64,000 bases of DNA from Eutreptiella sp. 'Long Island Sound 2002'. Lineage: Eukaryota > Euglenozoa > Euglenophyceae > Eutreptiales > Eutreptiaceae. The notes under the pieces were generated by a model that did no database searches, was not told where the DNA came from, and was given only the letters and a program-made list of their open reading frames with translations. The number at the start of each line of letters is the position of its first letter. Position 1 is the stretch's first letter. Location of the stretch: positions 143,911,596 through 143,975,595 of the forward strand of contig OZ038381.1 of the NCBI GenBank assembly GCA_964036045.1, read 5' to 3'. Position numbers and translations under genes: made by a program. Below, piece after piece: positions 1-64,000 of this stretch.

Positions 1-103
1 TGAATGGCGAGGGACAAACATCAGAAGGGCAATCTGCCATTCGAGGTCTGAAAGAGGACTCTAAGGACGGCAAGACCACATGCGGTGCAAGCATACAGAA
101 CAC

Positions 104-183
104 ACCTCCCCTCCAAGCCCTAGTGGGGGTACGTGTAGTGGAGTCCCTGCTGGGCCAAAGCCGCCTAGAGACGCTGTGTTCTG
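104..183 (+). repeat. Short block shared with the 3' regions of both LTR elements
   Basis: About 80 bp beginning near CTCCAAGCCCTA and ending near GCTGTGTTCT. It recurs in the same orientation at 5452-5532 and 14008-14086, inside the long 3' non-coding regions of the outer and inner Ty3/gypsy elements. It probably marks the remnant of another family member cut by the left window edge. No coding function is seen. Confidence 0.6.
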
Positions 184-710
184 GTGCCAATACACAGGTA
201 GGCCAATGGGGCCATGACAAGGGAAAAGTGGCCAGACGCCCCGGACAGGAGCATCCGGAGGAGAACGCGCCGAGTGCGCGGAAAAAGGGGATCGGATAGG
301 AGCGTCCCGTGCAAGGAGCACGAAACGGTCCCCGGATGGATGAGGATCCAGTGGGCCCGCGCCGGTGGGTTGCTGGCGGCCCGGTGTGGTATAAACACGG
401 GATGAGGGATGAGACGGAGGCACGGGGTTGGGAAACCACGGCACGCGGGGACTGGGCCGACGACGGGATGTGGCACAGGGGAACAGGGACAACGCGGGGA
501 GGGGAGTCCGAAAGCGCCAAGCAAAAGCCCCGTGGGATCGGGAAACAAGTCGCCATGGAGTGGTGAACCATGGGCCGACCATGGGGAGCCTCGCCACGGA
601 AAGTCGGGATAATGCCCTGAACTCCGGGATCGCCGTGAGGTGTCCGCAGGGGTGAGGGTTGACCCTGAAACCCCCGGGTCAATGGCCTGAGTACACGTAG
701 GTTCACGCAT
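184..710. other. GC-rich non-coding flank, possibly old LINE 3' sequence
   Basis: No convincing gene is present. The segment is G-rich on the plus strand. It has scattered short matches to the LINE 3' fragment at 52016-52485, for example GAAACGGTC followed by CGGATGGATGA, and precedes the same 315-bp repeat family. A decayed LINE 3' end is a weak inference. Confidence 0.3.
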
Positions 711-1025
711 GTGTAATAGGCACATGCATGCACAGGGCAGGTGCAAACACGCACAGCAGGCATAGCGCGCGCACAACACATCAAACCTCCGATTGTATTG
801 TCTTTACGCCTGTTTGATTGTTGTTCCATCAAAACCGTTGAATTAACGCGCCAGACATCAATTGTCCTCCTGCAGACATTCATGTGAAGGAAATTACTTT
901 CCGTTTGAAATGTATTCCGTGAATGACTTCAGTCTTGCTGTTCGCTTTGCTGTTTTGGGTTCATTGGGCACAGCCGTACTGATATGTCGAAAAAGGATTT
1001 TGCGAGCAGGCTGAAACCAAATACA
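711..1025 (+). repeat. 315-bp dispersed repeat, copy 1
   Basis: This block matches 51701-52015 in the same orientation, with identical length and roughly 95 percent identity by eye. The match runs from GTGTAAT to AATACA and stops abruptly at both ends. It carries no reading frame that both copies keep open, so I treat it as a dispersed non-coding repeat of unknown class. Confidence 0.8.
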
Positions 1026-1235
1026 AAACGGAAAGTCTCTGAAGTACATGGTCAGTGCAGTTGGGAAAGACGGGGCTGCTTCATGATCTCTGAGAGTTGG
1101 AGGTGCTTCTCAGAGTGGCAGATGTACAGCAGAGCACTGCGGAGCGTTGGAGTTCAAGGAGTCATTCATGCCCTTTCAGTGGACTGCATCATGAGAAGCC
1201 CAGACGAGATGCTGGACTGTTTGATTCCCTTGCAC

Positions 1236-1330
1236 CAGGACACTTCTCTGGGATACTGCGGCCTCGAGGACACTCCTGTGGGACACTGAAGCCTCAAAAT
1301 CACTCGTGTTGGACGCTGAAGTCTTCGGCC
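1236..1330 (+). repeat. Three degenerate 30-bp tandem repeats
   Basis: Three successive units of about 30 bp resembling GGACACT-CTSTGGGAYACTG followed by a GCCTC-like end. The third unit is the most diverged. This is a simple minisatellite with no coding interpretation. Confidence 0.6.
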
Positions 1331-1928
1331 AGCCCGCAGCAGCCCAAATCAACGCGTCCCTAATTTCTACGCGCCCCAACAACTCGAATCTTTGTGCCGC
1401 ATCTCGCCAAGGCCTGTATTGAGTCACATCTAAGTGCTGATTGCTCAGTTTGTCTGTTCCTGTCCAACAGGGCGTACCTCATGTTCGTCTGGCACCTTGG
1501 CGCGCTCATCTTCAACGCGTGCCCTATTGTGAATGCGTCCGTCTTCGAGGCGTTGTTCTCCTTCGACACACTGGTCCTCTTCGACGCGCGCTGGCACTAG
1601 TCATTTGCGCGCGCCAGCTTTGGGTATCTTCGACGCGCGCCTGTAAGCTCTTGATGTTTGTTGGCTTTTAAGGCTGCCTTGGTGGTTGTGTTTTTTTTTC
1701 CCCGTCAACCCACTGCAACTGGCGCTGGGCCTGTGGCCTTGCCCCACAATCAATAACATAAGTTAAACGCTCCTATCTACCTGTACCGTGTCCCAGGGTT
1801 TGATTTCAAGGGTATTTGATATTTAGGTCAGTTGTTGCCTTATGTAGTTTCTTCTTTTTTTTAACTGGGCCCTGTGTTGCTTGATTGGCATCAAAGGTGT
1901 GCTTCGCCAGCCAGTTCTTGTTCAACTT

Positions 1929-2030
1929 GCACAACATCACACTGTTAGTCGCCCATCGTCAGTGCGCAAATGTCACTGTCAGGCATCACACTGTCAGTCG
2001 TCCTCCATCATCAGTGCACCAATGTCCACA
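1929..2030 (+). repeat. Two degenerate tandem repeats of about 50 bp
   Basis: Two adjacent units begin CATCACACTGT and contain AGTCG, CATCRTCAGTGC and AATGTC. This is a small local duplication without coding content. Confidence 0.5.
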
Positions 2031-2935
2031 CTGTTTGCACCGCGCTTCTGCACTGCAAGCCATCATCAGGTTATAATCTTTTGTTAGCCAGCTTGGCAGA
2101 CACAATCTTTTCTGTGGGTGACTCAGATGAGGTTTGGGGAATTCGGTTTTGTTCAGCCCACATCACACTTGTTTCTTTTTGCCCACCCCCCTCTTCAGCA
2201 GCAAATAGTTCCTAGTGCTAGTGGTTAGAGTTTTTCTAGCTTAGTTTCCCCGGTCCTCCCCCTGTAGGGCAGGGCAGGTGAGGGGAGGCCCTAAGGGCGC
2301 CAGTACTGTAATAGAGGTAGCCATTCCAGTAGGTGCAGGCCTGAGTGCTAGCATGTGTGTGCTGCTGTGTAGGCAATCGCTGCAGTGGGGGTGAGCCACA
2401 TGAGAGGGCTTAGTTTGGGAACGGGGTTCTTTTTTCAGCCAACGGCGCACATGCGTTTTTTCCCAACCCCACACTGACAGGTACGTACAGTACACTTCGC
2501 GCCCCCCACACGTACACCTCGTGCTAGTGGGTATGATGTCAATACCTTAGTGCCCCCAGTCTTTTTCCCAAGTGTAGAGAATGAGGGGGAGCCCTGTGTT
2601 CAGGGCTGATACCATTACCAGAGGTGTACTCTTCAGTGTGACACCCAGGTGTGGGTCGGAATGCTAATACGCCACCTCCCCCCCCCCCCTGACTGTGCAG
2701 GCCCACCAGGCGCACACTGTTCCTGATCCCCGATGCCTTACCATATTTTCAAACAGATCCCTTTATGTTTTTAACTTCCAGTTTGAGAGAAGTTGAGCCG
2801 TGTGTTTGGGTTGAGGGTAGAGGCGACGTGCCCCCCAAAAGAGGGACAACCCGCAGGGGACCTGAGACCAGGTGAACGTGTGGATGCCCCCCCCATGGGA
2901 CGACAGGGAGCCCGGGGGTATAGGGTAGACCGGGA

Positions 2936-3646
2936 GAAAGATGTCCTTGATTAGTGCCCTATAGATTTTGATGAAATCCTGCAGGTTTTTGATGATGAAA
3001 TCTCAAAACCAAAGGAGCAAGTAGAGCAAGAACAGGATTTGGATCGAATCAATGAATAGTTTGAAATCCAGTGTAACACAGAAGGGCTGCAGATAGACAA
3101 AGCAGGTTTAAATACAATGATTTAATCACAAATGGATAGTACAAAAGATTTTATGTGAAAACTGGCCTGACTCTAGCCTCCAGTTACCATCAAGCACTTC
3201 ATGTGCACTCTTTTGGCTGAAATGGAGCTGGTTAGAAATGTGCGGCATAGGAGTTAGGCCAGACACAGATTATCACTTGGCCAGGCAACTGAATTCAGAA
3301 TCAGTTAAAAGGTAGAACCACAATAAGTGGTAGAGACAATGGAGTATAGGGGTCTTGGGGTGGGAGACCACTAGGCTTAACGTCCAAGGCCTAAAGCATG
3401 TAATGCCTATTTTTTTTCGGTATATCCTCCATAAAGGAAGATACCTCCGCTGGGTTGAATGGTAGGGGTAAACTTCATGGGGGGCTAGGGTTATAACCCT
3501 GGTTACCTTGAGAAAGCGTGTACCAAAAGCTTCAAAAGAGTGATTGAAATAATTAAGTTGGTCTTAGCATCAACAAAAGGGTTTTAAGGGGGGCTTGGCC
3601 TGGATCAAGCCCTCCAGGAAAGACATGGCAGTGACTTTTTCTTGCT
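2936..3646 (-). repeat. 3' LTR of the outer element
   Basis: The 711-bp copy matches the far LTR (49031-51465 minus its insertion), which is also 711 bp. On the element strand the LTR begins AGCAAGAAAAAG directly after the G6 polypurine tract and ends in CATCTTTC, so it lacks the usual TG...CA ends. A near-perfect palindrome around AGGGTTATAACCCT lies at about 3486-3501. Confidence 0.9.
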
Positions 3647-3652
3647 CCCCCC
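3647..3652 (-). other. Polypurine tract of the outer element
   Basis: GGGGGG on the element strand lies immediately upstream of the 3' LTR, the expected position of the plus-strand DNA primer. The inner element has the same G6 at the same position (12377-12382). Confidence 0.75.
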
Positions 3653-3879
3653 TGGAGTACTAGTTAGCTACGCTAGTAGGACCAAGGAAAAAGGCTCAAA
3701 TATTCCCAAAATTACCTCAGAAAATGCATTAAACCTACCAAAAAAATTCTCATTAGTTCATAGAAGCTTATCACACTGTAGGTACCCTTGATAAACAGTG
3801 TAATGTACCGTGAATGATGTCCCTTCGATGGTGCATTCCTCAAAAGTCGCCAGCGTGCGACGAAAACGTTTGGTAAAAA

Positions 3880-3955
3880 TTTGGGGGTAGGTGGGTTTGA
3901 ACCCAGGACTCCCTCCCTAGAGCACATATGCTTGCCCACTAGGGTACAGTTGAAC
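3880..3955 (-). repeat. tRNA-derived SINE-like sequence
   Basis: On the minus strand an A-box-like CTAGTGGGCAAGC is followed about 40 nt later by a good B box (GGGTTCAAACCC). The same CTAGTGG...GTCCTGGGTTCAA arrangement occurs in the tRNA-like segment of the inner LTRs. No full cloverleaf with a clean acceptor stem is evident, so a SINE or tRNA pseudogene is more likely than a working tRNA. Confidence 0.45.
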
Positions 3956-4934
3956 GCTCTAATGCGGACGGCTATCGCTGCATAAACAGCACTTCAGTAA
4001 ACGTCCCGACCAAGCGGCAGGGCGGAGCAATACTCCCGATGGAGGACACAAATCTCCAGGAGCTGAAAAGAAAAGTACATGTAACCAACAGGGAGTGAAT
4101 CCTGTGGTTTAGCGAAAGGTGTAGCGATTTAAGAAGTCAAATCGCTAAAAATTGACGAAATCACGCGAGAAATCGTCATTTTTACACCCAAACTCAAAGT
4201 CGCAGACAAGCGCAACAGAAGCAGACTTCAAAAACAGGGTTGCGCAAGCGTAAACGGCTCTTGAAAAAGAAGGTATGAGCCGTAATTTTTTAAAGTTGTA
4301 AAGGAAAATTTTTGCACAGTCGCATCAAAATGTTTATAAATTTTAGGGAAAAGTATCCAAAATCCACCCACACCACAGAGCAGGTGGACAACCCACCTCT
4401 CAGGTATGCCAGTGTCATTTCACACGCATGCATTGCGTTCGTGTTGGTTGCATCGTTAAAACGTTAGGGTTGTCAACGCTGTGTTCGTTGGGGGTTGGGG
4501 TGCTCCTCTCTCTTGCTCTGCACAGGTCAAAACAGTAATGAAAGGTATGCGATGCGAATGGAGCGCACAGCGCGCACGTAGGGTTAGAATATGCGCTGTG
4601 CTCGCGATGCATGTGCCTAATTGAGGCATTCACACGCTGTGGCGCTTTCCCTGTACCCCAATTCACCCTTGTTCTCTCTTCACAGGTAAGAAAAGAAAGT
4701 GCTTGCTCGTGTTTGCGTTGCCGTAGCGCTAAGGTAGGGTTGCTTAAAACGCTTAGGCTTGTTTTGCGCTGTGCAGTGCGCCACTTTCTCTCCTCTTTCT
4801 GCAGGAAACAAGACAAGGAAAGCATGCATGACACCCATTTCATTAATCGCTTAGGGTGGTTTATAATTCGCCGTAGGTTTGTTTAAGCGCGTAGGGTTGT
4901 TTTGCGCTCGTGTTTTCCTCGGCATTCACATGAT

Positions 4935-5960
4935 GCGTGGTGAGTAAGGTAGGTAAGCCCAGGAGGAGCTCACCTCCTGGTTGAGTCACGCTTCTGATTG
5001 GTTATGTTGGGTTAAATTAGGTAAAGACAACAGGAAATGGAGGAGTTGTGCATACCTGTGCATGCATATGACGCATCAAAGGGTAGGCCACGCGAAGTGC
5101 GCACGGTAAACCTTGTTTAGGTTACCCAGGGGCTCCACCCTACGTTCTATAAGAGAACGGGTGGAGCTTCTTAAGCTTGCTTTGCTTGATAGGGGCGTTT
5201 GTGGACAGCGTATTATAGGGCAGACGGAGAAGCGTATAACACGTGGAGTGTGTCTTGGTACCTCCGCTGCCAACGCTCCTGCATCCGCCTTTGCTCTTCA
5301 GGTGGGAAGCTAAGGGTGATTGGTGCAGTCCCACTTTGGCAGCGCTAAACTATGCTGCGCGGATCACAAAAAACAAATAACTGCAACTCAACCAGGAGTG
5401 GTGAGTGCTGTCCGACTTCATCGCCATCCACGCTGTGCACGCACGCTGAGCACTCCCTCCCTCCAAGCCCTGACAGGGAAACGCGTAGTGGCGTCCCTGT
5501 TAGGCCACAGCCGCTTAGTAGCGCTGTGTTCTCTTGCTTTTTCCAAAGGAGGGTCAGTAGGACCCGTGACTCCTTCAACAGCAACACCAAGTAGCTCACC
5601 CTGCCTTCGAAGGCCGGTGCTGACGTTAGTGTGTGTAGTGTAGTGGTGTCTCCTGTCCCGCGTGCTTTTCCACGTGGGAAGGGGAGTGGGTTAACTTTTG
5701 ACCTTTAGCAAAAATGGGTGTTTTGTATGCCCTTAGCACACTTGGTCACCCCTCTCCTCTAGTAGGTGGGGCTTTTGCCGTCTTCCCCCAAGGATAGGCG
5801 CCAGCACCGAAATTGGGCGCCATAGGAGTGGTACTAGTAACTGACTAGGACCTTCGGTCCGACATCAGCGAAGCCCGTTAATTCGGGAGCCACGACCGGG
5901 GGAGAAGTGAGACACACTCAGACATACGTAGCACACCTAGGGGTAAGGTAAACCCTGTAA
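4935..5960 (+). repeat. Conserved 3'-region block, copy in outer element
   Basis: Similar in order and content to 13480-14640 of the inner element. Shared landmarks include GTAAGCCCAGG, GGCCACGCGAAGTGCGCACG, the CCAAGCCCT...GCTGTGTTCT block, GGAGGGTC-TAGGACCC, and GAAATTGGGCGC. Conservation of order suggests a functional or structural 3' segment of this retroelement family. No conserved long reading frame was seen. Confidence 0.7.
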
Positions 5961-6502
5961 GGAAGGATAGAACCCCATGGGTCTGGACCAGTCAGAGCTC
6001 CTAACTGTGGGCTCGCTTGTCCCCAAGGAGGGAAGGCACAGCTTGCCTCACAACACCTTGCTTGTCATTCCCCCCTGGTGTAGTAAGCCACCGTTCTTCG
6101 CTGGCTCCCCAAGGTCATTACATCAGGGCAGTCACCATGCAACACATGGTCAACAAGGCATACACTCGCTGGGTGGCTGCAAACCTGATAAGCGGCCACC
6201 TGGTCCACGCTGAAAACCATAGGCATGGGACTGCAGGGCACAGACAGGGTCAGTGCAGTGCTCAGTAAGCAGTGGTCTGTGAAAAACCAATGGCCTTCAG
6301 CCAGGGAGTGGTTGCTACGGGGGGCTAACGGTCCTGTCCTGCGATGCAATGCGGGGCAATTGTGACAACTGCTCTTACACCCATACACAGGCACGTCTGC
6401 AGAAGAGTGCTCACTGCACCTGTGAGGTTAGAACACAGTCAGTAGACTGACACAGGGAAATTAGTTTTTCTTTTTACGCTGGGACAGCGTGTCAGCACGG
6501 GT

Positions 6503-8150
6503 TCATAGCTGTCCCTCGTTGTTCTCAACGAGGTAGGAGCGGAAGATGGGGTTGATACTCCCATCTGGTTGTATGAAGGCTGACATAGGTTCCCAGGTCG
6601 CCTCAGATAACCCATAGCCATCCCACAGTGTTAGAAATTTCCAGCCCTGGTTATACTCGTGGCGAGCAATACCTGCAACCACGTAGTAACCATCGACTGC
6701 CATCTCATCGGCAGTCATCTCTTCGAGTTCGTCTGCCTCCTCTGGACTGGCAGCGTTTTCTAGGTCTATACGCTCAACCTCACTGTCGCTGAGGCGCCAC
6801 TCATCCCAGGACCGATCGTCAGGGGAGTGATAGTGCCTCAACTGTTTAGGTGCACATAGCAGTTCACCACCTAGAGGTGGACTGCACCTGACATGGATCC
6901 TGGATCCGTCTATCCTGATGATACGATAGGGTCCAAAATAAGGGTATTCTAGGCAGTTACGTGGCCAGGAGGGTAGGCGTGAATGGTGGATCAAAACAAG
7001 GTCACCAACCTTGAAGCTGGCAGGTTGCCGTAGGCGGTTCCTTCGGCTCAGCCCACGGTCACGAATGTGTCTCAGGTTAGTCCCAGCCTGGTTAGCCAGA
7101 GACTGCTTGTGTTCCACCCAATCTCCCACAGGGCTCTTGAAGTCCTCAGGAAAGGGGGCTTTGAAGAACCAAGCAGGTCGTCCTCCATGGAACAGTTCGT
7201 GGGAGGTGAAACCCGTGGAAGAACTCCGCTGTGAGTTCATGGTCAGCCCTGCCCACGGCACTAGGCCTACCCAGTCCTTGGTACGCTCCTGTTTCATCAG
7301 GATTCTCAGGTTTTGCTCCACCACACAGTTCTGTCTCTCACAGAGAGGGTTAGACGTGTGGGTATAGGGCACACCTGTGGTTACCTCCACGTTGAGGGCA
7401 TTTAGCACTCGTTTGTACCACCCAGTGTCACTGCGGATGCGTACATCTTCATCAGAGTGCACCTGCTTAGGTGCTCCATAGGGTTCGATTCCATTGTTCG
7501 ACCAACATTTTCACAGTCTGCTCACCTGTGGTTTTCTTATTGCAAGGTAACACACGGGTGAAGCGAGATAGGCCACAGGCGACCACTAGGCAACTATCAT
7601 AGCCGCCGAAGCGTGGTAGGCCGTGGATGAAATCCACATAGAGAAGGGAGTTAGCACAATAGGGTATGGGTAAGCTGGGAATCAGACCCCTATCCCTACT
7701 GTCGCTCTGCTTGCTGGCATGACAGCCACAAGCATCCACGATGGTCTGCATACAAGACCTCAGTTCAGTGAGGGTTAGACTAGAGTAGAAACACTCGCAG
7801 AAGAAGTCCACTGAGCGATTAGCGCCAGTGTGACCAGAACTGAGATGGGACCACTGCAGGCACCCATCAAGCCATGCCTCAGGCACAACAATTCGGTCCT
7901 CGTAGAAAAAGGTACTGATTGTTTTTATACCACTGGTGCCCGTCAATGACACGGGGTTCAAGACCAGTGCTGAGGGTTTGGAGAATTTCTTTATGCTCTG
8001 ACTGATAGTCGTTTAGACTCCAACCCTCCAGGATTCGAGCAGTGCGCATGGACAGGGCAAGTTGGACATCCATACGCTGGAAAGCCTCTTTGGCGAGCGC
8101 CTCAGAGCTCTCACCTATAAGCGCATCGAAGTTATTGCGCGATATATAGT
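6503..8150 (-). pseudogene. Outer element pol, integrase and chromodomain (broken)
   Basis: Integrase inserts the cDNA, and the C-terminal chromodomain usually targets chromatin. Reading downward, the N-terminal zinc finger shows the histidines of SHLSSGH and the cysteines of DACGCHAS. The first catalytic Asp is in YVDF (near 7640), the second in the SDEDVRIRSD stretch, and the Glu in NPLCER (near 7340). The C-terminus (6510-6720) reads as a chromodomain with GWKFLTLWDGY and ATWEP. Breaks: the part before the zinc finger ends in a stop near 7879, and the frame changes near 7465. The start of this part joins directly to truncated RT because the RT catalytic half and most of RNase H are deleted. 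About 1,650 bp remain. Confidence 0.85.
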
Positions 8151-8866
8151 CAGACCTGTACTAGACGCCTGCGCCTCAGTATGTACAAAATTTTGTTCAT
8201 TAGCTCCTGGAAGAGCGCTGGGGCATTAGCCACCCCGAAAGGCACGACCTTCCACTTAAAGACACGACCCTTAGGGGTTATAAAAGCCAGCAGCTCCTGA
8301 GCTGCGGCGGTTGGGTCCACCTGCCAGAAACCAGAGCGTTTGTCCATTTTGGTCTTGTACCTGCATTTGGCAATACACTCCAGGGTATTCTCCATGTTAG
8401 GAATACTCCCTGAGTGGTTCTGGGTTTTCTTGTTGACCTCACCATAGTCAACAACCAGTCGTAGGGCAGTCGACCCTGGTTTAGCAACCAGGAAACAGGG
8501 ACTGCAGTGATGGGGGTAGTCCCCCTTCTTCTATTCTTCAACGAGGCCAGCATCAATACATTCCTGGATCTGGCGCTTGATTTCTTCAACCTGTTCCTGT
8601 GGAGCGGGATAGGGACGACGCCTCACTCGCGTCTTTTCAAATTCAGGTTTCAGCTTCAGGTCCATCTGGAACAGTTTTTTACAAGAAAGGGGGGGCGGCA
8701 AGTCGCCGAACACCTGCTCAAAGGTTTTCAGCAGTTTCTTCAGCCGGTGGTCAAGGTTAAGACTCTCAAGATTCTGCAGGAAATCCTCCTCAGCATGAAG
8801 GTTGCTCTTTCCATGTTCTTTCTTTTTCTGCCGATCAGCAGTTTCAGCAGGCACAGAACCATAATC
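8151..8866 (-). pseudogene. Outer element pol, N-terminal RT fragment
   Basis: This is the fingers/palm start of a Ty3-type reverse transcriptase. RRRPYPAP (near 8615), LVVDYGE (near 8450), KMDKRSGFWQVD (near 8330) and FGVANAPALFQELMNKIL (near 8200) align residue for residue with the inner element. A TAG stop lies at about 8531 and a TGA at about 8867. Just after the NKIL motif the sequence jumps to a motif equivalent to the end of RNase H (DYISRNNFDALIG, about 8150). By comparison with the inner element about 0.93 kb has been deleted, including the catalytic IDD box and the RNase H active site. Confidence 0.85.
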
Positions 8867-10348
8867 TCACTCAGGGGAACATTGCTGCCCATAGTGCAGA
8901 GAATACACTAGCGGTATCTCAGGATCAGGCAGCGTATAGGAATCATGGTCCTCCTCAGACCAGATGGAGGTCTGTCTGAGGTATTGCAGCCGCTCTTGGC
9001 GCTCGATACCTTCGGCCTTCAGGTACAACAGCCGCCGCAGTTCCTGAGTGTCATCCTCAGTCAGTGGCATGTTATTGGAAGCAGGCCGCGCCAGAGAATC
9101 AGGACTCCGGGCCACGGGTTCACCTGTGTGCATAGGCTGCATGTGTAGCTCGGGCTTCCCAACAGGGGAAGCGGGTTCTGAGGTCGACTCTAGATCTACC
9201 TCCTCCAGCAACAGCTGGAATAGGAAGGCACTGTGTTTTAGGTCAACACAGCTGGGATCAACAGGAGGGATAGTGCTGGCGATCTCAGACAGTTGGTTGT
9301 CAGAATCCTCCTTAACAGCTGCAGGTTCCAGATAGCCATTGGGAGATTCACACCCTGCAAGTGTGGCAGATAGGTGCTCAGGAGATCGATCCTTGAGATC
9401 AGAAAGGGTGAGGCCACGATTTTCGGCCATGACCTCTTTCAGTAGCACCTGGTCTAGGTTGCACAGGGGTACAGGATTGAGAGATCCATCAACGAGGGAT
9501 GAGAAACTGGCCCACTCAGGGGCCTGGATAGCTGTGTCTGAGTCCTCAGGCACATAGATGGGACCGTCGGGGAGTTGCACTCTTCCCAGGGTCATTGGAT
9601 CTAGCATACGGCGCCAGTAAGCGTGTTCACCAGAGCAGCCCCAGTAAGGGGTGCACATGACAACCCTTCCTCTCTCATAAGCGATTTTGGTTAGAACCTT
9701 CGCGAGCAGGGAGAAGGGAGGGTTAGCATACGCTAGGCCCATTGCTTTCCAGAAGAAACGGAAAGCGTTGTTTAGTTGTTTCGAGCAGTACAACTGCATG
9801 ATGTGCTGTTGTTGGCTCGCAAACGATTCCACCTGGATCTCATCCAGGTTTACCTGAAGGGCCGCCAGTCCATTTTCAAGAACGTGACGGGCCAATTGGT
9901 AGTTTTCAGTGCGATTGTTAGTCTTGGATGCGTAGCGCAGCCCAGACTTTTTTCGTCCCGACAGCTCCAAAGGTACGGAGAAGAGCCCACTGCCAAAGTC
10001 GCAGTGCAAAGACTAGGGGCGCTGGAGAGACAGCATTTTTACCTGCGGGTTTCTTCGTAGGAAGTCTGTACGAATGACGATGTCAAAGGCGTTGGTGTCC
10101 AGCAGTCTGCAGTGTTGGGTCACAGTTTTGTCGCCCAGGCATATAGTCACATCGACCCCCTCCTAGGAATGGATGGTACGCCCATCCCCTACTCTTATGG
10201 CCACGGTCTTAGTTTTCTTGAAAGTCTTTAGCAGGCGCCGGGCCACTATGGAAAGTGTTGCACCGGTGTCAAGCACCGCTCGAAAAACTTGATCCCCGAT
10301 TTTCACGAGGATCCAGAAAACCAAGTCCTCCTCTTCGGAGCCGCCCCC
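8867..10348 (-). pseudogene. Outer element pol, aspartic protease and methyltransferase-like domain
   Basis: The protease active site LDTGATLS lies near 10260-10285. TDFL, near 10060, is the usual C-terminal strand of retropepsins. After two in-frame TAG stops (about 10162 and 10012) a 380-residue open stretch follows. Residues about 34-140 of that stretch (9910-9590) contain VESFAS, YANPPF and VVMCTPYWG. This order resembles N6-adenine methyltransferase-like (Dam-type) and DIRS-type accessory domains, where an NPPF/Y motif is the signature. The remainder is an acidic linker leading to RT. The same domain occurs in the inner element (43770-44115) and in the right-hand element (58130-58435). 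Its role in the element is unknown. Confidence 0.75.
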
Positions 10349-11590
10349 CTACTCCTCATCAGGGAACTTGACATCCACCCCTGCAGCCATGAGGGACTTG
10401 GCCATCCAGGCCAGTAGCCTCTTCTTGGAGGTATTCCCCTCAGGGGAAGCGTTATCCCCCTGTGCGCGCTTCTTGGGGTCACCTGCGGCAGGAGGGGGAG
10501 TTGCAGCGGGCGCTGATGAGCGCCTCTGGGGGTTCGGGGGTCCACCTTTGCCACCCCCCTTGCCACCTCCTTTACCACCTTTATCCCCATTCTGGGAGTT
10601 TCTGGTGGGTGTTTGGGTCTTCTGGCGTTCAGCCTCTTGTCGCTTGAGTTTATCACTCTTGCGTTTCTTCATGTAACATTCGTCTTCGTAGTGACGACGT
10701 TTGCCACAATAGCCACAGGTGATGGTACACCTGAAATGATCCCGATGGGTCACAGGTTTCCCATCCTTGGTATGCTGCTGTCGTTTCATCTGCAGCATAC
10801 AGCTACTGCGGTGATCGCAGTCAGGGGCATGACAAGCTCCCCCCTTGTCATTGACAGGCTTACAGCAAAACAGAGGGGGTGTACCTGCATCAGGTTAAAC
10901 CTCATTCATGGCACATAGGTTACCCCTTCCTTTACCACCTCCCTGGTTGGCGTTAGTGGGATCTTTAGGCCCTTTCCCTTCGCCACGTTCGGGGGTGGGG
11001 GTACCACCTCGACCCAAGTGCTTCTTGAGGAACTTCTCCACTTGGGAGTCATTCTCCCTCTCAAGAGCTAGCTCAATCAGCAGGTCCAGCAGTTCGTTGT
11101 ACCAGTGGGTCCGGCTTTTCCTCTCAGAGGTAGCGCGGCAGTCATCCCACGTACGTTGGGGGATCTTACTCATGAGCCACAGGTGGGGCTCAGTGGCTCC
11201 GTAGGAGCACATGTTCATCCTCAAAAACAGATACTCTAGGTCGCACACATATTCAGAGACTCGCGCAGCGGAAGGAAACTCAGGGAGCATAGGTAGCTCC
11301 TCTATCTGTGTGCGCACACTGAGGTCAGTCTCATAGACTGGGAATGTTTTCTCCAGTCTTTGGAGTACCTCTGCCCAGGTGGAACAGGTTTTCACAATCT
11401 GTTTCACCTGTTTTTGCAAAAATTTCTTTTTGCATGAGCGTTTCAGCAGTGAGCATTTGGTGGCCCCATCCACATGGGATTCGCCAGTCAGCAAAAGAAA
11501 CTCAGCAAATTCTTCTGCCCATTCGGGCAGATTTTTCGGGTCCAACGCCGGCAGTTCTAGCTGGATGTTGGCCTGGGCAATAGGCAATAG
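10349..11590 (-). pseudogene. Outer element gag, C-terminal half
   Basis: Gag forms the particle and binds RNA. The start of this fragment (near 11587) continues in frame from the gag piece ending at 48007, across the inner element. A retrotransposon gag-type helical region (11580-10950) aligns with the inner gag, for example KQVKQIV, VYETDLSVR and SERKSRTHWYN. A CCHC zinc knuckle CGYCGKRRHYEDEC lies at about 10670-10715, followed by a lysine/glycine-rich tail. A TAA stop at 10895-10897 is a disabling mutation. The terminal TAG at 10349-10351 lies exactly where the inner element has TGA, in the same frame as pol, so gag-pol expression by stop-codon readthrough is possible. Confidence 0.85.
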
Positions 11591-12376
11591 GAAAAGTTTA
11601 TAGTGGTTTCAACACTGTGTTTTTGTCTCTCCTGCTGCTTGCTGCTGGTGTAGGGTTTCCTGCTGCTTGTCTTTGGAGATGAAAAGCTTTTGTTTGCTGA
11701 AATACAATAAATCCAGGATAGCCCAAGCCAGAGATATGCAAGGAGAAGAGAATCAGGATCAAAGCATGAAGGGCTGCAGTGTAAACAGTGAAAGATGAAA
11801 AGATATTCACAGAAACTGCAACTCAGGTCAAATCGGATTGCATATTCACAAAGATAGCTGAAATGTTTTGCAAAAGAGTTGCAAAACTGCCCCATGGTCA
11901 CTCTATCTCCATAGTTCCATCTCAGGAGATGTGCCCTTTTTTTTTTTGGGTCCCATATGTGCTGAGGTGGCAGGGCATGTGGCGATGAGGTCACTGCCAT
12001 GTCACATGGGATCTTCCTACTTATCTAGGCTGACCAGGAATTGAACCCAGGACCTCTCAAAAAGAGGTGCCCAGCCCCCTAGGCCGCATACCACTAGGAC
12101 AGCTAAGAATTCATGGAAAAACATAGATAAATTCATAGGCTCTGCCCTGGATATGTCAGTACTGAGTCAACTCAGGGAATGATGATTTGCCTCACATTGA
12201 AAGGGGATTAAGGGGTCCACTCCATATCCTGATTGGGTGTTTGGTTCCATAGGTCAAAATGTGTTATCACCACTTTTGGTGGGACCAATACTAAGAAAAA
12301 AATGCCTGGATGCTCAGTGCATCCCTAATACAACTAGAATATGCCTCAAAGCATTGGAAAAGCACTTTTTCTTACT
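11591..12376 (-). repeat. 3' LTR of the inner element
   Basis: The 786-bp copy pairs with 47218-48002. On the element strand it starts AGTAAGAAAAAG after G6 and ends in CTTTTC, parallel to the outer LTR ends (AGCAAG...CTTTC), so both families share unusual non-TG/CA termini. It includes a 75-nt tRNA-like segment. Confidence 0.92.
12029..12103 (-). repeat. tRNA-like 75-nt segment inside the inner 3' LTR
   Basis: On the minus strand the ends GCTGTCC and GGTCAGC pair as an acceptor stem with one mismatch. ACCTC and GAGGT form a perfect anticodon stem around the 7-nt loop TTTTTGA, giving a nominal UUU anticodon. A B box GGGTTCAATTCC is present, with wobble pairs in the T stem. The D arm is irregular. 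The 75-nt span is tRNA-sized. It is likely a domesticated tRNA or SINE piece and may provide a pol III promoter; a functional tRNA-Lys is less likely. Confidence 0.5.
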
Positions 12377-12382
12377 CCCCCC
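12377..12382 (-). other. Polypurine tract of the inner element
   Basis: GGGGGG on the element strand immediately precedes the 3' LTR, matching the outer element in sequence and position. Confidence 0.75.
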
Positions 12383-14643
12383 TTGTGCTGTGGTGGCCAC
12401 CACTGTCGCATTTTAGGAAAAAGGGATTTTTTCTTGGCCTTTCCTTGGTTTCCACATCTACTTAAAAATACCTATAGTTTCCCTCACACAGAAAAATGGG
12501 CGCTCACCATGGCTGGCGCTCTTTTGCTGCTCTGTTTGTAACATTTCCTACAGAAGACTCAGCGCTCATGGCGCTGCCGGGGCTCCTGTGGCTTGGTTGG
12601 GTTAGTTTGGGAGCATGCCAAAACATGTGCATGTGCATCCCTCCCTCCAAGACGCAGCGCGACACAAACCAAACGCAAGACACAATATACACACTCGCAT
12701 GGGTTCTCGTAAACCTGCTGGTGACCTGTGACCTGTCTTAGGGCGAAGGGAGTCGTAAAAAAATTAAATTGCCCCTTGGTGGGGTCTTGGGTTCTGCTCA
12801 GTCTCTCCAGGCTGCTGCGTTTCGGCCCGAACACGGCCTACTCAGCGAGGCTGCGCGTGGGTATCTGCAGAGGCAGGAATGGGAGAATTATGGACGAATC
12901 CACGCAAAAGCGAAGGGACGACACCAAAATCCGTCAAATGACGGCCTAGAATTTTTCTAAGACAACACACCTGAGCAGAATGCAATTGTGCATCAGAAGC
13001 ACATTTTTATAAAAGTTATAGTCATCTCTAGATTTTTTAAATCAAGAAATTCCTACGCATAAAAAGGCGGCGCGCAGGAGCGGCTCCTAGCGAAGCGCCG
13101 GAAAATGCAGAAATAATGGAATTATAAACGTATGTGTCACGTAGTCTTGAAAATGACGAGACACACATTAATAAATAAACATACAGATTCCACCCACACT
13201 AATAGAAGTATCAAAAATTCAAGAATTCGAAAATGAACGAAAAGACTTCGATGAATCAGGTATAAACTACAGGTATGCTCGTCTCGTATGCCGCATACAC
13301 GTTGCTCGTCTCGTGTCTCCGTGAACGAGTCTTGTAGCAGCGCTAACAACGATAGGACGCGATAGAGGGATTGATTAGAAAGATTGCAGATGATTAGAGG
13401 TCAGATCAGGGTGATTAGACATACACACAAGTGCATAGTGACGTTTCTCGCTTGCGCCCCTCACGTGCCCACTTGCTCTCTCTCTCCAGCGGTAGGTAAG
13501 GTGAGTAAGCCCAGGCGGGGCCACCCCCTGGTGGAGTTCGTGATTGAGGTTCAGATGGGCAGGTTTGCCCAAGGTACTCGTGCATGCTCGCGCATTCACA
13601 CACGCATTAAAGGGTAGGCCACGCGAAGTGCGCACGGTAAACCTTGTTTAGGCTACCCAGGGGCTCCTCGGTACGTTCTTTAAGAGAACCTGAGGAGTCC
13701 CTTAACGCTTGCTTGCTTGACAGGGGAGCTGATCCTTCAGCGTGTTTGCGGACAGTGTATTATAGGTCACACTGAGAAGCGTATAATACGTGGAGTGTGG
13801 CTTGGTTCCTCCGCCGCAAACACCCCTTCATTTGCCTTTGCTTTACAGGTGGGCAGGTAGGGTGATTGGTGCAGCAGCATACCATTTTTTTCATGCCCTG
13901 CTAAACAAGAGCGCAGATCACACAAACAAGTAACTCCGCCCCTGCCTGTGGCAGAGCAGGGAGTCCGACTTCATCGACATCTGCGCCGTGCACGCAAAAA
14001 GAGCACCTCTTCCCTCCAAGCCCTAGCAGGGGAAACACGTTGTGGCGTCCCCTGTTAGGCCACAGTTACTTAGCAGCGCTGTGTTCTCTTGTCTTCTTCA
14101 CAGGAGGGTCGCTAGGACCCACGACATGTTCTTCAACAACACCCAGTAGAGTGTGCGTGTAGGAGTGGTAGTCCTGAGTTGTGGCTTGAGCCAGTTGCAG
14201 AAGTGCTCGCCCACCAGGATGGTGCCACTGTAGGGTATGTAGGATCTGTAGTGCGTGTGTCACTGTCCCACCCGTTTCCTACAATTTTAGCAGGGTTGGT
14301 GGGCTGTGGCAGTGGTTAGGTCAGTGTTTTGGCCACTTAGCAAAACGGCGTTTTCATGCCTTCATAGCTTTTGGCCCCCCCTCCCTGTAGTAGACAGATA
14401 GGTAGGGAAAACAATAGCTGGATTAGTACGCTGGGTATTACCCAAAGGTTTTGCGCCAGCACAGAAATTGGGCGCTTAGGGGAGGGGAGACCCGGGGCGT
14501 ACCCCGTGGCATCAATAAGCCAACCCTCCAGGTTTAGCAAGCGTGCAGACTTGGGTATAATTAGGACACCACTTCTGCGGCTTGCTCTCAGGACCTTAGG
14601 AAAAGCACACTCACACATACGCTTTGGCAGGTAAGGGTAAGGT
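12383..14643 (-). other. Long 3' region of the inner element
   Basis: 2.26 kb between the end of pol (TGA at 14644) and the polypurine tract. No convincing sense gene is present. 12383-13480 is AT-richer and carries no recognisable feature. 13480-14640 is homologous to the outer element's 3' block. Plus-strand splice-like words occur, such as CTCTCTCTCCAG near 13475-13490 and TTGTCTTCTTCACAGGAGGG near 14090-14108. Confidence 0.6.
13480..14640 (+). repeat. Conserved 3'-region block, copy in inner element
   Basis: Counterpart of 4935-5960, with the same series of landmarks in the same order and moderate identity, clearly lower than LTR-to-LTR identity within either element. The two copies therefore reflect family relationship, not recent duplication. 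Confidence 0.7.
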
Positions 14644-17600
14644 TCAGTCCCTAGCTTTAGTCTTGGAGGCAAGCGTCTCAGCGAGCCTCAGCAACTCACC
14701 AAGGTTGTTCTGGGACAAGTAGTCCACCAGAACTGAGTTTAGGCGTCCCTCAGGTAGAACAAACGCAGAGAAGGGCTCCCAGGTGGCCTCTTCGACTCAA
14801 AACCCTTCCCAGAGGGTGAGGAAGCGCCAACCCTGGCGATAGCGGTGGCGTAGGACAGACTTCACCAGGTAGAAGCCCTCCTTAGCCATCTCCTCGGCGT
14901 TCATGTCGGGGAGTTCACCCTCAACTTCCATAGGGCTGGCAGCCCCTTGTAGGTCCAGAGCGGCGATTTCCTCGTCGTTCAGCTCCCACTCCTCCCCACA
15001 GAGGTCTTCAGGATCATAGTAGCGCTTCAGGTGTTGGGCAGCACACACCAGGGTCCCCCCTAGACGGGGAGAACACCGCACGGTGATACGGTGTCCATCC
15101 ACTGATAGAATCTTGTACGGCCCGAAGTATGGTTCATCGCTGGTAGAGCGTGGCCAGGCGGGTAGTCGACTGTGGTGCACCAGCACCCAGTCCCCCTCTT
15201 GGTAGGTGGCCGGTACTCGGTGCTTGTTCTTCTTGTTCCACTGACGCTCCCTCACTCTCTGGAGCATAGCCTTGGCCTTGTCCACCTTCGCTTGTTGCTT
15301 TTGGACCCATTCACCCACAGAAGAAGGGGCGTCCTCTGGATAGGGGGCATGTAGGAACCATGCCGGGCGCCCTAGGAATAGCTCATGGGGCGAGTAGCCA
15401 GTAGCTGAACTCTCTTGGGAGTTCATCATCAAGGATATGACGGGGAGTAGTCTCACCAAGTCTCTGGTGCGTTCAGTTTTGCACCATATCCGTACATTCT
15501 CCTTCAGGACACGGATCGGTCGCTCACATAGGGGGTTGCTCGTGTGCGAGTAGGGAATCCCCGTAGACACCTGGACATTGAGGGATCTCAGGACCCTCTT
15601 GTACCAACCGGTATCTGAGCGTACTCGTACGTCCTCATCGGAGTTGATCTCCTTGGGCGCCCCATAGACACAAAACCACTCCTCCAGGAGTATCTTGATA
15701 GTCTCCTCCCCGGTAATGTGCTTGGTACATGGGAACACCCTGGTAAACCTGGTCAACCCACAGGTTACCACCAGGGCGAAGTCATAGCCCCCGAACTTCG
15801 GCATCTCCGTGTAGTCCACGTATAGAACACTGTTAGCACAGTGAGGGATGGGCAGGGTCGAGTAGAGACCTCTGTCCCTGATATCCCCTGGTTTACAGGA
15901 CCTGCACGGGCACTTGTCCACGATAGGCTGGAGGGTTTTCCGCAGTTGGTCGTCAGTCCACGTAGTGTGGAACCACTGCTTGAACAGCCTCAGGGTACGG
16001 TCAGCACCCACATGACCGCTGGACTCATGGGTCCACTTCAGCAGCGCTGGGACTCTGTCACTAGGCACCACAATACGGTCCTCGTGCCAGAGGTAGCTCT
16101 TGTCCCTCTTCCACTGGTCTTGGTTGACCAGGAGGGGCTCAAGGCGTTTCTCCAGGCGCTTGTAGATATCCCCAAACTCCTACAGGTACTCCGATTGTTG
16201 GAGTTCATCCAGGGGGCGTATCATCCTCATGTTGAGGGCCAAGTGGACGTCCATACGGCTGAACGCCTCCTTAACCAGCGCTTCAGAACGGGCACCAATC
16301 AGGGCGTCGAAGTTGTTGCGGCTGATGTAGTCGGCACACTCATTCTTCACTCCCTGGATATGGTGAGCCGTCAGCCGCAGTTGACTGAGGTAGGTCCACC
16401 AGCGCCGTAGCTTGGCCTTCTCAGGTGGGGGACCCTTCTGGAAACTGCGGACCGGTTCTTGGTCGCACAGCCAGACCACAGGGTTACTCCCCAACAGTCG
16501 TGCTTGCGAGGATAGCACCAGCATACCCGCGAGCAATTCCTGCTCATAGGTGGAGTAGTTCCCCCTGGCCTGGTTCCACTTCCAGTTCCAGTGGCCCAGA
16601 GGTACTAGGACCCACTTGTCGTCAGGGTAGCTGTGCTTGAGGGTTCCATCTCGGTTGAGACCTTCCGTCCCCCATTGGGAAATGGCCGAGTCGAACTCCT
16701 CCTTCTCCAGTGCTTGCCATTCGAACAACGTTCCACCACCGCCCACATTACTGGCGTCGGTCACCAGGATAATCTCCCCTTGTGCCCTAGGCACGCCCAA
16801 GCACTTAGCGTTGGCTACCTTGTCTTTGAGCTCGTCAAACGCTTGTTGCTCTTGTGGGCCCCAGCGCCAAGTAGTACTCTTCTTGATCAAGTCCGTCAGA
16901 ACGGCGCTGGTGTAGGTGAAGTTTTTGATGTGGCGGCGATAGAAGTTGCACGCCCCAATGAAACTGCGTACATCATGAAGTCCTTTCTTGGGGTCTTCGT
17001 GTCGTACCTTGGCATCCATCAGGGGTTTGGCCTTAGAGGCCGCTGGGGTCCACCACCCATAGCCAACATCAAACCCCCGGTACTGCATGGTCACCTGCAT
17101 GAACTCACACTTCTCCAGCTTGAGTCGTGTGTGTTTCTCCTGGCAGACCGCAAAGAAGTCACCCAAGAGGATTAGGTGATCCTCCTGGGTATTGGTCCCG
17201 AGGCATACATCGTCGATGTGAGCCTCCATCTGGGCACCACGGGATAGGAGCTCCTGCACCTTAGGTCTCCTTCGTAGGATGGACAAGATCTTGTTCATCA
17301 GCTCTTGGAATAGAGCGGGTGCGTTAGCCACGCCAAACGGCATGACCTTCCACTTGAACACCCTCCCCTGAGGGGTGATGAAGGCCAGTAGTTCCTGTGC
17401 GTTGGGCGTCAGGTCCACTTGCCAGAATCCGCTCCTCTTGTCCATTTTGGTCTTGTAGCGACAGGAGGCTATCTTCTCCAGGGTAGACTCCATATTGGGA
17501 ATGTACCCTGAGTGGTTCAGCGTTTTCTTGTTCAGCTCTCCGTAGTCCACTACCAGCCGTTTGGCTGTAGACCCAGGTTTAGCCACCAGGAAACAGGGGC

Positions 17601-18715
17601 TGCAGTGTAGGGGGTAGTCCCCGTCCTTGTACTCCAGGACTAGGCCAGCGTCGATACATTCTTGTATCTGTCGCTCGATCTCGTCGGCCTGCTCTTTAGG
17701 AGCTGGATAGGGTCTCCTCCGCATCTTGTGACCCACGAACTCGGGTTTCAGCTTGAGGTCCATCTGTACCAGCTTGTCACATGAGGCTGGAGGGGGTAGT
17801 TCTCCGAACACCTCCAGATAGGTCCTTATAAGCTTCTGTACCCGCGGGTCCAATACCTTGATCTTGTCCTCCATGTCCTCGTCAGAGTTTAGGTTGCTTG
17901 CCCCCTGAGTAATAGACGTCGAGAGGTGGTCCTCCGGCGACTCTTCGCCCGTGGTAGTGTCCTTCAGCCCTTGGTAGGCATATAGAAGGTCTTGTTCAAC
18001 CATGTCCTGTGGACGATGGCAACATAGGCACGCTCGAGGGGGTTCACATACACATTCCTCCGAGAGGTCGTCCTCCTCTGGGGTCCTCACATGGGCGCCC
18101 CACACGCTCTTCATAAGCTTGAGATCTACCTCCCTTTGCCAGGTGGTGATCTTCTGTTCGAGGTCCTCTTTCAATTGGGATAGGTCTCCCATACGTCCTT
18201 GCTTCAGTGGCCATGAGCTGCGGGTAGGCTTCGCGTGGCATAGCTTTTTCGCCACCAACTTCCTCTTGGAATCCACATACTCCCTTAGCCTGGATCGAGG
18301 GTCCAGCTCCTCGTCCACGGGGTCTTCCACCCTCATGGAGAGTAGGGGTTTCAGTGGGGCGACGTACTCGGCGTTCTCCACCTCCTCCACACAGGTCTGC
18401 ACGAAGAAGGCGTCGTGCTCAGTTTCGTCATCTGAGTGGATAGAGCTAGGTAGCTCAGATAGTCCACACTCAGAGACTCCATCAGGAACAGGTACATGAC
18501 AGGGCGAGTTGGGGGCGTTGGTGTCAGTCAGGACGTACTCATCTCCTCCGGGTGTAGTCTCAACAGCATCTTGAGGTCGTAGGCGATCCTTCAAGTCACC
18601 CAAGGCGAGTCCATCGCTTTCTCGTTGTATAGCCTGGACCAGAGTCGGGTCCAGATCCTCCCAGGGAATGGAGGTAAGACCTCCGTTCACCACGCTGAGC
18701 ATACTCCCCCATCCG
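14644..18715 (-). pseudogene. Inner element pol, downstream part: RT, RNase H, integrase, chromodomain
   Basis: Reading from 18715 down: an acidic linker within the duplicated target (18715-17677). RT follows with RRRPYPAP, LVVDYGELN, KMDKRSGFWQVD, FGVANAPALFQELMNKIL and catalytic HIDD (17209-17220). RNase H has VTDAS, YEQELLA, CDQEPV and HHIQGVKNECADYIS (about 16770-16310). Integrase has an HHCC finger (about 16030-15885), YVDY, the SDEDVRVRSD stretch and NPLCER (near 15530). The chromodomain has GWRFLTLWEGF and ATWEP. Stops: TAG at 16180 between RNase H and integrase, and TGA at 14797 inside the chromodomain, after which the frame continues to a natural TGA at 14644-14646. The polyprotein is otherwise intact, indicating fairly recent activity. 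Confidence 0.9.
17677..18715. repeat. Left copy of the 1,039-bp target duplication flanking the giant LINE
   Basis: This matches 42710-43748 in direct orientation, with the same length, no indels and about five differences seen by eye. It begins GATCTCGTCGG and ends CCCCATCCG. The segment is inner-element pol (linker plus start of RT), and both copies stay open in the pol frame. LINE sequence starts at 18716. Confidence 0.92.
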
Positions 18716-19375
18716 ACGGGGACGGAGACAAGAGCAAGGAAAAACAAGGTATGAACCCCACACCGCCCCGCCCGCAAACACACACACGCTCTCGCTATAG
18801 GGAATGACCACGTACCACGGGGAAACAATGGTATGGAGGTATGACGAACAAGTATGTTAAAAATGCGAGGGAAGGCGCCAAGGGGACGAAAACACAAACA
18901 CACACAAAGCCGCAAGATGCACGAAGACGGAGACGAGACAAAGGAACGTCATGGTATGCAACCCCACCCCCGCCCCACCCACAAACAAACACACGCTTTC
19001 TCTATAGGGGACGGCAACAGGAAGCGGCACAAGGTACAACAAGTATGTTGAAAAAAAAAAAACACGAAACCGCCTTCCACGCCCTCTCTATAGGGGAAAC
19101 GCAATGCGGAGAGGTATGTTATCGAAGACGCAGCGAGGAAAAAAAAAAACACGAGGGAGGAGACACAAAACACAACACGCAAAAAAAAAAAAACAAAAAG
19201 GACCTGCGCACGCTCTTTCTCAACAGGGGAAGAAAACATGATGGGACGAATAGAAAGGTACGTGCTACGCATCACACATGCCACGCATCTCTGCTACGCA
19301 TCTACAGGACCTCTTCTTCTGCCTTTTGAAACATGCCGACGACCGACGACGAGAACCAGCCAAGGTATGACACAC
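18716..19375 (+). other. LINE 5' leader with a series of mini-intron-like modules
   Basis: At least six GTATG/GTACG donor-like sites alternate with five acceptor-like sites. Donors lie near 18750, 18955, 19050, 19113, 19256 and 19365. Acceptors read CTCGCTATAG near 18800, TTCTCTATAG near 19008, CTCTCTATAG near 19094, CTTTCTCAACAG near 19227 and CATCTACAG near 19308. Pieces between acceptor and next donor are short (about 20-60 nt), usually starting GGGAA or GGGAC. Apparent introns are about 50-140 nt and often A- or C-rich. No long frame is obvious. The alternative is a degenerate tandem repeat that only resembles splice sites. Confidence 0.45.
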
Positions 19376-19559
19376 CCCACCCCACCAACCACACACCGCG
19401 AGCACACACACGCGCACGCACGACAGCCACACCGAGCGCGACCCCCCCCCCCCACGCCACCCACACCAACACGAAGGGCCACACAGCGCACACACACACA
19501 CCAAGGCCAAGGGGAAGGGCACCCGGAAGACACGCCCACCGCACCACCACACCACACCA

Positions 19560-21315
19560 CCACCGGCAGCGAAACCCAGCCAGGAGTGGCGGGGAGTAGC
19601 ACACAGGAACCTCCGCCAGGAGTGGCGAGGGACCAACCACACCAGCCACAAACCCACCACACACGCCACCGCCGCACGCCACACGCCACACACCACACAC
19701 CGCACACCACACACCACCGCCGACAGCGAAACCCAGCCAGGAGTGGCGGGGAACGCCCACCACCGCCGGCAGCGAAACCCAGCCAGGAGTGGCGGGGAGT
19801 AGCACACAGGAACCTCCGCCGGGAGTGGCGAGGAACCAACCACACCACACACCAGCCGCAACCCCACCAGCACACCACCACCGCACACCACACACCACAC
19901 ACCACACACCACACACCACACACCACACACCACACACCACCGCTGCCAGCGGACCCCAGCCAGGAGAGGCGGGGGACCACACACCACCACCGGCACCGAA
20001 ACCCAGCCAGGAGTGGCGGGGAGTAGCACGCAGGAACCTCCGCCAGGAGTGGCGAGGGACCGACCACGCCACACACCGCCGCCAACGGACCCCAGCCAGG
20101 AGTGGCGAGGACCGCCCACCACCACCAGCAGCGAAACCCAGCCAGGAGTGGCGGGGAGTAGCACACAGGAACCTCCGCCAGGAGTGGCGAGGGACCAACC
20201 ACCAACACACCACCGCCACACACCACACACCACCGCCGCCAGCGGACCCCAGCCAGGAGTGGCGGGGACCGCCCACCACCACCGGCAGCGAAACCCAGCC
20301 AGGAGTGGCGGGGAGTAGCACACAGGAACCTCCGCCAGGAGTGGCGAGGGACCAACCACACCACACACCACCCACAACCCCGCCAACACACCACCGCCGC
20401 ACACCACACACCACACACCACGCACCACCACCGCCAGCAGGCCCCAGCCAGGAGTGGCGGGAAACCGCACCCCACCACCGGCAGCGAAACCCAGCCAGGA
20501 GTGGCGGGGAGTAGCACACAGGAAACTCCGCCAGGAGTGGCGAGGGACCAACCACACCACACACCAACCACAACCCCACCACACACCGCCGCCGCCAGCG
20601 AACCCCAGCCAGGAGTGGCGGGGAACCGCGCCCAGGGCCCTCAGCCAGGAGTGGCGAGGACCGCCCACCGCCACCGGCATCGAAACCCAGCCAGGAGTGG
20701 CGGGGAGTAGAACACAGGAACCTCCGCCAGGAGTGGCGAGGGACCAACCACAGCCACAACCCCACCAACACACCACCGCCGCACACCACACACCACACAC
20801 CACACACCACACGCCACGCACCACCGCCGCCAGCAGGCCCCAGCCAGGAGTGGCGGGGAACCGCACACCACCACAGGCAGCGAAACCCAGCCAGGAGTGG
20901 CGGGGAGTAGCACACAGGAACCTCCGCCAGGAGTGGCGAGGGACCAAACACACCACACACCAGCCACAACCCCACCACACACCACCGCCGCCCGGAGACC
21001 TCAGCCAGGAGTGGCGAGGACCGCCCACCACCACCGGCAGCGAAACCCAACCAGGAGTGGCGGGGAGTAGCACACGGGAACCTCTGCCAGGAGTGGCGAG
21101 GGACCAACCGCACCACACACCAGCCACAACCCCACCAACACACCGCCACCGCTCACCATACACCACACACCACACACCACACACCACACGCCACTGCCGG
21201 CGGCGGAACCCCAGCCAGGAGTGGCGGGGAGCCGCACAACACCACAGGCAACGAAACCCAGCCAGGAGTGGCGGGGAGTAGCACACAGGAACCTCCGCCA
21301 GGAGTGGCGAGGGGC
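19560..21315 (+). repeat. Array of about 30 GCCAGGAGTGGCG hairpin motifs in the LINE leader
   Basis: The core GCCAGGAGTGGCG occurs about 30 times, counted by eye, with few variants. CGCCA and TGGCG can pair across a GGAG loop, and copies within CCTCCGCCAGGAGTGGCGAGG pair further. Copies come in a higher-order pattern: AACCCAGCCAGGAGTGGCGG, then CACAGGAACCTC plus a second motif, then a CACCACACACC-rich spacer of varying length. Long reading frames here on both strands are translations of the repeat and are not called as genes. Isolated copies recur at 24551, 25247 and 42160. Confidence 0.85.
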
Positions 21316-22030
21316 CAACCATACCACACACCCGCCACAACCCCACCAACACACCACCACCGCACACCACACACCACAAACCACGCACCACACACCAACA
21401 CAGACACCACGCGCGCACGCACCGCGCCACAAACACACACACCGGCGGCGAACCACGACCAGAGGAGGGAGCGACACGCCCGCAAGCAACACAGCCAGGA
21501 ACAGCGAAAACCCCCCCCCCCCACCACCACCACCCCACCCCGGAGAGACGGGACACCAACCACCGCAAACCGCACAGCGAAAAGGGGGGCGGGACGAAAA
21601 GGGCCCACGGGGGGCGCAGGCGAGGGACCCAACCTCAGGGGTTTGGGGGCCCCCCCGGTGACCGTATCGGCCCCACCTGAGCACACGCAATAAGGTGGGA
21701 TACGCCCGGGACCGTTGGTCAGCGGCCCGCGGTGGCACCGGCCTGGGGGGGTGACCAATGGGCCTGACCAAGAGCACTCCCCATGGCACGTACTGCGGTT
21801 CGGGCCCAGCGAGGGGCTGCGGGTAGGGCACACCGTCCATCGGGGCAGACAAGAGACGCGCCTGTCCCGCAAGGACTCCCCAGCGACCCACAGTGTACCC
21901 GACCCCGGTGTGGGGAACGGCTGGAGTACCTGGCTACGGAACAGGTCCATGGACGGCATCCGTACAACAGAGTTACACCCTGACGGGGAGTGCAAGCAAC
22001 GGCCCCCCCACGGGGAAACACCAGGGGAAG
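21316..22030 (+). other. Unique segment in the LINE leader
   Basis: After the array comes a C-run near 21513, then a more balanced GC-rich stretch (21590-22000) without obvious repeats or a convincing gene. It differs in composition from both neighbours and could be leader sequence with RNA structure or promoter function. No known RNA family was recognised. Confidence 0.4.
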
Positions 22031-25000
22031 GGACCCGAGCCGGCGACAAGGACCCCCCCCCACACACCACAACCGGGAAGGCCCGGGCACGACACCGCCC
22101 CAAGCGACACGGAAAAGAGGAAGAAGGAGGAGGGCACGCAAAGGGGACAGCAAGGGGACACACCACCAACAGACCCCAGCCAAGGGGGGCGGGGAACCAC
22201 ACAGCCGAGACAGGGGGGCGGGCACGACACACAGCCCCCACACCAAACAGGGCCGCCAAACCACGCCCGCAAAGGCGAGGACAGGCACCCAAACGCATCA
22301 CCAACACACCGCACACACGCCCGAGCGTGCACACAACACACACCCCCACAACCGCCACCGACACGAGCCCCACAAGCGCACACCACACACCAAAGCGCAG
22401 GCGCCGCCCGCACCACACACACAACACACACAAACCCAAACAACAGGAACCCAGCAACCCCCCCCCGCCAGGGGGGCTGCAGGGCCGCCAGAAACCGCTA
22501 GGACGCAAAGGAGGACCCACCAATCCTGCAGCCAGGAGTAGTGGCGAACAGCCACACCCAGTAACACTCGAACGGCCACGCCCAACACCAGGACCGGGCA
22601 CTACGACACCCACACCAGCACCGCCACCAACGCCCAAACCGGACGCCACGACACCCTCACCAGCGGACACACCCGAAACCAGCGGAGGCACCATCGGCAA
22701 CACCAGCGACCCCACCACCCACCAAAACACTAGGACATGGGACACCATCACCAACAACAAACCAACACAAAAAGCCACCCAACACTGACCAACGACCGCA
22801 CCCAGCCGATCCGGTCCCCCACCGGCTCGCACCCAGAACCACCGCCACCGGCATCCACGCCATCGGAAACACCAACACCGCCAAAAATCAAGCCAGCACA
22901 ACACCCTCACCAACACCGTCACCGGGGGCACCAACGCCTACGAAACCTACGCATGCCACCGCCGGTTCCAGCACCAACATCACCCAAGCCAACGGCATCA
23001 AGCACACCATCGCCGGCAACACCCCACCATCAGCGTCGCCACCAGCAACCTCTACCACCGGAGGACACCGAAACCACCACAGCCGGTGAGCCAACAAACC
23101 ACCAAGCCCCGGCCAGGGGAAGCGAGGGCACGCGCCCGGAACCACCATGCAATCCCCGGCGACACCCACACCACCGGCGCCGCCAACACCAACCTCACCC
23201 ACGACACCACCCGGAGCAACGCCTACGCCACCTACACCAACAGCAGAACCAGCAGACCACACCACCTACTGCACACCCCCCCAGACAGAGCCACAGAAAC
23301 CGACCACCGCCCTGAACGCAAGCCGCTGACCACCCACACACAGACCCACGCCAACCACCACCAGCATCAGCAACGTCCGAGACGCCGAGAACCATAGCGA
23401 CGCCCACAACGACCTCACCACCGGCATCACCGACACCGACACCGGCAGTACGGCCTCAGCACCGACAAACCAGAGCGTCAACGGCAACCGCCACGGCAAC
23501 ACCGCCCGGTACAACACCATCGGCATCAACAACACCAAGGGAGCCAACACACAGGCCAGCGACACCCATGGGTACCTCCACCAGAAGTGGCGAGGTCCCA
23601 CCCCCGCCGTCAGAACACCACCATCCACCAGGGCAACACCCGCAGCGCCCACAACGGCCACAGCTCCACCGGCGGCGCCCTCGCCAGCACCGTCACCAAC
23701 ACCGCGACGGCCAGCCACGAGTGGCACGCCCGGAACCGCCGACCACCCAAACACAGGCCGCGCCCAGCACCAACACCAACAACACCCACGCCAACAGACC
23801 ACCACGACACACGCCAACCACCAAGTAACACATAAGGCACCCTCGCCTTCGGCAACACCAACGCCACCAACATCCACGGCACTATCCACACCACCACCAA
23901 CCCCACCAACGACGGGCCGAAGTGCCGTCACCTACAACGCCCCCAACACCACCACCACGGCCCCGCCACCTAGGGCAACCCCACCAACGGCGTCACCAAG
24001 GACGCCAGCACGGCTGGCGAACGAACGCCACCGAGCCCTCAGCCAGGAGAGGCGAACGCCCACACCCAGCAACACCCAAACGGCCACGCCCAGACCCAGG
24101 GCCAGGAACTGCGACACCCACACCTGCACCGCCGCCAACACCCAAACCGAACACCACAACACCCTCACCAACGGAGACGCCCGGAACCAACAACGGACCA
24201 ACACAAGAAACCACCCAGCGGCCAAGTTACACCGAAGGCGTTCCAACCGCACCACCCACCTGCCCGCACCCAGAACCACCACCAGCACCAGCAGCAGCCA
24301 CTGACAACCCACACACAGACCCACACCAACCACCAGCAGCATCAAAAACATCAGAGACACCGTGAACCATGGCAACGCCCGCAACGACCTCACCACCGGC
24401 ATCACCGATGGCGCCACCGGCAGTGCGACCTCACCGACAGCAACCCGGAGCATCCCCCATCCCGCATCCCGGCGAGACACCATTGGCAGCAAGGACACCG
24501 AGGGGGCCAAGGCCAACCCACCAGCCAACGACGCACATGGGAACCTCCGCCAGGAGTGGCGAGGTCCCCCCTCCGCCGTCAGAACACCGCCAGGGCAGCA
24601 CTTACAACACCCTACAACGCCAACACGCACAGCTCCCCCGGCGGCACCCCCACCAACGCCAACACCGGCACCACCGACAGCGGCAACACGGCGACACCAC
24701 CACCCAACCCCAGCAAGGTCACCCTAAACCGCAACCGCAGCAACACCTGTCACTACGGACCCACGGACAGCCGACACCACCAGGACCACAGACTGGCCAA
24801 ACACCAGCCACGAATGGCACGCCCGGAACCACCGAACACCAGCACACAGGCCATCCGGCACCAACACCAAAAACACCCACGCCACCGGACCACCGCGAGA
24901 CACACCACCGCCAACCCCACCAACGACGAACCGAGGTACCGTCACCCACAACACCCCTAACACCACCACCACGACCCCGGCACAGAGTAACACCTAGGGC

Positions 25001-26403
25001 GCCCCCATCGACGACAACACCAAGGACGCCACCACGGCTGGCGAACAAACGCCACCAGCGCCGCCCACCAGGCCCCCAACCAAGGGTAGAAACAACAACG
25101 CCACACGCCATCGCACCCACCGCATCGAAATCACCCGGAGTAACGTCAACATCAACCAGGGGTCCCCACCACCCACCCAAGCAGCACAAAACACCACAGC
25201 AACACCACCACACCCTCGCCACCAGCGACACCACCGCCAGCACCCTCCGCCAGGAATGGCGAGGAGAAGGCCCAACAGCGCGGACCCACCCAACGTCCCC
25301 GGCACCCTCACCATCGGACCGCCACCACCGGCGCCAACCCCCAACACACCACCGTCACCAACGCCACCGACCCCGGACGCAAAAATCACACAGCCCGCAC
25401 GCACGGCACCAGCCAGAGCAACGCCGACACCACTCCCGGCCAACTCACACGAACACCACCGGAAGCACCACCGTCGACCGAACGCCACGGCAACCCCAGG
25501 GTACGAGTCCCCCCCACCATCTGCACGGCCAGCGACACCGTCACCAGCACCAACCGGAACACCGACAACGACAGCCTCACCAACAACCGACACCCCCCTA
25601 CCGCTGCCACCCACCAGTCACGCCACCCGCCGTCAAAGCCACCCACCAATGCCGCACCCCGAACCACACTTACACCCGAAACCGGCACCAGCACGCCCGG
25701 CCGAGCCGTCAATGGCACCACCGCCCATGGCACCGCCTACGCTCACCACCGCCACCACCACCCCACGCGAGACCAGGAACCCCCGGCGTCGCCAACGGCC
25801 TCAACGAGCACCGACACCACCAACACCACCACCGCCGGACAGGGACTACCCACAAACCAGGAACATCTCCACCACCAACAACCAATACACCACCCGCGGC
25901 ACCCCACCATCGCCGACACCACCACGGCACCCATCACACCTCCACCACCGGAGGCGACGTGGGCCACACCACCCGTCAACTACAGCCCCCTCGCCACCAC
26001 CGCCACATCCGGCCCACAAACGTTACCGCCGACAACACCACATACGCCCATACGTCACCCACGCCATGCTCACCGACCATCACCTCGTCATCAGAGACAC
26101 CAACACCACCGGCGACGACCACAGCGACAACAGCTGACCCACCAACTAACCACCATCAACCATAGCCCAGCACCAGCTTCATCTACTCTAACGCCCATAC
26201 CACCCTCGCCAACAGCGCCGCCACCGACACAATCATCCACTCCGGCGCCCACACCACCCTCACCACCAACATCACCAACACCACCACCCCCAAGGTCAGG
26301 GCCCGCGGGAAACAGAACGGCAGAGCGAGCACGCCACCACCCGCACGCGTCGCCCACCCTGTCGTACACCGCTCCGCAACACGCCCCCCCCCGCTTCCCC
26401 TGA
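22031..26403 (+). repeat. C/A-rich degenerate repeat region of the LINE leader
   Basis: 4.4 kb dominated by CCACC and AACACC words and very poor in T. Large degenerate duplications are visible. 22570-22700 resembles 24065-24190 (shared AACGGCCACGCCCA and CAACACCCAAACC-type words). 23380-23480 resembles 24352-24450 (shared AACGACCTCACCACCGGCATC). 23560-23640 resembles 24535-24610 around a copy of the hairpin motif. Spacings are about 1.5 kb and 1.0 kb, so the unit is irregular. Long stop-free frames occur in several phases because T is rare; I do not accept them as genes. Confidence 0.6.
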
Positions 26404-29400
26404 CAGCGCGTGCGCTCCAGCCCACTGCTGGGAAGACGACTTCGACATCCTCCCGGCCATCCGACACCTACTGGCAGCCACGGCCCCGCGCCCACAAGCC
26501 CACCAGCAATGCACGGAACCGCAAGAGCCCGACCACCCCATGCCACCACGTTCCACATCCCCCGCGTCCACCGCAGACCGGAACGCGGAACACCAGCGAG
26601 AGGAGCCCGACCCCGGCCGCGCCGCCACGCCCCCACCGCCCCCCCCCCAAAGGACATCTACACCACGCTGGCCAGCACCCTAGCCCCCATGAACGCCGAG
26701 CAGTACTACCAGTCCGTCCAACGGGACCTCCCTGAGGACCACGCGACCCTCCAGGGATGGAAGCAGGAGAAAAGGTACGACAACGAGTGGGGCACAGAGG
26801 AAGACCTTCTCTGGGACGACACCTGGAAAGGCACCGCGGACGCCTTCCTGGAGGCAGCAGCCGAAACCTACCCCCGCCCGCCCGGGGACACCAGATACGG
26901 CATCCACGCCCTCCTAGCGTTCCACAGCTGGAAACACCGCCACACCGTCACCCTCCACCCCCTCGACCACAATCCACACCGATGGACACCTGAAGACGAC
27001 GCCACAGCCACCATCACCGTACAGCAAAGCCCTGAGAACCCGAAGGAATACCACATCACCTGGGACGATCCGGCACCCCACCCCCCCGCCTCCCCCACCC
27101 TCCCAGATGTCTTCGCCACCATCAGTGCAGAGCTCCAGGAAGCGAAAGCCCCCCAGCAACTGGACGAAGAGATGCCCCAGGTACCATCACCATCAACCAC
27201 ACAAGACCAACCCCGCACAGAGCCCCTCACCCACCCCATCACCACAATGGAGCTCCCCCCACAACACCGCACCACCCCAGACCGAAACGGGTTTCGAGAC
27301 CTGCCGCGGGAATGGGCGGTCCACAACGGCACACTCCGGTTGGACGAAATCACACCGGGCCTCCAAGCCATCCGCCTCCACTCGATCACAGAGCCCACCA
27401 CCACCTGGGCACTACCGACGGACCGCCACCACCTCCTCCTCACCGTCCAAGGCGATGCCACGATCACACCCACGGAAGGAGACCCCGTAACAGCAGCCCC
27501 CGCCCACGCCGTCCACATACCCCCGCAAGCATCGTCGGCACCTATGACGGTGCATCCAGGCCCCACCCCTTGGCAGGCCATCGTCATCACCTACCCCGCC
27601 CCCAATGACCACACACACACCTGGCAGCAACGATGGGAGGACATCCGAGGGGACCTCCTCCAAGAACACCTAGGGCTCACACGCACCCACCACACCCTAC
27701 AACCGATGCGAGGAGTAGGCCAAGCGCCACACGGCATACACGCCCCGGGAGTATGGGCGTACGCCACACCCATAAACCCACAAGCAGCGGAGGACATCAA
27801 GACCGCCCTATCCATCCAGCAAGCCCAGACCCAAACCCCGCACCGCAACACCCAACGAGGCTACACAATTTGGTGGGCATACCAAGACCATGACACCCTC
27901 ACCCCCCAACTGGAGGCCCCCCCTCTAGACACCAACACCACCGCCCTCCTCCAAGCCGCAGCAGCGGCAGCCACACAGGTAGGGGCCCCGGAAACCTGGA
28001 GCCCGCGATACCTGGTCGAAACCAAAGTGGCGCCCCACGCGAAGGGCCAAGACAAACCCCCAGCACCGAAGCCGCTTCACCCCCCGCTCAAGCTAGACCC
28101 GACGGAACACACCCCCCAGGATGAATGGGCGACCCACTACATCATCCCCCACACCACCACTCGCAAGAACGACGCCGCCAAGATCACCGTCACCCGCCAC
28201 CTCCCCCACACCACACAGGTGTATGAGCTGACGGCCCCCAACGTCCTCGTCACCCGTCGCCGACACGACGAGCGATACACCATACAGGCGGAAGGGGCCG
28301 CCGCGACCACCCTGTACACATGGGCAACACGGGGGGACCTCCCACACCCCACCCTCCACCACGCCCCCTCCTGGCCCACCCCCTTCCACACAGCGGACCG
28401 CCCCAACAAGAAGCCCAAACACACGGGTGTGCACACCCACGCCCAGGAGGCCCAGCACCGACACGAAGCGAGGCGCAAGGCCCGCACCCTCCATGACGAC
28501 CACACCATCCCCCGCATCGGCGCCCCCCCCGCCAGGGTATCAGATACCACCCACAACCGCACGATCACAGGCATCACCACCGACTGCCTGAACCCAGCGG
28601 CGTCGCGGGCAGACGCCGCGTGGATCAGCGAAGGGCGCTCCCACACACGGGCGGTGGCGCGCCTCCACAACATCCAACCCCACAAACTCCAACGCGCCGT
28701 TGGACCCTTCGCCGTACACATCACCCCGTACGGCATCGACCACCCCCGGTGTGAGCACCATGACCCGCCCTGCTCCACCCCATACACCTCGCCCCTGCGC
28801 CAACCGCTGCCGGCCCCCACCATCACGGGCAACATGTACCTGGGCACCGTACCGGGAGACCCGGGCATATACATCCTGCCCAACAGGTCGAGGGAACACG
28901 CCATCCCCCTCCACGGTGTAGAATCCCTCGCCCTGGGACCACCCCCACCAAAACACCAACACCAACACATCCCGGGGGACAAACGGACACAGGCCCCAGA
29001 CGGGGGAAAAAAGGCCCACCAACGTGCCCTGGCCCACATCACCCTCCACCCCGCAGCCCACCTACCAAAGGACTTCGGCACGGAGCGCCACATCGTCCTG
29101 GAGGGGCAAGCCCACCACATCATCACCACCGCCCTGTACACCCTCGCCGCCCACGAACGCCACTTGGACCCCACAACCATCCCAGCAATGCCCCCACCGC
29201 CCCAAGGCCCCAAAGATCCCGTCACCCCCTTCCACATCGATCAACCCCTAAGCCGCAAGGCCCCCCCACACCTCCACCCCTCCAGGATACCACTAGCCAT
29301 CGCATCGTGGGACACCCTCGACACCCCCCCCCGACAACCCGCCATCCACATCCTCAAGGCGGACACCCAATGGTGGGTCCTCCACTGGGCACACAGAGTC

Positions 29401-30447
29401 CTCATGGCGGCCCAGGCCTATACCCCGGAAATGGACCCAGAAGACCCCCCACGGGGCCAGCAGCGACTCCTCCAAGCCACCACCCTCACAGGCCGCGAAG
29501 GCGCCCCCTGGGAAGCCCTTCACACAGCACTCTACTGGGCTCAAGGCTCCCCCAACGGCCCGGACACACCGGAACCCACAGAGGCCAGGGTCATGCTGGC
29601 CAAGACCATGAGGAACTACCACCTACACCACCCCTTCGACGACAGCCCCGCCGCACTGCCATGGCCAACAGATCCCCCGGAGACCGTGCGCAAGCTCGCC
29701 GACATCATACGCAGCCACGCGAAAGCGAAAATGCAAACACCGGCAGAACCCCCACTGAGGGATCCAGACCAGCAAGCAACGCACCCCTTCTTCAAACCCC
29801 ATGCCCCGCTACCTCCAGTCCCACCCAAGCGAACGAGACGACAAAGGGGCGCACCCGCCCCCAGCCAAGCCGGAAAAGCAGCGACCTCCCGATCCCCCGC
29901 GAACCCAGACCAAGCATCCTCGTCATCCTCCCTCCCACCAATACCACCGCCCCACCCGGACCAAGCATCCTCGTCATCCCCCCTCCCACCAGTACCACCG
30001 CCCCACCCGGACCAGGCATCCTCATCATCCTCCCTCCCGCCACCAGCACAGCCCCCGCCCGAAGCGTACCCAGGGTTCGAAAAAGGTGCGAAGGTCCAAC
30101 AGCCCTTCCGCAACGACCACACAGGCGACTGGATCTGGTGTGAGGGCCAGATCCAGTACCGCCTCAAGGGACCGGGGGACAACGGGGGGCCACAAGTCCG
30201 GGTCATCTGGCACCGCCAAAAGGAGCTAGACCAAGGCAGCAGCGCCCCGGACAAACCACTCGGCGACACCCTGGAACTCACCAGCGCCCACCCCATCCGG
30301 CTCTGCACCGAAGAGAACAAGGCCCACACAGGCACCAAATACACTGGGGAGCTCCCCCCGGAGTGGAGCCAAGGCCTCCCCCCGCCGCGCCCACCCAAAC
30401 GCCCACGAACCGGCAAAAAGTCCCCAAGCCGCAGTCCCCCTCCCTGA
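26404..30447 (+). CDS. LINE first reading frame, N-terminal part (function unknown)
   Basis: The frame opens after a TGA at 26401. The first in-frame ATG is 26509, and a second at 26689 (MNAEQYYQSV) starts the more protein-like sequence, so I favour 26689. About 1,250 residues follow to a TGA at 30445-30447. The same frame then continues into the endonuclease, so this is the N-terminal part of one giant polyprotein. A segment near 27370-27600 alternates hydrophobic strands and glycines (LLLTVQGDATIT, AHAVHIPP) in a cupin-like manner, which is tentative. The rest is Pro/His/Thr-rich and unrecognised. Three 17-residue repeats (DQASSSS...PPHP) precede a basic region at the end. The TGA probably inactivates this copy; readthrough is an alternative. 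Confidence 0.6.
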   Translation, partial: QRVRSSPLLGRRLRHPPGHPTPTGSHGPAPTSPPAMHGTARARPPHATTFHIPRVHRRPERGTPARGARPRPRRHAPTAPPPKDIYTTLASTLAPMNAEQYYQSVQRDLPEDHATLQGWKQEKRYDNEWGTEEDLLWDDTWKGTADAFLEAAAETYPRPPGDTRYGIHALLAFHSWKHRHTVTLHPLDHNPHRWTPEDDATATITVQQSPENPKEYHITWDDPAPHPPASPTLPDVFATISAELQEAKAPQQLDEEMPQVPSPSTTQDQPRTEPLTHPITTMELPPQHRTTPDRNGFRDLPREWAVHNGTLRLDEITPGLQAIRLHSITEPTTTWALPTDRHHLLLTVQGDATITPTEGDPVTAAPAHAVHIPPQASSAPMTVHPGPTPWQAIVITYPAPNDHTHTWQQRWEDIRGDLLQEHLGLTRTHHTLQPMRGVGQAPHGIHAPGVWAYATPINPQAAEDIKTALSIQQAQTQTPHRNTQRGYTIWWAYQDHDTLTPQLEAPPLDTNTTALLQAAAAAATQVGAPETWSPRYLVETKVAPHAKGQDKPPAPKPLHPPLKLDPTEHTPQDEWATHYIIPHTTTRKNDAAKITVTRHLPHTTQVYELTAPNVLVTRRRHDERYTIQAEGAAATTLYTWATRGDLPHPTLHHAPSWPTPFHTADRPNKKPKHTGVHTHAQEAQHRHEARRKARTLHDDHTIPRIGAPPARVSDTTHNRTITGITTDCLNPAASRADAAWISEGRSHTRAVARLHNIQPHKLQRAVGPFAVHITPYGIDHPRCEHHDPPCSTPYTSPLRQPLPAPTITGNMYLGTVPGDPGIYILPNRSREHAIPLHGVESLALGPPPPKHQHQHIPGDKRTQAPDGGKKAHQRALAHITLHPAAHLPKDFGTERHIVLEGQAHHIITTALYTLAAHERHLDPTTIPAMPPPPQGPKDPVTPFHIDQPLSRKAPPHLHPSRIPLAIASWDTLDTPPRQPAIHILKADTQWWVLHWAHRVLMAAQAYTPEMDPEDPPRGQQRLLQATTLTGREGAPWEALHTALYWAQGSPNGPDTPEPTEARVMLAKTMRNYHLHHPFDDSPAALPWPTDPPETVRKLADIIRSHAKAKMQTPAEPPLRDPDQQATHPFFKPHAPLPPVPPKRTRRQRGAPAPSQAGKAATSRSPANPDQASSSSSLPPIPPPHPDQASSSSPLPPVPPPHPDQASSSSSLPPPAQPPPEAYPGFEKGAKVQQPFRNDHTGDWIWCEGQIQYRLKGPGDNGGPQVRVIWHRQKELDQGSSAPDKPLGDTLELTSAHPIRLCTEENKAHTGTKYTGELPPEWSQGLPPPRPPKRPRTGKKSPSRSPPP
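29908..30060 (+). repeat. Three in-frame 51-bp tandem repeats
   Basis: Each unit encodes 17 residues beginning DQASSSS and ending in a proline-rich LPP-PPP stretch; the third unit has a diverged end. It forms a flexible linker shortly before the endonuclease domain. Confidence 0.8.
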
Positions 30448-32775
30448 CGGGGCAAGGGCCGAGGGCACAAGCCTCCACAGCCCCGGCCCGCCCCCACCGA
30501 GGCCACCGTCAACCTCCTCGACCTCAACCACCCGGCCGTCACATACTCCAAGGACGCCACAACCGCCCTCCAAGAGCTCCCGATGACACAGGGGCCGGGG
30601 TGGGTCCCCCACCTCTTCACCTTCCAGGAACAAGGCCTACAGCGCGACGACCCCCCAGAGACCACCCCCATATATACCCCGGACCAGAAAGCGTACAAAT
30701 GCTACTGGCACAAGGGGACCCCCCTATACGCCCAAACCGGCATCCACGTCCACCTCGTCCACCACCTCAGCGTCCCAGGGAGGCTAGGTGTCTATGAGGT
30801 CGTCGGGGACGGATGGCAACTCAACGTCATCAACACCCACGTCCCCTTCGGCGAAACCACGGAACCCTTCCTCCAAGCCCTGGCCGAGGCATACCGCCAA
30901 ATGGCCATGCTCGCCCCCACAGTCATCATCGGCGACATGAACGCCGCCCCCACCCCAGCGGACCGAGGGGGACAGGCCACACCCCAGGACCAAGCAGTCC
31001 GCGACACCATCGAAATGCTGGGGCTCGTGGACCTGACGGCCAACCTCGAAGGCCAACCATCCCACTTCCCCCACCAAACGGATGCCGCCCCATCCCGCAT
31101 CGACGTATGCTATGGCGACCCCACCACCATCATCCGAGCGGAGGCCCGATATGGACCCCTCCCGCTGGGACCCACGGGCCATAGCCCCCTGCACATCCGC
31201 CTCACCATCCCCAACCTTCCCCCCAGCCCCCCAGAAGATGCGGACCAAGGCCTACCACCCCCCCTGAAGATGCCCCCGCTGCATGACAAGCATGCCTGGT
31301 CCCAATATCACAGGGCCATAGACCGCGCCCGGCGCATCCAACCGGACCCCACCGACCTACTCACAGCCATGCGCACGGCCGCCGTCGCCTGCGGCTTCCA
31401 GCAACAACCCCACACAGACGACGACCAACCACCCACAGCCCTGGGGGACATGCTCCATGACCTCTGGCATGCGAAGCAACAACTGGCCACCCTCCTCCAC
31501 ACCGACACCCCCAAAACCCGCCGCCAGATACACCACTGCAGGACACGGATAGCCCAAATCAGGGCGGACCTGCAGCGGTGGCACATCCACAGGCAACAGC
31601 GCATCGCCCAGGAACACAAACGGTATGCGCAACATGAACTCCCCTACAAGGCCATCCGCCACCTCAACGACGCCATGACCGATACCGGCCACCGCACCAT
31701 CACCACGGTCCGGCAGGAGGACGGCTCCCTCACCAACGACCCAGCCACAGTGCTCCAAGCCACCCAAGACAGCTTCCTCCGGCAACACACCCCCACCCAA
31801 GACACACTGGACCCAGACACCCAGGCCAAAATCGACCGCCTCTCTCGGGTCTTCAACCACGCCCAGAGGAGGCACCTGGAAAAACGCCCCTTCACCATCC
31901 ACGAAGTCCGGAAGGCCATCCACAGTCTCCGGCAACACAAAACCCCAGGCTACGACGGCCTCCCTGCAGAGGCATACTACCACCTCCCCGCCCACCTCCT
32001 CCGCGTCCTCGCCCACCGCCTCTGGGACATCATCACGGGGCGAACCCCCCTGCCACCAGACTGGGCAAACGTTGTCCGCCCCCTCTACAAAAAAGGGGAC
32101 TGGGCAAACCCGGACAACTGGCGCCCCATAGTTTGTGCGGTCACGGAGGTCAAAATCGTCTGGACCATCCTCCTGCGCCGCATCCGCCCCCACCTGGACC
32201 CCCACATACCAGCGAGCCTCTGGGGGGCCATCCCAGGCCGCTCCCCACACGAGGCCATCTTCCTCCAGGACACCGTCGCGGACATGGACCCGGTGGACCT
32301 CATCATCGCCTCCCTCGACGTCAAGGGAGCCTTCCCGAACACCCCCTGGCTCCTTCTAGAAGCGGTATGGAAGCGCCTAGGCCTCCCCTTCTACAACTTC
32401 ACCTCCGACTACATCCGCACCCGCAAATACACGGTCCGCACAGGAGCAGGCCTCACCCCCTTCCTGGAGCCAGGCAGCGGGGTCCCCCAAGGGGGAGCAG
32501 AGGGCCCCTTCCTGTACCTTCTAGTGACGCCCCCCCTGGCCCTCGCAATCGAGCAGGACTACCCGGCCTACGCACCCTACCCCCTCCTCTCCCCCCTGGT
32601 CGGCTTCGCGGACGACACCAACCTCACCGTCGCGCACACCCCACACCACCCCCATGCCCCGGACCCCGGACCAACGGTCACCCAACAGGCCAACGACTTA
32701 CTGGACGTGACCGTCTCCTACCTCTCCCACAACAACCTCATCGTCCACCCCACAAAGTCAGTGGCCACGATCTAG
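30448..32775 (+). CDS. LINE first frame, endonuclease and reverse transcriptase part
   Basis: This part is in frame with the preceding one. An AP-type (exonuclease III-like) endonuclease is seen in NVINTHVPFGE (near 30830), VIIGDMNAAP (30922-30951), SRIDVCYGD (near 31096) and a GHSPLHI end (near 31180). RT follows: HKTPGYDGLPAEAYY (near 31940), LYKKGDWANPDNWRPI (near 32085), IIASLDVKGAFPNTPW (near 32305, motif A Asp), SGVPQGGAEGPFLY (near 32480) and GFADDTN (32602-32622, catalytic DD). The endonuclease nicks the target and RT copies the RNA at the nick. An in-frame TAG at 32773-32775, in a non-catalytic spot after the DD box, interrupts an otherwise continuous frame to 35796. Confidence 0.9.
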   Translation, partial: RGKGRGHKPPQPRPAPTEATVNLLDLNHPAVTYSKDATTALQELPMTQGPGWVPHLFTFQEQGLQRDDPPETTPIYTPDQKAYKCYWHKGTPLYAQTGIHVHLVHHLSVPGRLGVYEVVGDGWQLNVINTHVPFGETTEPFLQALAEAYRQMAMLAPTVIIGDMNAAPTPADRGGQATPQDQAVRDTIEMLGLVDLTANLEGQPSHFPHQTDAAPSRIDVCYGDPTTIIRAEARYGPLPLGPTGHSPLHIRLTIPNLPPSPPEDADQGLPPPLKMPPLHDKHAWSQYHRAIDRARRIQPDPTDLLTAMRTAAVACGFQQQPHTDDDQPPTALGDMLHDLWHAKQQLATLLHTDTPKTRRQIHHCRTRIAQIRADLQRWHIHRQQRIAQEHKRYAQHELPYKAIRHLNDAMTDTGHRTITTVRQEDGSLTNDPATVLQATQDSFLRQHTPTQDTLDPDTQAKIDRLSRVFNHAQRRHLEKRPFTIHEVRKAIHSLRQHKTPGYDGLPAEAYYHLPAHLLRVLAHRLWDIITGRTPLPPDWANVVRPLYKKGDWANPDNWRPIVCAVTEVKIVWTILLRRIRPHLDPHIPASLWGAIPGRSPHEAIFLQDTVADMDPVDLIIASLDVKGAFPNTPWLLLEAVWKRLGLPFYNFTSDYIRTRKYTVRTGAGLTPFLEPGSGVPQGGAEGPFLYLLVTPPLALAIEQDYPAYAPYPLLSPLVGFADDTNLTVAHTPHHPHAPDPGPTVTQQANDLLDVTVSYLSHNNLIVHPTKSVATI

Positions 32776-35700
32776 GGGTCTGCCACACCTCCCACCCTAG
32801 GGCCACAAGGGCCCCCCATGCACGTCGTGACGACCACCACCCACCCGGGGGTAGTCCAGGCCGCCAACCCTGAGGACGCCACCCTCCCTCCCAAGTTGCA
32901 GTCGCACCTCGCCCATCTCCCCAGATATGCGTCCCCGACCACCAAGGCCCTCTCCCTGTCCCACCAGAGCCTGGCGTACTACCTCACCGGGGTCTTGAAC
33001 GCCTCCATAGGCTTCCAAGCACTCCACCTGACACACCCCACCACCGCCCTCCAGCCGGCCACACGCGCCGTGACCAAGGCATTGGCAGCACACGGGGGCT
33101 GGCCCACCTCCATACCCACCCGCGCCATCCGAGCGGCATGGCCCCACTATGGAGACGCCATAGGGGACGAGGTGAAAGCAGCCTATACCAGACACACCGC
33201 CCTCCTCCTTCACCGCATGACCCACAACCACTCACCGGAGCTCCGCGAGGTCACCGCCATCAGCCTCCAAGCCGCACAACGGGCCCGCAACACATGCCCG
33301 CGCTGGGTACTCCACCAGACGGGCATGCCCACCAACATGAACACGCGCCTATGGAACCACCTGCAACTTCTCCTCCCATCCCCACACCACGCCATACTCA
33401 CCAACCACACGTGCCCAGAGAAAGGGCCACTAGCGGTCCTCTGCGGGGACCTCCACCATCACCCCAAGGGCACCATCCACACCATAGACCTTGTCGGGGC
33501 CTCCATCACCGTAGTATACGTCACCCTCTCCCAAATGCGAGTCCTGCACCACAGCGGGGCACACCACACCCCCTTTCTACAGCTTCCCGAATGGCCAAAA
33601 TACCGCCTCTTCCACCAGTACCTCACGCAGACGGCACGAACAGCGGGACACACTCTACCGGGCAGCAAAGACATGCGCACAGCCTACCGAGAATTCACAA
33701 AGCAACACCCGCGACCCATCCCAGCGACACCGCCCTACGCACCCACCGGATCGAAACACGAACCCGTCCCCCCGGTAACGGGCCCAGTCCCACCACTAAC
33801 CCTGCTACTGGCCCCGAACGAAGCCAAACCCACGCAGACCACCGTCATCCACCACGGGGCAAAATGGCGCATACCGAAGCACCACATGACCGCCCGAGAC
33901 CTGCCAAAGGTCCCCCAAGATTCCCAGAGCATGCCACGCACATGTTGGGCCTGTGACCCCGAGGCACCAGCCACACCATGGCCCGTACTACACCTCATAG
34001 CACGCCACCACACCCAGCCCACAACCCACCTACCACCACAGGCCTACGCATGGATAGCCCCATGGTTCCACCGCACCGACACTAACCCCACGGTAGCATG
34101 GAACCCCGACCACGCGCCCAAATGGCTCTTCACCACTACACCCACATGCCCCCGCCCCGACCCGGCAGGGGTCGCCATCCGTTACAGCATGTACGAGCCA
34201 GGCAGAACGGGCAAGCACGAGCACCCCTACTATGCACTCCACCACTCCTGCCACACACCGGAGCACCAAACACAAACCCTCACATGCCACGACCTAAACC
34301 CCGACACAGCCTACATCCTCCACTACATCTACTCCTACCTCACACAAGGACAGCCGGAGCAGGGACTCATAGCCCTGTCCCCCCAAGCGAAGCACATCAT
34401 CTCCAAACGAATAGGGGTGTACGCCACCCCCATCCTGCAGCCCACAACACCAGTAGCCCACCTCGCCACGGGCCTTGCCATATACGCCTACCTGCCCATG
34501 AACCCATGCCGCCTCCCACAACCATCACCGGCGGACCGGCTCTTCTTCACCGACGCCTCAGGCGAATCCTCCCTCACGCCCATCACCGGGGGGGCCACCC
34601 TGCAGCTAACCCACACCGGGGGACACTACCACATGGACCACCACACGGGCCACACCACCTATGGGGCCTCTTCCCACGGGGAGCTAGGGGCCATGGCCGA
34701 CGCCATCACCGAGATCGCGGCCCACCTACCCGCCCACTCCCCGCACATCGTCCGGGTCTGGTTCGTGGTAGACGCCACTGTCGACACACACCTGCTCCTC
34801 CGCATAGCAAGGCAACCACTTCACAAAGCAACCGCGACGAGCCTCGGCACCCAGGCACTGCTACTCTGGAAAGCCCTACGCAGCCTTCCCCCCTACGTCC
34901 AGCTCCACATCGTGAAACAAGAGTCCCACAGGCACCAATACGGAAATGGTAAGGTCGACAACCAGGCAGTACACCAGCGCACAACACACCTACCAGCCCT
35001 CCAGATCCCAGACCTCGGCCGCAACCACACACACCTCCAACACGTGCCCCCTGTACCCGAGCCCCATCAGACCCCGGACTGGGTACCAGAGGACGCCCCC
35101 TATTCCTCCCACGACAGAGCGTACCACTACCCCAACCCCATCCAACATCTCGCCCGCGTGCTCGGCGACGCAGACAGCCGGGCGCACATCCAGGAGCTCC
35201 AGGACAAACTGCAAGTCCCCCTCTACCACTCAGCGCTCCGCCCAGCAAACGTCCCAGCCCACCTCCAGAAACGACGCATCCAGCTCCTCAGGCAGCAGCT
35301 GCCACTCCTCACCAGGGTCGCTAGATGGCTCGCCCGCAAGCACATCCACGTCCCTGACGAACACACCCGCTGCCCATGCGACCACACCACCCCGGAGGAC
35401 TGGGAACACTTCAAGAAATGCCCCCCCCATACAGACAGGGACACCCTAGTGGGCTGGTCCCGGGCGGAAACCCTGCGACAACACGAAGGATGGCCAACCC
35501 ACAGCCACGCACACCAGGCCACCGAACACCTCTTCCGGGACCCCCTGATCAAAGAAGCCACCATGAGAGGGGCAGTGACACAGGCCCTGCACCGACACCT
35601 CACCAAAGACACGGAAAGCCCCATGGAGGCAGCAGCACACCTCCAGCTAGAAGCGGTCCGCAGAGCAGCGGCCCAAATGGTACACCGCAAACACCTCCTG

Positions 35701-35796
35701 CTAACACACGCGGAACAACTCACCGACCCCGCCGCCAGGGAACACATGCAGCGTCTCATCCATTACCATGCCGTGCATGACCCAGACGTCCACTAA
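32776..35796 (+). CDS. LINE first frame, RT thumb, RNase H and zinc knuckle part
   Basis: It continues in frame beyond the TAG. The first 600 codons are the RT thumb and a helical linker. A block around 33945-34170 has cysteines and histidines (CWACDPEAP...) of unknown role. RNase H is supported by LFFTDASGES (near 34535), SHGELGAMADAI (near 34672), WFVVDATVDTHLLL (near 34760) and HRHQYGNGKVDNQAV (near 34930), giving D-E-D and a GN.xxD end. The C-terminal knuckle is CPCDHTTPEDWEHFKKCP (35371-35424), typical of LINEs. The frame ends at TAA 35794-35796. Its last 29 bp overlap the second reading frame, in the +1 phase. Confidence 0.85.
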   Translation, partial: GSATPPTLGPQGPPMHVVTTTTHPGVVQAANPEDATLPPKLQSHLAHLPRYASPTTKALSLSHQSLAYYLTGVLNASIGFQALHLTHPTTALQPATRAVTKALAAHGGWPTSIPTRAIRAAWPHYGDAIGDEVKAAYTRHTALLLHRMTHNHSPELREVTAISLQAAQRARNTCPRWVLHQTGMPTNMNTRLWNHLQLLLPSPHHAILTNHTCPEKGPLAVLCGDLHHHPKGTIHTIDLVGASITVVYVTLSQMRVLHHSGAHHTPFLQLPEWPKYRLFHQYLTQTARTAGHTLPGSKDMRTAYREFTKQHPRPIPATPPYAPTGSKHEPVPPVTGPVPPLTLLLAPNEAKPTQTTVIHHGAKWRIPKHHMTARDLPKVPQDSQSMPRTCWACDPEAPATPWPVLHLIARHHTQPTTHLPPQAYAWIAPWFHRTDTNPTVAWNPDHAPKWLFTTTPTCPRPDPAGVAIRYSMYEPGRTGKHEHPYYALHHSCHTPEHQTQTLTCHDLNPDTAYILHYIYSYLTQGQPEQGLIALSPQAKHIISKRIGVYATPILQPTTPVAHLATGLAIYAYLPMNPCRLPQPSPADRLFFTDASGESSLTPITGGATLQLTHTGGHYHMDHHTGHTTYGASSHGELGAMADAITEIAAHLPAHSPHIVRVWFVVDATVDTHLLLRIARQPLHKATATSLGTQALLLWKALRSLPPYVQLHIVKQESHRHQYGNGKVDNQAVHQRTTHLPALQIPDLGRNHTHLQHVPPVPEPHQTPDWVPEDAPYSSHDRAYHYPNPIQHLARVLGDADSRAHIQELQDKLQVPLYHSALRPANVPAHLQKRRIQLLRQQLPLLTRVARWLARKHIHVPDEHTRCPCDHTTPEDWEHFKKCPPHTDRDTLVGWSRAETLRQHEGWPTHSHAHQATEHLFRDPLIKEATMRGAVTQALHRHLTKDTESPMEAAAHLQLEAVRRAAAQMVHRKHLLLTHAEQLTDPAAREHMQRLIHYHAVHDPDVH

Positions 35797-38700
35797 CCCG
35801 CTCCACGCCCCGCACGCGCCCCCCGTCTCCATCCACAGGTCTCCAAGGCACCACCACAGCGCCCCGAGACCCGTCTCGCACCCAAGAAGCCACCCGGCAC
35901 CGCCCAGTCCGGCGGAGCCCAGCCAGGGCCAACCGTACATCGACGTAGACACGCAAGACCCCGGCAGCCCATCCAGCCCACCCCCCCCGGACCCGGAGCA
36001 CCCCCCCCTCACACCGGCCACCATCCGCGACCCTGACCTCCTCCGAGCGACCCTCCAAGACAGGGCCCCGGCCACCCCCCTAGGCTGGTACCGCCTACAA
36101 GAGGACTGGACCAAGCTCACCGTCAAAGCCCTCCGGGACCTGACCACCCCAGGCAGCGGCCTCCACGAGACCATAGTGGACCTCGTGCTCTGGCGAGCCC
36201 GCAAACACACCCGGGGCCAGCCCATCCGGATCCCCCCCATCGAGTGGGGCCAGGCCCTGACGCACGACACCGGCAGCAACGTCACGCGTCGAGGGACCGT
36301 ACGCCTACGGCGGGCCCAAGCAGAGACGGACCACCCAGCGGACCCGAACCACCCGGAGCAGTGGGAACAGGCCACCGCGCCCAACCGCGACACCGCCCTC
36401 CGCGCCGCCGGCCTCCGCACCCCGGACGACGACCTCCCCCCCCCACCTACAGACAGTGGCCAGCCCCCACCGGAGGTCTGGGTTACAGTCCTCGAGCGCG
36501 GCCACTACTACGTGATAGCCGCTACGGCTACGTCCCCCGGCCAGCAATGGATCATCCAGGGGACAGACACCATGTACGCCCCGGAAACCGCCCCACCGGG
36601 GGCAGTGGGGGACCCCACCACCCAGCACAGGATCCTCAGGGGTGTCCTCCAGCCAGGGGACAAGCCCCCAGCCCGCGCCCTGGCCCAAATCACCTCAGGG
36701 AAGGCGGGCTACCACCTGGGATTGGCCATGCTCTGCCTAACCCACTGGATCCAGCGCCACTGGCCACCCACGGGGACCGTGCCCTGGGTTTGGGCCATCC
36801 CCACCGCCCACACACAAGTCGAGGCAGGCCCGGACACACGACCAAACCCCCCCCCAGGACCGCAACAGTCCCTCACCTGCGGGTACCACGCCATCCACAG
36901 GGTCCTCAACCGCGCGGGTCTTAGCCCAAAGCTAGCATGCCCCCTTCCCACCACTGACCAAGAGGTCCACCAGATACGAAAGCTCGTCTGCCAAATCCTT
37001 GCCGCGGCAGCAGAAGACGGCAAGCTTCTCCTCCAAACCGCCCGGCCTACAACTGCCCACGCAAGCGCGCGGCAAACGAACACATACACCGGCACCCCAC
37101 ACCCCCCCGCACAATCCCCGCCCATGCCCCCCCCCTCTCGCTGCCCAACCGGAGACCCACACACGCCCACCAACGCGCGCAGCCCCGGGCCCCGCGACAC
37201 GGGCCTCCCCCACCCACCCGAACACCAGCACACGCCCGCCACACACCCGCCCGCCGGCCACCCTTCACCGCCCCCCACACTCGACAACCCACACACACCC
37301 GCCAAGGGGAGCCCCGCGCCCCGCGGCACGCCCACCCCACCCAGTGGCCCGCCCACGCCCCCCAAACACACCCCAGAGGACCCAGGCCCATCCCCCCCGG
37401 CCCCTGAATGCAGCCCACGCGAACTGTTCCCCCCCGCGGACACCAACCCACACGACCTCGCACATTGCAGGACCCGGGCCCAGCCGAGCCCAGAGCGAGA
37501 AGGCCGCAGCCCCGCGCCTCCCTCCCCCGCCGCTGCCGACCAGATCGGCCCGCCGGGCCGCCAGGTCACGACCGGGCCCCCCCAGCCGCCCGCCCCCAAC
37601 CTACAACCCGGGGACATGCCCTCCATCCTCCCCGCCGTGGCCGCAGCAGAAGCCGCCGCCCGCAAGCCCGCCCGCATCACAGCCCAACCCGCGTCCACCA
37701 CCTCCTCCTCGTCCTCAGCCTCCTCCACCTCCTCCACCTCATCCTCCGACCCCCCCCTCCCCGCCAAACTCATCCTCAAGGCCACGGCGAAAGCCAAAGC
37801 CGCGGCCGCACGCACCGGCCCCCCAACCCCCACACAGGCGACTCAGGCACCCCGGCAACCCACCGGGACGACCCCCGACCCGACATCGACGCCCTCACAC
37901 CTCCGGACAGAGGTACTCCTCAACCTGGAACCGGACCCCAACCCCAAACCCGACCCCAAACCAAAACCGGACCCAAACCCCAAACCCAACCCCAAACCCA
38001 AGCCGGCGCCCACGCGAGCACACACAACACCGCATACGCAACGACACAAAACAACCCGACACTACCCCCGCCCGGGCCCTCGCCCAAGCCAGGACCCCCC
38101 GCCCACCGCAACCCGCCCCCCCCTCCCGCCGGCACCCACCACCACCGCGGAGACGGCCACCCAGCACGACCCCGTCCAGACCCTCGTCCACATCCCCGTC
38201 ACCAAGCGCCCCGTCATCCATCCCCCACAAACCACCACCACCGCCGGCCAAACCGACCCAGGGACGTGGGACCCCTCAACCATCGTCACCGTCAAGCCCG
38301 GCCCCAAACCCTTCCCCCATGCCCACCACATAGTGCAGCCCCGGGGACTGCCCACGATGGCCAACCCCCCACCCCCAGTAGGGGGACCGGAAAACCCACA
38401 AGGACTCCATGGGCCATACCCACAACACCAACCCCACCACTACACACACCACCACCACCAGCGGCCCCACCACCACCACTACCAACACCACCCCCACCAC
38501 TACCACTGCCCACCGCCCTACCCCACCGGGCCACAACCCCCCGTACACGAACAGCACCAGCGGACGGGATGGCAGCCACCGACCGCCCCACCCCCATACC
38601 CACCCCCCCCGTACCAGCCACCACCCCCGTACCAGCCGTACCCCCGCGGCCACCATCCCATGGCCGAAGGGGCCCCATGGACAACGGGGGACCTCCCCCC

Positions 38701-39833
38701 CCAGGCGGCACCGCGCGGGGCCCCGTACCCCCCGGGCCACCATCTGATGGCCGAAGGGGCCCCAAGGACGACGGGGGACCTCCCCCCCCAAGCGGCACCG
38801 CGCGAGGCCCCCCAGAGGCCGCCGACGCTTCCGGACTGGCCCGACTCGAGCGACGGGGGCCGGTCCCGCAAACGGCGGCGCCTCCGCTCCCCCCCCGCAC
38901 GACACACTCGCCCACGGCGCCCACACTCCCACCGCGCCTCAACCACCCACTCGCGCCGCTCCCACTCCCCCAGATACCACCACGACCCCCAGGGACCCCG
39001 CTCCTGTCGCTCCCGCTCCCCCGGGCGCCACCACGAGCGCCACCGCCGCCCCATGTCCCCCTCCCCCTTCCCCCACCGGCCACCCAGCCCCCGCCACCAC
39101 CACTCCCGCTCCCCCCGCCGCCCCACGTCCACCTCCCCCTCCCCCCACACACCCCGCCGGGCTCCCCGTTCCCCCCGCCACCCGTACCCATCCACCACCC
39201 CCAGCCCCCGCCACCACCACTCCCGCTCCCCCGGACGCCACCGAGCGCGCCACCGCCGCCCCATGTCCACCTCCCCCTCCCGCTCCCCCCTCCGCCCGTA
39301 CCCGTCCTCCACCCCCAGCCCCCGCCGCCGCCGCTCCCGCTCCCCCAGGCACCGCCACCCCCGCCACCATCGCAGGTCCACGTCTTCCCCCCGCCGCTCC
39401 AGGACCCCGGACACAGACCCCTCCCCCCCCCGCCTGGTGGTCTCCCCCCGCTCTGCAGGAGCTCCGCCGCTGGGTGAAATGGGCCGGGGGAGCGGGAAGG
39501 CACGAAGGGGTGCACATGGTGCATACCTTCGAGGAGGTGCGCACCCGCACCCCCGCAAACCTCAACGAGGCCGCCCCGGAGGCCATCATGCCGCAAGCGG
39601 CATGGGAGGCCCTCCTCCGCGATGCGGTCCAGGGCCTCCGCCCCCCCTACACCCCCCAAGCCCTCCGCCGGTGGCTCCAGGCCACCCACCCCCAAGCCTG
39701 GGCCACCGGCGCCCCCTCCCCACCCCGCCCCTCCCGCCACAACCACACCAGGAAGGGGCAGGACAAGGACAAGGGAAGGGCAAGGGGCACCAAGGAGCAC
39801 ACAGACAAGAGGGCATGGAAGGGCCCCAAGTGA
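35768..39833 (+). CDS. LINE second reading frame: putative Ulp1-like cysteine protease with RS-rich tail
   Basis: It starts at ATG 35768, overlapping the end of the first frame. Residues 240-390 suggest a C48/Ulp1-type protease: GHYYVIAATA with H246, an Asp at 267 in GTDTMY, then PQQSLTCGYHAIH with Q366 and C371. The spacing between Asp and Gln is longer than in cellular Ulp1, so this assignment is moderate. A low-complexity region follows with NPKPDPKPKP-type repeats (37920-38010) and two copies of a GHHxMAEGAPxTTGDLPPQAAPR unit (38640-38800). An Arg/Ser/Pro/His-rich RS domain spans 38855-39420. At a C-run (39422-39431) the frame likely shifts by one: the +1 phase gives a balanced sequence (LQELRRWVKW, AWEALLRDAVQGL) ending at TGA 39831. 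Known Utopia-type LINEs carry Ulp proteases, which supports the idea. Confidence 0.65.
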
Positions 39834-40347
39834 GGGCAGCCACACGCAGGGACAGGGCGCCGGCAGCGACACCACATGGGGGCAGGAAACCACCCAAGAA
39901 CCAGGACGGGGCGGGAACGGGGACCAAGACACGGAGGACAAGAGCACCACGGCGGGCACCACGACCCACACCCAGGAAGGGCACACCACAACGGGGAGAC
40001 CAGCGCCGCCCCAGCCCCACCAAACACCCCAACACACACCACCGAAGCAAACATCGGACGCCATACGGGACACACCAGCGCACGCCCACCGGCCACCGGA
40101 AACCACACGGAGAACGGAGGGCACACCTACACGGGGAGTACGGGCCACACCCACAGAGGAAGCCGCAGGGAACGCCGCCGCACGGCGCACCACCACGCCC
40201 TCACCACCAGGCGACGACCCCAACCAGGCACCGGAAGAGGACGAAACCACGGCCGCGGCACCCACGGCTACGGACCCCCAGAGGACACGGGACCAAGGCA
40301 CAGGCCCCCAGGGAGGGCAACCCCACGGACCGTCACGCGACCACACC
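39834..40347 (+). other. GC-rich LINE 3' sequence
   Basis: Between the likely end of the second frame and the captured gene fragment. It is GC-rich and repetitive in composition (ACCACG, GGGCAC words). Open phases exist but look like composition artefacts. No feature recognised. Confidence 0.5.
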
Positions 40348-41032
40348 ATGGGCTATAAGGGCCGGGCTGCGTTACCGTCGCGGTTTGACGCAGAGTACTG
40401 CTATGCACTTGGATTGACGGCCGGGGGCTTGATCTCAGCTGGCCTCAGGTCCGTGAGGGCGTCCGTCACCAACCTGTTGCGTCCAGTGGAGGAATGGCAC
40501 TGCGGCGGCACGCCGATCCCGTCCATGATGAATTTCGAGCGCCGCAAGGGGAAGTGAAAGGCTGTGATCGATCGCGAAGGCCTTGGTGCTGCTGGACGGT
40601 GCCCCCTTCAAGGCCATCTCCGAGCGCCGTGACGACTGGAAGAGCCAAGATTACTACCGGTGCCCCGGACCCCTGCAGTTCAGCACCGGAGATATGGACA
40701 CCCCCCTGACCCTGAAGCATGAGCTCATCCCCCGGCGGCACCGACCCGGACCCTCATGTCCCTGCCAGCGCAGCCAAGCTGCAGTGCAAGCCTTTCGCCA
40801 CTCAAACAGCGTTCGGAAGCCACCTCCACCGTCCGACTCCTGATTTCTGTTTGTCTGCCTTGGAGAAGGAACGTCTTCCTACACCCCGAGTACGCCTGCC
40901 TGTCAGCGGGGCCCGGTGAAGATTGAGTCCATGGGTGAGAGTCAGCGTGCACGCCCCAAGGACACCGTGATCATTCAGCAGAACTTCCCGAAGACCTACC
41001 CGACCCACACAGGCCAGGCTGACCTCCACTGA
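40348..41032 (+). pseudogene. Captured C-terminal fragment of PPi-dependent phosphofructokinase (PFP)
   Basis: PFP phosphorylates fructose 6-phosphate reversibly using pyrophosphate in cytosolic glycolysis. Three pieces in different phases read as its C-terminal region. 40348-40556 has GYKGRAALPSRFDAEYCYAL, then NLLRPVEEW, CGGTPIPSMM and ERRKGK. 40575-40735 has ALVLLDGAPFK, RRDDWKSQDYY and PGPLQF. 40850-41032 has LSALEKERL, GPVKIESMGES and IIQQNFPKTYP, ending at TGA 41030. These follow the order of long protist-type PFP proteins. At least three frameshifts break it. No intron is evident, so it resembles a retro-copied mRNA end. Base composition is less C-rich and more even than the surrounding LINE, supporting capture from a host gene. 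Confidence 0.75.
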
Positions 41033-42691
41033 CCCACCGCAGCACCACGCGAGACCACGGCACACCGCACCACAGCGCGCCACAGAGCAACGCACCACAG
41101 CACGACGCGACGCGACGCGGCACAGAGCGGCACAGCACGACACAACTGACCCTAACCTGAGGGACTAACCGAAGCCAGCCACCGCACACCCAGGAAGGCG
41201 CCGCGCCACCACGCCACACACCAGCACCGCAAGCCACACACGGGGCCACAACGCGCCAGGCGACAACGGTGACGGACCACCCAGAAGAATACAGCCGGCA
41301 CCGCAGAGGGGTAAGGACACGAACAGCCCCAGCCCCCTAACCCAAAACCACAAGCAGCCGCCTGGCGCAGCCGCCCAGCCGGCAGAGCCAGGACCTAACC
41401 CAGCAAGAAAGGGCGCCGAGCCCACCGTGTACAAAGCCCACCCGACCCATGGGGCCGGAACGTGACCACACAGAACGCAACTGAAGACAGCAGCCCGGAA
41501 GACAACACTGAATGCAGGCCAGTGCGTGCGCCAGCCCAGGGCAGGCAGAGGGAGGAACAGGCAAGCCCCCCCCCCCCAAAAAAAAAAAAAGGGAGGGGGG
41601 GAGGGGAAAAGGCACGAAAACAGCCCACAGCCGCCAAACCGCCCGCCAACACTACCACAGGCGGCCAAGCCCCCCCCCAGAAGGCAACGAAAAAAAAAAA
41701 AAAGGACCCCCACAGAGGCACAGGGGGACCACCCACCCAAAACCGGCAACACCAAGCCAGTAACAGCGGACCACGGGGAAAAGGGACACGGAAAATAGAA
41801 AAAAAAAAAACAGAGAGCCACCAGCCCAGCCCGAAAGAAAGGGGATGGAGGGACAGGGACCAGAAAGCCAAAAAAAAAAAAAAGAAAAGAAAAAACCAAA
41901 GCGAAAAAAAAAAAAAACACACCCCGACAACCCAGCCAAGAAGGGCTGGGCGCAGGCGAGACCCAGGCCCAGCACACACGCCCACACCGCGCGCCGGAAC
42001 CGGAAAGGGCGGGGGGCAAGCGGGGCGCCCACGAAACCACACACGTCCCAAAAGCAGGCCAAAACTGAAGCCCAACCACGAACACCACAAACAGCCGACA
42101 CTAGAGGGACAACACCACAAACCGTGCCCAAACACACCCACCCAAGACCCCAGCCAGGACTGGCGGGGTAAACAAAACCCGCACCCAACCGCAAACCGGA
42201 CCCAAACACAAACGCCACACGACAGTAGGAAACCCAGTGCCCACAGCCCGGGCACTGAGGCAGCCCGTGCCATGCAGGTGACCCGGCCGAACGAGATCCG
42301 GAGACCGGGGGTAAGGCTGCATCCTAAGGCCTGCGCTGCTTTGGGACTCGAGGCGGAGCGTGCGACACCCAAGCCCCTCGGAACCCTAGTACCAAGAACG
42401 TGCATGCACGCCTTGGGAACGGGATACGCCAGGAAGTCCGGTGAACCCCTAGGGTTCCGCCCAAAGGAGGGGACGTGCGCAAGCACGGGGGCACACCCTC
42501 CCGGCGAGACAAGCATGTCACGCTGGCGGCGATCAGCCCTCCCGGCGTAGCCCGGGGCCGCTTTGTTGGGGGCCAACAGTCAGGTCTAGCGGGAAGTAAG
42601 CCGCCTCCCCTCTTCACGCGCGAAGCCTCTTCCTGTTCGTCACAGGGGCGACGCCAGGGGGAACCATGGGGCGCCTCTCCACGACCGAGTG
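41033..42691 (+). other. LINE 3' untranslated region
   Basis: No gene. It contains a GCACGAC/CACAGC-rich stretch (41040-41150), several A-runs of 10-14 in 41575-41930 set in an A/C/G background, one copy of the leader hairpin motif (near 42155-42170), and a more complex GC-rich end (42250-42690). The terminal 90 bp share ACAGGGGCGACGCCAGGGGGAA-like words with the LINE 3' fragment near 52365, so the two belong to related LINE families. Confidence 0.6.
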
Positions 42692-42709
42692 CACCTACCT
42701 ACCTACCTT
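42692..42709 (+). repeat. Tandem CCTA tail at the LINE 3' end
   Basis: CACCTACCTACCTACCTT lies directly before the duplicated target. Short tandem tails of this kind replace poly(A) in several LINE clades and mark the 3' junction. A TTAC-type tail at 52467-52485 marks a related element. Confidence 0.85.
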
Positions 42710-44608
42710 GATCTCGTCGGCCTGCTCTTTAGGAGCTGGATAGGGTCTCCTCCGCATCTTGTGACCCACGAACTCGGGTTTCAGCTTGAGGTCCATCTGT
42801 ACCAGCTTGTCACATGAGGCTGGAGGGGGTAGTTCTCCGAACACCTCCAGATAGGTCCTTATAAGCTTCTGTACCCGCGGGTCCAATACCTTGATCTTGT
42901 CCTCCATGTCCTCGTCAGAGGTTAGGTTGCTTGCCCCCTGAGTAATAGACGTCGAGAGGTGGTCCTCCACCGACTCTTCGCCCGTGGTAGTGTCCTTCAG
43001 CCCTTGGTAGGCATATAGAAGGTCTTGTTCAACCATGTCCTGTGGACGATGGCAACATAGGCACGCTCGAGGGGGTTCACATACACATTCCTCCGAGAGG
43101 TCGTCCTCCTCTGGGGTCCTCACATGGGCGCCCCACACGCTCTTCATAAGCTTGAGATCTACCTCCCTTTGCCAGGTGGTGATCTTCTGTTCGAGGTCCT
43201 CTTTCAATTGGGATAGGTCTCCCATACGTCCTTGCTTCAGTGGCCATGAGCTGCGGGTAGGCTTCGCGTGGCATAGCTTTTTCGCCACCAACTTCCTCTT
43301 GGAATCCACATACTCCCTTAGCCTGGATCGAGGGTCCAGCTCCTCGTCCACGGGGTCTTCCACCCTCATGGAGAGTAGGGGTTTCAGTGGGGCGACGTAC
43401 TCGGCGTTCTCCACTTCCTCCACACAGGTCTGTACGAAGAAGGCGTCGTGCTCAGTTTCGTCATCTGAGTGGATAGAGCTAGGTAGCTCAGATAGTCCAC
43501 ACTCAGAGACTCCATCAGGAACAGGTACATGACAGGGCGAGTTGGGGGCGTTGGTGTCAGTCAGGACGTACTCATCTCCTCCGGGTGTAGTCTCAACAGC
43601 ATCTTGAGGTCGTAGGCGATCCTTCAAGTCACCCAAGGCGAGTCCATCGCTTTCTCGTTGTATAGCCTGGACCAGAGTCGGGTCCAGATCCTCCCAGGGA
43701 ATGGAGGTAAGACCTCCGTTCACCACGCTGAGCATACTCCCCCATCCGGGCTTCCCAATAGGCGTCTTGCGTCCCAGAGGCACGTAGATGGCCTCATCAG
43801 GCAAACGAACAGAGCTGATAGTCAGCCTGTCCAGGAGGTTTCGCCAGTATTTGCTGCCCCCATGGGCTCCCCAATCGGGGGAACACAGGACCATACGGGA
43901 ACGTTCCAAGGCCACCTTGGTCAGCACCTTCCCCAGTTCACTGAACCTGGGGTTCCCGTAGGCCATCCCGAAAGAGGGCCAGTAAAATTTGTAGCTGCAG
44001 TTCTTCCCCTTGCTGCAGTAAAGGTCCAGTACATGCTGCTTGTCGCTGGCGAACAACTCCACACTCAGGTCTTCTCGGGAGTAACCCAATTCCTTCAGAC
44101 CTTGGTCTAGGACTTCCCCCAATAGTTGATAGTCCTCAGTTTTGGAGGCCGCCATCATGTTCGAGGGCTCCTCCTTCGATAGCCTCAGGTAACTCGAGGT
44201 ATGTTCCGACTGCTCCAGTGGCACAGGCTCTCTGCCACTGCCGTGGTCCACGTAGAGGAGGTAGGGCGCTTGCAGAGTCAGGGATTGTATCTGGGAGTGC
44301 TGTACGAAGAAGTCAGTCCCCAGTACAAAGTCGAAGGCCTCAGTGTCCATCACATAGAACCGATGGGCGATAGTCCGGGAGCCCATAGGTACCTCCACTT
44401 CACAGTCCCCGCAGCTGTGCACCACATGTCCATCCCCCATGCGTATAGCAGCGGTGGTCATGGTGTTCTTCAGGCTCCCACAACGTAAAATTTTCGTGGC
44501 CACTATAGATATTGTGGCGCCAGTATCCAATACCCCCAGGTATTCGCGTCCCCCTAGTCGGATACGTACCCAAAACACCAGGTCTTGGGTGCCACCGGAG
44601 CGTCCCCG
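42695..44608 (-). pseudogene. Inner element pol, upstream part: protease, methyltransferase-like domain, start of RT
   Basis: It continues in frame after the TGA at 44609. The aspartic protease shows VLDTGATISIV (near 44530) and LGTDFF (near 44315). Residues about 155-268 after the protease start (44115-43774) form the methyltransferase-like domain: VELFAS, YGNPRF and MVLCSPDWG, followed by VRLPDEAIYVP. Here NPPF has become NPRF, so catalysis is doubtful. A long acidic linker with a Cys pair (CEPPRACLCC) leads to the first RT motif RRRPYPAPKEQADEI, where the LINE insertion ends the frame. Everything from 43748 down is the duplicated target and recurs at 17677-18715. Confidence 0.88.
42710..43748. 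repeat. Right copy of the 1,039-bp target duplication
   Basis: Counterpart of 17677-18715. It is followed without a break by the rest of inner-element pol (GGCTTCCCAATAGG at 43749 onward), showing that the right side continues the original target. Differences seen include a GGTTAGG/TTTAGG change near 42920, a two-base change near 42970 and two in 43415-43435. Confidence 0.92.
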
Positions 44609-47119
44609 TCAGAACCCCGCGGGACAGGTCACCTCCAACCCCTTGTTCCGCAACTTGCGGGCCATCCTCATGAAACGGCTCCTCTTCTTAGCGTTGCCGT
44701 CATCACCACCTTCATGCTCACGCTTGGCTCCTTGTTCTTGCTGGGCCTGCGTTTGTGAGCGTGTGGTAGGACCAGACTGCCCTCCAGAGGGCTCGGACTT
44801 CCCCCCTGGACTAGGGTTGGGGTTGCCTCCGTTCTTGTCCTTGTTCTTGTTGTCCTTGTCTGGCTGGCGGTTAGCGCCTCCTCCTCGTCCACCTTCACCC
44901 TTGTCTTGCCCTTGACCACGTCCTTTCGACTTGCCCTTGCCGGAGTCGTTGCCTTTGCCTTTGCCTCCACCTTTGCCTGAGCCTTTGCCAGGATCTTCAC
45001 CCTTAAGCTTCGCCGATAGGCGTTGCTTATGGTAGCACTCATCCTCGTAGTGCTTCCGCTTCCCGCAGAATGCACACCTGATGGTGCACCTGTAATGATC
45101 CGGCAGCTTCGCTTTGGCGCCGGTGTTCTTCTCCTGCTGCTTCCCCTGGACTACGAAGTAGTCTCGCTGCTCGCAGTCAGGGGCGTGCTGCAGGTGGCCC
45201 TGCTCGTCCCTGGCATCACACCAGAATAGCTGCTTAACGTTCTCCATGATACGGGCGTGGGCGTGTTTGGGGGTAGTCCCCTGCCCAGGTCGGGACCCTT
45301 GGTACCCTTTGCCATGGCCTCCAGAACCTCCACCACCAGGAAGGTAGTTGTTCAAGTGCTGGTCGCTCTCCTTCTCCAGCGCCAGCTCCAGGAGTAGCAC
45401 GCATAGATCCTCGTAGCGGAGGGATCTAGATTTGCGCTCCGCCGTCGAACGGCATTCGTCCCCTAGCTCTCGAGGGAGCTTGGCCACCAACCAGAACAGC
45501 AGGTCGTCGATGCTGTAGGAACCGGGCGTCAGCTGTCCAGCCCAGTGATCCAGGTCAGCCAACAGCTCAGAGACCCTGCCAGGTTTGGGGTTGTTGGGCA
45601 GCACGGGCAGGTTCTGGATCTCGGCCCTGATGGAGAGGTCGGTTTCGTAGGTCGGGTACTGCCTCTCCAGGGCAACCAACACATCGGCAAAGGTGGCGTA
45701 GTTAGTCACGATCTGCCTGACCTGCTTCTCCAGGTACTTGGTCTTGCAGCACTACAGGAGCAGATCGCACTTGACTCGCCCACTAGCGTGGGTTTGGCCG
45801 GTCAATCGGAGAAACCGGCCAAAATTCTCAGCGAACTCGCTGAGGTCCTTGCCTGTGAACTCAGTCAGGTTCACCACGATCTTGGAAGTGGCAATAGCCT
45901 TCGCCTCCTGAGACCTGCGTCCCTCAGGGCGTCGGGTCTTCTTCTTCTTCTTCTTCTTCTTCTTCCCTCTTGGGTCCTCGGGGTCCTCCGGGTCATCGTC
46001 CTCTGAGGGCGAAGCAGAAGTCATCGACGGCGGCTCATCATCGGAGGGGTCTCCGCCTAGATCACTAGAGCCATAAGGCTCCACGTCCACCATTGCCCTC
46101 AAGGCTGTCAGCCCCAGCCGGTCTAGCTCGGCCCTCGTAGAGTTCGTCACGTGGCTGTAGGGCGGCTGGGCCGTTCTCGGTACGAAAGGACTTCTCGGTA
46201 TCGCTGCAGGAGTCGGCATCGGTCGACTCCTCAGGCTCCCCAGGGTGTTTGTCAACCCTGCCGCCAGGTGGTTGGCCTGTACTCGGTGGGGTGACATTCC
46301 CACCGTGGTAGGTGACGCTTGGGGTGGTATCATCACGGGCTCCAGTTTCTCTCGGATCTCTTGAGTGAGGTCGCCCACGATTTTTGAAGTGGCTCCTCGG
46401 AGCACCTCGTTGATCTCCGACCGCGTCAGGGACCTGTTGGAGGATCTCCCCGATCCTCTACCACTGCCTCCAAGAGACTCAGGTCCTCTCCTCAGCCCAC
46501 TCAAGGTTGCATACCCAGGTGCATACCCAGGAACATCCACATAGGTTCCAGTAGCGGGTAGTGGATGGGGATATCCAGCCGCATACCATCGCGGCGCAGA
46601 GCTGGAAGCCACCGGCTCACTGGCAGTAGTTGCCTCAGGGAGCGCAGTGGTAGGTGGTCCCATACCATAGGCGGGGTAGGGAGGCATGCCAGTAAAGCCT
46701 GTGCCCTCTGCCATAGGCGGGTTGGTTATGGGAGTGGATGTTGCAGCGGCTGGGTCTTGAATTGGGAGTGTGGTGGTTATAGGAGAGGGTGATGCGTGGA
46801 GGACAGAAGCGCTTGGTGCGCCTTCGAAGGTAGGGTCATTCGTCAGGTCTTGCCCTTGTTCCTCTCCTTCGTCTGCTTCGCCTCCAGCATCCTTCTCGCT
46901 CTCTTTCTTCCTCTTCTCAGGCTGAGTGACCACCTCCTCGACTGAGAGGGCCCTGAAGGCCGTCTGGAGTCCATCCAACGAGTCCTCAGCCACTTCCACT
47001 GGCCCATGTAAGGGCTCCGAAGGTACAGCGCGAGGTCCAGGTCCAGGTTCACCAGGTGCTGGCCTTGCTAGTGCCTCAGGCGCTGTCTTCACGTCGGCGT
47101 CCTCTTTCCTTGTATCCAT
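44609..47119 (-). pseudogene. Inner element gag
   Basis: It starts at ATG 47119, 98 nt after the LTR end. The N-terminal third is acidic and Pro/Ser-rich. A run of about ten lysines lies near 45930-45965, just before the gag core (45900-45350), which aligns with the outer gag. A CCHC knuckle CAFCGKRKHYEDEC lies at about 45035-45080, followed by a Lys/Gly-rich nucleic-acid-binding tail. A TAG at 45752-45754 splits it into 455- and 366-residue stretches in the same frame; the outer element has a sense codon there, so the TAG is a mutation. It ends at TGA 44609-44611, with pol following in the same frame, a candidate readthrough stop. Confidence 0.88.
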
Positions 47120-47205
47120 CTTCGTTCGCCCTTCTGCTTATATGTGACTGCTCGGCGCACTGGATGTACGGCGCGGGGTTGCTGCTGGTGCGCAGAGACA
47201 GTCTG

Positions 47206-47217
47206 CCTCTGCTACCA
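47206..47217 (-). other. Primer binding site of the inner element
   Basis: TGGTAGCAGAGG lies directly after the LTR end (CTTTC). It complements the 3' end expected for an initiator-methionine tRNA of the ...CTCTGCTACCA type. The host tRNA itself is not visible in this window. Confidence 0.75.
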
Positions 47218-48002
47218 GAAAGGTTTATAGTGGTTTCAACACTGTGTTTTTGTCTCTCCTGCTGCTTGCTGCTGGTGTAGGGTTTCCTGCTGCTTGTCTT
47301 TGGAGATGAAAAGCTTTTGTTTGCTGAATTACAATAAATCCAGGATAGTCCAAGCCAGAGATATGCAAGGAGAAGAGAATCAGGATCAAAGCATGAAGGG
47401 CTGCAGTGTAAACAGTGAAAGATGAAAGGATATTCACAGAAACTGCAACTCAGGTCAAATCGGATTGCATATTCACAAAGATAGCTGAAATGTTTTGGAA
47501 AAGAGTTGGAAAACTGCCCCATGGTCACTCTATCTCCATAGTGCCATCTCAGGAGATGTGCACTCTTTGCTTTGGGTCCCATATGTGCTGAGGTGGCAGG
47601 GCATTTGGCGATGAGGTCACTGCCATGTCACATGGGATCTTCCTACTTAGCTAGGCTGACCAGGAATTGAACCCAGGACCTCTCAAAAAGAGGTGCCCAG
47701 CCCCCTAGGGTGCATACCACTAGGACAGCTAAGAATTCATGGAAAAACATAGATAAATTCATAGGCTCTGCCCTGGATATGTCAGTACTCAGTCAACTCA
47801 GAGAATGCTGATTTGCCTCACATTGAAAGGGGATTAAGGGGTCCACTCCATATCCTGTTTGGGTGTTTGGTTCCATAGGTCAAAATGTGTTATCACCACT
47901 TTTGGTGGGACCAATACTAAGATAAAAATGCCTCGATGCTCAGTGCATCCCTAATACAACTAGAGTATGCCTCAAAGCATTGGAAAAGCACTTCTTCTTA
48001 CT
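47218..48002 (-). repeat. 5' LTR of the inner element
   Basis: 785 bp, pairing with 11591-12376. The largest difference is a short T-rich stretch near 47560-47575 versus 11934-11948. ATAG at 48003-48006 repeats the ATAG at 11587-11590. Confidence 0.92.
47655..47729 (-). repeat. tRNA-like 75-nt segment inside the inner 5' LTR
   Basis: Equivalent of 12029-12103, also 75 nt. The anticodon arm and B box are unchanged between the two LTRs, while small changes fall in the D-arm side (GGTGC versus GCCGC). Confidence 0.5.
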
Positions 48003-48006
48003 ATAG

Positions 48007-48946
48007 GTCTGCGCATCTTCCCACCCCCTGGGGTTAGGCCAGAAGGAGAAGGAGATACGCCGACAAGAGGTGCCAGGGCTGACAGCACTCCTTCCTCAGT
48101 CTCCGTCACCGGCACGTCCTGTAGTTCAGCAATTGGGATTGTCCTGGCGCGAGGATGAAAAGGGCTGGGGCAAGTGACCTTGGGTAGCAACCTGGACACC
48201 CTTGATCTTTTGAGATCATCAGCCAACGTGCTCCATCCGGCTGAAGGTGAGAGTAGCGCTGGCTTGGGTAAGGGTTCAGTGATACCCAATTTGGCCTTGA
48301 CAGCCTCTGACAGAGCTGTCACATCCGGGTCTTCCGATCCGAATAGAAGTTCCGCCAAAAGTTCGGCCGTACGATCCAGAGCCCCATGGGTGGGCTCTCG
48401 GCGAACAGGATCCATTATCGGCAGGTCTGGATGCCTTGCTCTCGGGTGTTCGTGTACTCTTGGTCGTCTCGGTAGTGATACTGTGTCCTCCATGTCTGTG
48501 GATGGCCCAGAATAAAGGAAGGAGCCCATCTTAGTTTGGGGCGGCGACCCGAGGGCATCAAGAGGTATTTCTCCATATTCTCCTACGGTGGACTTGTGGT
48601 ACTCTTCGTGGAGCATGAACTCGTCCATCTACCTTCGTAGGTCCTCTTGTTCTTCAGGACCAATTCCAAGTACGGTAGAAGACGAGGCGGGACAGGCCGA
48701 CCGGGCGATGGAGGCTTCGACATGCCTGCGGAGCCTTTGCAGGCTGTCTTCACCATGGGCCGCTAAGGTTTCCATGGTTAATGGGGTTGCTCTGGGCGGA
48801 TTTAGTTTCGCCCTTCTGTGCTCTGGATCTTCCTGAGACCCAGATGCTGCTCTGAGTGGCGGTTCACTCTTTCGGTGGGCTACACTGCCAAGTTGTACTT
48901 GTACAGTTCTGATCGGCCAGGTTCGGGAGGACAGTTGAGTGGACAT
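48007..48946 (-). pseudogene. Outer element gag, N-terminal part
   Basis: It starts at ATG 48946 (MSTQLSS), about 80 nt after the primer site. A single TAG at 48629-48631 interrupts the frame. The product is hydrophilic, with Pro/Arg-rich stretches, and ends at the ATAG duplication where the inner element is inserted. Removing the inner element and the duplicated bases joins RRPI to AQANIQ in one frame with the fragment at 11590. Sequence similarity to the N-terminus of the inner gag is not obvious, so the N-termini evolve fast. Confidence 0.8.
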
Positions 48947-49017
48947 GTTCAATGTGCTTTTCAGTGTGCTTTTCTTGTGCTTCTGCTCAGAGTCGGTTTG
49001 AAAGGTTCTCAGGGTTT

Positions 49018-49030
49018 GTCCCTGCTACCG
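49018..49030 (-). other. Primer binding site of the outer element
   Basis: CGGTAGCAGGGAC lies directly after the LTR end. It is the same initiator-Met-type site as in the inner element with the first T changed to C and one internal change, in line with an older copy. Confidence 0.65.
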
Positions 49031-49468
49031 GAAAGATGTCCTTGATTAGTGCCCTATAGACTTTGATGAAATCCTGCAGGTTTTTGATGATGAAATCCTA
49101 AAACCAAAGGAGCAAGTAGAGCAAGAACAGGATATGGATCGAATCAATGAATAGTTTGAAATCCAGTGTAACACAGAAGGGCTGCAGATAGACAAAGCAG
49201 GTTTAAATACAATGATTCAATCACAAATGGATAGTACAAAAGATTTTATGTGAAAACTGGCCTGACTCTAGCCTCCAGTTAGCATCAAGCACTTTATGTG
49301 CACTCTTCCGGATGAAATGGAGCTGGTTAGGAATATGGGGCATAGGAGTTAGGCCAGACACAGATTATGACTTGGCCAAGCAACTGAATTCAGAATCAGT
49401 TAAAAGGTAGAACCACAATAAGTGGTAGAGACAATTGAGTACAGGGGTCTTGGGGTGGGAGACCACTA

Positions 49469-51190
49469 CCCTACGTGCTCATTTGGATCAGGTACTTCAC
49501 ACAGTGGTTTTCCCCGGTTTAACCCGGTTGAACTCGGAAGGGGCGCGGTTGAACCGCTGAACCGCGGTTGAACCGCGGTTGAACCACCGCCAGCGCTGGC
49601 GGCGGCGGCTGCGCCAGCGGCGCGCGCTTTTTTGAACAAAACATTTGCATAACCAGCTGAAACTGACGCGTGACAAACCTTTTTCCAAAAATGTCTCACC
49701 ACTGGCTGCAACTGGTGAACGACCACTACAGCGGGTGGGGGGACCAACAGCTGGTGGACGACTTGTTCACCTTTTTTTGCACAAATGGCACGACAAAACG
49801 CCTATGAAAACAACCTGCCGACCGAATTGGTAACACACAGAGGGCTTCCAAACAGACAAAAAGGGCTACAAAAAAAGCTTTCACTGGATCCGACGCTGTG
49901 CGCCTCATTTTGGACCTTGGGATGCCGAAGCGAAGGTATGTGGCATAATGCACACATGCCTACAAGTGGTTCAACGTGGTTCAACGGTGCAGTTGAACCC
50001 TTATCACAAATGAACAATTGTGATTGTGCTTCATGACAACGTTTGCACGGCAAAAAAATCGCTTAATGTTGCCCAGAGCATGAACCTATGAGTTGCAACG
50101 TGTTGCCCGCGTCACAAATGTGAATACTTTGTGGTTTGTACCATTGGACGCTTTTCAGTGCCATGACGGCAACCCATTCAACCGCAGGTTCAACCGCGCA
50201 CTTTATCCCAATTTCTCAGTTCAACCGTCCCTAGGTACAAGAAGCTTATTTGGTGGGCCGATGCCAAAGAGAAGAAAACCCGTGCAAGCACCGTCCCATG
50301 GACACATTGCTTTCCGTCGTATGCAACAATGGATAAAGCTTGGTCCACGTTAAGTGAGAGACAAGTACTAAAAACGACCATAAAGGATGGAAGAGTTGGG
50401 GTTCGTTGGGATGTGGATGATTGGATACAACATATAGGTGATCGAAGGGATGTGCTAGAAGAAATGCACTTGCCAAGATTGAGGGATGATGACCCCTATA
50501 TACTTATAGTGCGTGGTGATGGGTTTCCATGTGGAGCAAGGTCATGGTGCCAAATTGCATGTGGTTTTGCAAACCACATGCAAAAAAGACGAACTTTGCT
50601 CTACAATTGGAACCTTGACCTTGCTCTCGTAAGTGAGCATGAAACGGATCTTGTGCGTGTCCTCTTTGGAGAGACACTAAAAAAAATACAACAAATTATT
50701 GACCGTGGCTACATGTTGCTCCGAGGGTTTTGGGTGCGAACGGTTGTCATTATTTGAGGCGATAGCCCTTGGCTTCATCATATACTTGGTGTATCAACAT
50801 TTTATGAAATTGGTTCAATTTATTCGTTTGCGACATGGTCTAGGGAGAAAGAAAGATGGGTAGGGTGTGAATGGCGACGAAGTACAAGACTTGAAGCAAA
50901 ATTCCTAAAGTATAGGAAACAAGGAGCTAGTTGTGTTGGTGAAATAGGTCTCCAGTGTTTTGCACCAATGAGGTGAGAAGGTTTTCAAATCCATTCTTTT
51001 TAGGGGGTGTGGCACCTCTCGCAGGGCTGAAAAATAGCGGTTTTCAGGTTGCTACTTAGCAATTTGTTGCTGTACCACGATAGGGGTTCAACCGTGGGGA
51101 AGCCGTAATGAAAGTGCGCGGTGGAACTCGGTTGAACCACGGTTTCACTTTGGTAATTCAAGGGTACCTGATCCAAATGAGCACGTAGGG
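49469..51190 (+). mobile_element. 1,722-bp DNA transposon with terminal inverted repeats
   Basis: Both ends start CCCTACGTGCTCATTTGG and stay inverted for 27 bp before diverging (49469-49495 and 51164-51190). TA flanks each side (49467-49468 and 51191-51192), and the other LTR supplies the empty site with a single TA. Subterminal regions carry many copies of GGTTGAACC/GGTTCAACC in both orientations, likely transposase-binding sites. TA duplication recalls Tc1/mariner, but the ends and the encoded protein do not look like that family. The family is unassigned. Confidence 0.88.
50236..50976 (+). pseudogene. Transposase-like fragment in the DNA transposon
   Basis: One frame runs from about 50236 (ATG at 50329) to TGA 50974, with a single internal TGA at 50755-50757. 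Motifs resembling the DDE acidic residues are IVRGDGFPCGARSW (near 50505) and, after the stop, GDSPWLHHILG (near 50760), followed by the basic stretch EWRRSTRLEAKFLKYRK. At about 245 codons it is short for a transposase, so the N-terminus or a DNA-binding domain may be missing. I do not recognise the family. The surrounding inverted repeats support a transposase origin. Confidence 0.6.
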
Positions 51191-51465
51191 TAAGCTTAAC
51201 CTCCAAGGCCTAAAACACGTAATGCCCATTATTTTTTCGGTATATCCTCCATGAAGGAAGATACCTCCGCTCAGTTGAGTGGTAGGGGTGAACTTCATGG
51301 GGGGCTAGGGTTATAACCCTAGTTACTTTGAGAAAGTTCTACTAAAAGCTTCAAAAGAGTGATAAAAATACTTAAGTTAGTCTTAGCATCAACAAAAGGG
51401 TTTTAAGGGGGGCTTGGCCTGGATCAAGTCCTCCAAGAAAGACATGGCAGTAAACCTTTCTTTCT

Positions 51466-51700
51466 ACGGGTGGAAGAACCACACACGGGCATGCACACAC
51501 ATGCATATGGGTATAGGGAAACCGTGGGTGCCCCCCCCCTGGTTGACTGGACTCAACGCGTACGACAGGGGTAAAGAGTACATTAGGGGAGACCCCCCCA
51601 CAATGATTCCGTGGATGGAGGTGAAGTATTCTCTGCACGCTTTGTGCCTATTGATTTCTTTGTCAATCCCTCCATAGGTATGTCGGGTTCTGCGAGGGGG
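51466..51700. other. Short flank between outer element and dispersed repeat
   Basis: CGGG at 51467-51470 matches 2931-2934 across the outer element. The rest is unique sequence with a C-run near 51530. No gene is seen. Confidence 0.5.
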
Positions 51701-52015
51701 GTGTAATGGGCACATGCATGCACAGGGCAGGTGCACACACGCACAGCAGGCATGACGCGCGCACAGCACATCAAAGCTCCGATTGTATTGTCTTTATGCC
51801 TGTTTGATTGTTGTTCCATCAAAACTGTTGAATTAACGCGCCAGACATCAGTTGTCCTCCTGCAGACATTCATGTGAAGGCGATTACTTTCCGTTTGAAA
51901 TGTATTCCGTGAATGACTTCAGTCCTGCTGTTGGCTTTGCTGTTTTGGGCTCATTGGGCACAGCCGTACTGATATGTCGAAAAAGGATTTTGCGAGCAGG
52001 CTGAAAACAAATACA
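51701..52015 (+). repeat. 315-bp dispersed repeat, copy 2
   Basis: Counterpart of 711-1025. Here it is followed directly by a LINE 3' end, so it could be part of a composite LINE-derived unit, but copy 1 is not followed by the same sequence. Confidence 0.8.
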
Positions 52016-52485
52016 GCATGAGCGGAACCCAGGGGAACGTGGAAACGGTCGCCCCCAAGCCTCCAGCCGCGGATGGATGAAAACCAAGTGCATCTGGGAG
52101 CCGAGTGGGTACTCCAGCCGGTGAGGGATGGGGAGTGGTGGAATGTGGTTGAGAGCAATGCTGCACTGTCGGCGACGGCTATCCACAGGAAACCCGCCTG
52201 CAGGCACCCTAAAGGCTGTGCTAGGGCGGGGGAGGCCGAAGGATCCTTCGACGGGCGACCGGATGGAGCTGAGACGATGAGAGCAGCGACTGAAGGAAAC
52301 CTACCGCCGGTCATGCCCCAAGGGAACCTGGTTGAAGTTCTCGGCCGTGAGGTGAGACAGGGGTCGCCAGGGGAACTGATGGTGGAGAGCTCTCCTTCCC
52401 GCCAGAGGCGGCCACCATGTAAAACAGACAAGGGGATGTCAGATGAGGCTGCGGACGCTGCCGCGCTTACTTACTTACTTACTTA
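52016..52485 (+). mobile_element. LINE 3' end fragment with TTAC tail
   Basis: GC-rich 3' UTR-like sequence ends in four TTAC units (52467-52482) and TTA. Near 52365 it shares ACAGGGG-CGCCAGGGGAAC-type words with the last 90 bp of the giant LINE. It was probably a 5'-truncated insertion into the LINE relic that follows on the other strand, whose RT motif A is interrupted close to this junction. No coding part remains. Confidence 0.6.
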
Positions 52486-53413
52486 TAGTAACCTTCATAG
52501 TGCATGAGGTGCAAGAACGTGGCCCGTGGTATGCTGTTAAAAGCCTTTTCAAAGTCTATACAAAGATGCTAAGTGTGAGGATGGTGATGCAAACGGCGAA
52601 AAATCCAGAGTATGTGATCAGATGCACGACAGTCGGGGAAGTCACCAAGTTGATCGGAGTGTAGAGTCCCTGAGCATTGTGTTTGGCTGAGAAGGAACTG
52701 TTTTGCGTGATACGCCAGGAGCTTGTAGATTATCCCCAATAGTGCAACTGGCCTATAGTTCTTTCGGTCTAGAGGACTGCCTTTTATGAAAGGAAGGTAG
52801 ATGTTGGAGCTTTCCCAGTGACTCGAGATGGGTTGTGAGCGATTGCATACAAGCATGAGCCACTTTTGGACGGAGATACCACACCAGTGGAAAGAGTAAA
52901 TCTTGGCGAAGTCACGTCCTCCTGCTTCACGGGGGTCCACGTTGCAACTGGCGGCACTGCCACTTGTAGGGAGCCTGTAGTAGCTGAGCTGCAGAGTAAC
53001 CATCTGGACAGCGAGAAGTGATGGCGACGAAATCGTGCCAGACTAGCCTGATTGGGAACAAAATCAGAAGAACCCCAAAGCATTTGGAGAGAGTCACTCA
53101 TCATCTCAGACATCGTAGACACATCCACTGCCAGGCCATTACCTTTGCGTAGTGCTGTGGGTGTCGGTACCGGGGGACAAGACACCTCAGCAATGGAACA
53201 TTTAACCCTAGTGCCCCGAACCATTTTGCGGTTTAGTTTTCTGTTGGCTGTCTTAGATTTTTTGGCCCTGATTTCCTGCCGCAAGGTAGAGACCTGGTGC
53301 ATTTTGTTGTGGAAATCCGGGCAACCAGGAGCTGATGCTGACGCCCGAAGATGATTGAAATATTTTGCATCGCACAAGGGCCAGTGAACATGCGCATATG
53401 TTTGTTTATGTAA
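52486..53413 (-). pseudogene. Decayed LINE reverse transcriptase fragment
   Basis: Reading downward with frame changes: a basic segment (RAKKSKTANRKLNRK near 53260), YLPFIKGSPLDRKNYRPVAL (near 52800-52740, the classic LINE RT NYRP box), DQLGDFPDCRASDHILW (near 52650) and IDFEKAFNSIPRATF (near 52570-52510, motif A). The later catalytic boxes are absent because of the neighbouring LINE 3' end insertion. This RT is not closely similar to that of the giant LINE. Confidence 0.75.
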
Positions 53414-53848
53414 TCAGTTAGTGATGAACTGAATACCTTGGTCGGTATAGCGCAGGAAATCGTCTATGGAGAATTCGGCATGATGTGTGAGCAAGTGGTC
53501 ACAAACATTATCTGACGTACAGACCGAGGCACGGAAGACTTCGCGCTCTGCGACTGTTAGATTACGGTAGACCGAAGGTGGGGCACGGGGGGCTAGCTGG
53601 GTCACAGGAGGCGACTGCATCTAAAGGCCAACCGGATGATGATCGGATGCTTTATCTTGGTTGTGCATATGGCTGCGGAGGTATGAGAAAAAGCCTACAG
53701 TAACAAAGGGGCCAAAATCATTGGACTCTGCCACTACAAACTTTGCCGGGAAGGGTCGAGACCGCTTGACAAGGGCAACAAGACATACAACAGGTGACAC
53801 CTTAAATTCAGCCCGAAGTAGTGAACTACTCTTAAAGACGTGTATCAT
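53414..53848 (-). pseudogene. Unassigned reading frame between LINE and Ty3/gypsy relics
   Basis: A frame of about 145 codons with one internal TAG at 53621. The second half reads like ordinary protein (NLTVAEREVFRASVCTSDNV, HAEFSIDDFLRYTDQGIQF) and stays in phase with the start of the LINE fragment below it. It might be upstream LINE sequence or the tail of the neighbouring gypsy element. No family recognised. Confidence 0.35.
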
Positions 53849-53860
53849 TTTGAAATGAGG

Positions 53861-55290
53861 CTACCTGGGCCCTCCAGGCCGTAAGTTGTGTAGTCTGCAT
53901 AACCAAATGGGCCTTAAACTCCGCATCCAATGTCGAATCGGGTGCCGAACGGGCCAGCACTTGGCGAATGCCGCTAATGTGGAGGTCAATTTTATGTTTC
54001 TTGTTGTACTTGGTCCAGAGATCATTGACATCATGTATGAATGCGGGCTAAATTCAGTCTCCTGGCATCCCCTGTACTTGACCTCCCACTCTAGGTGCTT
54101 AAGGCGCCCCGGTCCAACCGTGGCATGAGGAACAATGTCCACAATGACGTACTTGTTGGACTGGATCAGAAGGTCCTGGTCCGTATAGTAGTGCAGAGGA
54201 GGAGTACCCTCCTCTGGGGCCACATAAGGCTTGACACGTATAGTGTCTAGCGCCATTTTGCCTCGTTCGGTAGCTATCAAGTAAGTATTCCTGCGCAGGC
54301 GCTGAAGGACTTCACCTGGTCCTTCACAGACCCTATGCAGCTGATCACTACCTTTCTTAGTCTTGTAGTCCTTGTACCAGACTTTCTCCCGAAAGACATA
54401 GACATGGGGAGGGTGCGCCTTTCATAATTCCTCCGCCTTACGGCGGTGCATCTTATTCAGGGAGTCCGGTACGTAGCAGCAAATCCAACAGCGTCCCGAC
54501 ACTCAGATTCGGGAAGAATGTGTGTGCAGTCTCCTAATCCAAAGGGATTGCGGCCAAACACTAAATAGTGTGGCAAATACCCACTGATGGTGCCAGGGGT
54601 GTCGTAGGAAGCCCAGATGGCTAGTGGCAATAACTGCGCCCAGTTTTGCTGGGTTGTTTTCAACAGCCACTGCCTAGAGGGTTTCAACGACCACCTGAGC
54701 TGCTCGCTCCCCACGCCCGTTTCACTGGGGTCTATTGATGGTGGATTGCTTCATGCTCATTCCTCATAGCTTACAGAGTTCGCTGAAGATCTCGGCCGTA
54801 ACCAGATGGTCGTGGTATGAGAAGATCTCTTGGGGCATACCCATGGGGGGCACCACCCTATTCAGACATAGATTCGCCAGACCAAGATGGTCAGGGTCTT
54901 ACTGCATGGTACTGCCACCACATACCCCGTTAGAGGGCAAACGACAACCCAAACGTAATCTTCCGTGTTGCCATTTGATGTACAAGGACGACAGCTCAGG
55001 TCACAAACGTCGATACACACTGATGCAAACGGGTACTGCGGTACTGGTGCAGAATGATTGGACTCTGCCTGTAAACCCTTACGGCCTTTAGTTTAGCCGC
55101 AAATATTGCACTTATTCACAATTGATTGCACCATTTGGTGTATTTCATTCAGTTGATATGCACAAGAATATTTCCGTTTGAAAGTTTCCAGGATTTTTTT
55201 CATGCCAGGGTGTGCATACTCATGGCAGGCGTTGATGACTTGTTTGACCAAGTCATATGGTACACACCCGCATCCATGGCTTCGCACCTT
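53861..55290 (-). pseudogene. Third element integrase and C-terminal domain
   Basis: The zinc finger is HEYAHPGMKKIL...CNICG (55240-55093). The core has SYHDHLVTAEIFSELC (near 54810, the second Asp region) and, near 54700, an S-x-TG-x-GSEQLRW segment matching the catalytic Glu region. It continues into LLPLAIWASYDTPGTISGYLPHYLVFG (near 54620), a typical integrase helix with target-fold sequence. The C-terminal part (54280-53861) includes KYVIVDIVPHATVGPGRLKHLEWEVKYRGC, which sits where a chromodomain would but is not clearly one. Several frameshifts and stops occur, for instance near 55090 and 54430. Confidence 0.75.
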
Positions 55291-56505
55291 ATCGTTATAT
55301 ACTGTATATGACTGTCCGTTGACCTCAATGAACTTGTGCTGCCGTAAAGCATCCCAGTGGGGAGCAACGAACGGGTCAAGCTCATAGTGGGAGGAGGAGT
55401 CATCATAAAGGACAGAGATTGCGGGGGGCGCATTAATGGCTTACATGTTTCCGAAAACAAGGGTTTTCAACCCCGGCATATATCAACTAATGGAAGACAT
55501 GGTCTCAATCATGTTCAGTGATGCCAATTGTGCCCTGCATGGGCGTTTGAAGTCCAAATTGATTCTCTTCTTTTCAGCACGACTGTATTTTTGACCCTTC
55601 GGGATGTGAGGATGCGTCTGACAGGGGCTTGATGGCGCTGCCAGGCTTCAACTTCCCACGGAGTTGATGAAAAGCTCCTCTAGAGTGCTAAATTTGGACC
55701 CGTCTGTCGCCACGTAGGGTGCCTCGGTCTCAACCGTGTTCACAGACCTAACCGCCTGCAGTGCAGCCACCCTGGCTACCTGTAGCTGGCTGAGCATGGC
55801 TTGCTCATGTGAAAAGGCTTCGGGTTCCGCTGTTTTAAGGCAATCAGGCGCAGACTGCCACTCCCGTTTTTCAGTTTCCTCCCATCCAGCTAGGTGGTCA
55901 TCCCCACCGTGGAAGTTGGTGTCTTTGGACTGCCCTGCTGGATAGGCAAACCGAGAAAGAGCATCAACAACCTGATTCTCCTCACCTGGACGGTAAGTAA
56001 TAACAAGGTTGAACCGGCTCAAAAACTCATGGCAACGAGCCCGCAGTACTAAGAGCCGAGAAATGGTACACAGGTCCTACTTGTATTATTTCACAATGGA
56101 TGAATGATCGGTCTGGATCTCCACTGCAGATCCTCCGATCCATGACTGAAATTTCAACAGGCCACACACAATGGCATATGTTTCCTGCTCTCTTCGCGTC
56201 CAGGCTAACGACCCTGTGCGTTTGGTACTCCCATTGACGCGGGCGCCGTTACCTTGCAGCTTGCGGTAATAGAAGGCAACTGGGTGCTGGTTACGATCTT
56301 GCTGCAGCTGCTCAAGGACCCCAGGGAATGCATAAATGGTCGCATCAGTAATTATGCGCCATGGCAGGCCCAGCTTGGGTAAGTACAGTCTGGCTTTCTC
56401 AGTTATCACATTCTTAAGGGCCTCGAAGTTGATTTTCGGTTCATCGGTACAATGAACTCCGGCTTCCTTAGGTGTTAACTGGATATTCTTCCTATTTTGA
56501 GGCAC
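55291..56505 (-). pseudogene. Third element RNase H and tether
   Basis: RNase H motifs are WRIITDAT (near 56350), WTRREQETYAIVCGL (near 56200), EIQTDHSS (near 56115) and YRPGEENQVVDALSRFAYPAG (near 55985). The last is the usual Ty3 RNase H end followed by a tether. Between about 55650 and 55290 only degraded tether sequence is seen. A stop near 56086 and frame changes disable it. Confidence 0.8.
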
Positions 56506-57376
56506 AGCAGTGGATGTCCGTGGGGCATTAGGGTCCCTAGGCTCATATTGATCTTTACCTTTGAGGGCAGCAGCGCTGCGATTTTGGCGAATTTATCAAT
56601 ATACACCTGATACCAACCCAGGAGCCCAAAGAATTCCTTCATATGCTTGGCTGTTTTGATATCCTCCCATTTCCAGTCTTTTACTGCTGAGACCTTGGTG
56701 AAACTCGGATATCTACATCCATCTTTAAGGATGTGACCCACATACTGGACGATCCGTTTGAATAGATGCACCTTGGAGGGCTTGACTCCTAGCTGAGCCT
56801 CCTCCAATGCATCAAACATCTTGCAAAGGTCCTCATAATGCGCCCCAAAGTATTCCCTGAGGGTTTCCGGTTGTTGTTTCTGCTCAATTGTCAGCTTGTT
56901 CGGCTCCGAAACCTTCCGCCCTGACCATAGAATGTCGTCATTGTAGGGTTGCGACTGAGGACAATTGCGTGTCACATATTGGCCCATTTGTTGGTAGGCT
57001 GCAGTCCCCACCTTAGCACGGATTGGAAGGACATTCCATTTAAAAATGCCAAATGGAGTACAGAAGGCAGTAAGATGCTTGCTGCTCTCCTCCTGATGCA
57101 TTTGATGAAAACCATCCTCGAAATCGATGACAGAAAAGATAAAATTGACCTCATGGTTGGCAATTTTGTCCTCAATGACAGGCAGTGGAAAACTGCGCCC
57201 TTTAAGGAGGAATGAAGATGACGGTAGTCAATGACCAACCGCCAATCATTTTTTCCTGGCTGTGGCACCAAGAACGCTCTGGCAACCCATCGTGGCTGTC
57301 CTCTTGCATCTCGTAGCATGCCACGGTCCTTGAACTTCACTATTTTATCCCATAATGCTTTTTTACGTTCACCCAC
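56475..57376 (-). pseudogene. Third element reverse transcriptase
   Basis: It begins ERKKALWDKIVKFKDRG, then FLVPQPGKNDWRLVIDYRHL (near 57260). After a frameshift come FCTPFGIFKWNVLPIRAK (near 57050) and the catalytic YNDDILWSG (near 56950). VQYVGHIL (near 56740) and FFGLLGWYQVYIDKFAKIAALL (near 56600) complete the Ty3-type palm-connection region. All core RT boxes are present but in two frames. Confidence 0.85.
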
Positions 57377-59466
57377 GGCTCATATGGGCTCGTCCGCTCT
57401 GGGGCCAGCAGGTTCAGGCAAGAGCTCCAAGCGGAGCATAGAATGTGGCCGTCTTGCCTTTTTGGCTGCCGGGGTCACCTCCTGAGTGCGAATAGGATTA
57501 AAAACGTTTTTTTCATACCGAGCCATAGTTTTGGCTTTCAGGTCTTCACATCCTTCCCAGTTCTCATCCGACTTGATGGCAGACCGGATGTGCCGGCGGT
57601 AGCCTTGTACCCAATCATGCTGGCTTACCTCCCTAGGACCCACACTAGACCTATCCACACAAGACGCTTTCATTACCAGGGGTGTAGCTACCGTTGGCCA
57701 CTCATGCATGGTATCAGACTCCTCCATACAGGAGTAATCGGGACCTGGGGACGCTTGGGACTCTGACTGACTGATGTCCCCTGACTTGGCCCGTTTGGCT
57801 GCTTAGCGCTGTGCCCGTCGCCACATCTGGCGGTATTTGACCTCTACGGGCAAAACTTGTTGTACCTGATGGTTAGAAGTACCATGCATGAGTGACTGTA
57901 AGGAAGGCTTGGGGTGTGTGTGTGTGTGAAAAGGGAGCGAAAACTGTGCAGTCCTGCGCGTAGAGGGCAACACAATCTGCACTGGGAAGGGGTCGAGTCC
58001 CATACAGCGAGCTGCTTGTCGGCGGTATCTGCTGCTTCTGCCTGTGAACCCTCAGGAGTCCATTGTAGCACATCTACTCCAACTATACCATACTCCCTAT
58101 GGGCTCAGCCTACCTTATCATCATCATCTAAAAGAACTGGTTCACCGACCGGCACATCCACCCAGTGTACTACCACCTCGCTCAGCGAACACCACCAATC
58201 CCTATCCTTCCATGTCGGGACAATTGCGATACCATGTCCTAGCTCAAACTTCAACTTTTGTATGGTTTGCTGCCACAGCCTATCGGTGGGATGTAACCAA
58301 AGGTTCTCTCCGGCCCATGGCTGTGACAACGCGTCCCTTTGCTCATCCCCAGATTTCAGGAAACGAGCAAACCGTTTATTGCCGAATACATCCGGAAATT
58401 CTGGGAAATAACACTCGTCAACCGACGACTTTGCCCATCGGTCAATGCGAAGGACAATATCCTGGCGGACTGCCCAATCAACCCTATCAGGCAGCCAGTT
58501 TTCGCGTGCTTTGCGTCTGGCCACTGCCTGAGCATTTCGAATAGTGCGTCGGCCCTCGTGGGTGCGCAATGAGGACTCAACCGCCTTCGTGCTCTTTTGC
58601 AGCACCTTGGACGGCCCACCACCGCCGGTGTTGCTAGCTGAAATTTCAGAACTGACTCTAGAATACGTTGCGCAATCTGAACTTGCAGAATCCGCCCACA
58701 GATCTAAGTCTTTCAACCCCCGACTTTCACCTGTAACCGCCCCGAACTTGGTAACCTGAGCTGACTTTATACGGGCCGTTCCCCGAACCGAAGGGTTGGT
58801 GCCGCGATGGCTTACTGTGGCGCGGTTACTGACACTTGGTAACTCCGTTTCCATGCCACCTGTTGCCTCCTCTACAACCAACTCTGGTTCAGTACCAGTG
58901 AACTCCGCTCCTGTGTTAGCAAGCATTACTGCCCCCCTGTGTGGCAGACCAACGCGCATTGCAGGTCCAGTGTGTCATACGGGGACCAAGGCCTTGGTTT
59001 TATCTGTAGACACTGGAGGAAATGGCTCCGTACCCAACAGATCGCCACTGCTGACTGAGTCTACATGATTGTGACCCCGGATGCTGTCCGAATAGGCCAG
59101 CAACAAAGAACGTATAATTCCTTGCATTAGCCCCAGGGCTTGGTTCACTGCAGAACCCTGATCAGCGGCCTCACTACTCGCCTGAATTATGCCAGCCCTG
59201 TGCGCCGCCACCCAAAGGGGAATATATGTGCATACCAAGAGGACGCACTCTGGTGCGTGAGGTGGAGAAAGTAAGGTTAGTGTGCTTGATGAAACTGGAG
59301 AGAATTGGGCTCCCTCTTCCTGGAAGGGGGGTAGGGGCTTACCCAGGGAGGGAGATATCGTACCTTTGGGTGTGTCTGTACTACCAAACCCGCCGGAACC
59401 GCGTTCCGTGGCTTGTAATTCGGAGACTGGTTGAACTAAAATGTTTAAATGAAGTTCGAGGGTCAT
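57377..59466 (-). pseudogene. Third element pre-RT region with methyltransferase-like domain
   Basis: A nearly continuous frame from 59466 to 58105 (one TGA near 58976) is followed after a break by 57727-57380, which leads in phase through a TGA at 57380 into RT. About 58435-58135 contains DECYFPEF, FGNKRFARFLKSGD, ENLWLHPTDRLW, AIVPTWKDRDWW and DVPVGEPV. The spacing matches the domain in the other two elements, with HPTD replacing the NPPF motif, so it is probably inactive. Upstream sequence is Ser/Gly-rich linker. No second enzyme was recognised here. Confidence 0.6.
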
Positions 59467-60185
59467 TTAGGGGACTGTGTCTCCATGCCGCACCATATGA
59501 TCCTGGGCTGCCTGGTTGCTGAATGAAATATCGACTTCTCCCCTGTAATCGTGATCCATTGCCCCTGCCCGTACCCTGAACGCCAACTTGCTCGCGTCCC
59601 CTGACCTGTCCTGAATCATACCGCAAGTGAGAGCGGGGGTAGCCAATGCTAACCCCAGAGGTAGCCGTTGCTGTCCTCCAGAGAGAATGACAGTATCGGC
59701 CCCGGCGTATACATTCGTAGCCCGCGGACCCCGGCGTACCCTTTGTTGCTAAAATGGATTGTGGTCTGACCTGTTTGACCTGAAGAGGGTTTGAAGAAAT
59801 ATGAGCTTGAATGAGTCTGACAAGAGTAGGAGACGTTCATGGGGGAGAGAGCGGAGAGGATAGAGGAGGGGAGGGAGGAAGAGAAACTTCTTGATCGCCT
59901 AACTCTGATGATGGGGCTGCCATAGCTGGCCCGAAAGACTGTTGATCGGCCGGTGATTCTGTGGCTCATGGAAGAATGGGGATTGGAGGACGTCGAGGAG
60001 GCGGATTTGGGGTAGGGGGGCGTTGCTTGACGTTGTTTGCTGAGAGATCCACCACTCCTTGTAGGTGGGCGAGACTGCGTGATAACGAAGGAGTTGTGAT
60101 GACCTTTGTCTCTGAGATTAACCTATGGGGTTTGTACGATACCCCCTTCCTACGCTGAGCCAACCCTTCAGGAGTCCCGTCTGGC
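59467..60185 (-). other. Degraded linker between protease and pre-RT region of the third element
   Basis: Short open pieces only (for example 59969-59649, Ser-rich). It is presumably polyprotein linker eroded by mutations. No motif recognised. Confidence 0.4.
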
Positions 60186-60830
60186 TCAGGCTCCCCAAAG
60201 AACTGCTGAAAACACGAAAAACACATTCCTGATGTGGGCACTTGAACTATGTGGTCCCATACTAGGTGCGCTGGACGGTGACCACTGGAAATATTCAAGC
60301 TTGTTGCCCACAAAGCTGACCGTCGGTGCCGTGGTGGCATCTGGAGACCTACCTGCTTTGGTGGTAGGTTTATCAACATGTTGTGTGCCACTCAAATATG
60401 ACTGCAGCGTGATGTGGGCTGCCAGACACTTAAAATACTGCGCCCGAACTAACTCCGTGGAATATTCCGCCTGAATATGTGCTCCCGCCACCTCCAGTGC
60501 ATACTCAGACATACCCCCATGTTGATGAGCTGGCTTCTGGCTTCTTTGGAAACTATCCAGACCCAGTAGGGCATCCCTTCCAGGGATTGCTGGTAACCCA
60601 TACCTCAACACGAAGAGAAACCCCAATATCAGGCAAGGTCCTATGGCGGTCACATATAAGAAGGCTTGTACGCACTCCGGCTCCTGCATCATCCAGCTGA
60701 ACTGGAGACACGTGGATATCCGGCGCCTGATAGCGTGACATCACCCTGTTGACATCCAAAGTGCGAACTGGCCGTTGGCGAGGCTTGCCTTTTGCCGACA
60801 ATCTGGGGCGTGTCATCCAGGCGCCTCTGC
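60186..60830 (-). pseudogene. Third element protease region
   Basis: VQLDDAGAGVRTSLL (near 60690) followed, after a frame change, by PGRDALLGLDSFQ (near 60570) recalls the retropepsin active site and its C-terminal LG.D box, about 40 residues apart. The active-site triplet is unusual (DDAGA instead of DTGA). The following 100 residues are of unknown role. Confidence 0.5.
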
Positions 60831-60879
60831 TGCGTGGAGCACGCGACTTTGGAAGCTTGCCATCCCCCTACAACTTTGT

Positions 60880-61970
60880 TGAGCAATCCTTGGTGTGGGG
60901 CTCCCTATCACCACATCGACGACAAATATCATCCGGACAGTCAGGGAACGTGAGGGACCGTGAGGGATCCTTAGAATTTGAACCTTGACGACGCTGCTCC
61001 TGAGAATTTGAGTGTCTGTGTCGGGACCCTCGTCCTCGGTCCTTGGACCCTTGCCCGCGATCTTGGGAACGATGGCGGTTCGGTGTATGATGATCGCGGT
61101 CCTTAGACCCCTTTCGGTCTCGAGATCCCTGTGGCTGCTCTTGTGACCAGCCCTTTTTGGAACATCCTGATGCCCAGTGACCCTTTCGGCCACAGCAGTT
61201 ACATACATGGTCCGATTTGGCTCAAGATTGCGATTTGGAACCGCTCTGTGGACCATTTGGAGCAACAGACTTTTTGTACTCCTTTGATTGGGGACAGTGA
61301 CCTGCCAAGTGGCCCCGCTGACCACAATTGGTGCAATTCTTCCACCGTTGCTTGGACTTCTGGATATCATCCGTATGCCGCTGGCTTCAGAAGATGCCTG
61401 GGAGGTATTACTGGAGACGCTATCCCGGCGATTTCGAAATTTGCGATGTGCCCCTGATTGAGAAAAAGAGCGCTTGGACTCTCCTCCATGTTGGTTGCCA
61501 TCGCGACTTTTGCTGCGAGACGGGTCAGCCGTCCCACCTCCTTTACTTCCAAAAGCCCGCAGGTTTGGAGCTTCGGAGCCTCTAGGATTATCCATATACT
61601 CCTCCTGTTGCTCCTGGTACTCCCCAGGAGACAGCATCATAAGGAAAATTTCCAGGTAGTTGAAATCAACCCCTGCATACTCTGCCTGCAAAGAGTAAAC
61701 ATTGTTGTATGCTGCCTTCACCTCCTTGTCCACCGGCACATCCTTGGTGTGTTGTTTGAGAACAGCAAGTAACTGTGCGGTCTCATGCCGCATTGTTACA
61801 CCATCAGGGATGTCAGCCCCTTCTTCCATCCAGTCCGACATCCAGTCCACCAAAGTGCTAGACGTGAAAACAACATTAGGGAAGTGTCGTGCGCGCCAGA
61901 CGGCTTCCAGAAGATGGTTGTTTTCCATCACTCTCCCAGTGATGCAGTACCAGAGATCCTTCAACGACAT
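60880..61970 (-). pseudogene. Third element gag with three CCHC zinc knuckles
   Basis: It opens with a helical segment (MSLKDLWYCITGRVMENNHL at 61970; DKEVKAAYNNVYSLQAEY near 61715) and an Arg/Ser-rich part. Three knuckles follow in a shifted phase: CTNCGQRGHLAGHC (about 61345-61300), CNCCGRKGHWASGC (about 61205-61165) and CRRCGDREPHTKDC (about 60930-60885). A frameshift lies near 61380 and another just upstream of 61970. Arg/Asp/Ser repeats lie between knuckles 2 and 3. Confidence 0.8.
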
Positions 61971-64000
61971 GTCTTCGCGATCATATGCCTTCTCGATCCT
62001 ATCCCTTACATCCTCATTTTCTATGGCCGCAATGAAGATTTTGCCTGCTGGCCTTGATCAAATCTGTTGGCATAATTACGCCTCCAGCGAAAGGATCAAT
62101 GGATGCAACGCTCCAAAGTGGCAGGCTCACCGTCCCAAACAGGCACTTCGGCCGTTTTTTGAAGGGCCTTTGCTTTGTCCTCGGATCAAGCTAGGAATTC
62201 TTATGCTTCCCAAATATCCCTTCATCAGATGGCGCCGTTGCACTCTGCGGTATATTGGTCAAAGATTTAAGCTTCAATGGAGGCTTGGCCTCCTTGAAAG
62301 TCATTTCCACGGGAATACCCGTGGGCTGAATTTTAGCCCCTTTCCGTATGGTATCCTTTTTCAGCTGTTCGGCTGTGCGATATGCCTTTCCAGGATCGAA
62401 GTAACCGTCTTAGAAATAGAGGGCAATCTGGAACCAGCGAATGTCCCCGTGTACCCCAAGGACTCCGGGCAGCGGTCCATACGGACCACTCCTCCACCAA
62501 GCTGGCGGTTCGGGCAAGTGCTCGAGGGGATCATAATGCCGCTCCGTTTGACTGTAACTACCACACCGCACAGTACGTAGACCATCCCTGCTGCTACGCC
62601 TATGGCGGTCGGCGGGCCGATCATACCAAGCCCTACCCCTAGTTTCAGACCTCTCAGACCGTTCCCACCTACGGTTCTCATACCACGGACCGTTTCTTTC
62701 CAGCGCGGGTTGCTGTCCGGCACCGGGGCGGTCTAACCGAGGGGGCCGGGAATTGTCCTGTGGCCCCCATTCAGTTAGACCTGAAGTCGTCCTGTCGTCC
62801 AACTGCATCAAGCGCTCATGCAAGGTTTCATATGCCTCGGCCTCCACCTCCATTTGTCCTCAAACGTCATTCAGCTTATCTCTGAATTGCTGTACGTCAG
62901 CTTCAAGGCCATCCATACTCGGACCTTCTCTTGCGGGCTGACCCTGTGGCTGAGTGCCTGGCCCATTTGCCATCCAAGTCGTACAAACTATTGCAATCGT
63001 CAATTTTGACGTCGGACACCAAATGAACGAATTCGTTGACTTTCTGGCCCATTTCCAGTTTCAAGTCACAAAATTGAGACTGCAATTGTCCAATTTCAAA
63101 CTTCAGTTCAGTCACAAATGGCTGGGACAGTTCCACATTGCTCCGTGATTCACCTATTGCACGATGGGCAACATCTTTGATGCTCTCCGCGCTTTTTGCT
63201 GCTTGTCAATAACCAGCACTTGCATTCGCTCTTCTGGCAAACTCGCTAGCATTGTCAGCATGTTGTGGAGCCACTGAGGCACTTGCCTCGCATTCCTTCA
63301 ATCCCCGTTGAGAAGTTTTGCTGAACATCATTCAAACCAGACGGCGTGGGACCTGGCGGGGGGGGGGGGGTGATGGCTGTTGCGCCAGTTTCTCATAAGC
63401 GGATTGCGCTTCTCGGCCAATTTACGTGCCTTTTGCTAGTAAGTATTGCGGAGCTCCCGGCTAGCAACAGCTACTTGCCTAGCCTCGAGTGCTGCCACCT
63501 CAGCCCTCCTGATTTCATCCTCCTGGGCTGGTCGATGCAGATTTTGCATCTGTTCCACTCTGAAACGCATCAACTCGGCTCTATCTGCCTCTAATTTGGC
63601 TGTTAGTGCAGCTTTTCGAGCTTCTTGAACCAATTCACCAAATCACGCACTATCATGCATGCTTGCGTGTGCAATGGAGGTGTTTGCAACTGGTTCTTTT
63701 ACTAGCGCAGCCTGCATACCTCGAAGAGACTCCTACTCTACCCCGACGGTGGCCCGCCAATCCTCCTTGGCACTATGACCTGCCTGAAACTGAGCCCTAA
63801 CCCCCTGGGCGTCGACCTGTTGCGCTGCTTGGGCTGTTTCTGATGCCCGCTGCAGCGCGTTGTACCACTGCTCATCCTCCTACTCGACGGCGGCAATCTG
63901 CTGCTGGAGGAGCTTGACGGCGTCCGTCTCTGCGGCAACCAACTGCCGTGGGTCCGCCGCTTCCCCCTTGGCCCTCTGGACTGCCACGGCGCAGGTCTTG
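61971..64000 (-). pseudogene. Third element gag N-terminal region, truncated by the window edge
   Basis: The frame read from the edge gives a glutamine/alanine-rich helical protein with stops at about 63878, 63733 and 63646: DAVKLLQQQIAAVE, WYNALQRASETAQAAQQVDA, then ARKAALTAKLEADRAELMRFRVEQ (63625-63540). This looks like a coiled coil. 62853-62410 is Arg/Glu/Tyr-rich (RWERSERSETRGRAWYDRPA). The rest consists of fragments in several frames. The true start lies beyond 64000. Confidence 0.6.

Follow-up and report, generated by a model that had tools for sequence, protein, structure and literature searches.

Of the steps in LINE insertion, the cutting and priming of the second strand are the least well understood. 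In earlier work, the spacing of the two nicks is assumed to determine the length of the target-site duplication (PMC2666801, PMC4245944). Kilobase LINE duplications are already known from cell culture (PMC2666801, PMC5223499). For human L1, one study gives duplications of >100 bp in 4/7, 21/23 and 22/28 insertions in XPA-, XPC- and XPD-deficient cells, respectively, as against at most 10% in HeLa cells, with lengths in nucleotide-excision-repair (NER)-deficient cells of hundreds of bp to several kb and a median of 1,495 bp (PMC5223499). In wild-type chicken DT40 cells, one of 25 ZfL2-2 insertions was found with a 1,228-bp duplication, and the rest had short target alterations (PMC2666801). Gilbert et al. 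are described as finding, for human L1 in HeLa cells, extremely long duplications sometimes together with 5′-truncated copies, and duplications of 10–17 bp with full-length ones (PMC2912911). Here we describe a LINE family in a natural genome within which long duplications recur, in roughly one insertion in five as a rough rate. Among the open-access literature matches listed, we found no natural LINE family making frequent kilobase duplications and no LINE near 25 kb.

The target element and its 1,039-bp duplication

The window (the whole stretch of 64,000 nucleotides of Eutreptiella DNA analysed here, to which all positions refer) contains one minus-strand Ty3/gypsy element, which is the target of the LINE insertion. 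This element has paired LTRs (3′ LTR at 11591–12376, from self-comparison; 5′ LTR at 47218–48002), a PPT-like purine run adjoining 12376, a PBS-like sequence at 47206–47217 adjoining the 5′ LTR, which we take to fit initiator-Met tRNA, and a short outer duplication, the 4-bp sequence ATAG, on its left (11587–11590) and right (48003–48006). Its minus-strand coding regions are an integrase identified by domain search (14797–16179), an RT/RNase H frame that is split by the LINE (16180–18948, the gypsy portion stopping at 18715), a protease/pol frame beyond the LINE (42695–44608, with a weak aspartyl protease match below the cut-off), and an open frame at the gag position (45752–47137) without a Pfam match. 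When only one copy of the duplication is kept, the gypsy is 11,379 bp long and a 1,131-aa frame crosses the join. The LTRs differ at 23/785 positions and the duplication copies at 5/1,039 (Fisher p 2.6e-5), and this higher divergence of the LTRs makes the gypsy older than the LINE insertion.

The upstream (17677–18715) and downstream (42710–43748) copies of the duplication, both read on the plus strand, each cover 1,039 bp of the minus-strand-encoded gypsy pol. They align without gaps and with five mismatches, at 17888, 17936, 17937, 18382 and 18400, and sequence similarity is lost immediately beyond them (±1 bp), which bears out the original prediction of direct copies of equal length without indels and with about five differences. 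Two of the five mismatches are synonymous. A Val codon common in the gypsy family (49/53) is kept in copy 2 and altered in copy 1, and codon 276, mostly His in the family (49/55), is Asn and Thr in the two copies. By comparing the best 40 of 1,862 first-look candidates, we found that the two copies are each other's best match (1852 bits versus 1784 for the next). To estimate how often such flank repeats arise by chance, mismatched upstream and downstream flanks were paired among the 21 LINE copies with both flanks: none of the 420 mismatched pairs has a junction-to-junction repeat of at least 50 bp, as against five own pairs (leaving aside L057, a TA microsatellite), and chance is therefore excluded as the source of the long flank repeats. 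The 1,039-bp repeat around the window LINE is a genuine target-site duplication.

Structure and full length of the LINE

The insert is an APE-type LINE (a non-LTR retrotransposon) with its endonuclease (EN) upstream of the reverse transcriptase (RT). It occupies 18721–42709 on the plus strand and is separated from the upstream duplication copy by a 5-nt filler, ACGGG (18716–18720). Self-comparison shows no terminal repeat besides the target duplication, so the element is without LTRs. Its plus strand is T-poor (A.26, C.43, G.23, T.083), with 8.3% T in the LINE versus 24.9% in the flanks. A tandem-repeat array lies in the 5′ part (19553–21410), and further along the plus strand one frame runs from 26404 to 35796, broken by a TGA at 30445 and a TAG at 32773 and with only 3–4% T at third codon positions. 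The part upstream of EN and in the same frame (26404–30447, ending in the TGA) has no Pfam match. The middle part (30448–32775, closed by the TAG) encodes the endonuclease (PF03372; 26.2 bits versus a cut-off of 24.5 for 30448–31239, and 24.2 bits, just below it, for a longer piece) and the reverse transcriptase (PF00078, E 4.8e-15). The best PDB match is LINE-1 ORF2p (residues 364–704, E down to 2.6e-13), and R2 matches the LINE RT region only at E 0.14 or worse in the same search, which makes the L1 clade a candidate placement. In the continuation of the frame (32776–35796), RNase H-like motifs at 34540, 34678, 34768 and 34942 and a CCHC-like motif at 35371 were picked out by eye, and sequence searches of Pfam and PDB support neither kind.

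A second long open frame (35705–40417, plus strand, 1,570 aa) is putatively coding; Pfam gave no match in 35705–40414, and since the low T content makes stops rare, its coding status should be treated cautiously. Overlapping its end is a captured fragment resembling a pyrophosphate-dependent phosphofructokinase (40348–40557, plus strand; PDB 1kzh, E 3.1e-13), for which a protein search returned 17 proteins at 86–99% identity. Such a captured metabolic-gene fragment makes the LINE unusual in itself. The 3′ end of the window LINE reads GTGC(ACCT)4 plus one T, with the (ACCT)4 tail at 42693–42708 on the plus strand. At gathering cut-offs no Rfam family matches anywhere in the window, two LINE pieces searched at E up to 2 gave none either, and no relatives of the LINE were found in viral contigs.

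Other copies were sought in the window's own assembly (2.28 Gb in 2,205 contigs). First-look candidates numbered 1,586 with a 3′-end query and 686 with a 5′ query; the best 40 were scored in each case, and 30 loci (L035–L064) were fetched for the 5′ query. All 39 other scored copies from the best 40 of 686 match only from query position 6, which is 18721, and fetched copies extend upstream of the window LINE start to a common full-length start ~0.94 kb further up. Because the other copies run on upstream, the window copy is 5′-truncated by about 0.94 kb and the full length is ~24.9 kb, which is to our knowledge far beyond known LINE lengths. The ~24-kb LINE between true target duplications that the original prediction described was thus recovered, with EN and RT found and the junctions exactly paired; the clean, intact 5′ end it had placed at 18716 was not, as the copy is truncated and carries filler. 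Several 5′ start points occur among the copies, pointing to 5′ truncation in the family at large. A tail of four to six ACCT units is present at 29/30 fetched 3′ ends (in L024 none was found), and 29 copies have differing flanks, so that the family does not share the fixed target sequence of a site-specific LINE.

Short and long duplications in the family

The 3′ side was sought for all 30 fetched near-full-length 5′ loci, and a duplication could be read in 19/30, of which 14 are short (7–17 bp) and five long. The short ones measure 13, 13, 10, 16, 8, 13, 11, 13, 9, 10, 16, 7, 17 and 8 bp. Against a null of 380 pairs, 13/14 exceed nearly all pairs (fraction at most 0.0105), and the 7-bp duplication of L055 is a weak call. 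In several of the short-duplication copies, filler precedes the LINE, 35 nt at most. Besides the 1,039 bp of the window copy, the long duplications measure 1059 bp (L038 on C11, 98.8% identical), about 1726 bp (L047 on C10, 99.3%), 663 bp (L064 on C23, 99.5%) and 238 bp (L063 on C3, 99.6%, with 33-nt filler), so that, apart from the window, duplications of 238 to about 1726 bp occur in four copies, each at a site of its own. None of the 19 readable copies lies between 17 and 238 bp.

Long duplications thus make up 5/19 readable copies, or 4/18 (95% CI 6–48%) without the window copy, which was picked for its long duplication; with 30 loci fetched from the best 40 of 686 candidates and 11/30 giving no clear reading, this rate is rough. 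The tally leaves out two ambiguous loci, L057 (TA repeat) and L060 (whose target is itself LINE-like), and nine that gave no readable duplication: L041 (whose flank is common with L039), L043, L045, L048, L052, L054, L058, L059 (for which a flank search gave no long partner) and L061. A separate copy on C12 (L002/L031), where flank repeats of 380 bp enclose a composite of other elements, was not counted. Truncation at the 5′ end is seen in 4/5 long and 5/14 short cases (Fisher p 0.14), an association that is suggestive and not significant; L063, a long case, has a full-length 5′ end, and L064 lacks only a few 5′ bases, which makes its truncation class marginal. As grounds against its own reading, the original prediction had named ordinary short duplications in other copies together with an origin of the window copy from two separate gypsy elements; the short duplications are indeed there (14/18 readable), while the two-gypsy origin fails at this locus.

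Second-strand completion and comparison with known systems

The structure in the window was very probably made by one LINE insertion into one Ty3/gypsy element, with the nick or primer for the second strand far from the first nick. We infer that insertion proceeded by target-primed reverse transcription (TPRT): a nick made by the LINE endonuclease in the minus strand, at 17676/17677, would be where reverse transcription begins, from the (ACCT)n tail, as the position of the tail suggests. The plus strand would then be nicked, or its 3′ end used as a primer, at 18715/18716, which would put 1,039 bp, rather than the usual 7–17 bp, between the first nick and the second-strand event downstream of it. 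The intervening 1,039 bp would be opened and each strand filled in by copying, leaving a full copy on either side of the LINE, and cDNA synthesis would stop ~0.94 kb before the LINE 5′ end. This is in keeping with the original suggestion that nicks on the two strands ~1 kb apart could account for a duplication of that length.

An unlikely though appreciable alternative is that completion is coupled to replication or to a break, such that no distant endonuclease nick is made and a 3′ end at a fork or resected break primes ~1 kb of strand-displacing or break-induced synthesis. This would produce an identical final structure, and it cannot be told apart from a distant nick by sequence alone. Ends exposed during replication or repair have been proposed as distant primers (PMC5223499), and 0.2–1.7 kb would be much DNA to unwind without a helicase. 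However, the junctions of the long duplications are as clean as those of ordinary copies. An assembly artefact is very unlikely: the structure is known from assembled sequence, but substitutions distinguish the two copies, and five loci show the pattern, with exact junctions to the LINE and lengths that differ. Recombination between two gypsy copies, each with the LINE at a different position, had been offered by the original prediction as an alternative and would be favoured by the very large size of the gypsy family (6,186 member sequences in cluster P0083, in addition to the 1,862 first-look candidates). We consider it highly improbable, since the locus is a single gypsy whose outer ATAG duplications match, none of the other 38 scored copies is as close to either of the two as they are to one another, both depart from the family His at codon 276, and four further long duplications exist at other sites. 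It is also hardly credible that the LINE inserted precisely where two units of an existing tandem duplication met, or that the duplication came later, because, although copy L009 sits in a satellite with a period of ~705 bp, exact unit-boundary hits would be required in five cases, the window flanks show no further units, and the 1,059-bp match of L038 spans junction to junction even though its duplicated segment begins with short internal repeats.

Returning to a single insertion with a distant second-strand event, the repeated making of long duplications by this family implies that the second-strand event falls either close to the first nick (7–17 bp) or far from it (238–1726 bp). We consider it an even call whether there are two modes of completion, near (7–17 bp) and far (~0.2–1.7 kb), the far one being taken in roughly a fifth of near-full-length insertions despite XPC- and XPA-type genes in the host. 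It may be the element itself that brings about the far mode; for example, since an RNA of ~25 kb takes very long to copy, priming of the second strand could be left to a distant end. If true, giant LINEs would be natural makers of kilobase duplications. Such duplications provide starting points for recombination and also multiply parts of adjacent elements. With ordinary and kilobase duplications side by side at exact junctions in a high-copy natural family, second-strand completion could also be studied by comparison of copies, without mutant cells.

Among the systems described, human L1 in NER-deficient cells resembles this family in its long duplications, short ones being typical of proficient cells (PMC5223499). 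That case concerns cell culture and repair mutants, whereas the family described here is found in a natural genome with XPA_C and Rad4 matches and a weak partial Rad10 match. By profile search, XPA_C is matched on C8 and on C1999, a small contig; Rad4 has two matches, on C8 and C15; and the Rad10 match reaches 29.7 bits over positions 9–51 of 115. Given the XPA_C and Rad4 matches, the idea that the host has simply lost XPA or XPC is not supported. For ZfL2-2, the case is a single event, 1/25, in a reporter assay, as opposed to 4/18 natural copies here. Compared with L1 in HeLa cells, L063 has a long duplication and yet is full-length at its 5′ end, and 5/14 short cases are truncated. R9 of bdelloid rotifers is described as a natural LINE making an exceptionally long duplication, as the present family does. 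The R9 duplication is reportedly 126 bp, and the element is said to be rDNA-specific with a fixed duplication length; site and length would thus both be fixed in R9, whereas in the family described here both sites and lengths vary.

A phosphofructokinase-like fragment in a T-depleted LINE

The sense strand of the LINE (18716–42709) is extremely depleted in T, which falls to 8.3%, and within the element there are three islands (~21650–22000, 40360–41040 and 42230–42709) where composition is nearer ordinary. By similarity, a fragment resembling pyrophosphate-dependent phosphofructokinase lies within the LINE at 40348–40557 and continues to ~40720 in a different frame, and the island holding it has an ordinary T content. 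In a protein search, we found the same fragment at 86–99% in 17 matching proteins from large contigs, which suggests that it was captured before the LINE family spread. At the other end of the element, repeated intron-like motifs (GGTATG ... TATAGGG) were read by eye in the LINE 5' region (18716–19330).

Composite and possibly duplicated copies

Two copies on one contig of the assembly (L039 and L041) lie ~19 kb apart and have the same upstream flank, and this common flank suggests a segmental duplication of one LINE insertion. On another contig, a composite (L002/L031) is enclosed by a 380-bp flank repeat (98.4%); it starts with a different, G-rich and truncated LINE-like sequence and ends with the tail of the window LINE family, and template switching is one possibility for its origin.

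Flanks of single copies

Upstream of the LINE copy L058, the final 55 bp before the 5' junction recur at 95–100% in 32 of the 42 matches listed, and the entire upstream flank has a 99% copy 243 kb away in inverted orientation. The 55-bp piece is perhaps a small-RNA or repeat fusion. One LINE copy (L009/L034) was located inside a satellite array that repeats every ~705 bp.

Substitutions and a second subfamily

Singleton substitutions in the LINE part of the 30 loci of the 5' sample (L035–L064) were strand-asymmetric (G>A at 33 of 332 sites versus C>T at 16 of 497), with counts possibly disturbed by alignment within repeats. Three entries (P0053, P0058 and P0060) represent a second LINE subfamily, whose endonuclease and reverse transcriptase have ~47–53% identity.
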